Shown here: positions 1-41,340 of the stretch, piece by piece
Numbering within the stretch: the stretch's first letter is position 1
Layout of the letters: every line of letters starts with the position of its first letter
From: a virus
Length of the DNA: 41,340 nucleotides
Direction: 5' to 3' (one strand)
IMG/VR virus record: IMGVR_UViG_3300027779_000057
Location: 1 to 41,340 of that record
Made by a program: the position numbers and the translations under genes
Notes under the pieces: generated by a model
Seen by the model: only the letters and a program-made list of their open reading frames with translations
Told to the model about the DNA's origin: nothing
Database searches by the model: none

Positions 1-296
1 TACTCTCCGTAGGGTGTGCATATGATAGGGCTCTTTCCGAATGCTACATAGTTAGCCTGTCTTATACGGTTGTCCTCTCTCTCTGTTAATGTAGAGACTT
101 CACATCTTAACCTGTGTAGTGATATATCTCTCAAGCTGATAACCTCTTCCCTGTGGTCGTTTATCCTCTTCAATTGCTTACATGCTTTAATATATCCTCT
201 TAATTTCTCGGTTAACTCCTTTACCTCTGCTTTTAGTTCTAATGTAAATGGAGTATCTATATATATACTGTTATCTGTTTGTAGATCGTTTATCAT
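1..296 (-). CDS. Hypothetical coiled-coil protein, cut by left edge
   Basis: An open reading frame begins at ATG 296 and stays open to the left edge (98 codons visible). The product is charged and helical (KAEVKELTEKLRGYIKACKQ type heptads), without membrane segments. Its start is coupled to the preceding gene through TAATG (stop 298-296, start 296-294). The last visible codon fragment is TA, and if the window is circular the final base 41340 supplies A, giving TAA that again overlaps an ATG. The family is not recognised. Confidence 0.7.
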   Translation of the reverse strand, partial: MINDLQTDNSIYIDTPFTLELKAEVKELTEKLRGYIKACKQLKRINDHREEVISLRDISLHRLRCEVSTLTEREDNRIRQANYVAFGKSPIICTPYGE

Positions 297-382
297 TATA
301 CTATGAATTTAGTGTTAGTTAATATCATTACTATACAGGCTATCAACCCGACTAATAACCTGATTTTAGTTTTATCTGTCAT
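296..382 (-). CDS. 28-residue single-span membrane peptide
   Basis: A tiny gene running from ATG 382 to TAA 298-296. After a short basic start (MTDKTKIR) it has one hydrophobic helix rich in Leu, Ile and Val and almost no tail. It lies 2 bases after the stop of the 164-residue gene and its stop overlaps the next start (TAATG), which is the main reason to accept it. Function is unknown. Confidence 0.5.
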   Translation of the reverse strand: MTDKTKIRLLVGLIACIVMILTNTKFIV

Positions 383-384
383 AA

Positions 385-879
385 TTATATATCGTTATTT
401 AGTTGCTTTATTTGATGTATTGAGTCGGCTAAGTCTCTTTTTGCTTCTTTTATACATAGATCGTTAATAGTTGCCAAATCTTGCACAAAGTTAGAGCAAT
501 TAATTACTAGAGATAAATCCTCATTAATTAAATGTAATTCCCCAGAGTCAACAAAAATTGTATGTATCTCGTGTAAATAGGCGTTTTTTGGTGTCGAGCC
601 TTCGGCTATTAGTCCATCTCTTTGCTCTTCAAGTCTGTCTATCTCAGTCAGTAAACATTCTAACCTTTTATGTAATGTTATGTTTTGAGTTCGGAATATA
701 TTAGATTCCTCTTGTACCTCTTCAAACTTTACTTCAAATGCTTCAAATTCTGAATCCAACTTATTGTATTGTACTTTGTTGTCATCATTTACCATGTATG
801 AAGTTCTTAACTCTTGACCTAGTAAATTAATCGTATCTTCTGCGATTTGTAATGCTGCTTTTAATTCTGCTTTTTTCAT
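385..879 (-). CDS. Hypothetical coiled-coil protein, 164 aa
   Basis: The N-terminal two thirds (about residues 1-95) form a long acidic coiled coil. The C-terminal part (about 100-164) is mixed, with two Cys. The start has the typical A-rich leader (AACTAAAAACAAACAAC). It belongs to the left micro-gene operon, followed directly by the 28-residue membrane peptide. No family is recognised, and a structural or scaffold-like early protein is only a guess. Confidence 0.75.
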   Translation of the reverse strand: MKKAELKAALQIAEDTINLLGQELRTSYMVNDDNKVQYNKLDSEFEAFEVKFEEVQEESNIFRTQNITLHKRLECLLTEIDRLEEQRDGLIAEGSTPKNAYLHEIHTIFVDSGELHLINEDLSLVINCSNFVQDLATINDLCIKEAKRDLADSIHQIKQLNNDI

Positions 880-890
880 GTTGTTTGTTT

Positions 891-1055
891 TTAGTTATCT
901 TCTGTTATTTTTATATATGTGTTATCGTTTGGTATAAAGTATTGAGTATCTTGTCCATTCTCAAATACATTATATATATTCCCTTCTTTGTCGTTATTAT
1001 CTATATAATTATATGTATAATTATAAGATTCTTTTACTTCGTTTATTGTCATCAT
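891..1055 (-). CDS. Hypothetical acidic protein, 54 aa
   Basis: The start is chosen at the ATGATG pair (1055), right after the stop of the preceding membrane peptide (1060-1058). A longer reading from 1109 would overlap that peptide and adds nothing recognisable. The product is rich in Tyr, Asn and Asp, soluble, and of unknown function. Confidence 0.6.
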   Translation of the reverse strand: MMTINEVKESYNYTYNYIDNNDKEGNIYNVFENGQDTQYFIPNDNTYIKITEDN

Positions 1056-1057
1056 AA

Positions 1058-1162
1058 TTATGATATTATGGCGTAAATTACTAAAGCAATCGGCAATATT
1101 ACACCACATAGTAAGTATATAATACTTTCAAATGTCTTGTACTGTTTATCTGTTATTTTCAT
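1058..1162 (-). CDS. 34-residue single-span membrane peptide
   Basis: ATG 1162 to TAA 1060. A short polar start (MKITDKQYKTFES) is followed by one strongly hydrophobic helix of about 20 residues reaching almost to the C-terminus. It overlaps the end of the preceding micro-gene by 17 bases and lies 2 bases before the next start. Such packing is normal for this operon. Function is unknown. Confidence 0.5.
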   Translation of the reverse strand: MKITDKQYKTFESIIYLLCGVILPIALVIYAIIS

Positions 1163-1247
1163 ATCTTCTATTTTTTTGGTAAGTCATTTCTGACTTGATT
1201 AATACTATTGTTATTATTAGTAATGTTATTATTATTATTAGTTTCAT
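1146..1247 (-). CDS. 33-residue membrane peptide
   Basis: ATG 1247 to TAA 1148-1146. Residues 2-17 are almost entirely Leu, Ile, Thr and Val, followed by a basic polar tail (QKNRRYENNR). It lies 4 bases after the stop of the 45-residue membrane protein and overlaps the next gene. Small size and AT-rich repeats of ATA make this call uncertain. Confidence 0.4.
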   Translation of the reverse strand: MKLIIIITLLIITIVLIKSEMTYQKNRRYENNR

Positions 1248-1251
1248 AATC

Positions 1252-1389
1252 TTACATGTGTATTGTTGCACCGTTCAATAATTCTATCACTACGAATGTT
1301 AAGAATGGAACGATTAAAGTTGCTACTACTACTAAACCGATATTGTCCGTTGTATCGTTGTTTTTAATTGTGTTGATTAAGTTTGACAT
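1252..1389 (-). CDS. 45-residue membrane protein, paralogue of the 2404-2577 product
   Basis: First gene after the promoter at 1431-1461, with leader AACTAAAAACAAAAACA. The product has a soluble start (residues 1-17, ending TTDNIG) and one membrane span (GLVVVATLIVPFLTFVVIEL). It matches the C-terminal half of the 57-residue protein at 2404-2577: both read TD-x-x-G-(V/L)-(V/I)-(V/I)-V-(A/S)-T-(L/F)-IVP-x-L-x-F. The conserved Pro in mid-span and the paralogy argue that it is a real gene. Role is unknown; host-membrane modulation is possible. Confidence 0.7.
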   Translation of the reverse strand: MSNLINTIKNNDTTDNIGLVVVATLIVPFLTFVVIELLNGATIHM

Positions 1390-1430
1390 TGTTTTTGTTT
1401 TTAGTTATTATCGGTATTATTACCAATACT

Positions 1431-1461
1431 TAAAGATACAATATATTAACGATATACACAA
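1431..1461 (-). promoter_or_regulatory. Left-cluster promoter, TTG-N20-TATCTTTA
   Basis: Read on the minus strand, TTG (1461-1459), 20 bases and TATCTTTA (1438-1431) match the Bacteroidetes housekeeping promoter apart from a final A for G. The first transcribed bases carry GGTAATAATACC (1424-1413), also found after the 2823 promoter. It should serve the micro-genes from 1389 through position 1. Confidence 0.65.
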
Positions 1462-1473
1462 CTATTTTACTAA

Positions 1474-1611
1474 TTATTTGTTATTTATAATCATTCTAGA
1501 TAACATTTCATTATTATCTTTCAATAGTTTTACTCTATTCTTTAATACACTATTTTCATTCTTCAAGCTTACTAATTTACTGGTAAAGTCTTTTATTTCT
1601 TTGTTTGTCAT
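1474..1611 (-). CDS. Hypothetical leucine-zipper-like protein, 45 aa
   Basis: ATG 1611 to TAA 1476-1474, starting 2 bases after the stop of the 79-residue gene. Nearly the whole product is one basic amphipathic helix with regular hydrophobic positions (LVSLKNENSVLKNRVKLL), which suggests a dimeric coiled coil. No DNA-binding motif is evident. Last gene before the 1431 promoter. Confidence 0.55.
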   Translation of the reverse strand: MTNKEIKDFTSKLVSLKNENSVLKNRVKLLKDNNEMLSRMIINNK

Positions 1612-1612
1612 C

Positions 1613-1852
1613 TTAATTATATTTATTCATTAGTTCATTTAATCCAGACTCTAAGTCCTCAAACTTTTCTACTTTATTGATCTGTGGACTGTAAAATAAT
1701 CCTTCAGCTATATAATTAATATCAGCATCAAATAAATCAATTGTTTTATAATCTCCTGACTTTATTAATTCCCTCGCTTTTGCTTTTGTTATATTCTCCC
1801 ATTTTTGGTTCTCTGTTAATATTTGGTATTTATCAGCTTTAAATGTTCTCAT
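1613..1852 (-). CDS. Hypothetical protein, 79 aa
   Basis: A small soluble acidic protein preceded by an A-rich leader (AACTAAAAACT). The middle reads as a short alpha/beta unit (ITKAKARELIKSGDYKTIDLFD), and the C-terminus is helical. It sits between the 50-residue and 45-residue genes in the operon that starts at 2577. No family is recognised. Confidence 0.65.
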   Translation of the reverse strand: MRTFKADKYQILTENQKWENITKAKARELIKSGDYKTIDLFDADINYIAEGLFYSPQINKVEKFEDLESGLNELMNKYN

Positions 1853-1857
1853 AGTTT

Positions 1858-2010
1858 TTAGTTGTTTAGTAAGTAGTTGTTAATGTGAATGATTTCTTTT
1901 GTCAGTTGGTATTCTGATTTGATAGCTAGGTTTAAATAGTCCATTCTAGTTTCAAACTCATCGCCAGCCTTTTCAATTATCTCTAATATTAGTTTTTCTC
2001 TGTTTGTCAT
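1858..2010 (-). CDS. Hypothetical helical protein, 50 aa
   Basis: ATG 2010 overlaps the stop of the preceding gene as TAATG, and the gene ends at TAA 1860. The product is soluble and all-helical (MTNREKLILEIIEKAGDEFE start). Translational coupling and the lack of any other use for this 155-base stretch support it. Function is unknown. Confidence 0.6.
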   Translation of the reverse strand: MTNREKLILEIIEKAGDEFETRMDYLNLAIKSEYQLTKEIIHINNYLLNN

Positions 2011-2255
2011 TATGATTTTATTAGTGTTAAATTATTCTCCATTGCAACATAATTAATGTGTTTTGATGTTGTTGGGCTTGATGTTTGACCGTTTACATTC
2101 CATTCTGTTTTTTTTATTGTCATGTTATAAGGGTCAATTATTGCTACTAATGTATTGTAAGAATAAACCCCTTTTTTATATTCAATTACTCCTGATTTGT
2201 TTATTACTTTAGCATCTAAGATACTAAGATTTTGTAAATACTTTGTTTGTCTCAT
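2010..2255 (-). CDS. Hypothetical small phage domain protein, 81 aa
   Basis: The pattern YSYNTLVA near residue 31 and WN...TTSKHIN near residues 53-67 resembles a short single-domain protein common in tailed phages, made of a small beta sheet ending in an SKHIN motif. I recognise the pattern but cannot name the family with certainty. Its stop overlaps the next start (TAATG). Confidence 0.7.
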   Translation of the reverse strand: MRQTKYLQNLSILDAKVINKSGVIEYKKGVYSYNTLVAIIDPYNMTIKKTEWNVNGQTSSPTTSKHINYVAMENNLTLIKS

Positions 2256-2257
2256 AA

Positions 2258-2377
2258 TTATTTATCGTTTCTTGGTTCTTCTACTTGGTCAGCTTTCCAA
2301 CCAGTAATTGGGTTAATATTGTTTTTGATAAAGCTTTTGTATACTTGGTAACTTGTTTTATTTTGTATTACTTTCAT
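2258..2377 (-). CDS. Hypothetical basic protein, 39 aa
   Basis: ATG 2377 has the leader AACTAACTAAACATAAAACAAC, and the gene ends 3 bases before the next start. The product is soluble (MKVIQNKTSYQVYKS start) with the segment NPITGWKADQVEEP near the end. Family is unknown. Confidence 0.5.
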   Translation of the reverse strand: MKVIQNKTSYQVYKSFIKNNINPITGWKADQVEEPRNDK

Positions 2378-2403
2378 GTTGTTTTATGTTTAGTTAGTTT
2401 ATA

Positions 2404-2577
2404 TTAAAATCCAAATGATATGTGAGCACCTCCGATAATGTTTGCACAGATAAAGAATAACATCGGCACGATGAATGTACTTACTATTATAACCCCAGCC
2501 TTATCTGTTGCATCTGCTCGGTTAAATGCTCTTTTTGTTAAGAAGTAATTTGCTTTTAATTTTCTAGTGAATTTCAT
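2404..2577 (-). CDS. 57-residue membrane protein, paralogue of the 1252-1389 product
   Basis: ATG 2577 to TAA 2406-2404. A basic N-terminal arm (MKFTRKLKANYFLTKRAFNR) precedes the conserved block DATDKAGVIIVSTFIVPMLF, which forms a single membrane span and is homologous to the 45-residue protein at 1252-1389. The C-terminus is short and Gly-rich. It is first in the operon after the weak promoter at 2614-2645. The duplication of a micro membrane protein in one phage suggests a selected function. Confidence 0.7.
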   Translation of the reverse strand: MKFTRKLKANYFLTKRAFNRADATDKAGVIIVSTFIVPMLFFICANIIGGAHISFGF

Positions 2578-2613
2578 ATTGTTGTTTTTTAGTGTTATGT
2601 CTTATTGACTTTA

Positions 2614-2645
2614 TAAAGATAAGTATTATTTAGATACTAACCTAA
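2614..2645 (-). promoter_or_regulatory. Weak left-cluster promoter, TTAG-N20-TATCTTTA
   Basis: Minus-strand TATCTTTA (2621-2614) follows TTAG (2645-2642) after 20 bases. The same TTAG upstream element and spacing recur at the 3353-3384 site. The match to the Bacteroidetes consensus is weaker than at 1431 and 2823. It would serve the operon 2577-1474. Confidence 0.45.
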
Positions 2646-2783
2646 TTATATTGTATTATATTTATTATTTCTTTCTGATCTTCTTGCTAATGTTTCAAAC
2701 TTAGCAGAATTAAATTCTCTCGCTCCCTTTGTTAAAGAGTTCATTTTAATAGATTCGTTCAATTGTCTTTTACTTAGTTTCAT
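2646..2783 (-). CDS. Hypothetical basic protein, 45 aa
   Basis: ATG 2783 to TAA 2648-2646, first gene after the 2823 promoter, with a leader AACATAACTAAAAATATAAC. The product is strongly basic and soluble (MKLSKRQLNESIKMNSLTKG start, RRSERNNK near the end), so nucleic-acid binding is possible. No family is recognised. Confidence 0.5.
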   Translation of the reverse strand: MKLSKRQLNESIKMNSLTKGAREFNSAKFETLARRSERNNKYNTI

Positions 2784-2822
2784 TGTTATATTTTTAGTTA
2801 TGTTGGTATTATTACCAATACT

Positions 2823-2853
2823 TAAAGATAATGCTTTTCTACAATATACACAA
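2823..2853 (-). promoter_or_regulatory. Left-cluster promoter, TTG-N20-TATCTTTA
   Basis: Nearly a copy of the 1431 promoter: minus-strand AGTTGTGTATAT upstream, TTG (2853-2851), 20 bases, TATCTTTA (2830-2823), then AGTATTGGTAATAATACC in the early transcribed region. The conserved GGTA/TACC half-sites beyond the start site look like an operator or RNA element. Confidence 0.65.
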
Positions 2854-2865
2854 CTATTTAAGTAT

Positions 2866-2967
2866 TTATTTCTTATTATTCTTAGTTATTATTAATGTTA
2901 TTATTATTGCCGTTATCATGTAACCGAAGTTAACTAACAGATATGGGTTTAGTATATAATCTATCAT
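2866..2967 (-). CDS. 33-residue single-span membrane peptide
   Basis: Start ATG 2967 overlaps the stop of the 117-residue gene (TAATG). One hydrophobic helix (VNFGYMITAIIITLIIT) is followed by a short basic tail (KNNKK), the charge pattern of an inner-membrane peptide with its C-terminus inside. Role is unknown. Confidence 0.55.
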   Translation of the reverse strand: MIDYILNPYLLVNFGYMITAIIITLIITKNNKK

Positions 2968-3320
2968 TATTTTATTAGTTTTATCTCTGTATTTTCTACA
3001 GTGTCATAAATAGCTAGTTCGTTATTTTCTCTGGCTAATTGCATAGCATCAAATAAATCATCCATTTGTACAGAATAATCTACGTAATAAATACCCGTTT
3101 CAGTATCTAACCACCCACCGACAGAATCAAATCTATTATCCAAATTATAGATATCATCATATATCAAATTATATTGTAAACTTGGATTTTTACCCATGAA
3201 TAGAGTTTTTACTCCGATTACATACCTTTTATTTACTCCTGTTATTGAGTGAGTAAAGTCTTGCTTCGCATTGATCTTGTTTACCAACTCTTGCTCTTGT
3301 CTTACTGTTTGTTTTGTCAT
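2967..3320 (-). CDS. Hypothetical protein, 117 aa
   Basis: A soluble protein with an N-terminal helix followed by an alpha/beta region. The stretch GGWLDTETGIYYVDYS and the ending NELAIYDTVENTEIKL resemble short phage proteins of unknown function. It follows the promoter at 3353 with the leader AATAACTAAAAACAAACACA and is coupled to the 33-residue membrane peptide. Confidence 0.75.
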   Translation of the reverse strand: MTKQTVRQEQELVNKINAKQDFTHSITGVNKRYVIGVKTLFMGKNPSLQYNLIYDDIYNLDNRFDSVGGWLDTETGIYYVDYSVQMDDLFDAMQLARENNELAIYDTVENTEIKLIK

Positions 3321-3352
3321 TGTGTTTGTTTTTAGTTATTATTAATTATACT

Positions 3353-3384
3353 CAAAGATAATACTATTTATATTACTATCCTAA
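3353..3384 (-). promoter_or_regulatory. Left-cluster promoter, TTAG-N20-TATCTTTG
   Basis: Minus-strand TATCTTTG (3360-3353) is a full match to the TAnnTTTG element. The upstream element is TTAG (3384-3381) rather than TTTG, at the normal 20-base spacing. It overlaps the 3' end of the peptidase gene and would serve 3320-2866. Confidence 0.55.
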
Positions 3385-3876
3385 TTTATTTATACTTATT
3401 AAATGAAATATTACATTATCTAAATCATTATAGTTACCATAAGTTACCCAATATTTACCGTTGAATTTAACCGTGAATATATGCGCTTCACTCATTACTA
3501 AATAATTAGTATCTTTATTTAAGACATTTGCATTTATTAACTGTCTAATAGTAATGCCTTTATCTTTTATTAATGGGGTCATATTATTAAACCTACCATT
3601 ATTTTTTAAGTGTTGTAATATTACCCTTAGGTCAAATCCTTCATTGTCTTTTCTGCCTAAACCTTTTAATATATTATATGATTCGTTATACTTTATATTA
3701 TCCAAACTAGCTAAAGCCCTTACAGAGCAATCGTTCAAACCTTTACCTATATAAATACTATGCTCATACTTTTCATTAGTATCTATCAATCTTTGGCTAA
3801 ACATATTTGTCACCAATAAGAATGCAAATACTATTATTAATTTACTAAAGAAGTTATTTACTTTGTTATGTTTCAT
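3376..3876 (-). CDS. Exported papain-fold cysteine peptidase-like protein
   Basis: Residues 9-28 form a signal peptide or N-terminal anchor (FFSKLIIVFAFLLVTNMFSQ). The rest has the layout of small phage C39/papain-like peptidases: NDC(S)VRAL with candidate nucleophile Cys50, a helical middle with LGR (residues 73-75), a hydrophobic strand YLVM, then AHIF with His132 and GNYND with Asn/Asp near 148-151. Such proteins are usually cytoplasmic in phages, so the export signal is unusual. It has its own promoter at 3911. It may act in the host periplasm or envelope, for instance on cell-wall peptides or a bacteriocin-like substrate, but activity is inferred only from motifs. Confidence 0.6.
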   Translation of the reverse strand: MKHNKVNNFFSKLIIVFAFLLVTNMFSQRLIDTNEKYEHSIYIGKGLNDCSVRALASLDNIKYNESYNILKGLGRKDNEGFDLRVILQHLKNNGRFNNMTPLIKDKGITIRQLINANVLNKDTNYLVMSEAHIFTVKFNGKYWVTYGNYNDLDNVIFHLISINKLG

Positions 3877-3910
3877 ATTATATATATTAGGTTATACTAT
3901 TATTATTACC

Positions 3911-3940
3911 CAAAGATACAACTAATTTACATATAAACAA
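3911..3940 (-). promoter_or_regulatory. Left-cluster promoter, TTG-N19-TATCTTTG
   Basis: Minus-strand TTG (3940-3938), 19 bases, TATCTTTG (3918-3911). The early transcribed part again holds GGTAATAATA. It drives the peptidase gene and is back-to-back with the plus-strand promoter at 3983-4014. Confidence 0.65.
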
Positions 3941-3982
3941 TAATATTATCGTTATTTATAATGATTCTATATAGTAATATTG

Positions 3983-4014
3983 TTTGGTGGTTCGTAATAT
4001 TTATTGTATGTTTG
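3983..4014 (+). promoter_or_regulatory. Plus-strand promoter, TTTG-N20-TATGTTTG
   Basis: A perfect Bacteroidetes-type promoter on the plus strand: TTTG at 3983, 20 bases, TATGTTTG at 4007-4014. It also carries the extended block TTTGGTGGTTCG found in the minus-strand promoters at 9919, 13803, 14583 and 15288, so it belongs to the phage's own middle-promoter family. No rightward gene follows. Confidence 0.75.
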
Positions 4015-4020
4015 CCAAAT

Positions 4021-4324
4021 CGCTGAAATATGGCGAGAGGGTAAAGAATTGCCCTATTTTAACGCGCCTACAAAATAACTGGTTATTTTAATAGGCTTAA
4101 CTTCTATTATCTAAATCTTTTGATAGTAGTATACATTTACATTGATTTAAAGCTCTTAAACAGGCTTATAATTGATAATACAATATTTATGCCTAATTTC
4201 TACATAAAGAGGTTAATTTTGGGGTATCATGTTAAACACCCCCCATCATGTTAAACACACAGAGATATATTTTCCCACCCATCATATTAAACACCCCATC
4301 ATATTAAACATCCCCTATAAACGC
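4021..4324 (+). ncRNA. Candidate noncoding RNA R1
   Basis: Rightward transcription from the 3983 promoter would enter this 300-base gene-free stretch, where the longest plus-strand frames are only a few codons. It contains a hairpin AGGG...CCCT (about 4038-4055), a stronger one pairing GCCTA/TAGGC and AAAATAA/TTATTTT (4066-4096), and near its end four copies of ATCAT(A/G)TTAAACA. The hairpin at 4330-4357 could end it. The end point and the RNA itself are inferred. Confidence 0.5.
4226..4312. repeat. Four copies of the ATCATRTTAAACA element
   Basis: Copies begin at 4226, 4246, 4281 and 4298, separated by C-rich spacers (cacc, cccc). The first can fold as GGGGT-loop-ACCCC. The same element is dispersed in other gene-free gaps of the genome, and this is its densest cluster, lying inside candidate RNA R1. 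Confidence 0.8.
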
Positions 4325-4357
4325 AAAAAACCCCCAACACAATTAAGTATTGAGGGT
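4325..4357 (-). terminator. Intrinsic terminator after terminase
   Basis: On the minus strand an 11-base-pair stem (ACCCTCAATAC with GTGTTGGGGGT, loop TTAATT) is followed by TTTTTT. It lies just after the large terminase stop and ends the terminase operon. The hairpin also faces candidate RNA R1 from the other side. Confidence 0.85.
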
Positions 4358-4363
4358 AATTCA

Positions 4364-5575
4364 TTATCTTATTACATATTTGCCAGACATCTGACCTTGT
4401 ACTAAGTATTGTAATCCATATCTAATCGCATCCATAAAGTGATTCCAACGATCAATTGGTTTCTCTCCTTTCTCATGCCAAACATAATTGTTTAGCTCTC
4501 TTATTATAGCGTTAGATTTTCTATCTACAATTATCTGATAATCTTGCATCAATGCAATACCAGACAGTATAGAACCTTTCTTCTTTATAGTAGGTTTAAC
4601 ATTCAATCCTAATTGCTTAAGTTCATTTGTTAAACGTGGCTCAGAGTTATCACAAATAATTAAATCTGTACCACAAATATTTCTATTTTTCATTGCTATC
4701 TCAGAAGTAGACATATTAGTCTTTCCGTACTGTTCCTGTACATATAATCGTTTATTTTCTGTATCTATCGAAATTCTCACAAGTGTACTCATATCATTGG
4801 AAAATCCATAATCTTGACCATAACACATCTTTTCTGTTTGTACAAAGTCTCCAACTTTCCAGTTTCTAATTATAGTACCTTCAGCTTTAGCTAGCCATCC
4901 ACCCATAACAGTATGTTCATACTTACTAGGGTTTCTCATCTTCATTTCATATAACTGCTTAAGGAACGAATCAGATAAATGTTCTCTGTTATCTAAATAC
5001 GTTGTATGTATATAAGTAGTATCTTCTTTACGTCCATTAAAACCACCTTCTACATTCCTAAACTGAAAGAATCTTTGGTATATCCAATGCTCTTTAGTAG
5101 CTGGATTCAATACCAGTATACATCTATTCTGTTTAAGTTGTGATCTAATAGAGAAGTCAATCTTATTAAAGTCATCTTCATTAATTAACTCTTCTGCTTC
5201 ATCTAATACAAACGTTGTAACGCCATTTAAAGACTTAAGAGCAGCAGTTTGGTTACCAGATGATGTTCTGATACCTTTAAACATAATTGAGCTACCTGTA
5301 GTTAAGTTAATTATCTCATCTTTAGTTATTCTAAAATCACTATTCTTATCCATCAAATCTATCTTCTCTATAAATTCAGGTATAATAGAAGTTTGAGCAG
5401 ACATTAATGTATATCTACTAAACAACACCTTATGACCTTTTTCATATGTTAGATTCAATAAGAACAATGAAATACCAAATGATTTACCTGAACCCCTACC
5501 ACCTGTAATAACGTAATATCTATCATCAGATTGAAATAGAGGTATGTATTTTGGATTTAAGTTTATATTAGTCAT
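4364..5575 (-). CDS. terL: Terminase large subunit
   Basis: The packaging motor and headful or cohesive-end nuclease that pumps DNA into the prohead through the portal. Residues 25-33 give the Walker A motif GGRGSGKSF, and 122-129 Walker B FVLDEAEE. The C-terminal RNase H-like nuclease has the expected acidic triad Asp255 (GQDYGFSND), Asp309 (ICDNSEPR) and Asp382 (HFMDAIRYG). The length (403 aa) is normal for the PBSX/Terminase_3-like group. Its start overlaps the small subunit by 8 bases. Confidence 0.97.
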   Translation of the reverse strand: MTNINLNPKYIPLFQSDDRYYVITGGRGSGKSFGISLFLLNLTYEKGHKVLFSRYTLMSAQTSIIPEFIEKIDLMDKNSDFRITKDEIINLTTGSSIMFKGIRTSSGNQTAALKSLNGVTTFVLDEAEELINEDDFNKIDFSIRSQLKQNRCILVLNPATKEHWIYQRFFQFRNVEGGFNGRKEDTTYIHTTYLDNREHLSDSFLKQLYEMKMRNPSKYEHTVMGGWLAKAEGTIIRNWKVGDFVQTEKMCYGQDYGFSNDMSTLVRISIDTENKRLYVQEQYGKTNMSTSEIAMKNRNICGTDLIICDNSEPRLTNELKQLGLNVKPTIKKKGSILSGIALMQDYQIIVDRKSNAIIRELNNYVWHEKGEKPIDRWNHFMDAIRYGLQYLVQGQMSGKYVIR

Positions 5576-5960
5576 TTGTTATATCGATTATATCTTCATC
5601 ATCTTTAGGTTCATTATGATTAAAGAAGTTAATTACTGGAGCAGATATCTTATTACCTACTGCCTTATCATTAATACTATCAGAAGGTTTACCATAAGCA
5701 TACTCTAATAGTAACTTCATTTGATTAAAGTTATCCTTACCTAATTTAGCTAGGTTAATGAATGCTTCTTTTTCAGAACCAAACACCTCTTTCATAGCCG
5801 ATACAGCATACGATGAGATACGTTCTTTCTTAGCACCATTACTTTTAGCTGGTAACAACTTATCTTTAGTAGATAAAGGCTTAGCTTGTAATCTACTATT
5901 ATTTTTTCTGCCATCAGTTGGTTTAATTTCCTCTGATGAATTTCTTTGTTTTCTTGACAT
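5568..5960 (-). CDS. terS: Terminase small subunit (putative)
   Basis: Directly precedes and overlaps the large subunit, the usual place for the DNA-recognition subunit. It has a basic, disordered N-terminus (residues 1-50), a helical core (SSYAVSAMKEVFGSEKEAFINLAKLGKDNFNQ) and an acidic C-terminus. The pattern NFNQMKLLLEYAYGKPSD is the LLE-YAYGKP motif common in small phage DNA-binding packaging proteins. The late promoter ends only 5 bases before the ATG, so the mRNA may be leaderless. Confidence 0.8.
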   Translation of the reverse strand: MSRKQRNSSEEIKPTDGRKNNSRLQAKPLSTKDKLLPAKSNGAKKERISSYAVSAMKEVFGSEKEAFINLAKLGKDNFNQMKLLLEYAYGKPSDSINDKAVGNKISAPVINFFNHNEPKDDEDIIDITND

Positions 5961-5965
5961 GTATA

Positions 5966-5994
5966 TATAACGTATTAGTAGTCATTATGTTTTA
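5966..5994 (-). promoter_or_regulatory. Late ECF-type promoter for terminase
   Basis: Minus strand: TAAAACA (5994-5988), 14 bases, ACGTTATA (5973-5966). Same spacing and elements as the other late promoters. It lies inside the 3' end of the preceding gene. The start site predicted 6-7 bases beyond the -10 falls on or next to the ATG at 5960. Confidence 0.75.
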
Positions 5995-6229
5995 GGTAGA
6001 TTGTCTTAAGTGTCTGATATATACCATATTGTATATCTCCCTTTTTATATTTCTCTTCCATTATAGCTTTCTTTACACCCATTTCAACTACTATTTCCCA
6101 TTCTAACATAGGAGTTTGTTGAGGATATATTCTATAGTGATTGCGAATGCACCAGACTAATGATTTCTGATGCAAATCCCAATTATCTATCTTAAGCTTT
6201 TTCTTAGCTTCCTGTTTAGCTTTAGCCAT
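5975..6229 (-). CDS. Hypothetical protein, 84 aa
   Basis: A basic soluble protein: a Lys/Ala-rich N-terminus, then a helical part (WDLHQKSLVWCIRNHYRIYP). It overlaps the preceding gene by 8 bases and its 3' end contains the terminase promoter. The position before the terminase suggests a packaging or late accessory role, but no family is recognised. Confidence 0.75.
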   Translation of the reverse strand: MAKAKQEAKKKLKIDNWDLHQKSLVWCIRNHYRIYPQQTPMLEWEIVVEMGVKKAIMEEKYKKGDIQYGIYQTLKTIYLKHNDY

Positions 6230-6455
6230 TAATGATCTCCTCTATTAAAGTATCAAAAGACTCGTTAGAAGCATCTTTTTGTCTTGTTAAGTGCTCTTGT
6301 AAAGCCATTTGAACACCAGCACATGCTAAGTAATTCTCTTCTTCTTCTAATTCTCTTAGACCTACATGTACCATTTCTTCTGTACATCCATCTTCTAAAT
6401 CATACTTAACCATTAAGTAATATTCTTTTATTGTATCGTTTAATACTGAGTTCAT
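6222..6455 (-). CDS. Hypothetical acidic protein, 77 aa
   Basis: A mostly helical, acidic protein (GLRELEEEENYLACAGVQMA in the middle). The start has a leader AACTAAAACT... and overlaps nothing upstream, and the end overlaps the 84-residue gene. No family is recognised. Confidence 0.7.
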   Translation of the reverse strand: MNSVLNDTIKEYYLMVKYDLEDGCTEEMVHVGLRELEEEENYLACAGVQMALQEHLTRQKDASNESFDTLIEEIING

Positions 6456-6473
6456 AGTTTTAGTTTTTATATG

Positions 6474-7154
6474 TTAACAATCTGTTCTTAATTTCAATAG
6501 GTTATAGCATTCAATATACTTCTCTTTTGCTTTACCTCTGTATACTTCTTTAAATAACTCATAGAGTCTTTTAGTATATAAGTATTGTGAATCACAATCA
6601 GCGAATAGTTTCTTAGCGTAAGCTTTTCCATATCCTTTTAGGTAATTTACATTATCAGCAGTATCTCCAACTACCATTTGCTCATAGAAGTTAAACATAG
6701 CTTCACTTTCAGTTATATCTTCAAGCTCTTTCTTCTTATAGTTATAGAATAAACAAGGGAATTGTCTGTAGTCTTTATCAACTGCAACAATCATCACCTT
6801 ATCTCTACCTATCTTTTCAGAAGCTCTAAACCAGTATGAAGCAATCATATCATCAGTCTCTACACCATAACCAACTATAGACTTATATTCTGTCTTAACA
6901 TGATTATGTAATGCAAACAAATGCTCAGGGAGTGACTGCTTCTTTCTATTGGCTTTATAGTTAGGAGTAATTAATTTTCTGAAGTTACCTCTACTACCAG
7001 AGAATATATATACACCATCAGGTTCATATGTATTCATGATATCTTTCATTAAGTTTCTATAACTCCATGTGAATTTGTCAATACATTCTTCAAGTGTATC
7101 TGAAGTTACTGCACTAGCAAATATCATAGTATCTGCATCAATTAATATTACCAT
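6474..7154 (-). CDS. 5'-3' exonuclease / flap endonuclease (FEN/PIN family)
   Basis: Degrades 5' ends and flaps during replication, recombination or host DNA breakdown. The 226 residues match the phage FEN family in order: LIDADTM with Asp6/Asp8, the helical-arch segment YKANRK (66-71), ETDDM with Glu99, Asp101 and Asp102, AVDKDYRQ with Asp126/Asp128, and the helix-three-turn-helix GDTADNVNYLKGYG (163-176) with Asp164/Asp167. All metal ligands are present. It is the last enzyme of the operon running from the exonuclease at 9893. Confidence 0.9.
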   Translation of the reverse strand: MVILIDADTMIFASAVTSDTLEECIDKFTWSYRNLMKDIMNTYEPDGVYIFSGSRGNFRKLITPNYKANRKKQSLPEHLFALHNHVKTEYKSIVGYGVETDDMIASYWFRASEKIGRDKVMIVAVDKDYRQFPCLFYNYKKKELEDITESEAMFNFYEQMVVGDTADNVNYLKGYGKAYAKKLFADCDSQYLYTKRLYELFKEVYRGKAKEKYIECYNLLKLRTDC

Positions 7155-7156
7155 AA

Positions 7157-7504
7157 TTATTTAGTTTTATATGTTAGTTCTATCTCTTTTTGTAGGTTCG
7201 CTAGAGCTCTCCACGCTACCTTAGTAGAATGCCTAACTCCATCTGTATCCATTGTGCCAGCTTCCATAAGATGTCTTGTTAAAGCATCTAATTCATCACC
7301 TGACTTACTTCTATCCCAGTGTAAAGGCTTACCAGCATTATGTTGCTCATTACCTATTCTAGAACATATAGCTACTTCTCTAATAGCATCAGGGAAGTAA
7401 TTTAATACCCCTGAAAATATAGGGGTATCTTTTCTTTGTTGTGCAACTGATATAGTAGGTAATTCACCAACTAATTCTTCGTACTTCTTTATGCTATCGC
7501 TCAT
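7157..7504 (-). CDS. dATP/dGTP diphosphohydrolase-like protein (DUF5664 type)
   Basis: Resembles the phage family named dATP/dGTP diphosphohydrolase N-terminal (formerly DUF5664), related in helical design to nucleotide pyrophosphohydrolases. Visible pattern: a Tyr-Phe-Pro-x-Ala-Ile block, GNEQHNAGKPLHWDRSKS, then DELDALTRHL and HSTKVAWRALANLQ, with repeated His, Glu and Asp typical of metal-NTP sites. Start set at MSDS (7504, 115 aa), because the longer reading to 7546 overlaps a micro-gene that ends at 7507. It may bias the nucleotide pool. Assignment is from pattern memory. Confidence 0.7.
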   Translation of the reverse strand: MSDSIKKYEELVGELPTISVAQQRKDTPIFSGVLNYFPDAIREVAICSRIGNEQHNAGKPLHWDRSKSGDELDALTRHLMEAGTMDTDGVRHSTKVAWRALANLQKEIELTYKTK

Positions 7505-7506
7505 AG

Positions 7507-7596
7507 TTACATATGTATTTGTGATATTTGTAATACTGCTAAACACATTAGCAATAATATTCCTATCTCGTGGTTAATCTTCTTATTTCTTTTCAT
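7507..7596 (-). CDS. 29-residue membrane peptide
   Basis: ATG 7596 (leader ACTAAAAACAATTACC) to TAA 7509-7507, 2 bases before the next start. A basic start (MKRNKKINHE) is followed by one hydrophobic helix (IGILLLMCLAVLQIS). It fills the gap between the lipoprotein and the diphosphohydrolase gene. Confidence 0.5.
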   Translation of the reverse strand: MKRNKKINHEIGILLLMCLAVLQISQIHM

Positions 7597-7607
7597 GGTA
7601 ATTGTTT

Positions 7608-8450
7608 TTAGTTTCCACCGTCAACTTCACTCCATGATTGGAATGTAAAGTTTAAACCTGACTCTTCAGCTTGAAGGCTATCAGCTAATATAGTGTATAC
7701 ATTAGTTTGACCAACGCTAGCAGTTACAGTTGATACTATATCGTAATTAACTATCTCTACATCATTAGATTTAGCGTATACTCTTACAGTATGTATTTGA
7801 ACTTGACCATCTACAGAATCAATATTAGACCACATAGATAAATATCTCTTATTAGAGTTAGTGAAAGTCATTAGTTCTGCTACTTCTTGGTTAGTAAATA
7901 CAGTAATAGAATAATAATAATCATCAGTTAAACTATCATCCATCTTTATTAAAGTAATAATTCTACCGTAATTAGTATTCATATCAATGTTAATAAAATC
8001 ATTGTCTCCTGTAATGTCTGCATCTAAAGTTTCACCTTCAAATATAACGTAAGGTACTTGACTCTTTTTGTCATCTAAAACATCTTCCAATATAGCATCC
8101 TGATTTATATTTAATGAATTATAAACCTGACTACCAGAAGCAGTTGTTAACGCAGTAAAATCATTAGCACCTAAAGGTACATCTGCAACTACAAATCCAT
8201 CAACTCCTGATCCATCATCTACTAAATCATAGTCAGCTAATACAACTGTACCTGTTATCGCTGAAGTAACTTCAACACTTATAGACTCTACAGTAACAGG
8301 GACATCATCTCTATTTACATTAGACCTACTTTGACTATCTACGTTTAATCTAACGTCTGTAGTTGGAAATACTATATCGTGTGTGTGTTCATCTTTATGA
8401 CATGAACTTAATATACTTAATACTGTTAATCCTATTATTATGTTTTTCAT
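7608..8450 (-). CDS. Surface-type lipoprotein, 280 aa
   Basis: A secreted lipoprotein: signal peptide and lipobox in residues 1-17 (LSILSSC, Cys17), followed by His-Lys-Asp-Glu, which fits the X-K-(D/E)2-X export signal that sends lipoproteins to the cell surface in Capnocytophaga and relatives. The mature part is beta-rich and acidic, like fimbrillin-type or receptor-domain proteins of Bacteroidetes. Start set at 8450 because the upstream gene stops at 8454-8452 (TAATATG); a reading from 8477 would overlap it. In a phage such a protein most plausibly blocks the receptor (superinfection exclusion). Function is inferred. Confidence 0.8.
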   Translation of the reverse strand: MKNIIIGLTVLSILSSCHKDEHTHDIVFPTTDVRLNVDSQSRSNVNRDDVPVTVESISVEVTSAITGTVVLADYDLVDDGSGVDGFVVADVPLGANDFTALTTASGSQVYNSLNINQDAILEDVLDDKKSQVPYVIFEGETLDADITGDNDFINIDMNTNYGRIITLIKMDDSLTDDYYYSITVFTNQEVAELMTFTNSNKRYLSMWSNIDSVDGQVQIHTVRVYAKSNDVEIVNYDIVSTVTASVGQTNVYTILADSLQAEESGLNFTFQSWSEVDGGN

Positions 8451-8451
8451 A

Positions 8452-8604
8452 TTATTTTTTTGTTTTAGTTGTTTCACTTACTTTTCCACCATCTAAGGTT
8501 GTTATTCTTGCATTTAAATCTACCATAGCTACGTATAATTGACTTAATACTTTTTCCATTCTACCCATTCTTTGGGCAATTGTATGTTTCTTATCGAATT
8601 TCAT
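8452..8604 (-). CDS. Hypothetical protein, 50 aa
   Basis: ATG 8604 to TAA 8454-8452, one base before the lipoprotein start. The product is a helical stretch (MGRMEKVLSQLYVAMVDLNA) with a basic, polar tail (ETTKTKK), so it could be a small coiled coil. The adjacent stop and start fix both this gene and the lipoprotein start. Confidence 0.65.
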   Translation of the reverse strand: MKFDKKHTIAQRMGRMEKVLSQLYVAMVDLNARITTLDGGKVSETTKTKK

Positions 8605-8608
8605 ATGT

Positions 8609-8689
8609 TTAGTTTTTAGTGTAAGCGTAATAGATAGCTCTTATTTGAAAGATTATCATTATTATTCCTATTATTATTATTGGTGTCAT
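8609..8689 (-). CDS. 26-residue membrane peptide
   Basis: ATG 8689 shares its A with the stop of the 39-residue gene (TAATG). The product is one hydrophobic Ile-rich helix then a basic tail (RAIYYAYTKN). Small and repetitive, accepted mainly because of the coupling. Confidence 0.4.
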   Translation of the reverse strand: MTPIIIIGIIMIIFQIRAIYYAYTKN

Positions 8690-8808
8690 TACTCTTTTAT
8701 TAAAGTCATACCATCTCTAACTATAGATTCAGGTAATTCATTAGGTGTGGAATATCCAATTATAGTTTGTGTCAAAGGACATCTGTAACTTGCTGTATTG
8801 TATTTCAT
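8689..8808 (-). CDS. Hypothetical protein, 39 aa
   Basis: ATG 8808 to TAA 8691-8689. Soluble product MKYNTASYRCPLTQTIIGYS followed by an acidic middle. One Cys. It overlaps the start of the 26-residue peptide. Function is unknown. Confidence 0.5.
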   Translation of the reverse strand: MKYNTASYRCPLTQTIIGYSTPNELPESIVRDGMTLIKE

Positions 8809-8820
8809 ATATATATTTAT

Positions 8821-8961
8821 TTATTCGGTTATTATAAAACTTGTCATTTCTTTACAGTCTGCGCATCTACCTTCTAGCTCACATATGTGACCATCAGCAG
8901 AAGCAGAGCAACACTCAGACATATAATCTGTAGTGTCGCTTGTGCATCTATATATATCCAT
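8821..8961 (-). CDS. Cys-rich zinc-ribbon-like protein, 46 aa
   Basis: ATG 8961 overlaps the stop of the exonuclease gene as TAATG. Six Cys in 46 residues, at positions 6, 17, 18, 28, 34 and 37, include a C-x-x-C knuckle (RCADC), so metal binding is likely. The missing zinc finger of the preceding exonuclease makes a partnership conceivable, but this is speculation. Confidence 0.6.
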   Translation of the reverse strand: MDIYRCTSDTTDYMSECCSASADGHICELEGRCADCKEMTSFIITE

Positions 8962-9893
8962 TATGCATTAAAGAATTTCATATACTCTCCATTGCTAATC
9001 TTGTATTGAACACCATCTGTATTAGATTGCATTATACGTTGAATAGTTCCGTTAGGAGTACAAGTAGTTCTGTATAAGAATACATCAGTAGTACCATCAG
9101 AAGGTGATGTCCATTTTGGTAGACCAGCTAATACACCAAAGTGTACTTTATGCCCCATATACTTTCTTAATGTAATATACATAGCTTCAGTAGATACAAT
9201 ATCACCAACATTATAATCTACCATTTTCTGTAGATATTCTTTCTGTTGAGCTTTAGTACCTTCTTGAATCATATCCCACATCTTAATACCTTCGTGAGTC
9301 TGTTTGTTCTCTACGTTAAGAAACTTAGTTATATAATCCATAGAGTAAGATGGTAATCTAAATAATCTCTTAGTCTGCTTCATTATATCAAACGACTTAA
9401 TAAATGTATTGAAGTGAATACCATGTTTCATTGCTCTTGCATTTAACCATCTGTTATCAAATCTATCATTATTTTGACCAACAATCATATCAGCAGAATT
9501 ATATTCTACCATAAACTTTTCAATCATAGCTTTATCACAGTGATCTTTATCCCATGTTAAAGCGTGAATCTTATCTTCTCCTAACCATTTCCATGATACT
9601 GATATCATCTTAGGTTCTGATGTTAAGTTCTTATGACCAACATATTGTTTACCAGTCCACCATACTTTAGCGTTTACTCTAGATGTTTCAATATCATATA
9701 TCATTACTCTGAAAGAGTCTGTAGTTGTATTGTCTCCAGTTAAACCTAAGTTCTGAGCCCATGCTCTAACTGTTCTAGTAGTAACACCAAATGTAGATGC
9801 TAATTGATTTTGTGCTTTAGACTTAGAATCTTCTCTTCTGTAAGATACTTTGATCAATTCTTTGTCTACGTCTGTTAATTGTTTAAAGTTCAT
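8961..9893 (-). CDS. DnaQ-like 3'-5' exonuclease with N-terminal HTH
   Basis: A 310-residue fusion. Residues 26-50 form a helix-turn-helix (LASTFGVTTRTVRAWAQNLG). Residues 62-245 are a DEDD exonuclease: DIETS with Asp67/Glu69 (ExoI), NNDRFD near 141-146 (ExoII) and YNVGDIVSTE with Asp231 and Tyr227 (ExoIII region). The C-terminal 60 residues are unassigned. Possible role: proofreading-like trimming or DNA processing in recombination, targeted by the HTH. It is the first gene after the 9919 promoter. Confidence 0.85.
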   Translation of the reverse strand: MNFKQLTDVDKELIKVSYRREDSKSKAQNQLASTFGVTTRTVRAWAQNLGLTGDNTTTDSFRVMIYDIETSRVNAKVWWTGKQYVGHKNLTSEPKMISVSWKWLGEDKIHALTWDKDHCDKAMIEKFMVEYNSADMIVGQNNDRFDNRWLNARAMKHGIHFNTFIKSFDIMKQTKRLFRLPSYSMDYITKFLNVENKQTHEGIKMWDMIQEGTKAQQKEYLQKMVDYNVGDIVSTEAMYITLRKYMGHKVHFGVLAGLPKWTSPSDGTTDVFLYRTTCTPNGTIQRIMQSNTDGVQYKISNGEYMKFFNA

Positions 9894-9918
9894 ATTGTTT
9901 TTGTTTTATTGTTATACG

Positions 9919-9950
9919 CAAATATACGATATATTATGCGAGCTACCAAA
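9919..9950 (-). promoter_or_regulatory. Middle promoter, TTTG-N20-TATATTTG (extended)
   Basis: Minus strand: TTTGGTAGCTCG at 9950-9939, 20 bases between TTTG and TATATTTG (9926-9919). It drives the exonuclease operon (9893-5975) and shares the extended block with four other middle promoters. Confidence 0.85.
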
Positions 9951-9964
9951 TGAATTAGCTATTA

Positions 9965-10138
9965 TTATCTCATTCTCGAAGGAATATTGTATTGATTTAA
10001 ATCTTCCTCTGTACATTCTGACCAGCATACTACTGCATCACTAGGATACTTACTTAGTATATATGTTAAATGTTGCATGAAGAATTCACCTTCTGTATTG
10101 ATAACTATACGTTCATTATTTACTACTAATGTTTCCAT
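9965..10138 (-). CDS. Hypothetical protein, 57 aa
   Basis: ATG 10138 comes one base after the stop of the 63-residue gene (TAATATG), and the gene ends at TAA 9967-9965. A soluble alpha/beta product (METLVVNNERIVINTEGEFF start, two Cys, WSECTEEDL motif). No family is recognised. Confidence 0.65.
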   Translation of the reverse strand: METLVVNNERIVINTEGEFFMQHLTYILSKYPSDAVVCWSECTEEDLNQYNIPSRMR

Positions 10139-10139
10139 A

Positions 10140-10331
10140 TTATCTATTTAATTCTAAGGTTGTGTATATATAATTAGCTAATTCTAATTCTATTTCGAAT
10201 CCTGAATATACTAAATTGATTTGTTCTTTAGATACTATAGGGTATCCATCCCAATCAAAGTTCTTTACGTTGTTCTTTGCTTTTTCTAATCTTGCCCAAG
10301 CAAAATTGTGTGCTCTTTCTTGTATTGTCAT
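10140..10331 (-). CDS. Hypothetical protein, 63 aa
   Basis: Start set at MTIQ (10331), because an upstream ATG at 10358 lies inside the promoter -7 element (10363-10356) and would precede the start of transcription. The product has an amphipathic first helix (FAWARLEKAKNNV) and an aromatic middle (NFDWDGYPIVSKEQI). It resembles short phage proteins with a FDWDG-Y-P pattern, but no function is known. Confidence 0.7.
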   Translation of the reverse strand: MTIQERAHNFAWARLEKAKNNVKNFDWDGYPIVSKEQINLVYSGFEIELELANYIYTTLELNR

Positions 10332-10355
10332 AGTGTTTGTTTTTATTGTTCCATA

Positions 10356-10387
10356 CAAATATAGTAATTATAATGCGAGTAAACAAA
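10356..10387 (-). promoter_or_regulatory. Middle promoter, TTTG-N20-TATATTTG
   Basis: Minus-strand TTTG (10387-10384), 20 bases, TATATTTG (10363-10356). The extended block is more divergent here (TTTGTTTACTCG). It directly follows the terminator of the sigma operon and serves 10331-9965. Confidence 0.8.
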
Positions 10388-10418
10388 TAAAACCCCACTT
10401 ATTTTACTAAATGAGGTT
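10385..10418 (-). terminator. Intrinsic terminator after the recombination/sigma operon
   Basis: Minus strand: an 11-base-pair stem (AACCTCATTTA with TAAGTGGGGTT, loop GTAAAA) followed by TTATTTG. It ends the operon 13773-10427, and its tail overlaps the next promoter. Confidence 0.75.
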
Positions 10419-10426
10419 ATTATTTA

Positions 10427-10822
10427 CTATTTATCTTCGTAAGTTAAGTATATGTTCTTTAATGAACTTAATACATTTCTTACACATGAAGGACAGTTAC
10501 TAGGCTTCTTAGTCTGATGCATAACTCTATTGTAGATAAGATACAAATCTCTAAGTAACTCTGCTCTAAGCGTTCCAGTCGTATTGTCTGGGTACTTCTT
10601 AAAGTGTTTATCTAGAACTTTATATTCTTTCTCTGTTAAACATTCAGGTTTCTGATAAGGATAGAGCTTATTTAATAAAGCTTTTCTCTCATCACAACCA
10701 CAATCCTCACCTAGTATAAACTTAGCAATCTTATCAATACCTGTAGCTTTTAATACTTTTTCTACTGTATCTCCAAGACCTTTACTTACCTTAGGTTTAC
10801 TTACTCTTTTTTTCTTTGTCAT
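10427..10822 (-). CDS. Hypothetical Zn-binding-like protein, 131 aa
   Basis: A basic N-terminus (KKKRVSKPKVSKG) is followed by a helical domain with a Cys pair C-G-C near residue 42 and C-P-S-C near residue 109, plausible zinc ligands. The pattern EDCGCDERKALLNKLYPY and the ending PSCVRNVLSSLKNIY recur in Bacteroidetes phages as a conserved protein of unknown function. It follows the sigma gene by 6 bases, so a partner of the sigma factor is possible. Confidence 0.75.
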   Translation of the reverse strand: MTKKKRVSKPKVSKGLGDTVEKVLKATGIDKIAKFILGEDCGCDERKALLNKLYPYQKPECLTEKEYKVLDKHFKKYPDNTTGTLRAELLRDLYLIYNRVMHQTKKPSNCPSCVRNVLSSLKNIYLTYEDK

Positions 10823-10828
10823 AATTTA

Positions 10829-11404
10829 TTATTTAATTAAGTGATAATCTTTGTTAAAGAAGTCAGCGACATCTTCGCCACATTCATCTCTAACTATATT
10901 CATTACTTTAGTCAATGTATTAAAAATACTATTTAAGTTGATACCTGTTTCTTTAGCCATTCTTCTCATAGATAGCTCTCTTGTATTGTATCCTATAAAT
11001 ATATTCTTAAAGTATGGATAGTTATCTGATATAGGTAACCCATCTAAAACCTTGACGACCTTAGAGTATGTTTTATCAAACGCATCTTGCTCTGACTCAT
11101 TGTAATCTTCATTACTAGATATCAAATCATATTTGTTTTCCTCTGGATTATCATCCGTTGAATATACTGTTAATTTATTTTTCTGTCTGTAATAATCTCC
11201 ATGAAGAGATTTAAGAGTTAAGTACACATAAAACTTATTTACATCATCATCACCATAAGTTATATCTTTACCTCTCTCTACTAAATCATGAATCTTTATA
11301 TACATGTCTTGTACTATATCTTCTGCAATTGAAGGGTTCGCTCCAAATCCTAAGACCATTCTGTTCCACGTTGAGTGGTTCTTTGCTAGTTTCTCTAGGA
11401 TCAT
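10829..11404 (-). CDS. ECF-like RNA polymerase sigma factor
   Basis: A two-domain sigma-like protein of 191 residues. Residues 10-75 are sigma region 2 (AEDIVQDMYIKIHDL, then LKSLHGDYYRQKNK, the region 2.3/2.4 helix). Residues 139-174 are a region 4 helix-turn-helix (TRELSMRRMAKETGINLNSI). No region 3 or 1.1, so the ECF type. It most likely redirects host RNA polymerase to the late promoters AAAC-N16-CGTTA at 5966, 19340, 24028, 26304, 32675 and 40354. The start is fixed by TAATG overlap with the 46-residue gene. The link to those promoters is inferred. Confidence 0.85.
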   Translation of the reverse strand: MILEKLAKNHSTWNRMVLGFGANPSIAEDIVQDMYIKIHDLVERGKDITYGDDDVNKFYVYLTLKSLHGDYYRQKNKLTVYSTDDNPEENKYDLISSNEDYNESEQDAFDKTYSKVVKVLDGLPISDNYPYFKNIFIGYNTRELSMRRMAKETGINLNSIFNTLTKVMNIVRDECGEDVADFFNKDYHLIK

Positions 11405-11544
11405 TATGCGGTAGGTATCATATTAATACTAACGAAACCTAAATCTAGTTTGTATACATTATATGAACTTTCTTCAGTTTCTTGAACTGTTACTATTTCA
11501 AATCCGAATACGAATCCTACTATTAATCTGCTTGTTACATACAT
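11404..11544 (-). CDS. Hypothetical protein, 46 aa
   Basis: ATG 11544 to TAA 11406-11404, sharing a base with the sigma start. It has a hydrophobic N-terminal half (RLIVGFVFGFEIVTVQ) and an acidic middle (ETEESS). A small beta protein or membrane-associated peptide. Its position right before the sigma gene makes an anti-sigma or modulating role conceivable, without evidence. Confidence 0.6.
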   Translation of the reverse strand: MYVTSRLIVGFVFGFEIVTVQETEESSYNVYKLDLGFVSINMIPTA

Positions 11545-11546
11545 AT

Positions 11547-11942
11547 TTATATTGTTTTTATAGTTATCTCGACTCTAGGATTATCCTTGTCAAGCTCTGT
11601 TGGTAGTATTATCTCTGTCTTTACATTGTCATCATTATCATCATCCCAACATCCATACTCTGTTACTGCATCTAAAAAGAATTTACTTGCAATTGATACT
11701 ACGTTCATTTTATCTAAGCTTCTCTTGGAAGGCTTGAATACTTGATATGTAATTTCAACTGGAGTCTCTATCTCTAGTCCGTCTAACTGATCCTTCATTA
11801 ACTCTTTGTATACTTTCTTAGCCTGATTGTTTACCAAGAAATGTAAATTTCTATAGGTATTTAAGTTCATTGCTATTCTTTTATCCTTAGACTTAACTCT
11901 GGGTAGATATACTGCAAAAGGTGTATTAAATTTAGTTATCAT
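11547..11942 (-). CDS. rusA: RusA-like Holliday junction resolvase
   Basis: Cuts four-way DNA junctions made by recombination before packaging. The 131 residues show the RusA order: N-terminal strand, KRSLDKMNVV (Asp77), FFLDAVTEYG (Asp91) and the acidic WDDDNDDNV (Asp100-102), then a C-terminal strand VEITIK. Overlaps the ATPase gene by 11 bases, within the ERF-SSB-ATPase recombination set. Confidence 0.85.
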   Translation of the reverse strand: MITKFNTPFAVYLPRVKSKDKRIAMNLNTYRNLHFLVNNQAKKVYKELMKDQLDGLEIETPVEITYQVFKPSKRSLDKMNVVSIASKFFLDAVTEYGCWDDDNDDNVKTEIILPTELDKDNPRVEITIKTI

Positions 11943-12801
11943 ACTTTACTTTCTTAAAGTTAGTGCCTTCTAGTACATCAAACAAATCACCTTCAACTTC
12001 AGGTAATCCATGATTATTTACTTTAAAGCTAAATGTCTCAAAAGGAAACCCTCTTGATCTCTTACATGATACAGTTACTAATTCTTTATTTACGGTGTTA
12101 ACCTCTAATTGAATCTGAGTCTCTGCTTTCTTCTCTAGGAATGAACCTAGATGACCAGTTGGCTTATCGCTACCAAAGTTACTGTGAATTACAGTTACTA
12201 TATGACAGTTTAATTCTGCTGACCATTTCATTATCTTTTGTACTACTGCATTAGATTCCTCTAAGTTATTTACATCAGATACTAAATCGGCTATACCATC
12301 AATGATAACAACACCACATTTATTCTCTAATTTATTATATAAGTAATACTCTATAAAATCTATTCTCTCTTTATATCCTAATGTTCTTAAACCGAATGTA
12401 TGATAACATCCAGCATCTTCACCTTTATTCATATCCAATACTCTTCTAAATACTTTCTGTGCATGGAATCTACCTTGCTCTGTATCAAAATGTACTAAAC
12501 ATTCATCATTTCTATGTCCTTTAATATTACCACCAAAGTTATTTGAACCAGATAAATATACTGATCCTAATAGGCTAATAAAGAAAGTCTTCTTAGATTT
12601 AGGTGGAGCTTGTACAAAACTAAAGTTTCCATATGTACCTATTGGCACTGGATAACTAATAGTACCAGCTGGTGTATGAGTCATAGCTTCTCCTAATGAG
12701 ATAGCTACTGGTGGGTAAGATATTTCTTCCTCTGCATCAATGAATAAGTCTTCTGCTAACTTATCGAAATACATATTCTTTACTTCTAAATCCTCTGTCA
12801 T
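11932..12801 (-). CDS. RecA-like / RepA-type AAA ATPase
   Basis: A single RecA-fold ATPase domain of 289 residues, similar to the RepA/AAA_25 group. Walker B is VVIIDGIADL (164-173), with HFDTEQGR (105-111) and the sensor-like strand IVTVIHS (201-207) and GHLGSFLEKKAET. Walker A is odd: APPKSKKT (65-72) has Ala and Lys where the two conserved Gly stand, although Lys71-Thr72 remain. It probably acts on single-stranded DNA with SSB and ERF, as the only motor for replication or recombination in the genome. Confidence 0.85.
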   Translation of the reverse strand: MTEDLEVKNMYFDKLAEDLFIDAEEEISYPPVAISLGEAMTHTPAGTISYPVPIGTYGNFSFVQAPPKSKKTFFISLLGSVYLSGSNNFGGNIKGHRNDECLVHFDTEQGRFHAQKVFRRVLDMNKGEDAGCYHTFGLRTLGYKERIDFIEYYLYNKLENKCGVVIIDGIADLVSDVNNLEESNAVVQKIMKWSAELNCHIVTVIHSNFGSDKPTGHLGSFLEKKAETQIQLEVNTVNKELVTVSCKRSRGFPFETFSFKVNNHGLPEVEGDLFDVLEGTNFKKVKYDN

Positions 12802-12844
12802 ATCTTAGTTTGTTTTTATTAATACTTTGTTTTTAGTCTTAGTT

Positions 12845-12872
12845 AATAAGGGAGCGATCAAACTCCCCTATT
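12845..12872 (-). promoter_or_regulatory. Hairpin between SSB and ATPase genes
   Basis: Minus-strand AATAGGGGAG and CTCCCTTATT can pair over 10 bases around an 8-base loop, in the 86-base gap after SSB. No T tract follows, so it looks more like an attenuator, RNA-processing or mRNA-stability element that would let SSB mRNA outnumber the rest. Confidence 0.6.
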
Positions 12873-12887
12873 TATTTTAATGTACTA

Positions 12888-13211
12888 CTAGAAAGGGAAA
12901 TCATCACCTGAAGCAGTCTCAACAGCTGGTGCTGGAGCTGGCTTAGGAGCATCCTGATCTTGTCTTACAGCTACAACGATAGAATCGTCAGTCCAAACTA
13001 CTTTACCGTTACCTAAGTAAGTCTTTTGCTTTTTAGCTTCTCTCTCTTCTTTAGTCTGTGAATCAAATGCTGATACATTCTGACCAAATTGATTAGTCTC
13101 ATCGTTAATACTAACAGTAAAGTTATAATATACTTTTCCGTTCTTTCCTTTAACAAACTTCTCTTTCGGTAAATTTGCTACGTCAATTGATAAATTTAAT
13201 AATGCGCTCAT
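12888..13211 (-). CDS. ssb: Single-stranded DNA-binding protein
   Basis: Coats single-stranded DNA during replication and recombination. 107 residues: an OB-like N-terminal domain (LNLSIDVANLPKEKFVKG, YYNFTVSIND), a Pro/Ala-rich linker and the diagnostic acidic tip DDFPF at the very C-terminus that recruits partner proteins. Short for an SSB, as in many phages. Placed between ERF and the ATPase. Confidence 0.88.
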   Translation of the reverse strand: MSALLNLSIDVANLPKEKFVKGKNGKVYYNFTVSINDETNQFGQNVSAFDSQTKEEREAKKQKTYLGNGKVVWTDDSIVVAVRQDQDAPKPAPAPAVETASGDDFPF

Positions 13212-13233
13212 AGTTTTTGTGTTTTAGTTATAA

Positions 13234-13773
13234 TTAATTGTTTAGTAGACCTTCTACTTTTTTACTCATTAAGACCTTAGTCTTTAATACTGCCATAGTT
13301 AATTCACCTGAACTTAATTTAGCTTTAGCTCTATCAAATTCTGCTGAACCTTCGTTTAACCAAACTGTTGGTGAATCCTTCTTGTCATGGTTGTTTGTAG
13401 CATCAGCATCTTTAGTATCATCAATTAAGAATAAACCATTTAAGGCATATTTTCTAGCATAACTAGATGATGAACCGAATGACTGAGCTATATCCATACC
13501 TTTTCTATTTGGATCGATACCAGCTTGTGCAGTTACTTCAATCTTACCTTCATTATCAAAGAAGACTGCTCTTGCGTTTATTACAGGAATACCAGCAATT
13601 TCTACTGTTTCATCTGTTATCATTAAAGAGGCTTCTACATTTAATAAATGTGGCTTTAAAGCTTCAAGTATATCTTCACAACTTCTGTAGTTATATTTAC
13701 CGAAGTTATTTCTTTGATTCTTAGGTGCTTTTAGATTACCTTGAACTTGTAATAGTTTTTCTGATATTGTCAT
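13234..13773 (-). CDS. erf: ERF-family single-strand annealing protein
   Basis: Anneals complementary single strands for phage recombination, working with SSB and exonuclease. The 179 residues have the ERF signature: KNQRNNFGKYNYRSCEDILE (18-37), the strand VINARAVFFD and GMDIAQSFGSSSSYARKYAL (110-130), followed by GLFLIDD. The first gene after the 13803 promoter, so it heads the recombination operon ending at 10427. Confidence 0.92.
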   Translation of the reverse strand: MTISEKLLQVQGNLKAPKNQRNNFGKYNYRSCEDILEALKPHLLNVEASLMITDETVEIAGIPVINARAVFFDNEGKIEVTAQAGIDPNRKGMDIAQSFGSSSSYARKYALNGLFLIDDTKDADATNNHDKKDSPTVWLNEGSAEFDRAKAKLSSGELTMAVLKTKVLMSKKVEGLLNN

Positions 13774-13802
13774 ATTATATTGTTTTAGTTATTATCGTTA
13801 TG

Positions 13803-13834
13803 CAAATATACATAATATATTGCGAACTACCAAA
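13803..13834 (-). promoter_or_regulatory. Middle promoter, TTTG-N20-TATATTTG (extended)
   Basis: Minus strand: TTTGGTAGTTCG (13834-13823), TATATTTG (13810-13803). The best example of the class. It drives the ERF-SSB-ATPase-RusA-sigma operon, making the sigma factor an early/middle product. Confidence 0.88.
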
Positions 13835-13838
13835 TGTT

Positions 13839-14063
13839 TTATAAGAAATCTTTATATTTATTTGATACTTCTATAAATCTCTCTCTTAGATCATCATAAT
13901 TAGCATCTACATTTTTCTTACTCATCCAAGCTGAATTAGTATAAAAGTATATTTCATTAAGTGCTTTAATGTATTTATCTGCTTTATCTTTATCCTTACC
14001 ACTGAATCCTTTAAGTAGGTCTCCTAGTAATTGAAAGTTATTGTGAAAGTTTATTTCGTCCAT
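13839..14063 (-). CDS. Hypothetical helical protein, 74 aa
   Basis: An acidic/basic mixed, all-helical protein (FQLLGDLLKGFSGKDKDKAD, then RERFIEVSNKYKDFL). Its end lies 4 bases before the ERF promoter. It is the last gene of the three-gene operon from 14552. No family is recognised. Confidence 0.7.
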   Translation of the reverse strand: MDEINFHNNFQLLGDLLKGFSGKDKDKADKYIKALNEIYFYTNSAWMSKKNVDANYDDLRERFIEVSNKYKDFL

Positions 14064-14064
14064 A

Positions 14065-14337
14065 TTATATTATATTAAAGATTTGTAACCAATATCCAGT
14101 TGAACTTACTACATTAAGTATTACTAGATTCCATTGTTTTGCTTTTAGTACTTGAGGAGTTAAACACATAATACCAAATGCATTAAGTATAAAACCTATT
14201 TTGTATTGTAATAAGTAAGGACCGAAGAATAATAAACTTGTTCCGAACCATGCTAAAGCTTCTGTTTTAGTTAATCTATTTCTACGCATATATTTAAATT
14301 GTATATATGCTTTCTTGAATTTATTCTTTTTTACCAT
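14065..14337 (-). CDS. Multi-span membrane protein, PQ-like, 90 aa
   Basis: A basic N-terminus (1-22) then about three hydrophobic segments (about 28-45, 46-60, 68-88). The block GIMCLTPQVLKAKQWNLVILN resembles the PQ-loop arrangement of small SWEET/PnuC-type transporter domains seen in some phages. The single half-unit length means it would have to oligomerise. Substrate unknown. It overlaps the previous gene by 7 bases. Confidence 0.65.
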   Translation of the reverse strand: MVKKNKFKKAYIQFKYMRRNRLTKTEALAWFGTSLLFFGPYLLQYKIGFILNAFGIMCLTPQVLKAKQWNLVILNVVSSTGYWLQIFNII

Positions 14338-14552
14338 GATGAATTGTTATATATCAAACCATCTGTATATGTAGTTATTAATTGTTCTGTTAAGTATCCC
14401 CATAACTCACCATCTTTATAAGTAGGGTTCTCATCTGATCCTAAGAAAGGATTGTCAATCTCTTTAACATCGTAAATGTATACTGAGTTGTATTCTTGTT
14501 CGTAGATTACGTTATAAGTAATTCCCATTAATTCTAAGTGTGTTGTTGTCAT
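14331..14552 (-). CDS. Hypothetical protein, 73 aa
   Basis: A soluble, acidic, beta-rich protein (ELMGITYNVIYEQEYNSVYI at the start; WGYLTEQLITTYTD later). First gene after the 14583 promoter, with leader ACACTAAAACAATATAACT. No family is recognised. Confidence 0.7.
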   Translation of the reverse strand: MTTTHLELMGITYNVIYEQEYNSVYIYDVKEIDNPFLGSDENPTYKDGELWGYLTEQLITTYTDGLIYNNSSW

Positions 14553-14582
14553 AGTTATATTGTTTTAGTGTTATTGATGATA

Positions 14583-14614
14583 CAAATATAGTAAATATAA
14601 TACGAACCACCAAA
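14583..14614 (-). promoter_or_regulatory. Middle promoter, TTTG-N20-TATATTTG (extended)
   Basis: Minus strand: TTTGGTGGTTCG (14614-14603), 20 bases, TATATTTG (14590-14583). It comes directly after the tRNA transcript terminator and serves 14552-13839. Confidence 0.87.
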
Positions 14615-14623
14615 TAATAAAGC

Positions 14624-14658
14624 AAAAAAAAACACCTACCTGATTAAGATAAGTGTTT
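14624..14658 (-). terminator. Intrinsic terminator after tRNA-Ala
   Basis: Minus strand: a 12-base-pair stem (AAACACTTATCT with AGGTAGGTGTTT, loop TAATC) followed by a run of eight or nine T. A textbook terminator that ends the short operon 15258-14686. Confidence 0.9.
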
Positions 14659-14685
14659 GATTCAACTAAAAACAAAATAAAAACG

Positions 14686-14759
14686 TGGAGGTAGAGGGAT
14701 TCGAACCCACGACTTTCTACGTGCAAGGCAGATACTCTAGCCAGCTGAGTTATACCCCC
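14686..14759 (-). tRNA. tRNA-Ala (anticodon UGC)
   Basis: Reads GGGGGTA at the 5' end, pairing with TACCTCC at the 3' end, with the G3-U70 wobble that identifies alanine tRNAs. The D arm, anticodon arm (TCTGC-CTTGCAC-GTAGA, anticodon TGC after T33) and TTCGAAT T loop are all present. CCA is not encoded. It is the only tRNA seen, cotranscribed with the M15-like gene and followed by a terminator. It may supplement decoding of GCA, a frequent codon in the Ala-rich structural genes. Confidence 0.95.
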
Positions 14760-14765
14760 AATCAT

Positions 14766-15155
14766 TTAACCTTTAAATCCGTAGGTTAAAAACGGTCTCT
14801 TCAAATCATCAGTATCATAGTAAACAGATACTTCATCAAATCCAATTCTTCTAACACCTTGATGTATAAGGAATGCAATAAACTTCATTCTCTTGTCAGG
14901 TGCAGTTATACTAACTCTAATAGCATGTCCCACTCTATGTGAAGACCTACTAGGTTTAATCTTATCTGCGTACTTAGGAGACATATAACCTTCTAATACA
15001 TTTATATTGTATCTAGTTTTAGTTATATACATATCCAATATAAGTACTGGTAATCTTTCCATGAATCTATATCCTGATCCTTCTTCTAAAGGACAATCAA
15101 AGTCAGACCACTTAAGATACTTTAAACCTTCTGTGTTACTTAGTTGCTTCTTCAT
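14766..15155 (-). CDS. M15-peptidase-like protein, probably inactive
   Basis: Matches small phage M15 (D,D/D,L-carboxypeptidase-like) proteins across 129 residues: LKWSDFDCP start, EGYMSPKYADKIK, SSHRVGHAI and a Gly-Ile/Phe motif near the end. But the zinc motif S-x-H-x-x-G-x-A-x-D has Arg in place of Asp, and the late H-x-D motif reads YYDTDD with Tyr for His. Two of three zinc ligands are therefore missing. It may bind peptidoglycan or a partner without cutting. Located with the other lysis-related genes. Confidence 0.65.
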   Translation of the reverse strand: MKKQLSNTEGLKYLKWSDFDCPLEEGSGYRFMERLPVLILDMYITKTRYNINVLEGYMSPKYADKIKPSRSSHRVGHAIRVSITAPDKRMKFIAFLIHQGVRRIGFDEVSVYYDTDDLKRPFLTYGFKG

Positions 15156-15258
15156 CGTATTTTCTTAATACTTCCATAGCTTCTCCTAAATGATATCCAA
15201 CTGTGTATCCTAGTACAAAGGCTACTATAGTAATTATTATTGATATAAAGTAATACAT
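15136..15258 (-). CDS. Small membrane protein, 40 aa
   Basis: ATG 15258, first gene after the 15288 promoter, overlapping the M15-like gene by 20 bases. One N-terminal membrane span (ISIIITIVAFVLGYTVGYHL) and a short charged cytoplasmic tail (MEVLRKYDEEATK). The gene pair suggests an envelope or lysis role, e.g. a holin-like or spanin-like accessory, not proven. Confidence 0.65.
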   Translation of the reverse strand: MYYFISIIITIVAFVLGYTVGYHLGEAMEVLRKYDEEATK

Positions 15259-15287
15259 ATTCTATTGTTTTATTATTATTATACGTG

Positions 15288-15318
15288 CAATATACAACTT
15301 ATATTCCGAACCACCAAA
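15288..15318 (-). promoter_or_regulatory. Middle promoter, TTTG-N20-TATATTG
   Basis: Minus strand: TTTGGTGGTTCG (15318-15307), 20 bases, TATATTG (15294-15288), one T shorter than the consensus. Drives 15258, the M15-like gene and tRNA-Ala. Divergent from the plus-strand promoter at 15384. Confidence 0.75.
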
Positions 15319-15333
15319 CTTTTATGCATTTAT

Positions 15334-15378
15334 TTTCATGAAATATTGTCATGCTGTATTAAGACAAATTGTCATGCT
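15334..15378. repeat. Operator-like repeats between divergent promoters
   Basis: An 11-base direct repeat ATTGTCATGCT occurs at 15345-15355 and 15368-15378, 23 bases (about two helix turns) apart. A perfect palindrome TTTCATGAAA lies at 15334-15343. All sit between the leftward promoter (15288-15318) and the rightward one (15384-15415), where a regulator would control both. Confidence 0.6.
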
Positions 15379-15383
15379 TTTTA

Positions 15384-15415
15384 TTTGGATCGTAACACCT
15401 TTTGTTATACCTTTG
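15384..15415 (+). promoter_or_regulatory. Plus-strand promoter, TTTG-N20-TACCTTTG
   Basis: TTTG (15384-15387), 20 bases, TACCTTTG (15408-15415), a full match to the Bacteroidetes consensus on the plus strand. The block TTTGGATCG partly resembles the extended phage element. No coding frame follows before the bidirectional terminator. Confidence 0.75.
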
Positions 15416-15421
15416 TACCAT

Positions 15422-15573
15422 TTTCTAATACTTTAGTTTAGTCTAAATATAATATATAAATAAAAACATAATATTAAACATCGTTAGATTATAACAGTAT
15501 AAGTGGTTATAATTCTCTGGGTACTATGTTAAACGAAAAAAGAGCTACATAATTAAATGTAACTCTACTTTTT
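15422..15573 (+). ncRNA. Candidate noncoding RNA R2
   Basis: About 150 bases bounded by a plus-strand promoter and by a hairpin with a plus-strand T run (ACTTTTT). The longest plus-strand frames are under ten codons. It contains two versions of the dispersed element (ATAATATTAAACA at 15468-15480, ACTATGTTAAACG at 15523-15535), complementary to elements in leftward mRNAs. RNA existence is inferred from the promoter and terminator. Confidence 0.55.
15535..15573. terminator. Bidirectional intrinsic terminator
   Basis: A 10-base-pair hairpin (AGAGCTACAT with ATGTAACTCT, loop AATTAA) has AAAAAA on its left and ACTTTTT on its right. It can end both the portal/lysis operon coming leftward (last gene 15629) and candidate RNA R2 coming rightward. 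Confidence 0.85.
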
Positions 15574-15628
15574 CTATCTTTTTATATATTACTTATTCTG
15601 TTAAAAGGTTGTTTATAGTTGTATTGTG

Positions 15629-15865
15629 TTAAGCACCACACATATCACAATCCTCATCATTATCTGATAAAGCATCTTCTTTAGCTTTAGCAATCATCTT
15701 CATGTAATCATCTTTAGATATAGCTTCAACTTCTTTTGCTTGACATACATCAATACTATTATCTAGTACTTGTATTAAGTGTCTAACTTCGCTCCTCTCT
15801 AATACTACATCTACATCATTTATACTTATTCTATGATGATCCTTACTTATTTTTACACACTTCAT
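15629..15865 (-). CDS. Hypothetical protein, 78 aa
   Basis: A small protein with a beta N-terminus (MKCVKISKDHHRISI), a helical middle and an acidic Cys ending (DNDEDCDMCGA), perhaps metal binding. Last gene of the portal/lysis operon before the bidirectional terminator. No family is recognised. Confidence 0.7.
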   Translation of the reverse strand: MKCVKISKDHHRISINDVDVVLERSEVRHLIQVLDNSIDVCQAKEVEAISKDDYMKMIAKAKEDALSDNDEDCDMCGA

Positions 15866-15885
15866 ATCCCTATTATATTAAACAA

Positions 15886-16335
15886 TTACTTTATACTTCT
15901 ATATTTTTCTAATCCTCTACTACCAAAGTATGCAATATAGATACCTAGTAATAATGATTTCAATAATTCAATCCATTCAGATGGTACTAATATCTCCACA
16001 CTAAATGAATCTAGATATATTAATATTACTGTTGTTACTGTAAGAAAGATTAAACTCAAAGGTCTAACGTTCTTAGCTAATGTTGAATCAGATTTAAGAT
16101 CAGCTTCCCATCTCTTCGAGACAGACTTCATTTCTTCTATATCCAATTGCATCACTTTTAAAGCATGTTCTCTTTGCTCAGGACTAATTGACTCAGCTCC
16201 TGTAATAGCATCGATAGCACCATTTATATCACCTTTAACAAGGTTACCAACTACCTCTAATGATTTGCTAACATCTATGTCTCTTAGAAAGTCACCAACT
16301 CTTGTAGTTCCGTTATCTTCTTTATATTTTCCCAT
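15886..16335 (-). CDS. Holin, 3TM family-like
   Basis: Forms the inner-membrane lesion that releases the endolysin. 149 residues: an amphipathic N-terminal half, then RWEADLKSDSTLAKNVRPL (78-96), the signature just before the membrane part in the GTA-type 3TM holin family, then hydrophobic spans at about 97-113 and 122-140 (LLLGIYIAYFGSRG). It overlaps the amidase gene by 14 bases, the standard lysis pair. Confidence 0.85.
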   Translation of the reverse strand: MGKYKEDNGTTRVGDFLRDIDVSKSLEVVGNLVKGDINGAIDAITGAESISPEQREHALKVMQLDIEEMKSVSKRWEADLKSDSTLAKNVRPLSLIFLTVTTVILIYLDSFSVEILVPSEWIELLKSLLLGIYIAYFGSRGLEKYRSIK

Positions 16336-16750
16336 AACTTATATAATTATATTCAACTGTCGCATCAAATGATGGACAAGCTTTTGTACTAAAATCCCTA
16401 TGCCCTTTAATTATAGCATTAGGATAATCATGTTTTAACTCCCATAATAAACATTCAATAGATTCTAGTTGTTCCTTGTTTCTAGTATCTTTAGGTGACT
16501 TCATATCGGCAGTCATACCACCAACGTAGCAAATACCGATACTACTTCTATTATAGCCCTTAACGTGGGCACCAGCTCTTTGTACAGGTCTCCCTGAAAT
16601 TACCTTCCCATCTAGCTCAACAATGTAATGATAACCAATATCTGACCATCCTCTTTCTTTGACGTGCCAGTCTCTGATTGTATCAGTACTGAAATGTTTA
16701 CCTTCTGGAGTAGCTGAACAATGAACAACTATCAAATCTATTTTTCTCAT
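16322..16750 (-). CDS. N-acetylmuramoyl-L-alanine amidase (endolysin)
   Basis: Cuts the bond between muramic acid and the peptide stem to lyse the host. 142 residues like T7 lysozyme (Amidase_2). Zinc ligands His10 (IVVHCSAT), His117 (GHRDFS) and Cys125 (KACPSFD), with Tyr40 and Lys123 at the catalytic positions. No signal peptide, so it needs the neighbouring holin. Overlaps both neighbours by 4 and 14 bases. Confidence 0.94.
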   Translation of the reverse strand: MRKIDLIVVHCSATPEGKHFSTDTIRDWHVKERGWSDIGYHYIVELDGKVISGRPVQRAGAHVKGYNRSSIGICYVGGMTADMKSPKDTRNKEQLESIECLLWELKHDYPNAIIKGHRDFSTKACPSFDATVEYNYISYGKI

Positions 16751-17367
16751 CTATCCTTGTATTTAGTTTCCATGAATTTACCATTAATAGCATTAAATGC
16801 TGCAACACCATCTTTAGGTATTAAAGCAATAGCTATCGAAATAGCTCCTAATACTGCTAATAAGTTTTCATACTTTGTACTATGGTAACTAGAAGCGAAT
16901 ATATTTGTTATCTCATTTGAAATAACTGTTATCGTTTCTTCTCTCCATTTCTCAAACAATGTTATTATCTCTGTTGCATCATCATAAGGAATACCTTTTT
17001 CAATGAAGCACATTTTTGTTTTGCTTATATATACCTTGACAGTATTTGTCATAGTATTATAAACTTGATCCTTCAGCATGTCATTATCAACTGACTTAGC
17101 TGCTTGTAATATTAAATTCTGAAATTCATCCCTTACAGTATCTAATTTAAAGTTCATGAAATCTACAAACATTTGAGACTTTGTAGAGTCAAATTCTTTA
17201 TTATTATAAAACTTCTGGTGTTTAATCCTAGCTCTAGTAGTTTCTATCACTCTAAACATCATGTGATATTTTAGTCTTAGTATCTTCTTAGTTAGTCTTC
17301 TTTTGAATATCATAGACTTCAGTGAACCAAATGTCCAGTTTAGTATTACGTCTATTAGTTTACTCAT
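16747..17367 (-). CDS. Hypothetical helical protein with C-terminal span, 206 aa
   Basis: A mostly helical basic protein. Residues 172-192 (LLAVLGAISIAIALIPKDGV) form one membrane segment near the C-terminus. It overlaps the amidase start, so it belongs to the lysis unit and may be a lysis regulator or structural protein. Family is not recognised. Confidence 0.7.
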   Translation of the reverse strand: MSKLIDVILNWTFGSLKSMIFKRRLTKKILRLKYHMMFRVIETTRARIKHQKFYNNKEFDSTKSQMFVDFMNFKLDTVRDEFQNLILQAAKSVDNDMLKDQVYNTMTNTVKVYISKTKMCFIEKGIPYDDATEIITLFEKWREETITVISNEITNIFASSYHSTKYENLLAVLGAISIAIALIPKDGVAAFNAINGKFMETKYKDR

Positions 17368-17438
17368 TAGTTTAATTATTAGAAATATTAATTGATTAAT
17401 AATCTGTCTTTACTGTCACTCCTAACAATCAAGCATTT

Positions 17439-17549
17439 TTATTTCTTCTCGATTTTATCGCTACCCTTCGAGTCAGAGCTTATTATTTTACTTAGATATT
17501 CTTTTAACTTAAGAACATTATCTGTTTTTGCTTTATATAATTTAATCAT
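17439..17549 (-). CDS. Hypothetical basic protein, 36 aa
   Basis: ATG 17549 to TAA 17441. A short helical product (MIKLYKAKTDNVLKLKEYLS) ending in a charged tail. It lies between the repeat cluster after the connector gene and the 206-residue gene. Weak support. Confidence 0.4.
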   Translation of the reverse strand: MIKLYKAKTDNVLKLKEYLSKIISSDSKGSDKIEKK

Positions 17550-17551
17550 AG

Positions 17552-17605
17552 TATCATATTAAACACCCCTTATATTAAACATATAGGGGGTATCATGTTA
17601 AACAT
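17552..17605. repeat. Three ATCATRTTAAACA elements after the connector gene
   Basis: Copies at about 17553, 17573 and 17591. The middle one sits in the loop of a hairpin CCCCTTATAT/ATATAGGGG (17567-17590). On the mRNA strand the array directly follows the connector stop codon at 17607. Confidence 0.75.
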
Positions 17606-17606
17606 C

Positions 17607-18116
17607 TTACAATACGAATCCTGTGTATTGTACCTCTCTATCTGGATACATATCTCCATCTTGATTTCCTGTATACTCTGGGTATAGAGTACTATTGAAA
17701 TTCATAAAGTCGATAAATCTCTGTGTATAGAAATCAGCAGTATCAGTTACCTTTGCAGTTAACATACTTAAATCTTCTCTAGTTACAGATTCTGTACCTT
17801 CAGGACTTCTTTTGAATATACCTCCATTACTTACGGTAAACGCAGCAAATGGAAGATAATTAGCTTGAGTATACCATATAAGCATAGGCTTAATATAGTC
17901 CTCTAAAAGTACCCTATAATCGTTATTAACAGCATCATATAATGATTGAGCTATAATTAAGTCTTGTAACTTTCCGTACAGCTTACCACCTAAGTAGTTT
18001 TGAATAGCAGTATCTTGAGCTACCTCGATAAACTGAATGACTTTATCGCCATCCAGATTACCACTTAGTATTGACTTTCTTTTTAAGTCATCTATATTTA
18101 TAAATAGTGCTTTCAT
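17607..18116 (-). CDS. Head-tail connector / DUF6712-like protein
   Basis: 169 residues with the pattern of the Bacteroidetes phage family DUF6712: IQFIEVAQDTAIQNYLGGKLYGKL (27-50), then YIKPMLIWYTQANYLPFAAF (74-93). It directly follows the portal gene, where head-completion (adaptor) proteins lie. It probably forms the ring that joins portal to tail. Helical like gp6/gp15 adaptors. Confidence 0.7.
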   Translation of the reverse strand: MKALFINIDDLKRKSILSGNLDGDKVIQFIEVAQDTAIQNYLGGKLYGKLQDLIIAQSLYDAVNNDYRVLLEDYIKPMLIWYTQANYLPFAAFTVSNGGIFKRSPEGTESVTREDLSMLTAKVTDTADFYTQRFIDFMNFNSTLYPEYTGNQDGDMYPDREVQYTGFVL

Positions 18117-18118
18117 AA

Positions 18119-19312
18119 TTATTTTCCTTCTTCTTTAGTTGATTTATCAGCATCTTCTGTTTTCTCTCCAGTTTCTTCTTCTCTTTTAATAGAAGTAGAT
18201 ATATTCTCTAATTGAGTAAATTCAATTGGTTGAATAGTTACAAAGTATAAATCAAGGTTAATCTTATTGAATGATAGTATTTCTTCAAACCCATCTAATA
18301 AACCGTCTTGTAATGGCTTAATAATTACGTTATCCATTAATACAGCAGCTGTTCTTAATTCCTCAGCATTGTTACCAAATCCAGTATTATCTTTAATACC
18401 TAATAATATTGGTGATACAATACCATGTCCTAACATAATCTTCTGTGTAGCTTCATCACTCATAAATTGATATTGAGCATGAGCATCAGGTAAATGTATA
18501 GGTTGGATATCAGCAGCAGTTTCTTGACTATCATTAAAGGCTAGTATAAACTTACCAGCATTAGATGATCCAGAAAACTTATCATATATCTTTCTTTCAA
18601 TCATTTCTTGTGTTTCAGCATTAGGTACTCCATTATTAAAGTTCATTAATAACGTAGGTTGTAACCCTTGCTTAATATTGTTAATATGATAATTAGAAAC
18701 TTCTTCTTCTAAGTTAGCATATTGTAAACATCCAGTATAATCAACTGGAGAGTAATAATAAAAACCTGATCTATAAGGCTTAAATATATATAACTCTACT
18801 TTCTGACCTTTAGTACCATTTCTAAATGTAGGTATTCTTTTTGGAGAATCGCTATGCTTTAATTCAGCCCATTTAGGATGATAGTAATAAGCAGCTATAG
18901 TTCCATTCTTATCGCATTTTTCAGCTCTAAGAGTTTCCATTGGATGGTGAACTATCTTAACTATTTTAGTTTTACTCTTATTATATATTAATTGAACAGC
19001 AGCTTGACCTAACATTTTATAATCATGTGCTACTCTCTTTATTTCTCTTTTCTTTAATAACAATTTCATCTTAGCATGAGCTTCAGGTTGAGTATCTGAA
19101 TCAGTACACTCTAATCCTCTACCAGCAATCATATCAACAATACCGTTAATACATCTGCTATTAGTAGGAGAACCTAAATATCTCGATATAAGAGTATCAA
19201 AGTAATCATTATTCTCACCATAAGATATCCATTCTTTACCTACAATCTCTTCCACTACTGGAGCTTGATATGCTGATAAATTAAGCATTCTTACATTATT
19301 ATTATTTTCCAT
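18119..19312 (-). CDS. Portal protein
   Basis: The dodecameric vertex through which DNA enters and leaves. 397 residues: an N-terminal wing (ISYGENNDYFDTLISRYLGS, NSRCINGIVDMIAGRGL), a clip/stem region (EEEVSNYHINNIKQGLQPT) and a C-terminal helical crown (LGIKDNTGFGNNAEELRTAA, a portal hallmark). The acidic/basic tail is Glu/Lys-rich. It heads the portal-connector-lysis operon behind the 19340 late promoter, far from the terminase. Confidence 0.88.
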   Translation of the reverse strand: MENNNNVRMLNLSAYQAPVVEEIVGKEWISYGENNDYFDTLISRYLGSPTNSRCINGIVDMIAGRGLECTDSDTQPEAHAKMKLLLKKREIKRVAHDYKMLGQAAVQLIYNKSKTKIVKIVHHPMETLRAEKCDKNGTIAAYYYHPKWAELKHSDSPKRIPTFRNGTKGQKVELYIFKPYRSGFYYYSPVDYTGCLQYANLEEEVSNYHINNIKQGLQPTLLMNFNNGVPNAETQEMIERKIYDKFSGSSNAGKFILAFNDSQETAADIQPIHLPDAHAQYQFMSDEATQKIMLGHGIVSPILLGIKDNTGFGNNAEELRTAAVLMDNVIIKPLQDGLLDGFEEILSFNKINLDLYFVTIQPIEFTQLENISTSIKREEETGEKTEDADKSTKEEGK

Positions 19313-19339
19313 ATTATTGTTATTATTTTTATATACTTA

Positions 19340-19367
19340 TATAACGCAAAAAGTGCGTTTTTGTTCG
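19340..19367 (-). promoter_or_regulatory. Late ECF-type promoter for portal/lysis operon
   Basis: Minus strand: CGAACA (19367-19362), 14 bases, GCGTTATA (19347-19340). The spacer and -10 can also form a hairpin AACGCA/TGCGTT. About 20 bases of leader precede the portal ATG. Confidence 0.75.
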
Positions 19368-19368
19368 T

Positions 19369-19773
19369 CTAACAGAATCCTGATTGATAAATTCTACCAA
19401 ATCCATTTGTTCTAAACCATTCAAAAGCTGGGGAATCACATCTATAGTAACCAGAAGTAACAATTGATGTCATAGCTGAATCACTGTAAATGTAATCATT
19501 TGTAGCTGGGTAAGTATCACCATTACTACCAGCATCGTTATGATAGAATGTTTGATTCTGACTCTGAAAACAAGCAGTAAAAGAACTGGTTTGTCTTGCA
19601 CCAGCTAAAAACTCTGTTCCTCCATCACTATATCCGTAAAAATCAGATATCTTATCTTGAGCAGCAAAACCAGCAGTATCAGACATGGCACCTAAACTTA
19701 CGTTTGTAGTAGCTGCACCTAATTCTGCTCGTATATCATTTAAACTTATTTGTCCACTTGATTGTAATGCCAT
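19369..19773 (-). CDS. Small tail/fibre protein with Cys-ended module, 134 aa
   Basis: The N-terminus SGQISLNDIRAELG and DKISDFYGYS is the standard start of Bacteroidetes phage fibre-like proteins. Residues about 54-134 form a module with one inner Cys, the strand NDYIYSDSAMTSIVTSGYY and the ending FC. The same module ends the hub protein at 34960-37500. Probably a virion surface or decoration protein, perhaps locked by a disulfide. Confidence 0.7.
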   Translation of the reverse strand: MALQSSGQISLNDIRAELGAATTNVSLGAMSDTAGFAAQDKISDFYGYSDGGTEFLAGARQTSSFTACFQSQNQTFYHNDAGSNGDTYPATNDYIYSDSAMTSIVTSGYYRCDSPAFEWFRTNGFGRIYQSGFC

Positions 19774-19778
19774 ATTTA

Positions 19779-20819
19779 TTATTTTTTACAAGAACATCCT
19801 TCTAACTTATCAAGTCTGTCAGATAATTCTTTATTTGATTCTATTAGTAATCCTATCATTTTTTCATAATCAACAGTCTTAACTTTCTTATCTTTTATTG
19901 TTTTCTCTCTTACTAAGAATGGTAGAACTTCTTCTACTTCTTGAGCAATAACTCCAATTTCAGTTTGACCTTCTCTTTTACCACTACCTTGTTTCCATTC
20001 ATATTGAACACCTCTAAGTTTCTTAACAGTCTCAGTTGCATTCTCTATTGTATTGATATTCTCTTTTAAGTTTCTATCAGATACTGTAGTAGAATAAGCA
20101 ATAACATCTCCATCTGCGTGAAAATCTCCATCTAAGTCCCACTTGTATTCTGTAGTACCTTGAGTCTTTAATGTCATCTCACCTGTCTGTAGTATCTTTA
20201 GAGCTTCACCATTGGACGATGTTCCACCAAAGTATATTCTGAATGCATCAGCATCAGTACGCATCGTATTTAACGCTGTTGTACCAAGCTCGAACTGCAT
20301 ACCTACATCAGTTGAAGTGTTTAAGTTTCCAAATGTACCAAACTTAGTTGTTCCAGTAAATGTTTTATCACCAGCTATAGTTTGACTTCCACCACTTAAT
20401 GTAACGAAATCAGAAGCATCAGTTAAGAACCCTGAATCATTAGTTAAATCACTTGTTGCGGTTGGTATAGTACCAGTTGCATAAGTTGTAGTATCTACAG
20501 AACCATCAGCCTTTAAGAACTGTGAACTTGTTCCACTTTGAATTTTATATCCACCACCAGTACCTACATAAACTAAATTAGTAGATGGAGTCATAGTTAC
20601 AAATCCAGAACCACTTTGCTCTCTAACAGCTAAACTACCAGTATTAATATTAACACCTTTCCAACTTTGGGTAGTAGTTCCTATATCTAAAGTATCATTA
20701 GTATTATCATCAGAAATTAAGTCAAGGTTACCACTACAAACTATCTCATTAGCAGTTTGATTAGTTAATTCTATTTTCCCTGAAGTTACTTCTACGTCTT
20801 GTACAAATTTAACACTCAT
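19779..20819 (-). CDS. Tail fibre with S74 intramolecular chaperone
   Basis: 346 residues. The N-terminal two thirds are low-complexity beta fibre, with the short module SSQFLKADGSVD also found in the 840-residue fibre. The C-terminal 95 residues (from SDRNLKENINTIENATETV) are a Peptidase_S74 chaperone domain: it trimerises the fibre, then cuts itself off. It ends in a coiled coil and a Cys pair (CSCKK). It likely binds the host surface. Confidence 0.9.
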   Translation of the reverse strand: MSVKFVQDVEVTSGKIELTNQTANEIVCSGNLDLISDDNTNDTLDIGTTTQSWKGVNINTGSLAVREQSGSGFVTMTPSTNLVYVGTGGGYKIQSGTSSQFLKADGSVDTTTYATGTIPTATSDLTNDSGFLTDASDFVTLSGGSQTIAGDKTFTGTTKFGTFGNLNTSTDVGMQFELGTTALNTMRTDADAFRIYFGGTSSNGEALKILQTGEMTLKTQGTTEYKWDLDGDFHADGDVIAYSTTVSDRNLKENINTIENATETVKKLRGVQYEWKQGSGKREGQTEIGVIAQEVEEVLPFLVREKTIKDKKVKTVDYEKMIGLLIESNKELSDRLDKLEGCSCKK

Positions 20820-20842
20820 ATCTTTTATTATTTAAAGAATAC

Positions 20843-20866
20843 TACCCCCTATATTAAAGAGGGTAG
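20843..20866. repeat. Hairpin with ATATTAAAGA loop
   Basis: TACCC...GGGTA pairs around CCTATATTAAAGA, right after the stop of the 840-residue fibre gene. A variant of the dispersed TTTAATAT element in a stem loop. No T run, so perhaps an mRNA-stability or processing site. Confidence 0.6.
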
Positions 20867-20888
20867 ATTCTAGTTATTATTATTATTA

Positions 20889-23411
20889 TTAGCTCATTTT
20901 AAACATGCTAACTTCATATGCACCAGATGCTGGAGCAGATGCGAATACAACGCTTACGCTATTTGTAGCCTTAACTACTTCTGCATAAACTTCATCACCA
21001 CTTGATACTTCAGTGATAGAAACTAAACATTTCTTATCTCCAAAGTTGTGAGTTGCAGTTAAAGTTGTATTACTACCATCTCCGATAGTTACATTAACTT
21101 TATCAGCAGCTATTTGTTGGTCAGCTAATTGTAAAGCTCCTTGAGGAGTTACAGCTCTATTAGTTGCTGTACCAGCTTTAGCTTCAGTATTAGTAGCTAA
21201 TTCAACAATACCAGCTACAGTTGTAGAAGCATGATTAATTGTTGGTATACTTGGTGCACCAGTTAAATCACCGTAAGCTCCAGAGAAATGATTTAAATCA
21301 CTAATCTGAGATTCAGTTATTGATAAAGCAGCTTGATGTCCAGTTACGTCACCTTGAGTAACAGTATATCCAGATATGTATGCACTTGAATCAACAGAAC
21401 CATCAGCTTTTAAGAATTGACTTGCAGTACCACTAGTTTTAACAAAGCTAGTAGATTCAATTAAACCTCCAAATTTAGAAGGTAAAGTAGAATCAACGTT
21501 TATAGCTCTTGCAGTTCCTGTGTTTGGCGTAGGTACAGTATCGTTTTGAATCTGTAGGTATGCGAAGTCTCCTTCAATAGTACCAGCAGTATAATCAAAA
21601 TCTAATAATTGTACAGCTATAGCACCAGATACGTGACCAGCAGTTAAATCTACAGTTGTGTGTGCACCTTGTAACCATTGAACGTCTGCATTAGCATTTT
21701 GTAAGAAAGTAGAAGTATTGTTACCAATTACATATCCTAAATCACCTGAACCACTTATTCTAGCTCTAGATTGAGAACCGTAAGCAGATGCCCAAGTTGG
21801 ATTAGCACCACCAGCATCAGAACCTGAATATTTAGCTTCCATTGCAGCACCATAAATCACACCAGCATAACCACCTGTTCCAGCCATTTCAGACTTAGAC
21901 CAAAGTCCGTAGTTATATCCAGCTTTATTAGAACCAGTTGCTTTAGATTCAGACCACATACCCATATTAAAAGAACCACCATCAGTAGTCTCTTGATTAG
22001 CTTTTATAGTAGGATTCTGTATAGAACTATCAGTTCCAGCATATGTTTCAACAACAGATACTTTATCAGTAACATCAACTTTGTTGAATATTACATCATC
22101 AGTAGTAGCTAATTCTTGATCGTATAATGTAATACCAGAACCATCAGAGATGCTTATTGCATTACCAGATATACTTAAATCTTGTGCACCAATTGTAGAA
22201 GGTACATTAGTTAAATCAGAATAAGAACCAGAGAAATGATTTAAATCAGATATCTGAGACTCTGTAATACTTAGAGCAGCTTGGTGTCCAGTTACATCGG
22301 CTTGACTAACTGTATAGTCAGAAATGTATGCATTACCATTTGTAAGTTGATTATTATTAGACGGTATAGTTGGAGTTCCACTTAAAGAACCGTAAGCACC
22401 ATCAAATAAACTAGGCTTATTTAATATTAAAGCATCACCACTTGCAGCATTCCAATCAGATTGTACGTTTTGCTCAGCATTACTTGGAGCTAAAGTTAAA
22501 TCATTTGTAAATCCACTTAAACTTAAGTCAGATTGTGTTCCACTAATTTCATCAAAAGCAACATCAGAAATGTATGCATTACCGTTAGATAATTGATTGT
22601 TATTAGTTGGTATAGTTGGAGTACCTGTTAATTGACTGTACCCTACTGTTAAAGCAGCTTCATGAGCAGTTACATCAGCTTCTGTTACTGTGTAATCTTT
22701 AATGTATCCCATTGTAGCTATATCACCATCACTTAATTGTGTGTTAGTATCGCTTGTTGGTAATGCATCAATAAGGTCTTTTAAGACTTTACCTTGAGCA
22801 GCAGATAAACCTTCTGAAGTAGAAGTACTTGTTAAAGTATTATTAACTGTAATACCATCTAAAAAGTCAGACATATCAATAGTGAAAGTACTTGCATCAC
22901 TTCTTGTGAATGTAGCTAAACCAGTTGATCCGTTAATAGAACCAGAATTTAATCTAGCTAAGTTAGAATCATCTAAATATAAAGATAAATCTAAATCAGT
23001 TTCAGTTCCATCTTCATCAGTATACTTTAATATGTTAGAGCTAAGAGCTAAACTTGTTACAGTTTCAGATACAGCAGAACTAGATATTGCGTTAGTAACG
23101 AATGTATGAATTTGATCAGCAGTTGCAAGACCAGCTCCACCATCAACGATAGCAGCAGTCTGTACGTCAATAGTTGGATCAGCAGCAGTACCACCAATAG
23201 TTAATAGAGAAGAATCTCCACTTGAGATAGCTTCTACTTGACCGTTGATTGAGTACCATGCAGTACCATCATGTGCCATTAACTCATTGTTAGCTGTATT
23301 GTAATACAATTTACTTTGAGCACCAGAAGGAGCAGTTCCTAATGGATGAATTTTTACGTTCTGTAATTCATTCCCTTCTAAGGAAATATTACTTAGGTAT
23401 TTAATTGCCAT
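20889..23411 (-). CDS. Long tail fibre with internal repeats, 840 aa
   Basis: Starts with the fibre-type block KLYYNTANNELMAHDGTAWYS (35-55). The middle carries repeated segments: SGTPTIPxNNNQLxNGNAYISD (near 262-283 and 344-365) and DVTGHQAALSITESQISDLN (near 372-391, and again about 310 residues later), each leading to a (S/G)DLT turn. The C-terminal domain (ATHNFGDKKCLVSITEVSSG ... SGAYEV) resembles that ending the 23438-24022 protein. A repeated beta shaft plus head is typical of receptor-binding fibres. Confidence 0.8.
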   Translation of the reverse strand: MAIKYLSNISLEGNELQNVKIHPLGTAPSGAQSKLYYNTANNELMAHDGTAWYSINGQVEAISSGDSSLLTIGGTAADPTIDVQTAAIVDGGAGLATADQIHTFVTNAISSSAVSETVTSLALSSNILKYTDEDGTETDLDLSLYLDDSNLARLNSGSINGSTGLATFTRSDASTFTIDMSDFLDGITVNNTLTSTSTSEGLSAAQGKVLKDLIDALPTSDTNTQLSDGDIATMGYIKDYTVTEADVTAHEAALTVGYSQLTGTPTIPTNNNQLSNGNAYISDVAFDEISGTQSDLSLSGFTNDLTLAPSNAEQNVQSDWNAASGDALILNKPSLFDGAYGSLSGTPTIPSNNNQLTNGNAYISDYTVSQADVTGHQAALSITESQISDLNHFSGSYSDLTNVPSTIGAQDLSISGNAISISDGSGITLYDQELATTDDVIFNKVDVTDKVSVVETYAGTDSSIQNPTIKANQETTDGGSFNMGMWSESKATGSNKAGYNYGLWSKSEMAGTGGYAGVIYGAAMEAKYSGSDAGGANPTWASAYGSQSRARISGSGDLGYVIGNNTSTFLQNANADVQWLQGAHTTVDLTAGHVSGAIAVQLLDFDYTAGTIEGDFAYLQIQNDTVPTPNTGTARAINVDSTLPSKFGGLIESTSFVKTSGTASQFLKADGSVDSSAYISGYTVTQGDVTGHQAALSITESQISDLNHFSGAYGDLTGAPSIPTINHASTTVAGIVELATNTEAKAGTATNRAVTPQGALQLADQQIAADKVNVTIGDGSNTTLTATHNFGDKKCLVSITEVSSGDEVYAEVVKATNSVSVVFASAPASGAYEVSMFKMS

Positions 23412-23437
23412 AGTTATTATTATTTATTTGTTATTAA

Positions 23438-24022
23438 TTAATTAAAGTATGCTTTTCCACTGAAGGAATAAGCGAAATTTATTGTTAAGTTATTAGTATC
23501 TATAAACGTTATCTCACCAACTACCACTGAATTACCAGAGTCAACTACAGTTATGGAAGGGAATTTACCCAGTCCATGAGAAACAGACCATGATGTAGAA
23601 GCAGATGCTTGATTATGAATAAAGTTCTTATCACCAGATAGTGAAGTATCTACAGTAATGTAATTAGAAGTATTAGTATCCTGTATATAAACGAAATCTG
23701 TATCATGCATATTAAACCTTTCAGCAGCATTATCAGTCGTATATTCATCTTTAACTTGTAACTTATCTCTGAATAGTAATTTACCAATTGAATCTTTTAA
23801 TGTAAGTAAATATGTTTTACCATCTATTAATTCTCCAGTAGATATGCTATAAGAAACCTCTACACTATTATTGGAATAAACCAATGCAGTAGGAGTTAAT
23901 TCAGTAACAACACTACTACCTTCTTCTATAAGGCTAATAGTTATCTCGCTCGAAGCGTATGTATTGTCTGTCCTCAGTATTGCATCGAATACTTGTAGGC
24001 TGTTTGTGTTAGTTATGATCAT
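23438..24022 (-). CDS. Virion protein with C-terminal fibre-head domain, 194 aa
   Basis: The N-terminal half is a beta sandwich-like unit (YLLTLKDSIGKLLFRDKLQVKDE resembles Ig/BppU-type baseplate upper protein domains). The C-terminal 60 residues (HNQASASTSWSVSHGLGKFP ... SGKAYFN) are a widespread phage tail-fibre module. Probably joins fibres to the tail. It has its own late promoter, only 5 bases before the ATG, so the mRNA may be leaderless. Confidence 0.7.
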   Translation of the reverse strand: MIITNTNSLQVFDAILRTDNTYASSEITISLIEEGSSVVTELTPTALVYSNNSVEVSYSISTGELIDGKTYLLTLKDSIGKLLFRDKLQVKDEYTTDNAAERFNMHDTDFVYIQDTNTSNYITVDTSLSGDKNFIHNQASASTSWSVSHGLGKFPSITVVDSGNSVVVGEITFIDTNNLTINFAYSFSGKAYFN

Positions 24023-24027
24023 AGTAT

Positions 24028-24056
24028 TATAACGCTAAAATGTTGTTTTTGTTTGG
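24028..24056 (-). promoter_or_regulatory. Late ECF-type promoter for fibre operon
   Basis: Minus strand: CCAAACA (24056-24050), 14 bases, GCGTTATA (24035-24028). A perfect member of the class. It directly follows the terminator at 24070-24103. Confidence 0.85.
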
Positions 24057-24069
24057 CTTATATATAAAG

Positions 24070-24103
24070 CAAAAAAAAGACCTACACACTGAAGTATAGG
24101 TCT
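24070..24103 (-). terminator. Intrinsic terminator after tail-tube gene
   Basis: Minus strand: AGACCTATAC and GTGTAGGTCT pair with one mismatch around a 6-base loop, followed by eight T. It ends the scaffold-capsid-tube transcript from 26304. Confidence 0.88.
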
Positions 24104-24131
24104 AATTTTATATTAAAAGTTAGTTAACTTA

Positions 24132-24662
24132 TTAAGCACCTTCAGTAACAGTAAATCCATCAACAGCACCCATAAGAGCTGAATCAACGTAAGTTGACAT
24201 GTTAATTTCTTTACCTTCAAATGAAAGATTATAACCGTTTAAGTCTCCCATAGCTCCACCAGTAGATGTAGATACAGATACTTCAACTCCATTCTTAGCA
24301 CCAGCTAATCTAAAGTTACCGTTATGATCCTCTATAATTACGTGAGGTCTACCGTAAGATAATAATGTTAATTCAGCTTGAGTAGCAGAATCTTGTACTT
24401 TAAGAACTAATGCTCCTGTTTGAGTAAAGAAACTAGTTCCGTTATCTCTTGAGTTTTCATTAGCTTCTTCAAATGTATTGTTGTCACCCTTTAATTCATA
24501 TTTAAATGAAGGAGTTACAGCAGTTACAGCAGTCATTAAGTCTCCTGTAAACGTTGCACCACTTAAAAGAGCACCATCATAGTTTATGAAGTAAACAGCT
24601 TTAAGTCCACCAACAGATGTCTTACATGCTTCTTTTCTTCCTAGTGTGATATCACAGCTCAT
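24132..24662 (-). CDS. Probable major tail tube protein
   Basis: 176 residues, beta-rich and compact, of the size and composition of tail tube proteins. It lies in the high-expression operon with the capsid (scaffold-MCP-this gene) and ends at a strong terminator, as expected of an abundant virion protein. The blocks GALVLKVQDSATQAELTLLS and HVIIEDHNGNFRLAGAKNG fit tube folds, and the middle NGVEVSVSTSTGGAMGDLNG is the type of loop found in them. A head decoration protein is the alternative. Confidence 0.6.
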   Translation of the reverse strand: MSCDITLGRKEACKTSVGGLKAVYFINYDGALLSGATFTGDLMTAVTAVTPSFKYELKGDNNTFEEANENSRDNGTSFFTQTGALVLKVQDSATQAELTLLSYGRPHVIIEDHNGNFRLAGAKNGVEVSVSTSTGGAMGDLNGYNLSFEGKEINMSTYVDSALMGAVDGFTVTEGA

Positions 24663-24687
24663 ATTATTTAAGTATTATATAATATAA

Positions 24688-24720
24688 CCCCCCTTATATT
24701 AAAGAGGGGCATATTAAAGA
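24688..24720. repeat. Hairpin and two TTTAATAT elements after capsid gene
   Basis: CCCCTT...AAGAGGGG (24692-24709) encloses ATATTA, and a second ATATTAAAGA follows. On the mRNA these lie in the gap between the major capsid stop and the tube start, where differential RNA stability would matter most. Confidence 0.65.
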
Positions 24721-24745
24721 TTATTATTATTTATTTATCTAATGA

Positions 24746-25642
24746 TTATGCGTAGAATACTACTTCAGAACCGATTGCATATTGCACAGCAGCTGTAAAA
24801 CGTATTACGATTCTCACATTCTGACTTCCGTCAATGTCAGCCATATCGATAACTTTAACTTCATTCATATCAGACATAAGTCCAGTACCAAAGAATAAGT
24901 TACCTTTTTCAGCAGCTACCATTTTGTTAGCTGGCATACCATTACATACCATAAGTCTAGTTCCTTCAAAATCCATTGAAGTTTGACCTACGTGATATAA
25001 ATCTTTGTAACCTAAAGCAGCTTGAGCTCTTACGTAAGCTCTTGCAGAAGATTGTGAGATGTATATAGATAATTCATCATTACCATAAAGCTCAGCTGGA
25101 ATAGCATCAATTACTTTTCCTAGTTCAGCGATAACGTTAGATGCATCGATAGTTGTACCAACAACGTCTAATACGTCAGCATCAGCAGCAAAAAGTGCTA
25201 AAAGACCATCGTATTCACCAGCGTTAGCATCAGCTCCGTTCCATATGTTTTGCTCGTTTTTCGCAGCTACTTTAGCAACAACGTGTGCTAATAAGTAATC
25301 TTGAAAAGTCTTTGGTAAGTTGTCATGTGCTGACATTCCCATAGAGATAGCATCCCAATCTGATCTAAAGTCTTTCTTACATAGAGCAAGATTTACTTGA
25401 AATTCTTTTGGTTCGATACTTCTTTCTGCTAAAGTAACAGAAGATGTTGCATCAAAATCACATGATCCATCAGCGATTAAATCACCAACAGAAAGCTTTC
25501 TTAATACTTGTTTAAATTTAATGTTTGGTTTAACTTCCATACCACCTTTTTCGATAGTGTTAGAAGATAAAAGTGCTGCCGAGATAAAAGACGCTGCTTT
25601 TTCTCCAGCATAAGTAGTTGTAATACTTGTAGTAGTTGCCAT
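24746..25642 (-). CDS. Major capsid protein (putative)
   Basis: 298 residues, following the acidic scaffold-like gene. The sequence has the look of a phage coat protein: an N-arm with TTTYAGEKAASFISAALLSS, a helical spine region (LPKTFQDYLLAHVVAKVAAKNEQNIW), a strand-turn part (SIYISQSSARAYVRAQAALG) and a beta C-terminus ending VRIVIRFTAAVQYAIGSEVV. Ala-rich, biased codon use (GCA), consistent with high expression. No direct family name can be given with certainty. Confidence 0.82.
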   Translation of the reverse strand: MATTTSITTTYAGEKAASFISAALLSSNTIEKGGMEVKPNIKFKQVLRKLSVGDLIADGSCDFDATSSVTLAERSIEPKEFQVNLALCKKDFRSDWDAISMGMSAHDNLPKTFQDYLLAHVVAKVAAKNEQNIWNGADANAGEYDGLLALFAADADVLDVVGTTIDASNVIAELGKVIDAIPAELYGNDELSIYISQSSARAYVRAQAALGYKDLYHVGQTSMDFEGTRLMVCNGMPANKMVAAEKGNLFFGTGLMSDMNEVKVIDMADIDGSQNVRIVIRFTAAVQYAIGSEVVFYA

Positions 25643-25689
25643 AATTTTAGCTTTTTTGTTTAATTGTTATTATTATTATTATTTATATT

Positions 25690-26283
25690 TTAACTGAATA
25701 ATTTATTCCAGACGATGTCTTTAGTGGAATTACCTTTATTCGAAGGTACATTTAAATGATTAAAGTTAGCTTTAACTTCTGACTCAGGAGATATTGCTAT
25801 AACCTCAGCTTCTGCTTCAACTTCTTCTTTAACGATGATTTCTTCAGCAGATAACTGTTGAGGAACATCTTTCTTAGGATTCATGTTCTCTAATAAATCT
25901 GCTAATGCAGAGATTTCAGCACTTAATCTTCCTAGTTCTTCTTTAGATGCGTATTCTTCTTTAACTGCTTCAACTACAGGAGCTTCCTCTACAGGTGCTT
26001 CTTCTGCTAGTTCAACTTCAGTTTCTTCAGATACTTCTTCAGATAATTCAACTTCAGTTTCGATTACTTCTGATGATAAATCTTCAGATATAACTTCTTC
26101 TTCAGTTACTTCAATAGCTGATACTTCTTCGTTTAATTCTAAAGTTTCTACGTTGTCCTCTTGAGACACCTCAATAGCTTCAACTTGTGGAGCTTCTTCT
26201 AGTTTAACTTCTTCCTTAACTTCTGAACCTACAGCTGATAACAAAACCTCTTTGAATTTTGCTATGATTTCTGTTGCTTTCAT
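25690..26283 (-). CDS. Acidic scaffolding-like protein
   Basis: 197 residues, the middle two thirds dominated by Glu/Val repeats (EEVSEETEVELAEEAPVEEA), a long helical or disordered acidic rod, followed by a coiled coil (ASKEELGRLSAEISALADLL) and a conserved-looking C-terminal hook (NSTKDIVWNKLFS). The place directly before the capsid gene and the design match internal scaffolds that guide head assembly. Confidence 0.7.
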   Translation of the reverse strand: MKATEIIAKFKEVLLSAVGSEVKEEVKLEEAPQVEAIEVSQEDNVETLELNEEVSAIEVTEEEVISEDLSSEVIETEVELSEEVSEETEVELAEEAPVEEAPVVEAVKEEYASKEELGRLSAEISALADLLENMNPKKDVPQQLSAEEIIVKEEVEAEAEVIAISPESEVKANFNHLNVPSNKGNSTKDIVWNKLFS

Positions 26284-26303
26284 ATTTATTATTTTATAAT
26301 TAA

Positions 26304-26332
26304 TATAACGCAGAAAAGGTGAAAGTGTTTGG
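26304..26332 (-). promoter_or_regulatory. Late ECF-type promoter for scaffold/capsid operon
   Basis: Minus strand: CCAAACA (26332-26326), 14 bases, GCGTTATA (26311-26304). About 14 bases of leader. Just upstream GGTGAAAA can pair with TTTCACC across the -35, a possible control hairpin. Confidence 0.87.
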
Positions 26333-26345
26333 TTTTCACCCCTCT

Positions 26346-26358
26346 ATGTTAAACATAC
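26346..26358. repeat. Dispersed element after the 492-aa gene
   Basis: One copy, ATGTTAAACATAC, immediately after the stop at 26360 (mRNA: GTATGTTTAACAT). Member of the ATCATRTTAAACA family. Confidence 0.6.
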
Positions 26359-26359
26359 T

Positions 26360-27838
26360 CTATGTTATTGCTTGTCCTGTTGAAGTCCTTGCATGTAGAT
26401 TAGCTAATCCGTTATTCTTAGCTACTATCTCTTGGTTAACTATCTCACCAGTCATAGGCTTGTATTCTATTACTATTATAGCTTTATTTCTATAGTCATA
26501 GTTAAAGTTAGTAGTCATACTACCCATTAAAGGCAAATACTTAAACCTAGTCTCTTCTGCTTTATATGTATTATCTACAGTAAAAGTCTGACCATTAAAA
26601 GTAACACTATATGTTAATTCTTGATCATCTATCTCTAAGTTATCTATTACCCTTTGATTAGAATAAGTACCACTTAACGTAGATTTATATAAAAACTTAC
26701 CTACAGCATAAGGCTCATCATCAGTTCTAAAATCAAGATATGAATTAGAACTATTATTAGATGTTATAGCCCAACCATCATTAAGCATATCCTGAGCTTC
26801 ATCTACAGCCACTTGAAATGCGTTAATTACTTGAATTGATCCACCAGGATTATTACCTACATATTGTTTACCTTGCATAGTAGCATTTACGTCAGCTGGG
26901 CTATTATAAATGTTATTACCTAAGTATACTTGTTTTTTCCATTTAGATGGATCAGAGAACCCTCTAAATCCTTCTACACCACTATTCCAAGCATAATGAT
27001 GTGTTACTACACCACTAGTTACTTTAGTTATCATAGGAATGTCTGTAATAGGATCAGGTTTAACGAACCAATATCTATTAGGTCTATTATTAGTTAATCC
27101 ATCAGCTAAAGGTATTTGTCCTGTAGCATCAGAAAATAAAGAATCACCTACAGAAATACTACCAGTATTATTACCTAAGTATACTGTTTCATCTTCTTCA
27201 TCTTGATCCCAAGAAGCTTGTAAGCTCCTAAAAGTAACTCCTTCGTTAGTTAAAGTATCTAATTGAGATTGTCTATAACCTTGTACACTTACGTATGAAT
27301 CTGATCCAGACCTATACCTTACATATCCATTTAATCCATCAGCTAAACCATTCTGACTAAACATAGATTGATATCCTAGAGCTGTAGTTTCACCTACATT
27401 AAGTCTTTCAACAGCGTATTCAAATACAGTTGCATTAGCAGACCAAGAACCAAAAGGTCTTATGTCTATAGAGTATTCACCGACCATATTAAATCCATAA
27501 TCTGTAGTTACACCACCTGAAATACTTACAGTACCGTAACCATCATTATTACCATCATAAGCGTTGTTATCAATAGTATATCCAGTCCCAGTAGTATTTG
27601 TAGTTTCTCCTGTGTTTGTACCACCTGACTCAAATCCACCTTCTCCAGTATTACCAGTTAAAGTAGTACCAGTATTATTATTTACTAATTGAACTTCACC
27701 TGTAGTACCTAATAGATTACCAATACCCTGATTGATTAAGAATCCTTTATTATTTGATCTCGAGTACTTTCCATTAGTACCTAGTGTAGCTCTTCTTCCG
27801 TCTTTAGGAGAAGTTCTACTGTATGTTTTATGTCCCAT
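26360..27838 (-). CDS. Virion protein with Gly/Thr-rich part, 492 aa
   Basis: A basic N-terminus (GHKTYSRTSPKDGRRATLG), a disordered Gly/Thr/Asn region (residues about 50-100), then beta-rich domains. Near residues 221-240, GNNTGSISVGDSLFSDATGQ resembles the Cys-ended module of the 134-aa and hub proteins (GDYVYTDAAGTTP). Cotranscribed with adhesin-like genes, so probably part of the tail tip or host-binding surface. Confidence 0.65.
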   Translation of the reverse strand: MGHKTYSRTSPKDGRRATLGTNGKYSRSNNKGFLINQGIGNLLGTTGEVQLVNNNTGTTLTGNTGEGGFESGGTNTGETTNTTGTGYTIDNNAYDGNNDGYGTVSISGGVTTDYGFNMVGEYSIDIRPFGSWSANATVFEYAVERLNVGETTALGYQSMFSQNGLADGLNGYVRYRSGSDSYVSVQGYRQSQLDTLTNEGVTFRSLQASWDQDEEDETVYLGNNTGSISVGDSLFSDATGQIPLADGLTNNRPNRYWFVKPDPITDIPMITKVTSGVVTHHYAWNSGVEGFRGFSDPSKWKKQVYLGNNIYNSPADVNATMQGKQYVGNNPGGSIQVINAFQVAVDEAQDMLNDGWAITSNNSSNSYLDFRTDDEPYAVGKFLYKSTLSGTYSNQRVIDNLEIDDQELTYSVTFNGQTFTVDNTYKAEETRFKYLPLMGSMTTNFNYDYRNKAIIVIEYKPMTGEIVNQEIVAKNNGLANLHARTSTGQAIT

Positions 27839-27862
27839 ATATTATTTATTATTAATTAATAC

Positions 27863-27901
27863 AGGGGCTATTATATTAAACAGCCCCTTATATTAAACAT
27901 T
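27863..27901. repeat. Two elements, one in a perfect hairpin loop
   Basis: AGGGGCT...AGCCCCT closes a 12-base loop holding ATTATATTAAAC (27862-27888), and a second TTATATTAAACAT follows. On the mRNA they come right after the stop of the 1095-residue gene. Confidence 0.75.
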
Positions 27902-27903
27902 TA

Positions 27904-30900
27904 TTATGTTAATCCTGTAATCGTTACATTCTCTATATCGTTAGATACCATATTCTGTAATCTTAACATTGTGTAAGTTTGGTCTGAAGTTTTAACATCA
28001 TTCCTTAAATTGTTAGAATAGCTATCCAAAGCACCATCTCCCATTAACCATAATGAAACGCATCTCTCAGGATATGTATTAAAAGCATATGGGGTGTTAT
28101 TATATGCTAGTCTTTGTTGAGTTCCAACTCTATAGTCAATACCCCATTGTTGAGGATCCCTTACTTGCATAGATATCTCTGTATCGTCAGGTAATAAGAA
28201 ATCTCTTTTCAATGTAGATATTAATGTAGCTGCTACTTTCAAAGAACCAGTACTACTAAATGATTGACTACCAGACTCTCTGCCTATGTAGAAATCACCG
28301 TTAAGACCTCTATTCAATCTACCGTCACCAACTAGCGTCCACGTACCTGTAATATCTGTTACTGTACCTGTAGACAAATCAACTTGTTTAAATCTAAAGT
28401 TGGCAGCTAAATCAGTTGTATTTGATTGAGCTTGATTAGGTCTAAATCCTGTAGTATCTATGTAGTAACCGAACCAACCGTCAGAAGGCTTATCAAATAA
28501 GAATTGTACTCCATTACTGTTAGCACCATTTATACCCGTAGAACGTCCCCAATAGAATTCTATCTTAGAACCAGCTCCTGTTTCGTGAGTACTCAATGAG
28601 ATTCTATCATTAGCATAATTTTCAGCCTGTGAGAAATAACATTGTGGTTGAGAATTGTCTATATAAACTACTTGACAAATACTCCAAGGTCTAGCATCTG
28701 TATCTGTAGATGTTTTACCATTGTTAGCTCCCCATACATCATTATTCATACCTCCCATATTAAGAATATTAAATGAGTTACTATTATGTACACCTATTAG
28801 ATATTCATTAGCTCCATTAACTACAACAGCTTTATTCCAAGGTGTAGTTAAAGTACTAGCAACTGGTACGTCTGTAGCTGTAATAGTAAATGTACTTGTA
28901 GTAGAACCATATGAATTAGCTCTAATTACTGTAACTGTATAAACTGTATCAGCTCCTACGTCCGTTAGAGTTCCTTGTAAGTAGTGACTAGATGTATTAT
29001 ATACTAATCCACTTGTATTAGGGTTTATCGTTGCAGATTGACTAAAAGAAGCTCCAGCTGGATACAACGGTAAGTTAACAGAAGTACCTTCCTCTTGTGA
29101 AATATCACCAAAAGTAAAAGCAGAAGGAGTTAAATCCGAATCAGTTAAACTAGTTATCTCAGTATAAGTTACAGCATTACTTAAGAAAGTTAAATAAGCT
29201 CCAGAAGGAACTACAGTTTCTGTCATTGTTGCTCCATTATCTGGCATATACCAAGTAGTATTAGTTGGGTCATCAACATAAGTATGTGTATGACTAGTTC
29301 CAGTACCACCATTATTTAAATCATAATAATTAGATTCAGCTTCAGTAACAAATAAAGGATATTCAAAGTTATTATCTGGACTCTCAATATATCTAAAATA
29401 CATTGTAGGAGCTTGAGATAGTTGCCCTTTTGATATACTTTCAAATGTCGATCCAGCATCTGGACCTATATACATAAGTCTATAATCACCATTTACAGCA
29501 GCAGAAGATAAGTATTTGCTTACAATAAAATTGACACCATCAGACGAACTCCAAACAGTAAGTTTACCTTGATTGTCAAAACCTATTCTAAAGTGAGTTG
29601 CTGCAAATCTGCTACCCTCAGTAGCTGGTAACCCAGACAAATTATAATGATATAAAGCTACAGCACCTAAGTTGTTAATATTTTGACCAAAGTACGAATA
29701 TGGAGTTATTAAATCTATAGAAGTATCAGCAGCAATAGTTGCAACAGAATATGTATCTGCATCAACTAAAGAAACTGTGTGGTTTAAACCTAAGTTTACT
29801 TCAAACTCAAAATACTCACCAGATGCACTAAGCCCTTCTTCAGTGATAAATCCGTTATCAAAATTATTACCTGAAGGAGTTGAAATACCAGCAGCTAAAG
29901 TACCTGTAGCATCTCCTAACAGAGTTATGTTTGTATCTCCAATAGCAGTAGGTGTATCATCCACTTCCAATAAGTGTACTTTAGGATTATCAACTAGTCT
30001 TACAACTGAGTCACAAAATTTAATACCTAAATGAAACTTTACATCGTTACCTACAGGATAGTTAGTTCTTGAAACTACAACCCACAAAGATGTATCATTG
30101 TTATAATACTCCATAGAGATATAGCTATTAGCATCAATACCTATTCTAAATTCTTCAGCATTACCAGCTAACCAATTAGCTCCATCATTAGAATTAGCAA
30201 AAGCATCAACTCCATTCCATCCACTACCATATACAGTACCTGTTAAAGCTCCGTAATAAGTCCAAGGACCATTTGGTGAAGGGTGAAAGAACATTCCCCA
30301 TTGAATACCTTGATTACCATTACCAGTACCATCACAAAACGTAGATGGGTCAGCATAAGTTAAATTACCTTGAGCATCAGCTACATCATCTAAAACTAAA
30401 CAAGCTCCAAAGATACCTTCATTTCTCATATTGAAAGTAAAGTATTCTCCAGCTTGGTCTATTGTTTCTGTAGACTTGTATCCAGATTGATTGTAATGCG
30501 CAGCAACACCAGCTCCTATATCATTTCCTGAAGGATTGATTGCACTACCAACTAAACCACCTGTAGTATCTACACCACCTAAATCAGCGACTAAAGTACT
30601 ATGAGGATCAGATATAACTATAGATTCAAATGCTCCTACGGTAAACAGCTCGTTTAAGACGTTTATAACGTCATTTAAGCCACCATTTATTACATCAGCA
30701 CCTAGACAAGCATTACCTACTTCTATTCCTTTAAAATGAGTTATATCTCCACTACCTGTTGACACTATGTGAATAGTTCCGTCTGAGTGAGCGATAGCTT
30801 GTATAGAGTTAACTCCATAATGATAACCATTATCTAAAAGCACAGAAGTATTAGTAGCATCTAAACTGAAGCATATATTAACTCCATTTAAATCTGTACC

Positions 30901-31191
30901 ACCTCCACCTAATCCAATTACATTTGCGTTTACTGTAATATAAGTAGCACAAGATGTAGCATCTGCAAAAGCATTACCATCTGCATCGTAAAATTCAGTA
31001 TATGGTATTTGATAAAACTCATATTCCTTAATACCAGTTTGAGATGTAATCACATCGTTAATAACATTTATTGTATTTGTTTTATCCGAATCTACCTCTC
31101 CACTAAGACAAGCATTCCAGTAAGTAGGGTTTGAACTTCCTTCGAAGTTAATACAATTACCCTGTTCGTTTCTTTTTATTTTAATTGACAT
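27904..31191 (-). CDS. Giant adhesin-like virion protein, 1095 aa
   Basis: The largest gene. Residues about 200-400 and 415-600 contain a duplicated unit: HSTLVADLGGVDTTGG..INPSGND.., then GEYF(T/E)F, is echoed by NITLLGDATGTLAAGISTPSGNN, then GEYFEFE. Each leads to aromatic beta strands like lectin/SPRY-type folds. Around 690-790 is an Ig-like domain of the type found in adhesins (FGDISQEEGTSVNLPL ... FTITATD), followed by a jelly-roll-like part. Probably the main receptor-binding protein at the tail tip. Confidence 0.65.
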   Translation of the reverse strand: MSIKIKRNEQGNCINFEGSSNPTYWNACLSGEVDSDKTNTINVINDVITSQTGIKEYEFYQIPYTEFYDADGNAFADATSCATYITVNANVIGLGGGGTDLNGVNICFSLDATNTSVLLDNGYHYGVNSIQAIAHSDGTIHIVSTGSGDITHFKGIEVGNACLGADVINGGLNDVINVLNELFTVGAFESIVISDPHSTLVADLGGVDTTGGLVGSAINPSGNDIGAGVAAHYNQSGYKSTETIDQAGEYFTFNMRNEGIFGACLVLDDVADAQGNLTYADPSTFCDGTGNGNQGIQWGMFFHPSPNGPWTYYGALTGTVYGSGWNGVDAFANSNDGANWLAGNAEEFRIGIDANSYISMEYYNNDTSLWVVVSRTNYPVGNDVKFHLGIKFCDSVVRLVDNPKVHLLEVDDTPTAIGDTNITLLGDATGTLAAGISTPSGNNFDNGFITEEGLSASGEYFEFEVNLGLNHTVSLVDADTYSVATIAADTSIDLITPYSYFGQNINNLGAVALYHYNLSGLPATEGSRFAATHFRIGFDNQGKLTVWSSSDGVNFIVSKYLSSAAVNGDYRLMYIGPDAGSTFESISKGQLSQAPTMYFRYIESPDNNFEYPLFVTEAESNYYDLNNGGTGTSHTHTYVDDPTNTTWYMPDNGATMTETVVPSGAYLTFLSNAVTYTEITSLTDSDLTPSAFTFGDISQEEGTSVNLPLYPAGASFSQSATINPNTSGLVYNTSSHYLQGTLTDVGADTVYTVTVIRANSYGSTTSTFTITATDVPVASTLTTPWNKAVVVNGANEYLIGVHNSNSFNILNMGGMNNDVWGANNGKTSTDTDARPWSICQVVYIDNSQPQCYFSQAENYANDRISLSTHETGAGSKIEFYWGRSTGINGANSNGVQFLFDKPSDGWFGYYIDTTGFRPNQAQSNTTDLAANFRFKQVDLSTGTVTDITGTWTLVGDGRLNRGLNGDFYIGRESGSQSFSSTGSLKVAATLISTLKRDFLLPDDTEISMQVRDPQQWGIDYRVGTQQRLAYNNTPYAFNTYPERCVSLWLMGDGALDSYSNNLRNDVKTSDQTYTMLRLQNMVSNDIENVTITGLT

Positions 31192-31198
31192 ATTCTTA

Positions 31199-31960
31199 TT
31201 ATCTTATAATAGTTAGTAATAATCCAATTGGCTCTATAATAACTGGATTGTCTGATTTTATCGCTGGTAAGCTTATTGAATTCACATCTTCATTCGAAGT
31301 TATCCAAGCACTTATCTCTACTCTATTTAAGTAGCTCTTCCCTACAGTACCTCCACCATAAAAGATTGGTTGTGCAGTTAATGGAAATGTATACGTGATA
31401 TCATCACTATCATTCCTGTTCGAATACCATAAAGCTGGTTCAACAGTTGTATTTGATATTTGAGGTATTATATTGAAGTCAAAACGTACCTTAATTAAAT
31501 CACCATATAAACAATCGTTTAATTTAATACGACCAGTTGATCCTTCGAACCCAGTACCAGTACTCGCTGGATAGTTAGTGTCAAAATCATAATTATAATC
31601 TACTAAAGAAGATACACCACTAGGTAAGTTAGCTCCTTGAAATAATCCTATTCCAGTTGTGCCACTAGGTGTTGGTGTGCTCCAGTAAGGGTTATCGTTA
31701 GATAAGTGCTTACTTAAGTTTAAAGAAAATACTTTATATAATTGATTATCAACATCTTGTTGAGTATAGTTTACTGAACTAGAAACAAAAGCACTTGTTC
31801 TTGAATAACCTGACTCTCCTTTTTTATCTGAAACTTCAGATGAAGATTCTGTAGAGTAAGCAGAAGACGAGCTTACGTTACTTACGTTTGATATACCCTC
31901 ATTGTCATCGAAGGGTAATTGCGTATCATCTGATACACTTGTAATAATTCTTGTAGCCAT
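31199..31960 (-). CDS. Hypothetical virion protein, 253 aa
   Basis: The N-terminal 65 residues are Ser-rich and disordered; the rest is beta-rich (YGDLIKVRFDFNIIPQISNT, YLNRVEISAWITSNE), like a fibre-tip jelly roll. It is cotranscribed with the 1095-aa adhesin, 7 bases before its start, so a tail-tip partner is likely. Confidence 0.6.
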   Translation of the reverse strand: MATRIITSVSDDTQLPFDDNEGISNVSNVSSSSAYSTESSSEVSDKKGESGYSRTSAFVSSSVNYTQQDVDNQLYKVFSLNLSKHLSNDNPYWSTPTPSGTTGIGLFQGANLPSGVSSLVDYNYDFDTNYPASTGTGFEGSTGRIKLNDCLYGDLIKVRFDFNIIPQISNTTVEPALWYSNRNDSDDITYTFPLTAQPIFYGGGTVGKSYLNRVEISAWITSNEDVNSISLPAIKSDNPVIIEPIGLLLTIIR

Positions 31961-31995
31961 TAGTTTTGTTTTAGTTATAATTTATATTTAGGGTA

Positions 31996-32025
31996 TAAAA
32001 AAAGGGATGCATATTAAACATCCCT
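31996..32025 (-). terminator. Intrinsic terminator with the dispersed element in its loop
   Basis: Minus strand: AGGGATG and CATCCCT pair around TTTAATATG, followed by seven T. It lies between the protease gene (32033) and the next gene, and its loop is the family element TGTTTAATATG. Confidence 0.85.
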
Positions 32026-32032
32026 AAATCTA

Positions 32033-32647
32033 TTACTTTGAGCTTAAGATAGAAGTAAGTTCCTCTATCATTTTTAATGCAGCTAATTCTTCTGAAGAAT
32101 ATTCAGGTGATGATTCCAATGATTTTTCGTCTAGGTTATCTGTAAAGAACCCCTCAATTGAAAAGCCTTTAACAGCTCCCATCTTAACGTAATCATTCCA
32201 TATCTCATCATTATTTACTTTGACAGATACCATCCATGTTCCTACAGGTAAACTCATATTGTATTTACGAGATTTATCATTTAGTTCATCTTCTATAATC
32301 CAAGATTCAACTACAGTAAGTCCTTGTACATCTACTTCGTGTTCTAGTGTACTATTAGATTGGTTACCATTCATTAAGAATAACTCAGATGCTCTTCTTA
32401 CAGTATCCTTACTAAAGAATATGTAATATTCACCTTCTGCGTTTCTTCTAAGTATCTTTCTATCAGGAACTAAAGCAGCTCCCATAAGTATTCTTTTTTC
32501 TATGTCCATTGAAGCTAGTTCAACAGTGTCTGCTTTAAGAGCTATAAAATTCTCCTCAATAGCTGGATTTTCAACTATACTAATAGCTTCTATTCCATTC
32601 ATTTCTTGAGTCTCATCTATAAATAGCTCAAATATGTTATCTTCCAT
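32033..32647 (-). CDS. XkdF-like prohead protease
   Basis: 204 residues of the XkdF type (putative serine protease of PBSX-like phages): GIEAISIVENPAIEENFIAL start, MGAALVPDRKILRR, then the conserved HEVDVQGLTVVESWIIED, LPVGTWMVSVKVND-type block and VKGFSIEGFF. These enclose a candidate His103/Ser site. It would mature scaffold and capsid inside the prohead. Unusual place: between the tape measure and adhesin genes, with its own late promoter. Confidence 0.85.
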   Translation of the reverse strand: MEDNIFELFIDETQEMNGIEAISIVENPAIEENFIALKADTVELASMDIEKRILMGAALVPDRKILRRNAEGEYYIFFSKDTVRRASELFLMNGNQSNSTLEHEVDVQGLTVVESWIIEDELNDKSRKYNMSLPVGTWMVSVKVNNDEIWNDYVKMGAVKGFSIEGFFTDNLDEKSLESSPEYSSEELAALKMIEELTSILSSK

Positions 32648-32674
32648 AATTGTTTGTTGTTATATATACCCCTA

Positions 32675-32703
32675 TATAACGTAATATAAGGGTATATGTT
32701 TGG
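32675..32703 (-). promoter_or_regulatory. Late ECF-type promoter for protease gene
   Basis: Minus strand: CCAAACA (32703-32697), 14 bases, ACGTTATA (32682-32675). It starts 3 bases after the tape-measure stop. ATATACCC/GGGTATAT around the -10 could form a hairpin (32664-32696). Confidence 0.85.
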
Positions 32704-32705
32704 TT

Positions 32706-34805
32706 TTAGTCTTCATCAAAAGATGCTTGACCTTGTATGTTACTATCTAATTGTTGTTGGTTAGTAATATCAGCAGATACTACGTAAGCTTGTACAGGTT
32801 GCCCTAAAGCACCAGCAGTAACTTGAGCAGCTTGATTCTCTCCAGTTGATCCAACTAAATTGAAGTCAAATGTCCTACCACCATTACTACCACCAGAACC
32901 ACCACTACCAACTTTATTCTTTTTGTTGATACTAGTTCCCCATATACTAGCAATACTAGCTCCAGCTCCTACAACTGTTTGTATTTTATCTTTTACATAC
33001 ATAGCACCAGATGCAGCAAGAGCAGCTGGATTACCAGCAGCAGCTACGTTTCTAATATCACGTGCAGTCTTATTAGCCATCATTTGCTTGTTAGCATTAA
33101 TAACTACATCAGCAGTACCAGCTCCTTTAGCAATCAATAAACCAGCTTTCTGAATACCTTCATTATCACCAGCTATAGCTTGTAATGTATTACCAATAGT
33201 TTTAGCGTAACCTAAGTAATCTTGTATTATCTTTTGTTTATCAGCATAATGTTGATTATCTCTAGTTAACTCTTCTTCTTGTATCTGATATTGAAAGTCA
33301 GCTAATTCTCTAGCAGCTTCCATTATAGATACCTCATTACCACCCTCTACAGCAGCATCTAAATTCTTAGTCAATGACTCTTCCTTTATCTCATTAGCTC
33401 TTTTGATTCTCTTCTCATTCCATTCATTTAATACATCATCACCAGCAGTATCTAATCTACCTATTATGTTTAATATATCGTCAGCCATTATCTCATAAGT
33501 AGCTCTGTCTGTTTCAGCTTGTTTAAACTTCCTTTGCTTCTCAAAGTTATCTATAATAGCTTGTTTAGCAATACCGAAATCTTGTTCAGCTTGTATCATC
33601 TCAAGGTCAAATGCTCTTTGAGCTCTTTTAGCTTCAGCATATTCATTCTTCTTACCTTTTATAGATATTAAATAAGCATCTAATCTAAGTTTCTCTTTTT
33701 GCTTGTAACTTTCGTACTTATTTTCTAGTTCTTCTTCAATATTCTGCTCATCTAAAGCAAGTAACTCCTGTTCATTTTCTATACCTATAAGAGCCATCTC
33801 CATTTTCTGTTTCTGTATATCAGAGAACAAATCTAAGTATTTAGCCTTAAATCTTTTTGCTTGAGCTAATGATTTACCAGTTACCTTAACTTCTTCCTCT
33901 TCAAGCCCTTTAAGTAACTCTAGATACTCAGCAGTAGCTTTTTCTCTTGCTTCAAGAGCTTCATTTCTGTTTCCTATAGTTGCAGAATAGTTTTCAAATC
34001 CAACAAATAACCTCTCCCCACTTTCAATTTCACCAGCTCTTTTAGCAGCACGTTCATACTCTGTATTTTGAGTCATAATCTCAAATTCCTTCTCTCTAAG
34101 TGCTAATTCTAACTCTTTTTGTTTTCTAAGCTTCTTTATGTTTTCTATCTCCTTTTCTTTATCTCCATTAGCATCTTTTATCGCTTTTCTCATAGCTTTA
34201 TCAGTTCTAGCCAATCCTTTAGCAATAGCCATTCTCTTCTCTTGATTATCACCAACAATTAACATTTGTTCTTCTAGTAATTTAATAGAAGTAATCTGAT
34301 CTTTTAATGATTCATTCATATCATCAACATCTTCAGCACCTTTCTTCATTCCACCAGCAAAATAATCAACAGCAGCAATTACAGCTTGAAATGCTATCAA
34401 TATACCAATCGGACCCATCATTGCACCTCTTACAGCCTTTAATGCTCCACCAAATCCTACTACTTTACCAGTAGCTTTATCGACTTTACCTCTTAACTGG
34501 AAGAATTGTGTACCCATTTGAGACAAGTTATTCGCAACACCACGTATACCGTAAGGTGCATCCGAAATAACTCTACCAAATTCCAAAGATACAGCAGTTG
34601 CTCCACCTGTAGCAGCACTAACTCCTTGAGTAGCTTGTGCATTTTGATTTAACGCAGTAGTATTTTGTTGAACACCACTTGTCATTCTATCCATAGCTAC
34701 GTCAGCATCTACGAAAGCTTTAGTTAATCCTTGTATCTTTACTTTACCATTATCGGTATTAACCTTAATAGTAAACGACTTAATTACATCACTACTAGTT
34801 GCCAT
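32706..34805 (-). CDS. Tape measure protein
   Basis: Sets tail length and enters the host envelope. 699 residues: N-terminal region with SLEFGRVISDAPYGIRGVAN, a hydrophobic segment (MGPIGILIAFQAVIAAVDYF, about 130-149), a long charged coiled coil (about 165-520) and an Ala/Gly-rich C-terminus with membrane-active helices and GSGGSGGSNGG. All are hallmarks of tape measures. The length suggests a siphovirus-type tail of roughly 100 nm (general rule of thumb, about 0.15 nm per residue). Confidence 0.9.
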   Translation of the reverse strand: MATSSDVIKSFTIKVNTDNGKVKIQGLTKAFVDADVAMDRMTSGVQQNTTALNQNAQATQGVSAATGGATAVSLEFGRVISDAPYGIRGVANNLSQMGTQFFQLRGKVDKATGKVVGFGGALKAVRGAMMGPIGILIAFQAVIAAVDYFAGGMKKGAEDVDDMNESLKDQITSIKLLEEQMLIVGDNQEKRMAIAKGLARTDKAMRKAIKDANGDKEKEIENIKKLRKQKELELALREKEFEIMTQNTEYERAAKRAGEIESGERLFVGFENYSATIGNRNEALEAREKATAEYLELLKGLEEEEVKVTGKSLAQAKRFKAKYLDLFSDIQKQKMEMALIGIENEQELLALDEQNIEEELENKYESYKQKEKLRLDAYLISIKGKKNEYAEAKRAQRAFDLEMIQAEQDFGIAKQAIIDNFEKQRKFKQAETDRATYEIMADDILNIIGRLDTAGDDVLNEWNEKRIKRANEIKEESLTKNLDAAVEGGNEVSIMEAARELADFQYQIQEEELTRDNQHYADKQKIIQDYLGYAKTIGNTLQAIAGDNEGIQKAGLLIAKGAGTADVVINANKQMMANKTARDIRNVAAAGNPAALAASGAMYVKDKIQTVVGAGASIASIWGTSINKKNKVGSGGSGGSNGGRTFDFNLVGSTGENQAAQVTAGALGQPVQAYVVSADITNQQQLDSNIQGQASFDED

Positions 34806-34944
34806 TTCTTCTTAGTTTAAATTGTTGTTTTATATCGCTCCAATTTAGAGCTAAATTATATTTTCCTTTAGCGAATGCTATTTCCTCTGACGTAATGTCA
34901 TCAGAGGATTTTAGCAATTCAACTATTTGTTTTAAATGTATCAT
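34795..34944 (-). CDS. Hypothetical protein before tape measure, 49 aa
   Basis: ATG 34944 to TAG 34797-34795, overlapping the tape-measure start by 11 bases. A soluble helical protein with SEEIAFAKGKYNLALNWSDI and a basic end. Its ATG is part of a dispersed element (minus TTTAATATGATAC). Position before the tape measure suggests a small chaperone, but it is only an inference. Confidence 0.65.
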   Translation of the reverse strand: MIHLKQIVELLKSSDDITSEEIAFAKGKYNLALNWSDIKQQFKLRRNGN

Positions 34945-34951
34945 ATTAAAT
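34939..34951. repeat. Dispersed element at the 49-aa gene start
   Basis: One GTATCATATTAAA copy after the hub-gene stop at 34960. Here the element itself supplies the ATG of the next gene (mRNA TTTAATATGATAC). Confidence 0.55.
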
Positions 34952-34959
34952 ATTTATTG

Positions 34960-37500
34960 TTAATCCTGACAGAAAGCATTTTGTATTACTAATCCTGACG
35001 AATTTAATTTATATAAATCTTGATATTGATGTTTATACCATCCAGCAGCAGCTGGGGTTGTACCAGCAGCATCAGTATAGACGTAATCTCCTACAATTGG
35101 GTAGAAGTAAGTACCATCTGTGTATAAAACATTTCCACTACCTATAGAACTTGTACAAGCGTTAGATTCAGTACTCATAGCAGAAGTTGTACTGCCAAAA
35201 GAGGTTATTGTTACTGTTTCCTCGGTTGTCCCATCGTCTGTAGGAGTATCATCAATAGTTTCATCAACTTCTGGCTCTATAACGATACCATCAGCTATTT
35301 CATTGATTAATTCTAACTTAGTCTTACCATTAGTTAAATTAGTCTCAAACTGATTGATTCTATACCTTTTGTTGTTAATTATTAACTTATCATTAGGTTT
35401 CATCCTTAATAGTATGTTTACAGGTAAATAACAATCAAATTCAAATAATCTTGACTGTTCGTTGTAAATACTCTTAATATATTCCTTATAATACAGTTCA
35501 AATAGACTAGAATTGACAGTTTGACCAGTAAATTCATTAAATTCACTACCAAAATTAGTAGTTCCAGAGTCATTATCACTCATATTCCTTACATTAGAAG
35601 GAGCAATATATTGTGTCTTCATAACGCTAGTTCCACCATCTATATAACTAAATCTGTGTTGTGTAGCACTTGCTACCTTATTACAGTAGAAAAACATAGG
35701 TTTTCCCTTAATAGCACTAGATTCTTCATTTGCCATCCATCCCCACTGTATACTAGTTAATTCAGTCTCATTTACTTGATTAGTCATCCTTTCCATCATC
35801 ATTTTCTCTAAAGGAAGCTTAATCTCATACTTTTCATTACCATCAAAGGCTAATATAGAACCAATATCTTCTGATCTATGATCTACTCTTTCATTACCAA
35901 ACTCATCACCTGTTATAGCATTAGCTTGTTTTAACGCAAAAGTATCTTGACCAGCATATACTAAATCAATCTTATTGTATAATAAAGTTTTACTTACTTG
36001 TGTCCTATCATAGTCAACATACTTACTTATATCAAAGTACCTACCATCATCATAATATTCATCAAGTGTTCTTACCTGTATAATTCCATTTTCATAATAA
36101 GCTGTAAGATTAAACATCTTAAACAAAGTACTAAGAAATGTAATAACCTTCATATCAGGCATATTTCTACGTATACTTAATCCACTAGATATTTCTTGAA
36201 CTACAGTACTACCATTGTTAAACGATCCGTACCAGTCCCAAGTCACGTCACTTAATGGAAAGTTTCTTTCTAGTATCTTAGTTATTCTTAATTCTGATAT
36301 TTTAACATGAGTAATACCACCTCTTGTACTTAATATAAACTTAGGTACTTTAGCACCATCAGATTTCCAAGTACAATCAATTTCTCTTGCACCTTGTATA
36401 TTAATATGTTGTTTATCTCTCTTACCGTTATCTGCATTAATAGCATCAAAGCTCCATAATCCATTAGTATTCACAGAACCATCAGAGTTACATGGCGTAA
36501 CAACGAAGCGAGTTCTATGGTCTAATTGTTTACTATTATATAATCTCGTTCCATTTTGAGATAATAAGATACCAGTCACATCCGCAGGATGTGCATCGCC
36601 ACTAGAGTAAGTCCAATCGTCTAACTGAAGTACTAGTTCCTCATCACCGATTTGCTCCTCTATTGTCCCTTTCTCTCTATTTAACCATATAAATAATTCT
36701 TCATACACTTCATTGCTGTCAGTAAAGAAGTCATCACTAAATGATATACCGTATTTCTGCTCAATAGATTTTATAACCCATTTAATCTTTATAGCTGGTT
36801 TCAACGCAAAAGCATTTACACCAGTGTACTGATCCTTAGCTGCATTATATGTAGCAGTAGGATGTATATTTCTACTATTATTACCATTATCTTTCGGACT
36901 TAGTCCATTAGCACTATCATAATAATGATAATCACTAGCTGATATAAAAGGAAAGCAGTAATCAAAGTCAGGAGAAGTAAAAGCTCTAGTTAACCCACCA
37001 GTAGTATCATCATACTGATATCCTTCACTATATCCTTTAGATATGTAATCTCCATCAACTAAATGATCAAAGTCATCTAAGTGAGTACCTGTTCCTGTTA
37101 AAGCTTCTAATTTATCCTCACCTATCAAATCCTTAAGTGAAACTGTTTCACCATAGAAGTTTATAGTATAAGAATAAGCAGCTCCTTTTTGTAGGTTAGC
37201 TTTACTTAAGCTTATTGATCCTTTTCTAAAATCTATACCATTAATCTTTATAATAGCATCTCTTTTAAATCTAGCGTCAAATGTTCCTGTTACTTCAAAT
37301 CTATCAAAGTGACCGAATAATTTGTTGTTAACACTAGTAGCTGGTAAAGTAAATGAATGACTATAATCAGTCAGTACTTTAGCAATATCTCTAATGTCTT
37401 TTATTCTGGTCGTATAGTTAATATCTTCAAAGTCGAACATGTCAGCTCTTGTATGTCCACCGACTCCATTAGCTATATATAGTTCTACTTGTCTTTTCAT
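34960..37500 (-). CDS. Tail hub/fibre protein with Cys-ended module, 846 aa
   Basis: The N-terminal domain (RADMFDFEDINYTTRIKDIR ... FTLPATSVNNKLFGHF) is a conserved part of Bacteroidetes phage tail proteins and looks like a hub or baseplate domain. The centre is beta-rich (FDISKYVDYDRTQVSKTLL). An acidic Thr/Asp linker (about 755-775) precedes the C-terminal module (about 775-846: ACTSSIGSGN, GDYVYTDAAGTTPAAAGWYK, ending FCQD) shared with the 19369-19773 protein. It is coupled to the preceding gene by TAATG and precedes the tape measure. Confidence 0.75.
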   Translation of the reverse strand: MKRQVELYIANGVGGHTRADMFDFEDINYTTRIKDIRDIAKVLTDYSHSFTLPATSVNNKLFGHFDRFEVTGTFDARFKRDAIIKINGIDFRKGSISLSKANLQKGAAYSYTINFYGETVSLKDLIGEDKLEALTGTGTHLDDFDHLVDGDYISKGYSEGYQYDDTTGGLTRAFTSPDFDYCFPFISASDYHYYDSANGLSPKDNGNNSRNIHPTATYNAAKDQYTGVNAFALKPAIKIKWVIKSIEQKYGISFSDDFFTDSNEVYEELFIWLNREKGTIEEQIGDEELVLQLDDWTYSSGDAHPADVTGILLSQNGTRLYNSKQLDHRTRFVVTPCNSDGSVNTNGLWSFDAINADNGKRDKQHINIQGAREIDCTWKSDGAKVPKFILSTRGGITHVKISELRITKILERNFPLSDVTWDWYGSFNNGSTVVQEISSGLSIRRNMPDMKVITFLSTLFKMFNLTAYYENGIIQVRTLDEYYDDGRYFDISKYVDYDRTQVSKTLLYNKIDLVYAGQDTFALKQANAITGDEFGNERVDHRSEDIGSILAFDGNEKYEIKLPLEKMMMERMTNQVNETELTSIQWGWMANEESSAIKGKPMFFYCNKVASATQHRFSYIDGGTSVMKTQYIAPSNVRNMSDNDSGTTNFGSEFNEFTGQTVNSSLFELYYKEYIKSIYNEQSRLFEFDCYLPVNILLRMKPNDKLIINNKRYRINQFETNLTNGKTKLELINEIADGIVIEPEVDETIDDTPTDDGTTEETVTITSFGSTTSAMSTESNACTSSIGSGNVLYTDGTYFYPIVGDYVYTDAAGTTPAAAGWYKHQYQDLYKLNSSGLVIQNAFCQD

Positions 37501-38552
37501 TATCTTATTGTATTTATTTTATTAGATGCAAACTCAATATCCATTGAATACTGAATCATCTTATCATTTAAACTTGTCTTATGTTCCATATCACTTGTCT
37601 TTATGTTGACAGGTTGTGTAGTACCATTATATTCTATCCATACTTTCTCACTCATTAATAACTGTACAAAAGATTCATTCATCTCCTCTAGTACAAAACC
37701 AGAGTTAAGTTTTAACGTTTCTCTAGATTGAGTATTGAACTTTCTAAACTGATGTTCAAATGTATTATAAGTACCATTAGATAGTACCTGATTATTCTGA
37801 TAATCCTTACTAGTTATTTTAGTTTTTAACTTACTAGTTTTAAAGAACCACATATCTTCCATAGCACCATATCTATTAACAAACTTAAGCTTGATAGGTT
37901 CGTATTTACATTCATCTAATCTATGTATATTAATAGTATCAATAGAACCATCAGCTTTACTTACTGTAACTCTATCTATAGCGTTTACATTAGTAGAATT
38001 ATAACTAACTTGTTGACCACTTAATAAATTACTAGTTAAAGTTATTTCTTGATCTGGATTAGCATCATCTACATTACCATTACGAAATTCTTTATATACT
38101 AAACCTACTCTTTTGCAAATAGGGAATTTAAGATGTTCTCCATTTGGTACGTATACATGTTCACTACTAAAACATAATGCTTTATTAGCATCGTAATTAG
38201 CACCTTCACTAAAGTAAGAGTAACCATCTACAGCATATAACTGTACCATAGTATCAGTAGCTAGTACTGGTCCAGTACCATCATCAGTATACTTTCTTAT
38301 TTCGTAATCTAACCATGCTCCATCAGTTCTATAATTAGTTCCAGATGGATATTGTATAGCATCATTTACTAAAGAACCGATATCAAATGATAACGATCCA
38401 TTAATAGCAGTACTTTTAAGCGTGTAGTTAGGTGTTCCAAATCTACTTGTAGTCTGCGTACCTGTGTACATATAGATATCTACCTCAGCATATATCAAAT
38501 CTGTTTCACTTACGTTTATATGGTAAGGTGATTTACTTAGTATTGTACTCAT
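37500..38552 (-). CDS. Tail protein, 350 aa
   Basis: A beta-rich protein: N-terminal fibronectin-like start (ILSKSPYHINVSETDLIYAE), then segments with RFGTPNYTL and aromatic strands. The C-terminal third (FEHQFRKFNTQSRETLKLNS, SMDIEFASNKINTIR) looks like a conserved tail domain of Bacteroidetes phages. Placed between gp10-like and hub genes, it may be a distal tail or baseplate component. Confidence 0.65.
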   Translation of the reverse strand: MSTILSKSPYHINVSETDLIYAEVDIYMYTGTQTTSRFGTPNYTLKSTAINGSLSFDIGSLVNDAIQYPSGTNYRTDGAWLDYEIRKYTDDGTGPVLATDTMVQLYAVDGYSYFSEGANYDANKALCFSSEHVYVPNGEHLKFPICKRVGLVYKEFRNGNVDDANPDQEITLTSNLLSGQQVSYNSTNVNAIDRVTVSKADGSIDTINIHRLDECKYEPIKLKFVNRYGAMEDMWFFKTSKLKTKITSKDYQNNQVLSNGTYNTFEHQFRKFNTQSRETLKLNSGFVLEEMNESFVQLLMSEKVWIEYNGTTQPVNIKTSDMEHKTSLNDKMIQYSMDIEFASNKINTIR

Positions 38553-38554
38553 AG

Positions 38555-39052
38555 TTATAATTTTATTAATTGTTCTTTAATATCAGCAGCATAACCTTCC
38601 ATAAGGTCTTTACCTATTTGTTCTTCTAATTCTTTATATACTCTATCGTATACTTTAGCTCCAGTATTACCAAATCTCTTAATCAATCCTCTTTTCTTAA
38701 TAGATTTAGCTATAGCAAATGCCATACCTCTCATAGCTCCTAGTGAAGTATCTCCACTGTCAGGTCTAACACCTTTCATATTAGCCCAGTCCATTATGTT
38801 CTTAATATAAGCTTTACTTATCTTAGAGTATCCTGATTGAGCAATTCTACTTCCTTCATCAATAGCACCACCATACTTAGCATTAAGTACATCAATACTA
38901 CCTTCAACTATTTTAGTTTGTATGGAAGCAGCTAACTCACCACTAGCATGTAAACCATCACTAAGTAGTTTTTCTCTTACTTCATCAGCAAAGTATTCAC
39001 CTACTCTTTCTAGAGCAAGTTGCATGTTTTTTGTTTTCAGTTTAGCAGTCAT
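38555..39052 (-). CDS. HK97 gp10-like tail completion protein
   Basis: Caps the tail so that it can join the head. Shows ASGELAASIQTKIVEGSIDV, YGGAIDEGSR and RGMAFAIAKSIKKRG, the usual pattern (ligand Ser-Gly-x-L-x-x-S, edge strand, E-x-G). Start chosen at MTAKLKTKNM (39052), which overlaps the previous gene by 11 bases. The longer reading from 39085 would overlap it by 44. Confidence 0.75.
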   Translation of the reverse strand: MTAKLKTKNMQLALERVGEYFADEVREKLLSDGLHASGELAASIQTKIVEGSIDVLNAKYGGAIDEGSRIAQSGYSKISKAYIKNIMDWANMKGVRPDSGDTSLGAMRGMAFAIAKSIKKRGLIKRFGNTGAKVYDRVYKELEEQIGKDLMEGYAADIKEQLIKL

Positions 39053-39530
39053 CGTCTTCTCCCCCATCTCCTTTAGTAACCTCATTAGGTACTACTAAAG
39101 ATAATGTACAAGACCATCCAGCTAATGTATTAGCAAACCTATCTTTAAATGGTTCTGCTGTTAATGATTCATCAGTCTGTAATAAGCTGTCTCTTAAACT
39201 ACCTCTACTTAAGTTAGCGTGTATTCTTTGTAATACTGATAGTTGATTATTAAGTATGTCTTGTAGGTTACCATTACCATAAAAGTAATCGTACTCATCT
39301 ACTTGTAGATTGTTCTCATCTAATATATCCATACATAGTATGTTTAGATTAAATTCAATAGTAGCTTCATTAATTACAGCATTCTCGATATTCATATGTG
39401 CCAATGGAAAGATTGTAGTCTTATCCAAATCAACATCTGTTATATCACCAAATGAAACTGTATTAGTAAAGTCACCACTTCTTATGAAGTCCTTAACATC
39501 ATCTAATAATTTGTATACGTTATTTGTCAT
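39042..39530 (-). CDS. Tail protein (putative), 162 aa
   Basis: Start set at MTNNVYKLLDDVKDFI (39530), because the stretch before it (39535-39633) is the frameshifted end of the previous gene, which stops at 39537-39535, 4 bases before this ATG. The pattern FGDITDVDLDKTTIFPLAHM and LNNQLSVLQRIHANL resembles a conserved tail-terminator-like protein of Bacteroidetes phages. The acidic Cys tail (GGEDDDC) is unusual. Confidence 0.7.
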   Translation of the reverse strand: MTNNVYKLLDDVKDFIRSGDFTNTVSFGDITDVDLDKTTIFPLAHMNIENAVINEATIEFNLNILCMDILDENNLQVDEYDYFYGNGNLQDILNNQLSVLQRIHANLSRGSLRDSLLQTDESLTAEPFKDRFANTLAGWSCTLSLVVPNEVTKGDGGEDDDC

Positions 39531-39534
39531 TGTA

Positions 39535-40328
39535 TTAATTTTTATTTTGAGCTCGTTTAATAAGAGCGACCTCGACTCTATTTTTATCTTTTTCGAATTC
39601 AAGTACAAGGAGTGCCCTGTGTACATTGAGTTTTACTGCATCATCGATTTTACTTGCATCTTCTTTAGCCAAAGAGTAAATTGATTGAAACCATCCGTAC
39701 TTGTCTCCGAAATTGGATTGGATACTAGTTCCACTGCCTTGACTGCCATCTGAAGAGAAGAGGCTTGTGTAAGTTTCAGCAATTGATTTTGCAAACGTCC
39801 CATAAAAGACATAGCACCTAGTACTACATCAATCGGAGCATCTAACATATGTTCGCTAAACTTAGCTGAACCTTCATATTCTTCTACCTGATATTTATCA
39901 CCTATGATTCTAGTCTTAGGTCTAAACAATACAGCCATAGCTTGATGCCAAGTATCAACTGTATTTATATACTTATCTACATCTACATATTCACCAAAAG
40001 TTAAATCATCTAATTTAGGTATCATCCCAAATTCTATACTAACATCTTTAGCATCTACTAAAGTAAAGGTTGGTATGTGCTTATCGAACTCCTCATTAAA
40101 CATTTTGTTAATATGGTTGATTACATTATCAAACGAATGCAAAGGTATTTTATTTGTGTCCTCTATACTAAGATCACAGAAAGTCTGTAGCATCTTAATC
40201 TTTAAGAAGTTCTCGTCTGTAGATTTAGATTCTTGATACTTGTTAAGTATCTTAATCCAAGACTGATATTTCCTTAGAGTTATACCCTGTAAATTAACAG
40301 GTATATTTATATTAAATTCTTTTATCAT
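39535..40328 (-). CDS. First late gene, tail-assembly-chaperone-like, needs -1 frameshift
   Basis: The frame from ATG 40328 stops at 39635 (231 aa), but its last about 30 residues look random. The -1 frame is open from 39828 to a stop at 39537-39535 and encodes FGDKYGWFQSIYSLAKEDAS followed by helices (LNVHRALLVLEFEKDKNRVE), a C-terminus I recognise from Bacteroidetes phage tail proteins of this class. A -1 shift between 39831 and 39635 would give about 263 residues. No start codon exists in the -1 frame. Programmed frameshifting is normal in tail-assembly chaperones, but no canonical slippery heptamer is evident and a sequencing indel is possible. Confidence 0.75.
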
Positions 40329-40353
40329 AGTGTGTTTATATATATTCTATATA

Positions 40354-40382
40354 TATAACGTATTAACGAATCATCTGTTTTT
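40354..40382 (-). promoter_or_regulatory. Late ECF-type promoter for tail operon
   Basis: Minus strand: AAAAACA (40382-40376), 14 bases, ACGTTATA (40361-40354), about 19 bases of leader to ATG 40328. It is back-to-back with the plus-strand late promoter at 40392. Confidence 0.8.
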
Positions 40383-40391
40383 AACTTATTA

Positions 40392-40420
40392 CCAAACAGT
40401 ATTAGAACTATAGCGTTATA
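40392..40420 (+). promoter_or_regulatory. Plus-strand late ECF-type promoter
   Basis: CCAAACA (40392-40398), 14 bases, GCGTTATA (40413-40420): an exact copy of the late class, but pointing rightward. Its -35 lies 9 bases from the -35 of the tail-operon promoter, so both should fire under the same sigma factor. No gene follows on the plus strand. Confidence 0.78.
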
Positions 40421-40426
40421 TAAGTA

Positions 40427-40640
40427 AGACAACAGTCACTTGTGTAATAGACACGAGGATACTTACTCAACCTAATAAAGATGGACGGAGTTTGGATCGG
40501 ATAAATTAAGTCTCCACTATAATTGCACATGTCATTAACCTTTATACTTCGCATACTCCAACATGTATTCAACTAGTCGAGCAATCTACGTAAGTAGACT
40601 ACTAACAACAAACTAGTAATTTGATATAAGTATTATATAG
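40427..40640 (+). ncRNA. Candidate late noncoding RNA R3 (end uncertain)
   Basis: Transcription from 40392 enters a gene-free region of less extreme AT content. Possible structures: AGTAAG/CTTACT (about 40422-40466) enclosing ACAA/TTGT; GGAG/CTCC (40486-40515); and a perfect hairpin TCTAC-GTAA-GTAGA (40585-40598) with a GNRA tetraloop, itself enclosed by ACTAGT/ACTAGT (40572-40617). Plus-strand frames reach only 7-17 codons. A longer RNA would include two family elements at 40737 and 40769. No terminator is clear. Confidence 0.45.
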
Positions 40641-41072
40641 GGGGGAGATATCGTTACCTTTCCATTCTAAATATATTACTAAATTTAGATCACTGTATTT
40701 AGTTGAAAAGATATTTGAATATATAGATACCATTAGGTATCATATTAAACACGAGTAAGTACTACCCCTCATATTAAACACGAGTAATCAAATGTGTTTG
40801 AATTCTTAGCCATTAGGTAATCTCTTCTGGCTACGTTCATATTACGTCAATATGTCACATATATACTAAAATCATATGACAGTATGACACCAATACATAT
40901 ATCACATGTAAGACACGTACTATATAGCATGTCTGTATATACCTTATATATGTTATAGTCTCTGTATAGGGCTGTAATAGGGCTTAAATTAAGTATTGAA
41001 ATACCTTCCTATATATACCCTATATCTCTACCTTAGTATGTTACAATAATAATGCATATCATTATATGGTAC
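40640..41072. other. AT-rich gene-free region with CATATG/TATGACA repeats
   Basis: No credible gene on either strand. Several short repeats are present: TATGACA twice within 40876-40888, related TGTCACATATA, and ATTAGGTA twice (40732, 40812). Such a region between the end of one transcription unit and the start of another could hold the replication origin or packaging site, but no specific signal is recognised. Confidence 0.35.
40736..40787. repeat. Two dispersed elements with a longer shared flank
   Basis: TCATATTAAACACGAGTAA occurs at 40739-40757 and 40769-40787, a 19-base direct repeat with 30-base period. The first 13 bases are the family element; the CGAGTAA flank is unique to these two. 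Confidence 0.75.
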
Positions 41073-41117
41073 TAAAAAAGCCCCTATAATAGCTATATAA
41101 TGCTACTATAAGGGCTT
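41073..41117 (-). terminator. Intrinsic terminator of the left micro-gene operon (through the junction)
   Basis: Minus strand: a long hairpin (AAGCCC..TATA..TAGC with GCTA..TATA..GGGCTT, loop ATTATATA) followed by TTTTTT. It stops leftward transcription arriving from the right edge, i.e. in a circular genome from the genes at positions 1389-1. Confidence 0.85.
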
Positions 41118-41259
41118 AACTTGTGTTAAACAATGCTGTGTATGTCATAGGGGGCTTTATGCCCTGTTGTGTCCTCTGCTATGTATGATCTATATATATT
41201 ATTATGTTATGACCTTATGTTATGACCATTGTATTATATATGTATGATGTATGTATGTA

Positions 41260-41340
41260 CTATGTATGTGTATGCCTGTGCCCTGTGTGTGGGTGGGTGT
41301 GTGTGCCTGTGTGGTGGTGTGGTGCTACACTATAAGGCAT
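41260..41340 (-). CDS. Possible His/Thr-rich 26-residue peptide at the window junction
   Basis: An ATG formed by the last three bases (CAT on the plus strand) overlaps, across the junction, the TAA of the gene at 1-296 (TAATG). The frame runs 26 codons to TAG 41262-41260 and encodes MPYSVAP followed by a stretch in which nearly every second residue is His or Thr (10 His). The DNA is a GT-rich low-complexity tract on the plus strand. It could be a metal-binding peptide or simply a chance frame in simple sequence. Confidence 0.35.
   Translation of the reverse strand: MPYSVAPHHHTGTHTHPHTGHRHTHT

Follow-up and report, generated by a model that had tools for sequence, protein, structure and literature searches.

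Phage late sigma factors of the type described here are already known. SaPh711_gp47, the late sigma factor of Salmonella phage 7-11, is described as working with the host core polymerase at GTAAtg-16-aCTA promoters located ahead of late genes, early promoters using the host sigma70 (PMC8948821). The same source reports that phage 7-11 promoters differ from those of coliphage phiEco32, yet occupy similar genome positions. In phiEco32 the sigma factor gp36 serves middle and late genes (PMC8948821, PMC4331800). Its promoter, tAATGTAtA, is presented in these papers as a single element, a feature linked to the lack of region-4 homology, and a further protein, gp79, is reported to inhibit sigma70 transcription (PMC8948821/PMC4331800).

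The window analysed here covers positions 1 to 41,340 of the marine phage record IMGVR_UViG_3300027779_000057. An earlier note on this DNA had proposed a cascade in which host sigma acts first and a phage sigma factor then serves all late genes. A cascade of this kind, with a phage ECF-type sigma acting at seven late promoters, is highly probable from sequence and structure models, being supported by a motif found only at late genes, by the co-occurrence of sigma and motif in Nonlabens phage P12024L, and by a host-type promoter on the sigma operon. As judged from the genes, the likeness to phage 7-11 would lie in a phage sigma placed on host core and in bipartite, fixed-spacer promoters at late genes. 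Motif, host phylum and phage type all differ; promoters are here often exactly 12 nt before the ATG, and one would drive a structured RNA. phiEco32 has one element and no region-4 homology, whereas both elements and both domains are found here.

The sequence AAACA-N14-RCGTTATA has six exact matches in the window (Table 1) and none in 100 dinucleotide shuffles of it. Of the shared motif and invariant spacer reported at seven sites, the spacer is indeed identical in 7/7, and site 19340 departs from the motif at one position. A blind search for word pairs put AAACA-N15-CGTTA at the top of the list for the window. When the window is scanned with a 13-column matrix built from the seven sites, these score 20.4-21.8 (leave-one-out 17.4-21.3) and stand apart from the best other positions, at 14.9; no match of at least 17.4 was found in six shuffles. 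The two motif arms form neither an inverted nor a direct repeat. Bipartite fixed-spacer promoters appear limited to late operons in the window, "late" being judged from gene function. The six minus-strand sites head late genes, as had been claimed, but the plus-strand site, previously placed at 40392, starts at 40394 and heads a structured RNA and no gene. Among the genes headed by the minus-strand sites from 5966 to 40354, functional family matches were obtained only for TerL, portal and protease. TerS is named by its position ahead of TerL and has no PHROG match; the acidic scaffold-like protein has none either, and the gene next to it, phrog_11320, of unassigned function, is taken as capsid. 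Site 24028 heads the gene of a 194-aa protein that lies ahead of the fibre-like ORF. Other late-gene names come from position or from the earlier note. The homologue of the gene following site 26304 is preceded by the same promoter in the sister contigs G001 and G002.

Table 1. Predicted promoters, genes and RNA of the late programme in the window.
Feature	Positions	Strand	Remarks
Late promoter of TerS/TerL	5966..5992	-	Exact match; 12 nt from -10 start to ATG; predicted start is the A of the ATG at 5960, leaderless
131-aa gene	10427..10822	-	Directly follows sigma in most loci (synteny); conserved Cys motifs
ECF-type sigma factor gene (putative)	10829..11404	-	191 aa, regions 2 and 4 only; profile and fold
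Host-type promoter TTTG-N20-TATATTTG	13803..13834	-	Heads the operon with sigma; pattern scan against shuffles
Late promoter of portal operon	19340..19366	-	GAACA as -35, one mismatch; matrix score 20.5
Late promoter of 194-aa/fibre-like genes	24028..24054	-	Exact match; distance 12; predicted start is the ATG at 24022, leaderless
Late promoter of scaffold-like and phrog_11320 (capsid-region) genes	26304..26330	-	Exact match
Late promoter of S78-type protease gene	32675..32701	-	Exact match; protease by Pfam PF14550
Late promoter of operon taken as tail/morphogenesis	40354..40380	-	Exact match
Divergent late promoter of non-coding RNA	40394..40420	+	Exact match; same arrangement in relatives
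Conserved structured non-coding RNA core	40426..40649	+	Both ends inferred; covariance model and covariation

The 191-aa protein, earlier described as a two-domain sigma2-sigma4 protein, is by profile and predicted fold a putative ECF-type sigma factor made of regions 2 and 4 only. A profile of 43 homologues matches SigW, SigE and SigL in PDB, SigW being the best (E 2e-5); the window protein as a single sequence, unlike this profile, has no PDB match. Across the 43 homologues Pfam detects Sigma70_r2 in 16 and Sigma70_r4_2 in 2. The window protein alone matches no Pfam family at E 0.01, and its PHROG matches are only weak. Its AF2 model, of moderate quality (pLDDT 75, pTM 0.43), superposes on sigmaE region 2 (4lup; Z 8.5, 2.5 A over 75) and on region 4 with DNA (2h27; Z 9.2, 2.8 A over 71), Z values near 9 being not high for helical proteins according to the note of the fold-comparison tool. 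The reading of the sites as ECF-type promoters is upheld by SigW as top PDB match of the sigma profile and by the restriction of the motif to late heads. Bacillus SigW and the ECF (group 4) sigma factors share with this system the sigma2-sigma4 architecture and the AAC/CGT promoter form; the sequence relation is remote, detected by profile only, and the -10 element, CGTA or GTC in ECF promoters, is GTTA here. Unlike in those systems, no anti-sigma factor was recognised near the sigma gene; the product of the adjacent 131-aa gene has no PDB match below E 0.4, no credible Pfam match and no family recognisable by sequence profile.

Host-type promoter patterns gave 18 overlapping matches at 10 places in the window, against a shuffled mean of 3.3, and no match at the seven late sites. 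The promoter form described for Flavobacterium is TTTG/TANNTTTG (PMC6847099), and the early genes and the sigma operon appear to use promoters of this form. Host RNA polymerase with its primary sigma would read TTTG/TATATTTG-type promoters, one of them heading the phage sigma operon. The phage sigma would then bind host core polymerase, as suggested by profile, fold, position and co-occurrence, with region 4 recognising the -35 AAACA and region 2 the -10 [C]GTTAT at the seven late promoters. These would drive the packaging, portal, capsid-region, protease, fibre-like and tail-region operons, together with the divergent non-coding RNA.

Sigma homologues with 26-85% identity occur in relatives. 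Sigma was found in 25/30 records searched; the contigs of the remaining 5 extend no further than 2.6 kb upstream of TerS or TerL and so do not reach the place of sigma. The late-promoter class recurs at orthologous late genes. In sister contigs outside the matrix set, matches of at least 17.4 were found in G001 (4), G002 (3) and L007 (1), all ahead of late genes. Strong portal promoters are confined to the window's own clade, and in 20/26 other records the motif did not come out on top of the blind search. Sigma and motif also occur together in the cultured P12024L, which encodes a sigma homologue, gp35 (E 8.5e-15), and in which the blind search puts ACAAA-N14-CGTTA on top; this motif lies within AAAACAAA and is found at the starts of six genes. 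Three cultured, TerL-related phages of Bacteroidetes hosts, RAP44, Harreka_1 and BS-TP2, have no sigma match below E 0.1 and lack motifs of the ACAAA/AAACA-CGTTA type. The association expected between motif and sigma gene in relatives holds in these four phages; the sigma-bearing G021, G022 and G024 speak against it, nothing being found there apart from one site before a tail gene in G024 and one loose match in G022. In G023 CGTTATA starts are present and the -35 is absent. The looser pattern AAMCA-N13-16-NGTTAY has 2, 5 and 4 matches in the three sigma-less phages (2, 2 and 2 in reversed sequence) and 0 in P12024L (4 reversed), whose form ends in GTTAA. The exact CC-extended motif was found in 110 stretches of viral contigs, 5 of which matched window proteins; a single site is present in 79 of the 80 listed, and these stretches are read as mostly due to chance.

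Searched against named phages, the P12024L sigma matches P12024L and P12024S alone, and the window sigma has no match. The sigma profile retrieved six loci in bacterial genomes, including a Bacteroidetes MAG (L317, 30%) and a Cellvibrionales MAG (L316, 43% over 88 residues). The host is deduced from named TerL relatives only, because the search for TerL relatives in bacterial genomes, the prophage route to the host, gave none.

The base preceding GTTA (X), which is C, T or A, does not vary within 39/42 contigs (shuffled mean 10, maximum 19). X is clade-specific, and promoter sequence and sigma appear to have changed jointly from clade to clade. In a Mantel-type test on 33 contigs the distances of sigma correlate with those of TerL (r 0.967), and the co-variation test is confounded because the two are co-inherited. 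The -10 8-mer has partial correlations of 0.35 with sigma given TerL and -0.17 with TerL given sigma; for X alone the values are 0.15 with sigma (permutation p 0.03) and 0.13 with TerL. Independent sigma-promoter co-evolution was set aside, these correlations being modest and confounded with descent. A residue code for X, sought by eye in regions 2.3-2.4 (Ser vs Asn after TLK/R), was dropped because G023 and G024 contradict it.

Bacteroidetes carry many ECF sigma factors, and ECF promoters in general have the -35 AAC / -10 CGT form seen at the late sites. The sites might accordingly be promoters of a host ECF sigma, the phage protein, which alone scores weakly as a sigma, doing something else. 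This is quite unlikely: the profile and fold of the phage protein are those of an ECF sigma, the motif is absent from the three sigma-less phages, and its form follows that of the phage sigma from clade to clade, though descent alone could produce this.

The distance from promoter to ATG is exactly 12 nt in 73 of 125 distinct sites, and distances of 8-11 and 13-23 were never found. Leaderless mRNAs are implied by this spacing. With XGTTAT at -12 to -7, transcription would start 12 nt after X, on the A of the ATG at TerS and at 24022, and these mRNAs would be leaderless. By implication, this distance may put the start site 6-9 nt past the -10. Dimeric regulators can bind bipartite sites of fixed spacing, and AAACA-N15-CGTTA could be the site of an activator or late regulator working with the host primary sigma, and not a -35/-10 promoter. 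We consider this very improbable, since the 12-nt distance behaves like that of a -10 fixed to +1, host-type patterns are missing at the late sites, the arms lack repeat symmetry and a sigma gene co-occurs.

The plus-strand late promoter is predicted to serve a conserved structured non-coding RNA, and not a structural gene. No ORF of at least 60 aa is present on either strand between 40421 and the record end. Covariance model R1 includes the window RNA, and its window match is by construction; R2, built without the window, finds 40425-40586 with 63.6 bits (E 4e-9). In the alignment 97.2% of cells are paired, against 28-44% in slid controls, and 17/24 pairs have changes on both sides; one of five covariation measures (further pair types) is not above shuffles, 30 vs 30.1. 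In 30/31 distinct RNAs an H-type pseudoknot begins some 5 nt in from the predicted 5' end, and a second pseudoknot closes the core. The 4-2-4-2-4-5-4 pseudoknot layout is shared by 30/31, the exception being the window RNA, whose second pseudoknot helix has only 4 pairs. In all 31 RNAs with enough upstream sequence, GTTA is found at a similar upstream place with the clade's own X. In loci with both, the RNA points away from the tail-region operon, from the lineage's own late promoter. Conceivably the RNA is a by-product, the divergent transcript being a functionless leader or spacer: single-sequence folding energy is unremarkable in two RNAs (z -0.5 and 0.0), and the 3' half is variable. The two-sided changes, the excess of paired cells over slid controls and the clade-matched X and GTTA upstream make this unlikely.

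At gathering score Rfam recognised only a tRNA elsewhere in the window and nothing in three relatives; a permissive search of one relative gave no more than a snoRNA match below threshold, on the opposite strand. One of the RNAs (L057) had no BLAST match among named phages, and the RNA was not found in P12024L and the distant sigma-bearing phages searched. A simple search for stems revealed no clear intrinsic terminator in the seven to eight RNA sequences scanned. The divergent RNA may represent a new family. It resembles ROOL, which features pseudoknots, and GOLLD, reported to rise during lysis (PMC12286853), as structured phage RNAs of unassigned function; it differs in having no Rfam match, a smaller conserved core of about 220 nt and its own late promoter beside the tail-region operon.

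Taken jointly, the data make it more likely than not that the window represents a lineage, widespread and probably lytic, that has flavobacterial phages among its relatives. Its private sigma would evolve fast, and its late regulon would include a new structured RNA with pseudoknots that has a late role, such as packaging or assembly. Packaging and protease mRNAs would to a large extent be leaderless, in hosts that probably have mostly leadered mRNAs. A complete transcription programme is thereby predicted for phages that are mostly uncultured, and the cultured Nonlabens phage P12024L offers a system for testing both the sigma step and the leaderless step. The paired sigmas and promoters provide a natural data set on how sigma specificity changes, the exact 12-nt spacing makes it testable whether late genes of phages in Bacteroidetes are translated from leaderless mRNAs, and the late RNA would add to the structured RNAs of phages a new one whose promoter and strand are defined.

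AAACA-N14-RCGTTATA, a bipartite motif with a -35 arm (AAACA) and a -10 arm (CGTTATA), is found in six exact copies in the window, a complete IMG/VR virus record of 41,340 bases, and never in 100 dinucleotide shuffles. A seventh site has one mismatch (see table), and the motif that the earlier note had described at seven sites is real. A blind search of every 5-mer pair, with gaps of 8-23, over 55 upstream regions of the window ranked AAACA-N15-CGTTA first (5 regions vs 0.05 expected). By a matrix built from the seven sites, these score 20.4-21.8, or 17.4-21.3 when left out in turn; no score of 17.4 or more was found in six shuffles. Many equal matches inside genes, named in the earlier note as a refutation, are not seen, the runners-up being 15244 and the intragenic 8043, both at 14.9. 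That each site heads a late gene holds for the minus-strand sites, but not for the plus-strand one, which is followed by no ORF of at least 60 aa. Family matches support TerL, portal and protease only; the remaining names come from position or from the earlier note.

Predicted promoters, genes and RNAs in the window
Feature	Position	Strand	Sequence served or remark	Basis
Late motif, exact	5966	-	TerS	pattern match; TerS named from place ahead of TerL
Late motif, one mismatch	19340	-	portal	pattern match; family match
Late motif, exact	24028	-	194-aa protein, then fibre-like ORF	pattern match; position or earlier note
Late motif, exact	26304	-	acidic scaffold-like protein, then phrog_11320 protein taken as capsid	pattern match
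Late motif, exact	32675	-	S78-type protease	pattern match; family match
Late motif, exact	40354	-	operon taken as tail/morphogenesis	pattern match; position or earlier note
Late motif, exact	40394	+		pattern match
Conserved structured non-coding RNA	40426-40649	+	own late promoter, divergent from tail-region operon
Host-type promoter	3983-4014	+		pattern match
Host-type promoter	9919-9950	-		pattern match
Host-type promoter	10356-10387	-		pattern match
Host-type promoter	13803-13834	-	heads operon holding sigma
Host-type promoter	14583-14614	-		pattern match
131-aa protein gene	10427-10822	-
Sigma gene (191 aa)	10829-11404	-
tRNA gene	14686-14759	-	overlaps short ORF call	Rfam, 63.8 bits
Hairpin	~41070-41120		between A/T runs	by eye

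As a single query, the 191-aa protein proposed as the sigma of these promoters matches no Pfam family, retrieves no sigma from PDB, and weakly matches a sigma family in PHROG (E 0.004). A profile of 43 family members gathered from viral contigs finds SigW (E 2e-5), SigE and SigL in PDB, and 16 of the 43 match Sigma70_r2. The top 13 Foldseek hits of the AF2 model (pLDDT 75, pTM 0.43) are all ECF sigmas, one reaching E 0.001 or better. One half of the model fits sigmaE region 2 with the -10 element (4lup, Z 8.5, 2.5 A/75) and the other sigmaE region 4 on -35 DNA (2h27, Z 9.2, 2.8 A/71), Z values of a size that the superposition tool itself cautions is not high for helical proteins. Of the 30 records searched, 25 carry the gene; each of the remaining five contigs breaks off no more than 2.6 kb ahead of TerS or TerL, short of the sigma position. 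Divergence is fast, identity among relatives being about 29-45% where that of TerL is about 70-77%.

In most loci sigma is adjoined by the gene for a 131-aa protein, which has conserved GLGDTVEK...GEDCGC and CxxC motifs and no match in loci L013, L014, L015, L021, L022, L027, L028 and L029. It is a candidate sigma partner, of no recognisable family.

Sigma and TerL searches of viral contigs yielded 109 related loci (L007-L115). The exact window motif is found in L008 and L036, located on one contig, and in L009, with sigmas 73-84% identical; L007 (sigma 85% identical) has the AGACA variant only. Other clades keep the architecture in forms of their own (AAACA-N14-CGTTATC, TGTTATAAT, AGTTATC). 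The blind search was repeated on the window and 26 records, 27 sets in all. Part of the motif came first in seven of them (window, G002, G005, G006, G007, G018, G019) and second in G003 and G026; the top pair of G010 may be another piece. In the remaining sets the motif is missed, and sites were found instead at orthologous late-gene heads. Out-of-sample matrix matches of at least 17.4 in sister contigs (four in G001, three in G002, one in L007) all precede late genes, and weaker ones reach 13.0. Only in the window's clade is the portal preceded by a strong site, L243, L266 and L312 having 3/5 matches. Sixteen distinct TerS upstreams have no site, at least 8 of them from phages bearing it ahead of TerL instead. 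Three CGTTATA-N5-ATG starts with no clear AAACA -35 in G023 (L269, L270; TerL 26% identical) suggest that this promoter class has yet another variant.

The base preceding GTTA (X) is identical at all sites in 39 of the 42 contigs bearing at least two (mean 10 and maximum 19 in shuffles), in a count that keeps sites with at least 4/5 -35 bases, drops weaker ones, and is set against a shuffle ignoring kinship. Distances in sigma closely follow those in TerL (correlation 0.967), so this uniformity shows concerted change and cannot prove sigma as its cause.

Distances to the ATG were collected for 125 distinct sites of seven gene classes, many from related phages and so non-independent. X is exactly 12 nt ahead at 73 (44 of them TerS) and 24-55 nt ahead at the others; the ranges 8-11 and 13-23 nt are empty. 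If XGTTAT spans -12 to -7, the mRNA of a 12-nt site would start at the A of the ATG; in the window TerS and 24022 fit this predicted leaderless placement. Most F. johnsoniae transcripts are leadered (PMC6847099), and an in silico survey, by a method that may miss them, reports few leaderless genes in Bacteroidetes (PMC3160421).

Cultured phages related by TerL are of two sorts. In Nonlabens phage P12024L (TerL 50% identical to the window's), gp35 matches the sigma profile (E 8.5e-15) and is annotated with Sigma-70 region 2; the top blind motif is ACAAA-N14-CGTTA within AAAACAAA (5 regions vs 0.03 expected), and ATG follows 12 nt on at five of six sites, 11 nt at one. In RAP44, Harreka_1 and BS-TP2 (about two thirds of the latter covered) the profile finds nothing below E 0.1, and the blind search no such motif. 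Leaderless-type sites number 1, 0 and 0 in these three (shuffle means 0.9, 1.2, 0.1) and 5 in P12024L (mean 0.5). In these four phages the motif goes with sigma. Two findings point in the opposite direction. Sigma-bearing G021, G022 and G024 have no site or one each, and the CGTTATA starts of G023 come with no clear -35. The looser AAMCA-N13-16-NGTTAY matches the sigma-less phages 2, 5 and 4 times (2 each in reversed sequence), and P12024L never (reversed sequence 4), because its form ends in GTTAA. As far as sequence can show, the sigma cascade proposed in the earlier note is right: very probably the late genes would be run by the phage's own ECF-type sigma at dedicated promoters, a confidence slightly lowered by the loose-pattern and G021, G022 and G024 results.

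TTTG-N18-22-TANNTTTG-type patterns, of host type and read as early promoters, give 18 overlapping matches at ten places, some intragenic (mean 3.3, maximum 9 in 60 shuffles). By eye, the five host-type promoters of the table share extra conserved bases (about TTTGKTDVYTCGYA...TATATTTG) beyond the Bacteroidetes consensus, and possibly form a distinct early/middle class. The tRNA gene might identify the host.

In five further clades, as grouped by us, a late promoter of the clade's own type lies upstream of the tail-region operon and faces the opposite way, towards a conserved stretch poor in ORFs; in the clade of L065, L075, L079 and L107 at least some 2 kb separate the RNA from the tail gene. 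The RNA was found in 34 distinct forms, and in all 31 with sufficient upstream sequence GTTA with the clade's X base lies 89-106 nt ahead of the AATTGC core. In 21 aligned RNAs 97.2% of cells are paired (28-44% with slid partners) and 17 of 24 pairs vary on both sides (shuffled 10.6), in a structure refined by eye on the same sequences, which favours it; further pair types show no excess over shuffles. A 5' H-type pseudoknot of constant layout is found in 30 of 31 forms (4% in mononucleotide shuffles), and one of its pairs occurs in all four Watson-Crick types. A second pseudoknot would be formed by a helix that joins the hairpin loop to the 3' side; this helix has 5-7 pairs in 30 forms and 4 in the window, by a permissive search run without a null. 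When the window is left out of the model, its RNA is still recovered, at 63.6 bits (E 4e-9), the next match having 13.5 bits. Rfam gives no match, and the models detect no copy in P12024L or in those distant sigma-bearing phages that were searched. The transcript may exceed the core: in two clades conservation runs on for some 500-700 alignment columns. Our guess is that the RNA acts late, in packaging or assembly.

The hairpin GCCCCTATAATAGC...GCTACTATAAGGGC is a possible terminator; a stem search for terminators did not report it.

The phage RNAs GOLLD and ROOL are presumably the nearest kind of RNA (PMC12286853). No late ECF-type promoter class or sigma-driven RNA in Bacteroidetes phages was recognised among the papers listed, in a literature without most subscription papers. 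The promoters of phiEco32 gp36 are a single element (PMC8948821, PMC4331800). A phage late-sigma system is of an already known kind; what is new here is the clade-wide divergence of the promoters, their leaderless placement and the late RNA.

Follow-up and report, generated by a model that had tools for sequence, protein, structure and literature searches.

A candidate two-product gene with a −1 frameshift in the late block of an IMG/VR virus, and the T run at its junction in relatives

The first late gene and its two reading frames

The window, as the whole stretch of DNA analyzed is called here, is the 41,340-base IMG/VR virus record IMGVR_UViG_3300027779_000057 (positions 1 to 41,340). The first gene of its late block lies on the minus strand (39633..40328) and encodes, in the 0 frame, a 231-aa protein followed by a stop codon; residues 1–174 form the N-terminal part (N-part) that this protein would share with a longer product. 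A second frame, at −1 relative to the first, is open for 97 codons (39828..39538) and then closes with the TAA at 39537–39535, giving a minus-strand reading frame (39535..39828) that is limited upstream by a stop at 39831–39829 and overlaps the 0 frame for 196 nt (39633..39828, minus strand). A first-pass annotation, made from the letters of this DNA alone, had proposed a −1 frameshift here and placed the −1 stop four bases before the next gene, which is exact: the spacer is TACA, and the next ATG is at 39530. The gene that follows (39042..39530, minus strand) encodes a 162-aa protein of PHROG 30964, with P12024S_41 as its counterpart in Nonlabens phage P12024S. The −1 frame had also been described as lacking any start codon, which is correct for ATG and GTG, but a single internal TTG does occur, at 39672.

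Across the window's genes, about 16% of the codons read in the −1 frame are stops, and the mean open run of this frame is 5.2 codons. The longest such run is that of the 231-aa gene (65 codons inside the gene, 97 in total; the runner-up in the window has 38), and from the observed stop rate the chance of so long a −1 open run is about 4e-8. Counted from the conserved slip point, the −1-encoded tail (39538..39807, minus strand; FYGTFAKSIAE...NKN) comprises 90 residues rather than the 60 first reported; 57 of its codons lie within the 0-frame ORF, and some 31–33 lie past the 0-frame stop. For structure prediction, the two parts of the putative fusion were folded separately. The tail is predicted to be helical, with modest confidence. 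The AlphaFold (AF2) model of the 0-frame protein has an overall pLDDT of 81, with values mostly of 83–95 at residues 11–180 that fall to 38–68 thereafter; it is good to about residue 180 and poor past the slip point, in agreement with the poor C-terminus noticed earlier for the 231-aa form. The peptide FSEHMLDAPIDVVLGAMSFMGR belongs to the 0-frame product, and FSEHMLDAPIDVVLGAMSFYGTFAK to the predicted fusion product.

Further along the same strand, a 699-aa protein (32706..34805) is the probable tape measure, named from its sequence character and position without a curated match; its counterpart is P12024S_49, and it corresponds to PHROG 30292 (677 aa). The start of this gene is overlapped by a 49-aa ORF (34795..34944, minus strand), and P12024S_48 (46 aa) occupies the same place and carries a similar motif (AKG+Y....NW...K), so the product appears to be a small conserved protein adjoining the tape measure. 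If this ORF is counted, the 231-aa gene stands at the stated distance of five genes from the tape measure. Immediately downstream of the tape measure is a head-maturation-protease-like gene (32033..32647, minus strand; PHROG 3017 and others), and the portal gene (18119..19312, minus strand) is found much further downstream, an arrangement of head and tail genes that is unusual. The contig end (40340..41340) consists of about 1 kb of AT- and GT-rich DNA without ORFs of more than 54 aa, in which CATATTAAACACGAGTAA is repeated near 40740–40790.

Conservation of the −1 tail among relatives

Viral contigs were scanned with the tail, which yielded first two relatives at 72%, later more distant ones, and then more than 500 candidate IMG/VR relatives, of which 80 were kept per scan. 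We read 83 loci singly, and gathered 121 distinct sites with a tail profile from IMG/VR contigs and the cultured Nonlabens phages P12024S and P12024L. The link to these two phages was reached via an 846-aa tail protein, as tblastn with either frame against the phage collection gave no match; a search of prokaryote genome contigs likewise found no relative. In all 121 distinct sites, as in the window, the tail is in frame −1 when the N-part is taken as frame 0 (same frame, none; +1 frame, none), and the arrangement of a 0-frame N-part and a −1 tail also recurs in all of the 83 loci read singly. Conservation of the tail starts at the junction (FFLSFR..I...Y..LF...NFGRKWGWYQSIY.LA.GD...). Among close and medium relatives, none has the ending of the 231-aa form while lacking a −1 tail. 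One continuous frame occurs at none of the 121 sites, but is present in distant proteins of the Duneviridae and Helgolandviridae.

The tail has evolved as a protein. In the part that does not overlap the 0 frame, comparison of the window with its relative L002 (67% tail identity) gives a dS of 0.68 and a dN of 0.19 in the −1 frame, a ratio of about 0.28, while the other frames of the same stretch give dN/dS values above 1 and contain stops in at least one sequence. These patterns of substitution indicate that the −1 tail is real coding sequence under selection. A further selection marker, the doubly synonymous base at +6 of the site, was set aside because it is variable in 6 of the 121 sites.

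The same data bear on whether the break between frames might reflect an assembly error or a decaying pseudogene. The window is a single assembly, and such a break is exemplified by Flavobacterium phage 6H, in which gp10 is frame-broken and its homologue in phage 2A is intact. The layout is, however, common to three lineages of one clade (the window, L002, and L009), two of which were each seen in two contigs, and to all relatives; agreement among independent contigs of three lineages excludes an assembly error, and a dN/dS well under 1 speaks against decay. We regard this explanation as hardly credible.

The T run at the junction and the proposed slip

At the aligned position of the frame junction, nearly every relative has a long run of T: T9 in 109 of the 121 sites, T10 in ten, and no long run in two, which belong to the L002 and L009 lineages. 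The window also lacks it, with T4 remaining, a feature absent from the first-pass annotation. Outside the window's clade, each of the 119 sites holds the in-phase heptamer T_TTT_TTT within a run of at least nine T, including L142, L165, and L173, whose runs have lost their 3′ part and extend further on the 5′ side. The corresponding codons are TCT TTT ATG in the window, GAT TTT ATG in L002, and AAT TTT ATG in L009, so that the tetramer T_TTT (39804–39807 in the window) is kept in all three, and a canonical heptamer (A_AAT_TTT) occurs within the clade in L009 alone. No heptamer of the form X_XXY_YYZ is present in the window's overlap; the sole such string in the gene, TTTGGGA at 40031, is outside it. 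A search with the DNA pattern of the T4 site as a means of finding further clade members returned 13 stretches, among which the only relatives were contigs already known, the other nine being unrelated.

In a tree of 32 fusion proteins, the window clusters with L002 and L009 (support 99/96), and the sisters of this clade, L095 and L096, both have T9. The T4 state is thus derived, one loss of the long run being enough to account for it, and the simplest history for these sequences is that the run was lost once and the −1 tail retained. The position of the slip is further constrained by P12024S and P12024L, in which the −1 frame opens merely 7 nt upstream of the codon that starts the T run, so the slip cannot be far upstream of it. 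Folding of the 77 nt downstream in nine sequences revealed no RNA structure better than shuffles (z of −1.1 to +0.9; the clade's own sequences gave +0.9, −0.3, and +0.2).

The location of the run at the junction also bears on whether the tail might be translated independently as a small protein, from TTG or a non-standard codon, with no frameshift. The TTG at 39672 could serve as such a start, and P12024S_39 is annotated as its own 55-aa ORF, but the −1 frame is conserved from the slip site onward, which lies 45 codons before this TTG, and no ATG, GTG, or TTG precedes it; because this TTG lies inside the conserved block, it cannot be the start of the conserved tail. Nor would separate translation give a reason for a T run exactly at the frame junction in 119 relatives, and we consider it very improbable.

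We propose instead that one mRNA yields two proteins. The majority of ribosomes would stay in the 0 frame and produce the 231-aa protein, and a minority would slip by −1 at T_TTT_ATG (39801..39807, minus strand), which aligns with the T9/T10 run of the relatives outside the clade. At this site, the P-site tRNA-Phe would re-pair from TTT to the overlapping TTT, after which the −1 codon TAT would be read and a 264-aa fusion produced that ends in the 90-aa tail, predicted to be helical. In those relatives, slippage would occur at the T9/T10 run (T_TTT_TTT); with the run decayed to T4 in the window's clade, it would there have to involve a single tRNA (Z_ZZN) rather than a tandem pair. Z_ZZN, the minimal form of a −1 motif, and the model case of lambda G/GT are both covered in PMC5009743. 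Since T_TTT_ATG is non-canonical and no RNA structure was detected in the 77 nt downstream of it, its efficiency may be low, or a stimulator not seen here may assist it. A second tetramer of the minimal type lies 12 nt downstream (T_TTG, 39792..39795, minus strand); it is found clade-wide and appears as T_TTA in many relatives, and this shared T_TTR is, judging from the sequence, a weaker candidate for the slip site. Taken as a whole, a gene that makes both the 231-aa protein and the 264-aa fusion by P-site slippage on T_TTT, most likely as a counterpart of the lambda gpG/gpGT tail-assembly chaperones, is the reading that we favor, with reasonable though limited confidence.

We infer that it is the ribosome that slips, and not RNA polymerase. 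An RNA polymerase that added one U on the T9/T10 run would give an identical −1 product, with the window's clade having changed the level of recoding or using another signal. The presence of at least nine T in 119 of 119 sites, even in runs truncated on the 3′ side, could be read in this way, and it is plausible for the T9 relatives because nine bases is the run length at which selection against slippage shows in many bacterial genomes (PMC1088944). Run length does not discriminate between the two mechanisms, since T7 suffices for ribosomal slippage in the relatives and the T's on either side are mostly dictated by the two protein sequences. The four T of the window are far too few for such slippage, yet its tail is kept under selection, which makes transcriptional slippage an improbable account of this gene. 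A rather unlikely variant, but one we rate above that account, is that a large unannotated family recodes at an obligatory T9/T10, possibly by RNA polymerase, and that the window's clade has moved to ribosomal slippage on T_TTT; the level of recoding would then have changed with the protein product kept.

Possible function and comparison with known systems

The product of the 0 frame falls in a family without an assigned function: the 0-frame protein matches PHROG 32199 with an E-value of 6e-11, and 30 of 30 relatives match this PHROG too. No named chaperone family was matched in Pfam, PHROGs, or NCBIfam, and sequence searches of Pfam, NCBIfam, and PDB gave no useful match. In Foldseek comparisons, the strong matches are exclusively to uncharacterized phage proteins, including that of P12024S gene 38; the named ones are weak, among them a viral "Tail assembly chaperone protein" (E 0.12, probability 0.77) and the HK97 tail assembly chaperone 2ob9_A (rank 4, E 1.4, probability 0.15). 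Chaperones of the lambda type bind the tape measure and the major tail protein and are not found in the virion. We propose a role like that of gpG/gpGT on the basis of the predicted two-product architecture (a common N-part, extended by a −1 shift), which is supported by the frames of the window and of the 121 sites, together with protein size, the helical tail, and the presence of the gene in a tail gene module. A tail-assembly chaperone was also the earlier assignment; its −1 shift is strongly supported, and the chaperone label is weakly supported, given the weak fold matches, the lack of a named family, and the distance of five genes to the tape measure. This putative role fits the predicted features and is our best guess at a function.

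Single-frame proteins from the Duneviridae and Helgolandviridae (Flavobacterium phages 2A and laban6-1, Cellulophaga phage Ingeline, and Polaribacter phage Leef), whose 259–306 aa are close to the length of the fusion, share homology with the N-part, as indicated by profile alignment (hhalign probability 94.6, equaled by none of 60 shuffles). In these phages the N-part and a C-terminal extension comparable in size to the −1 tail are encoded in one continuous frame with no T9 run, and in Ingeline, as in the window, the homologue precedes the tape measure. The fusion scores higher against these proteins (101, columns 6–254) than does the 0-frame protein (87) or the N-part (78). A separate hhalign of the fusion against Duneviridae proteins was set aside as proof of tail homology, since a shuffle control traced its signal to the N-part. 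The tail compared with the Duneviridae C-terminus is not significant with four sequences (36 of 60 shuffles as good), and the tail alone, with ten sequences, scores weakly above 60 of 60 shuffles, which is suggestive only of homology with the Duneviridae extension. If that homology holds, the fusion would represent the common full-length protein, and frameshifting would belong to a single branch. The gp10 gene of phage 6H (NC_021867, 10047–10927) was considered as a further frameshift gene and then rejected, because the ORFs of 2A and laban6-1 (293–301 aa) are continuous; the break in the 6H record is probably a sequence error.

These distant proteins raise the possibility that the two-length product is another tail or neck component and not a tail-assembly chaperone. 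The Duneviridae homologue is encoded as one long ORF, so that a second length may be dispensable; in addition, the gene does not adjoin the tape measure, the Leef homologue lies upstream of the portal gene, and the match to the HK97 chaperone fold has an E-value of 1.4. Short and long products paired through a −1 shift, with a small helical extension at the C-terminus and a location in the tail block, are nevertheless a hallmark of G/GT, and the weak named structural matches include tail and tape-measure chaperones, so that we consider a different tail component possible but would not expect it.

While frameshifting of this kind is already known, the family itself, which is present on more than 500 IMG/VR stretches and in two cultured phages, its strict T9/T10 site, and a clade that appears to work without T9/T10 are new. 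Flavobacterial-phage papers that we searched mention neither frameshifts nor tail chaperones, and no paper in the open-access literature was found to link tail-chaperone frameshifting to these phages, which is weak evidence of novelty. Predictors that look for a heptamer would miss the window's site. The clade amounts to a natural experiment, with the same fusion encoded at T9 in the sisters versus T4 in the window, and allows one to ask what minimal sequence makes a working −1 site in these hosts, and whether RNA polymerase or the ribosome slips.

Among cultured phages, P12024S (genes 38–39) and P12024L (genes 40–41) are the nearest known counterparts. They share with the window the PHROG 32199 protein in the 0 frame, the −1 tail, and the position of the gene relative to the genes that follow, and differ in having T9 instead of T4 at the junction, a −1 frame that opens just 7 nt before the site, and a location of the gene after the terminase. 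Their records split the gene into two hypothetical proteins, with the tail as a small ORF and the frameshift unannotated; since a second product is not recognized there, the long form is missing from annotation. Each pair (P12024S_38–39, P12024L_40–41) most likely represents one frameshift gene with a T9 site. Bacterial transcriptional slippage at runs of 9A or 9T, as in Shigella mxiE (PMC1088944), resembles the relatives in run length and would give the same product, whereas at the T4 of the window this mechanism is not expected. The model pair gpG/gpGT of lambda (PMC5009743) differs in several respects: the window's site is T_TTT_ATG, with no canonical heptamer in the overlap; the overlap is 196 nt, with 57 0-frame codons after the slip; five genes separate the pair from the tape measure, within the same block and on the same strand; and sequence comparison detects no relationship between the protein and any named chaperone family. 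The lambda pair and the window's gene would have in common an N-part present in both a short 0-frame and a longer −1 product, a small C-terminal extension (predicted to be helical in the window), and a place upstream of the tape measure in the tail block.
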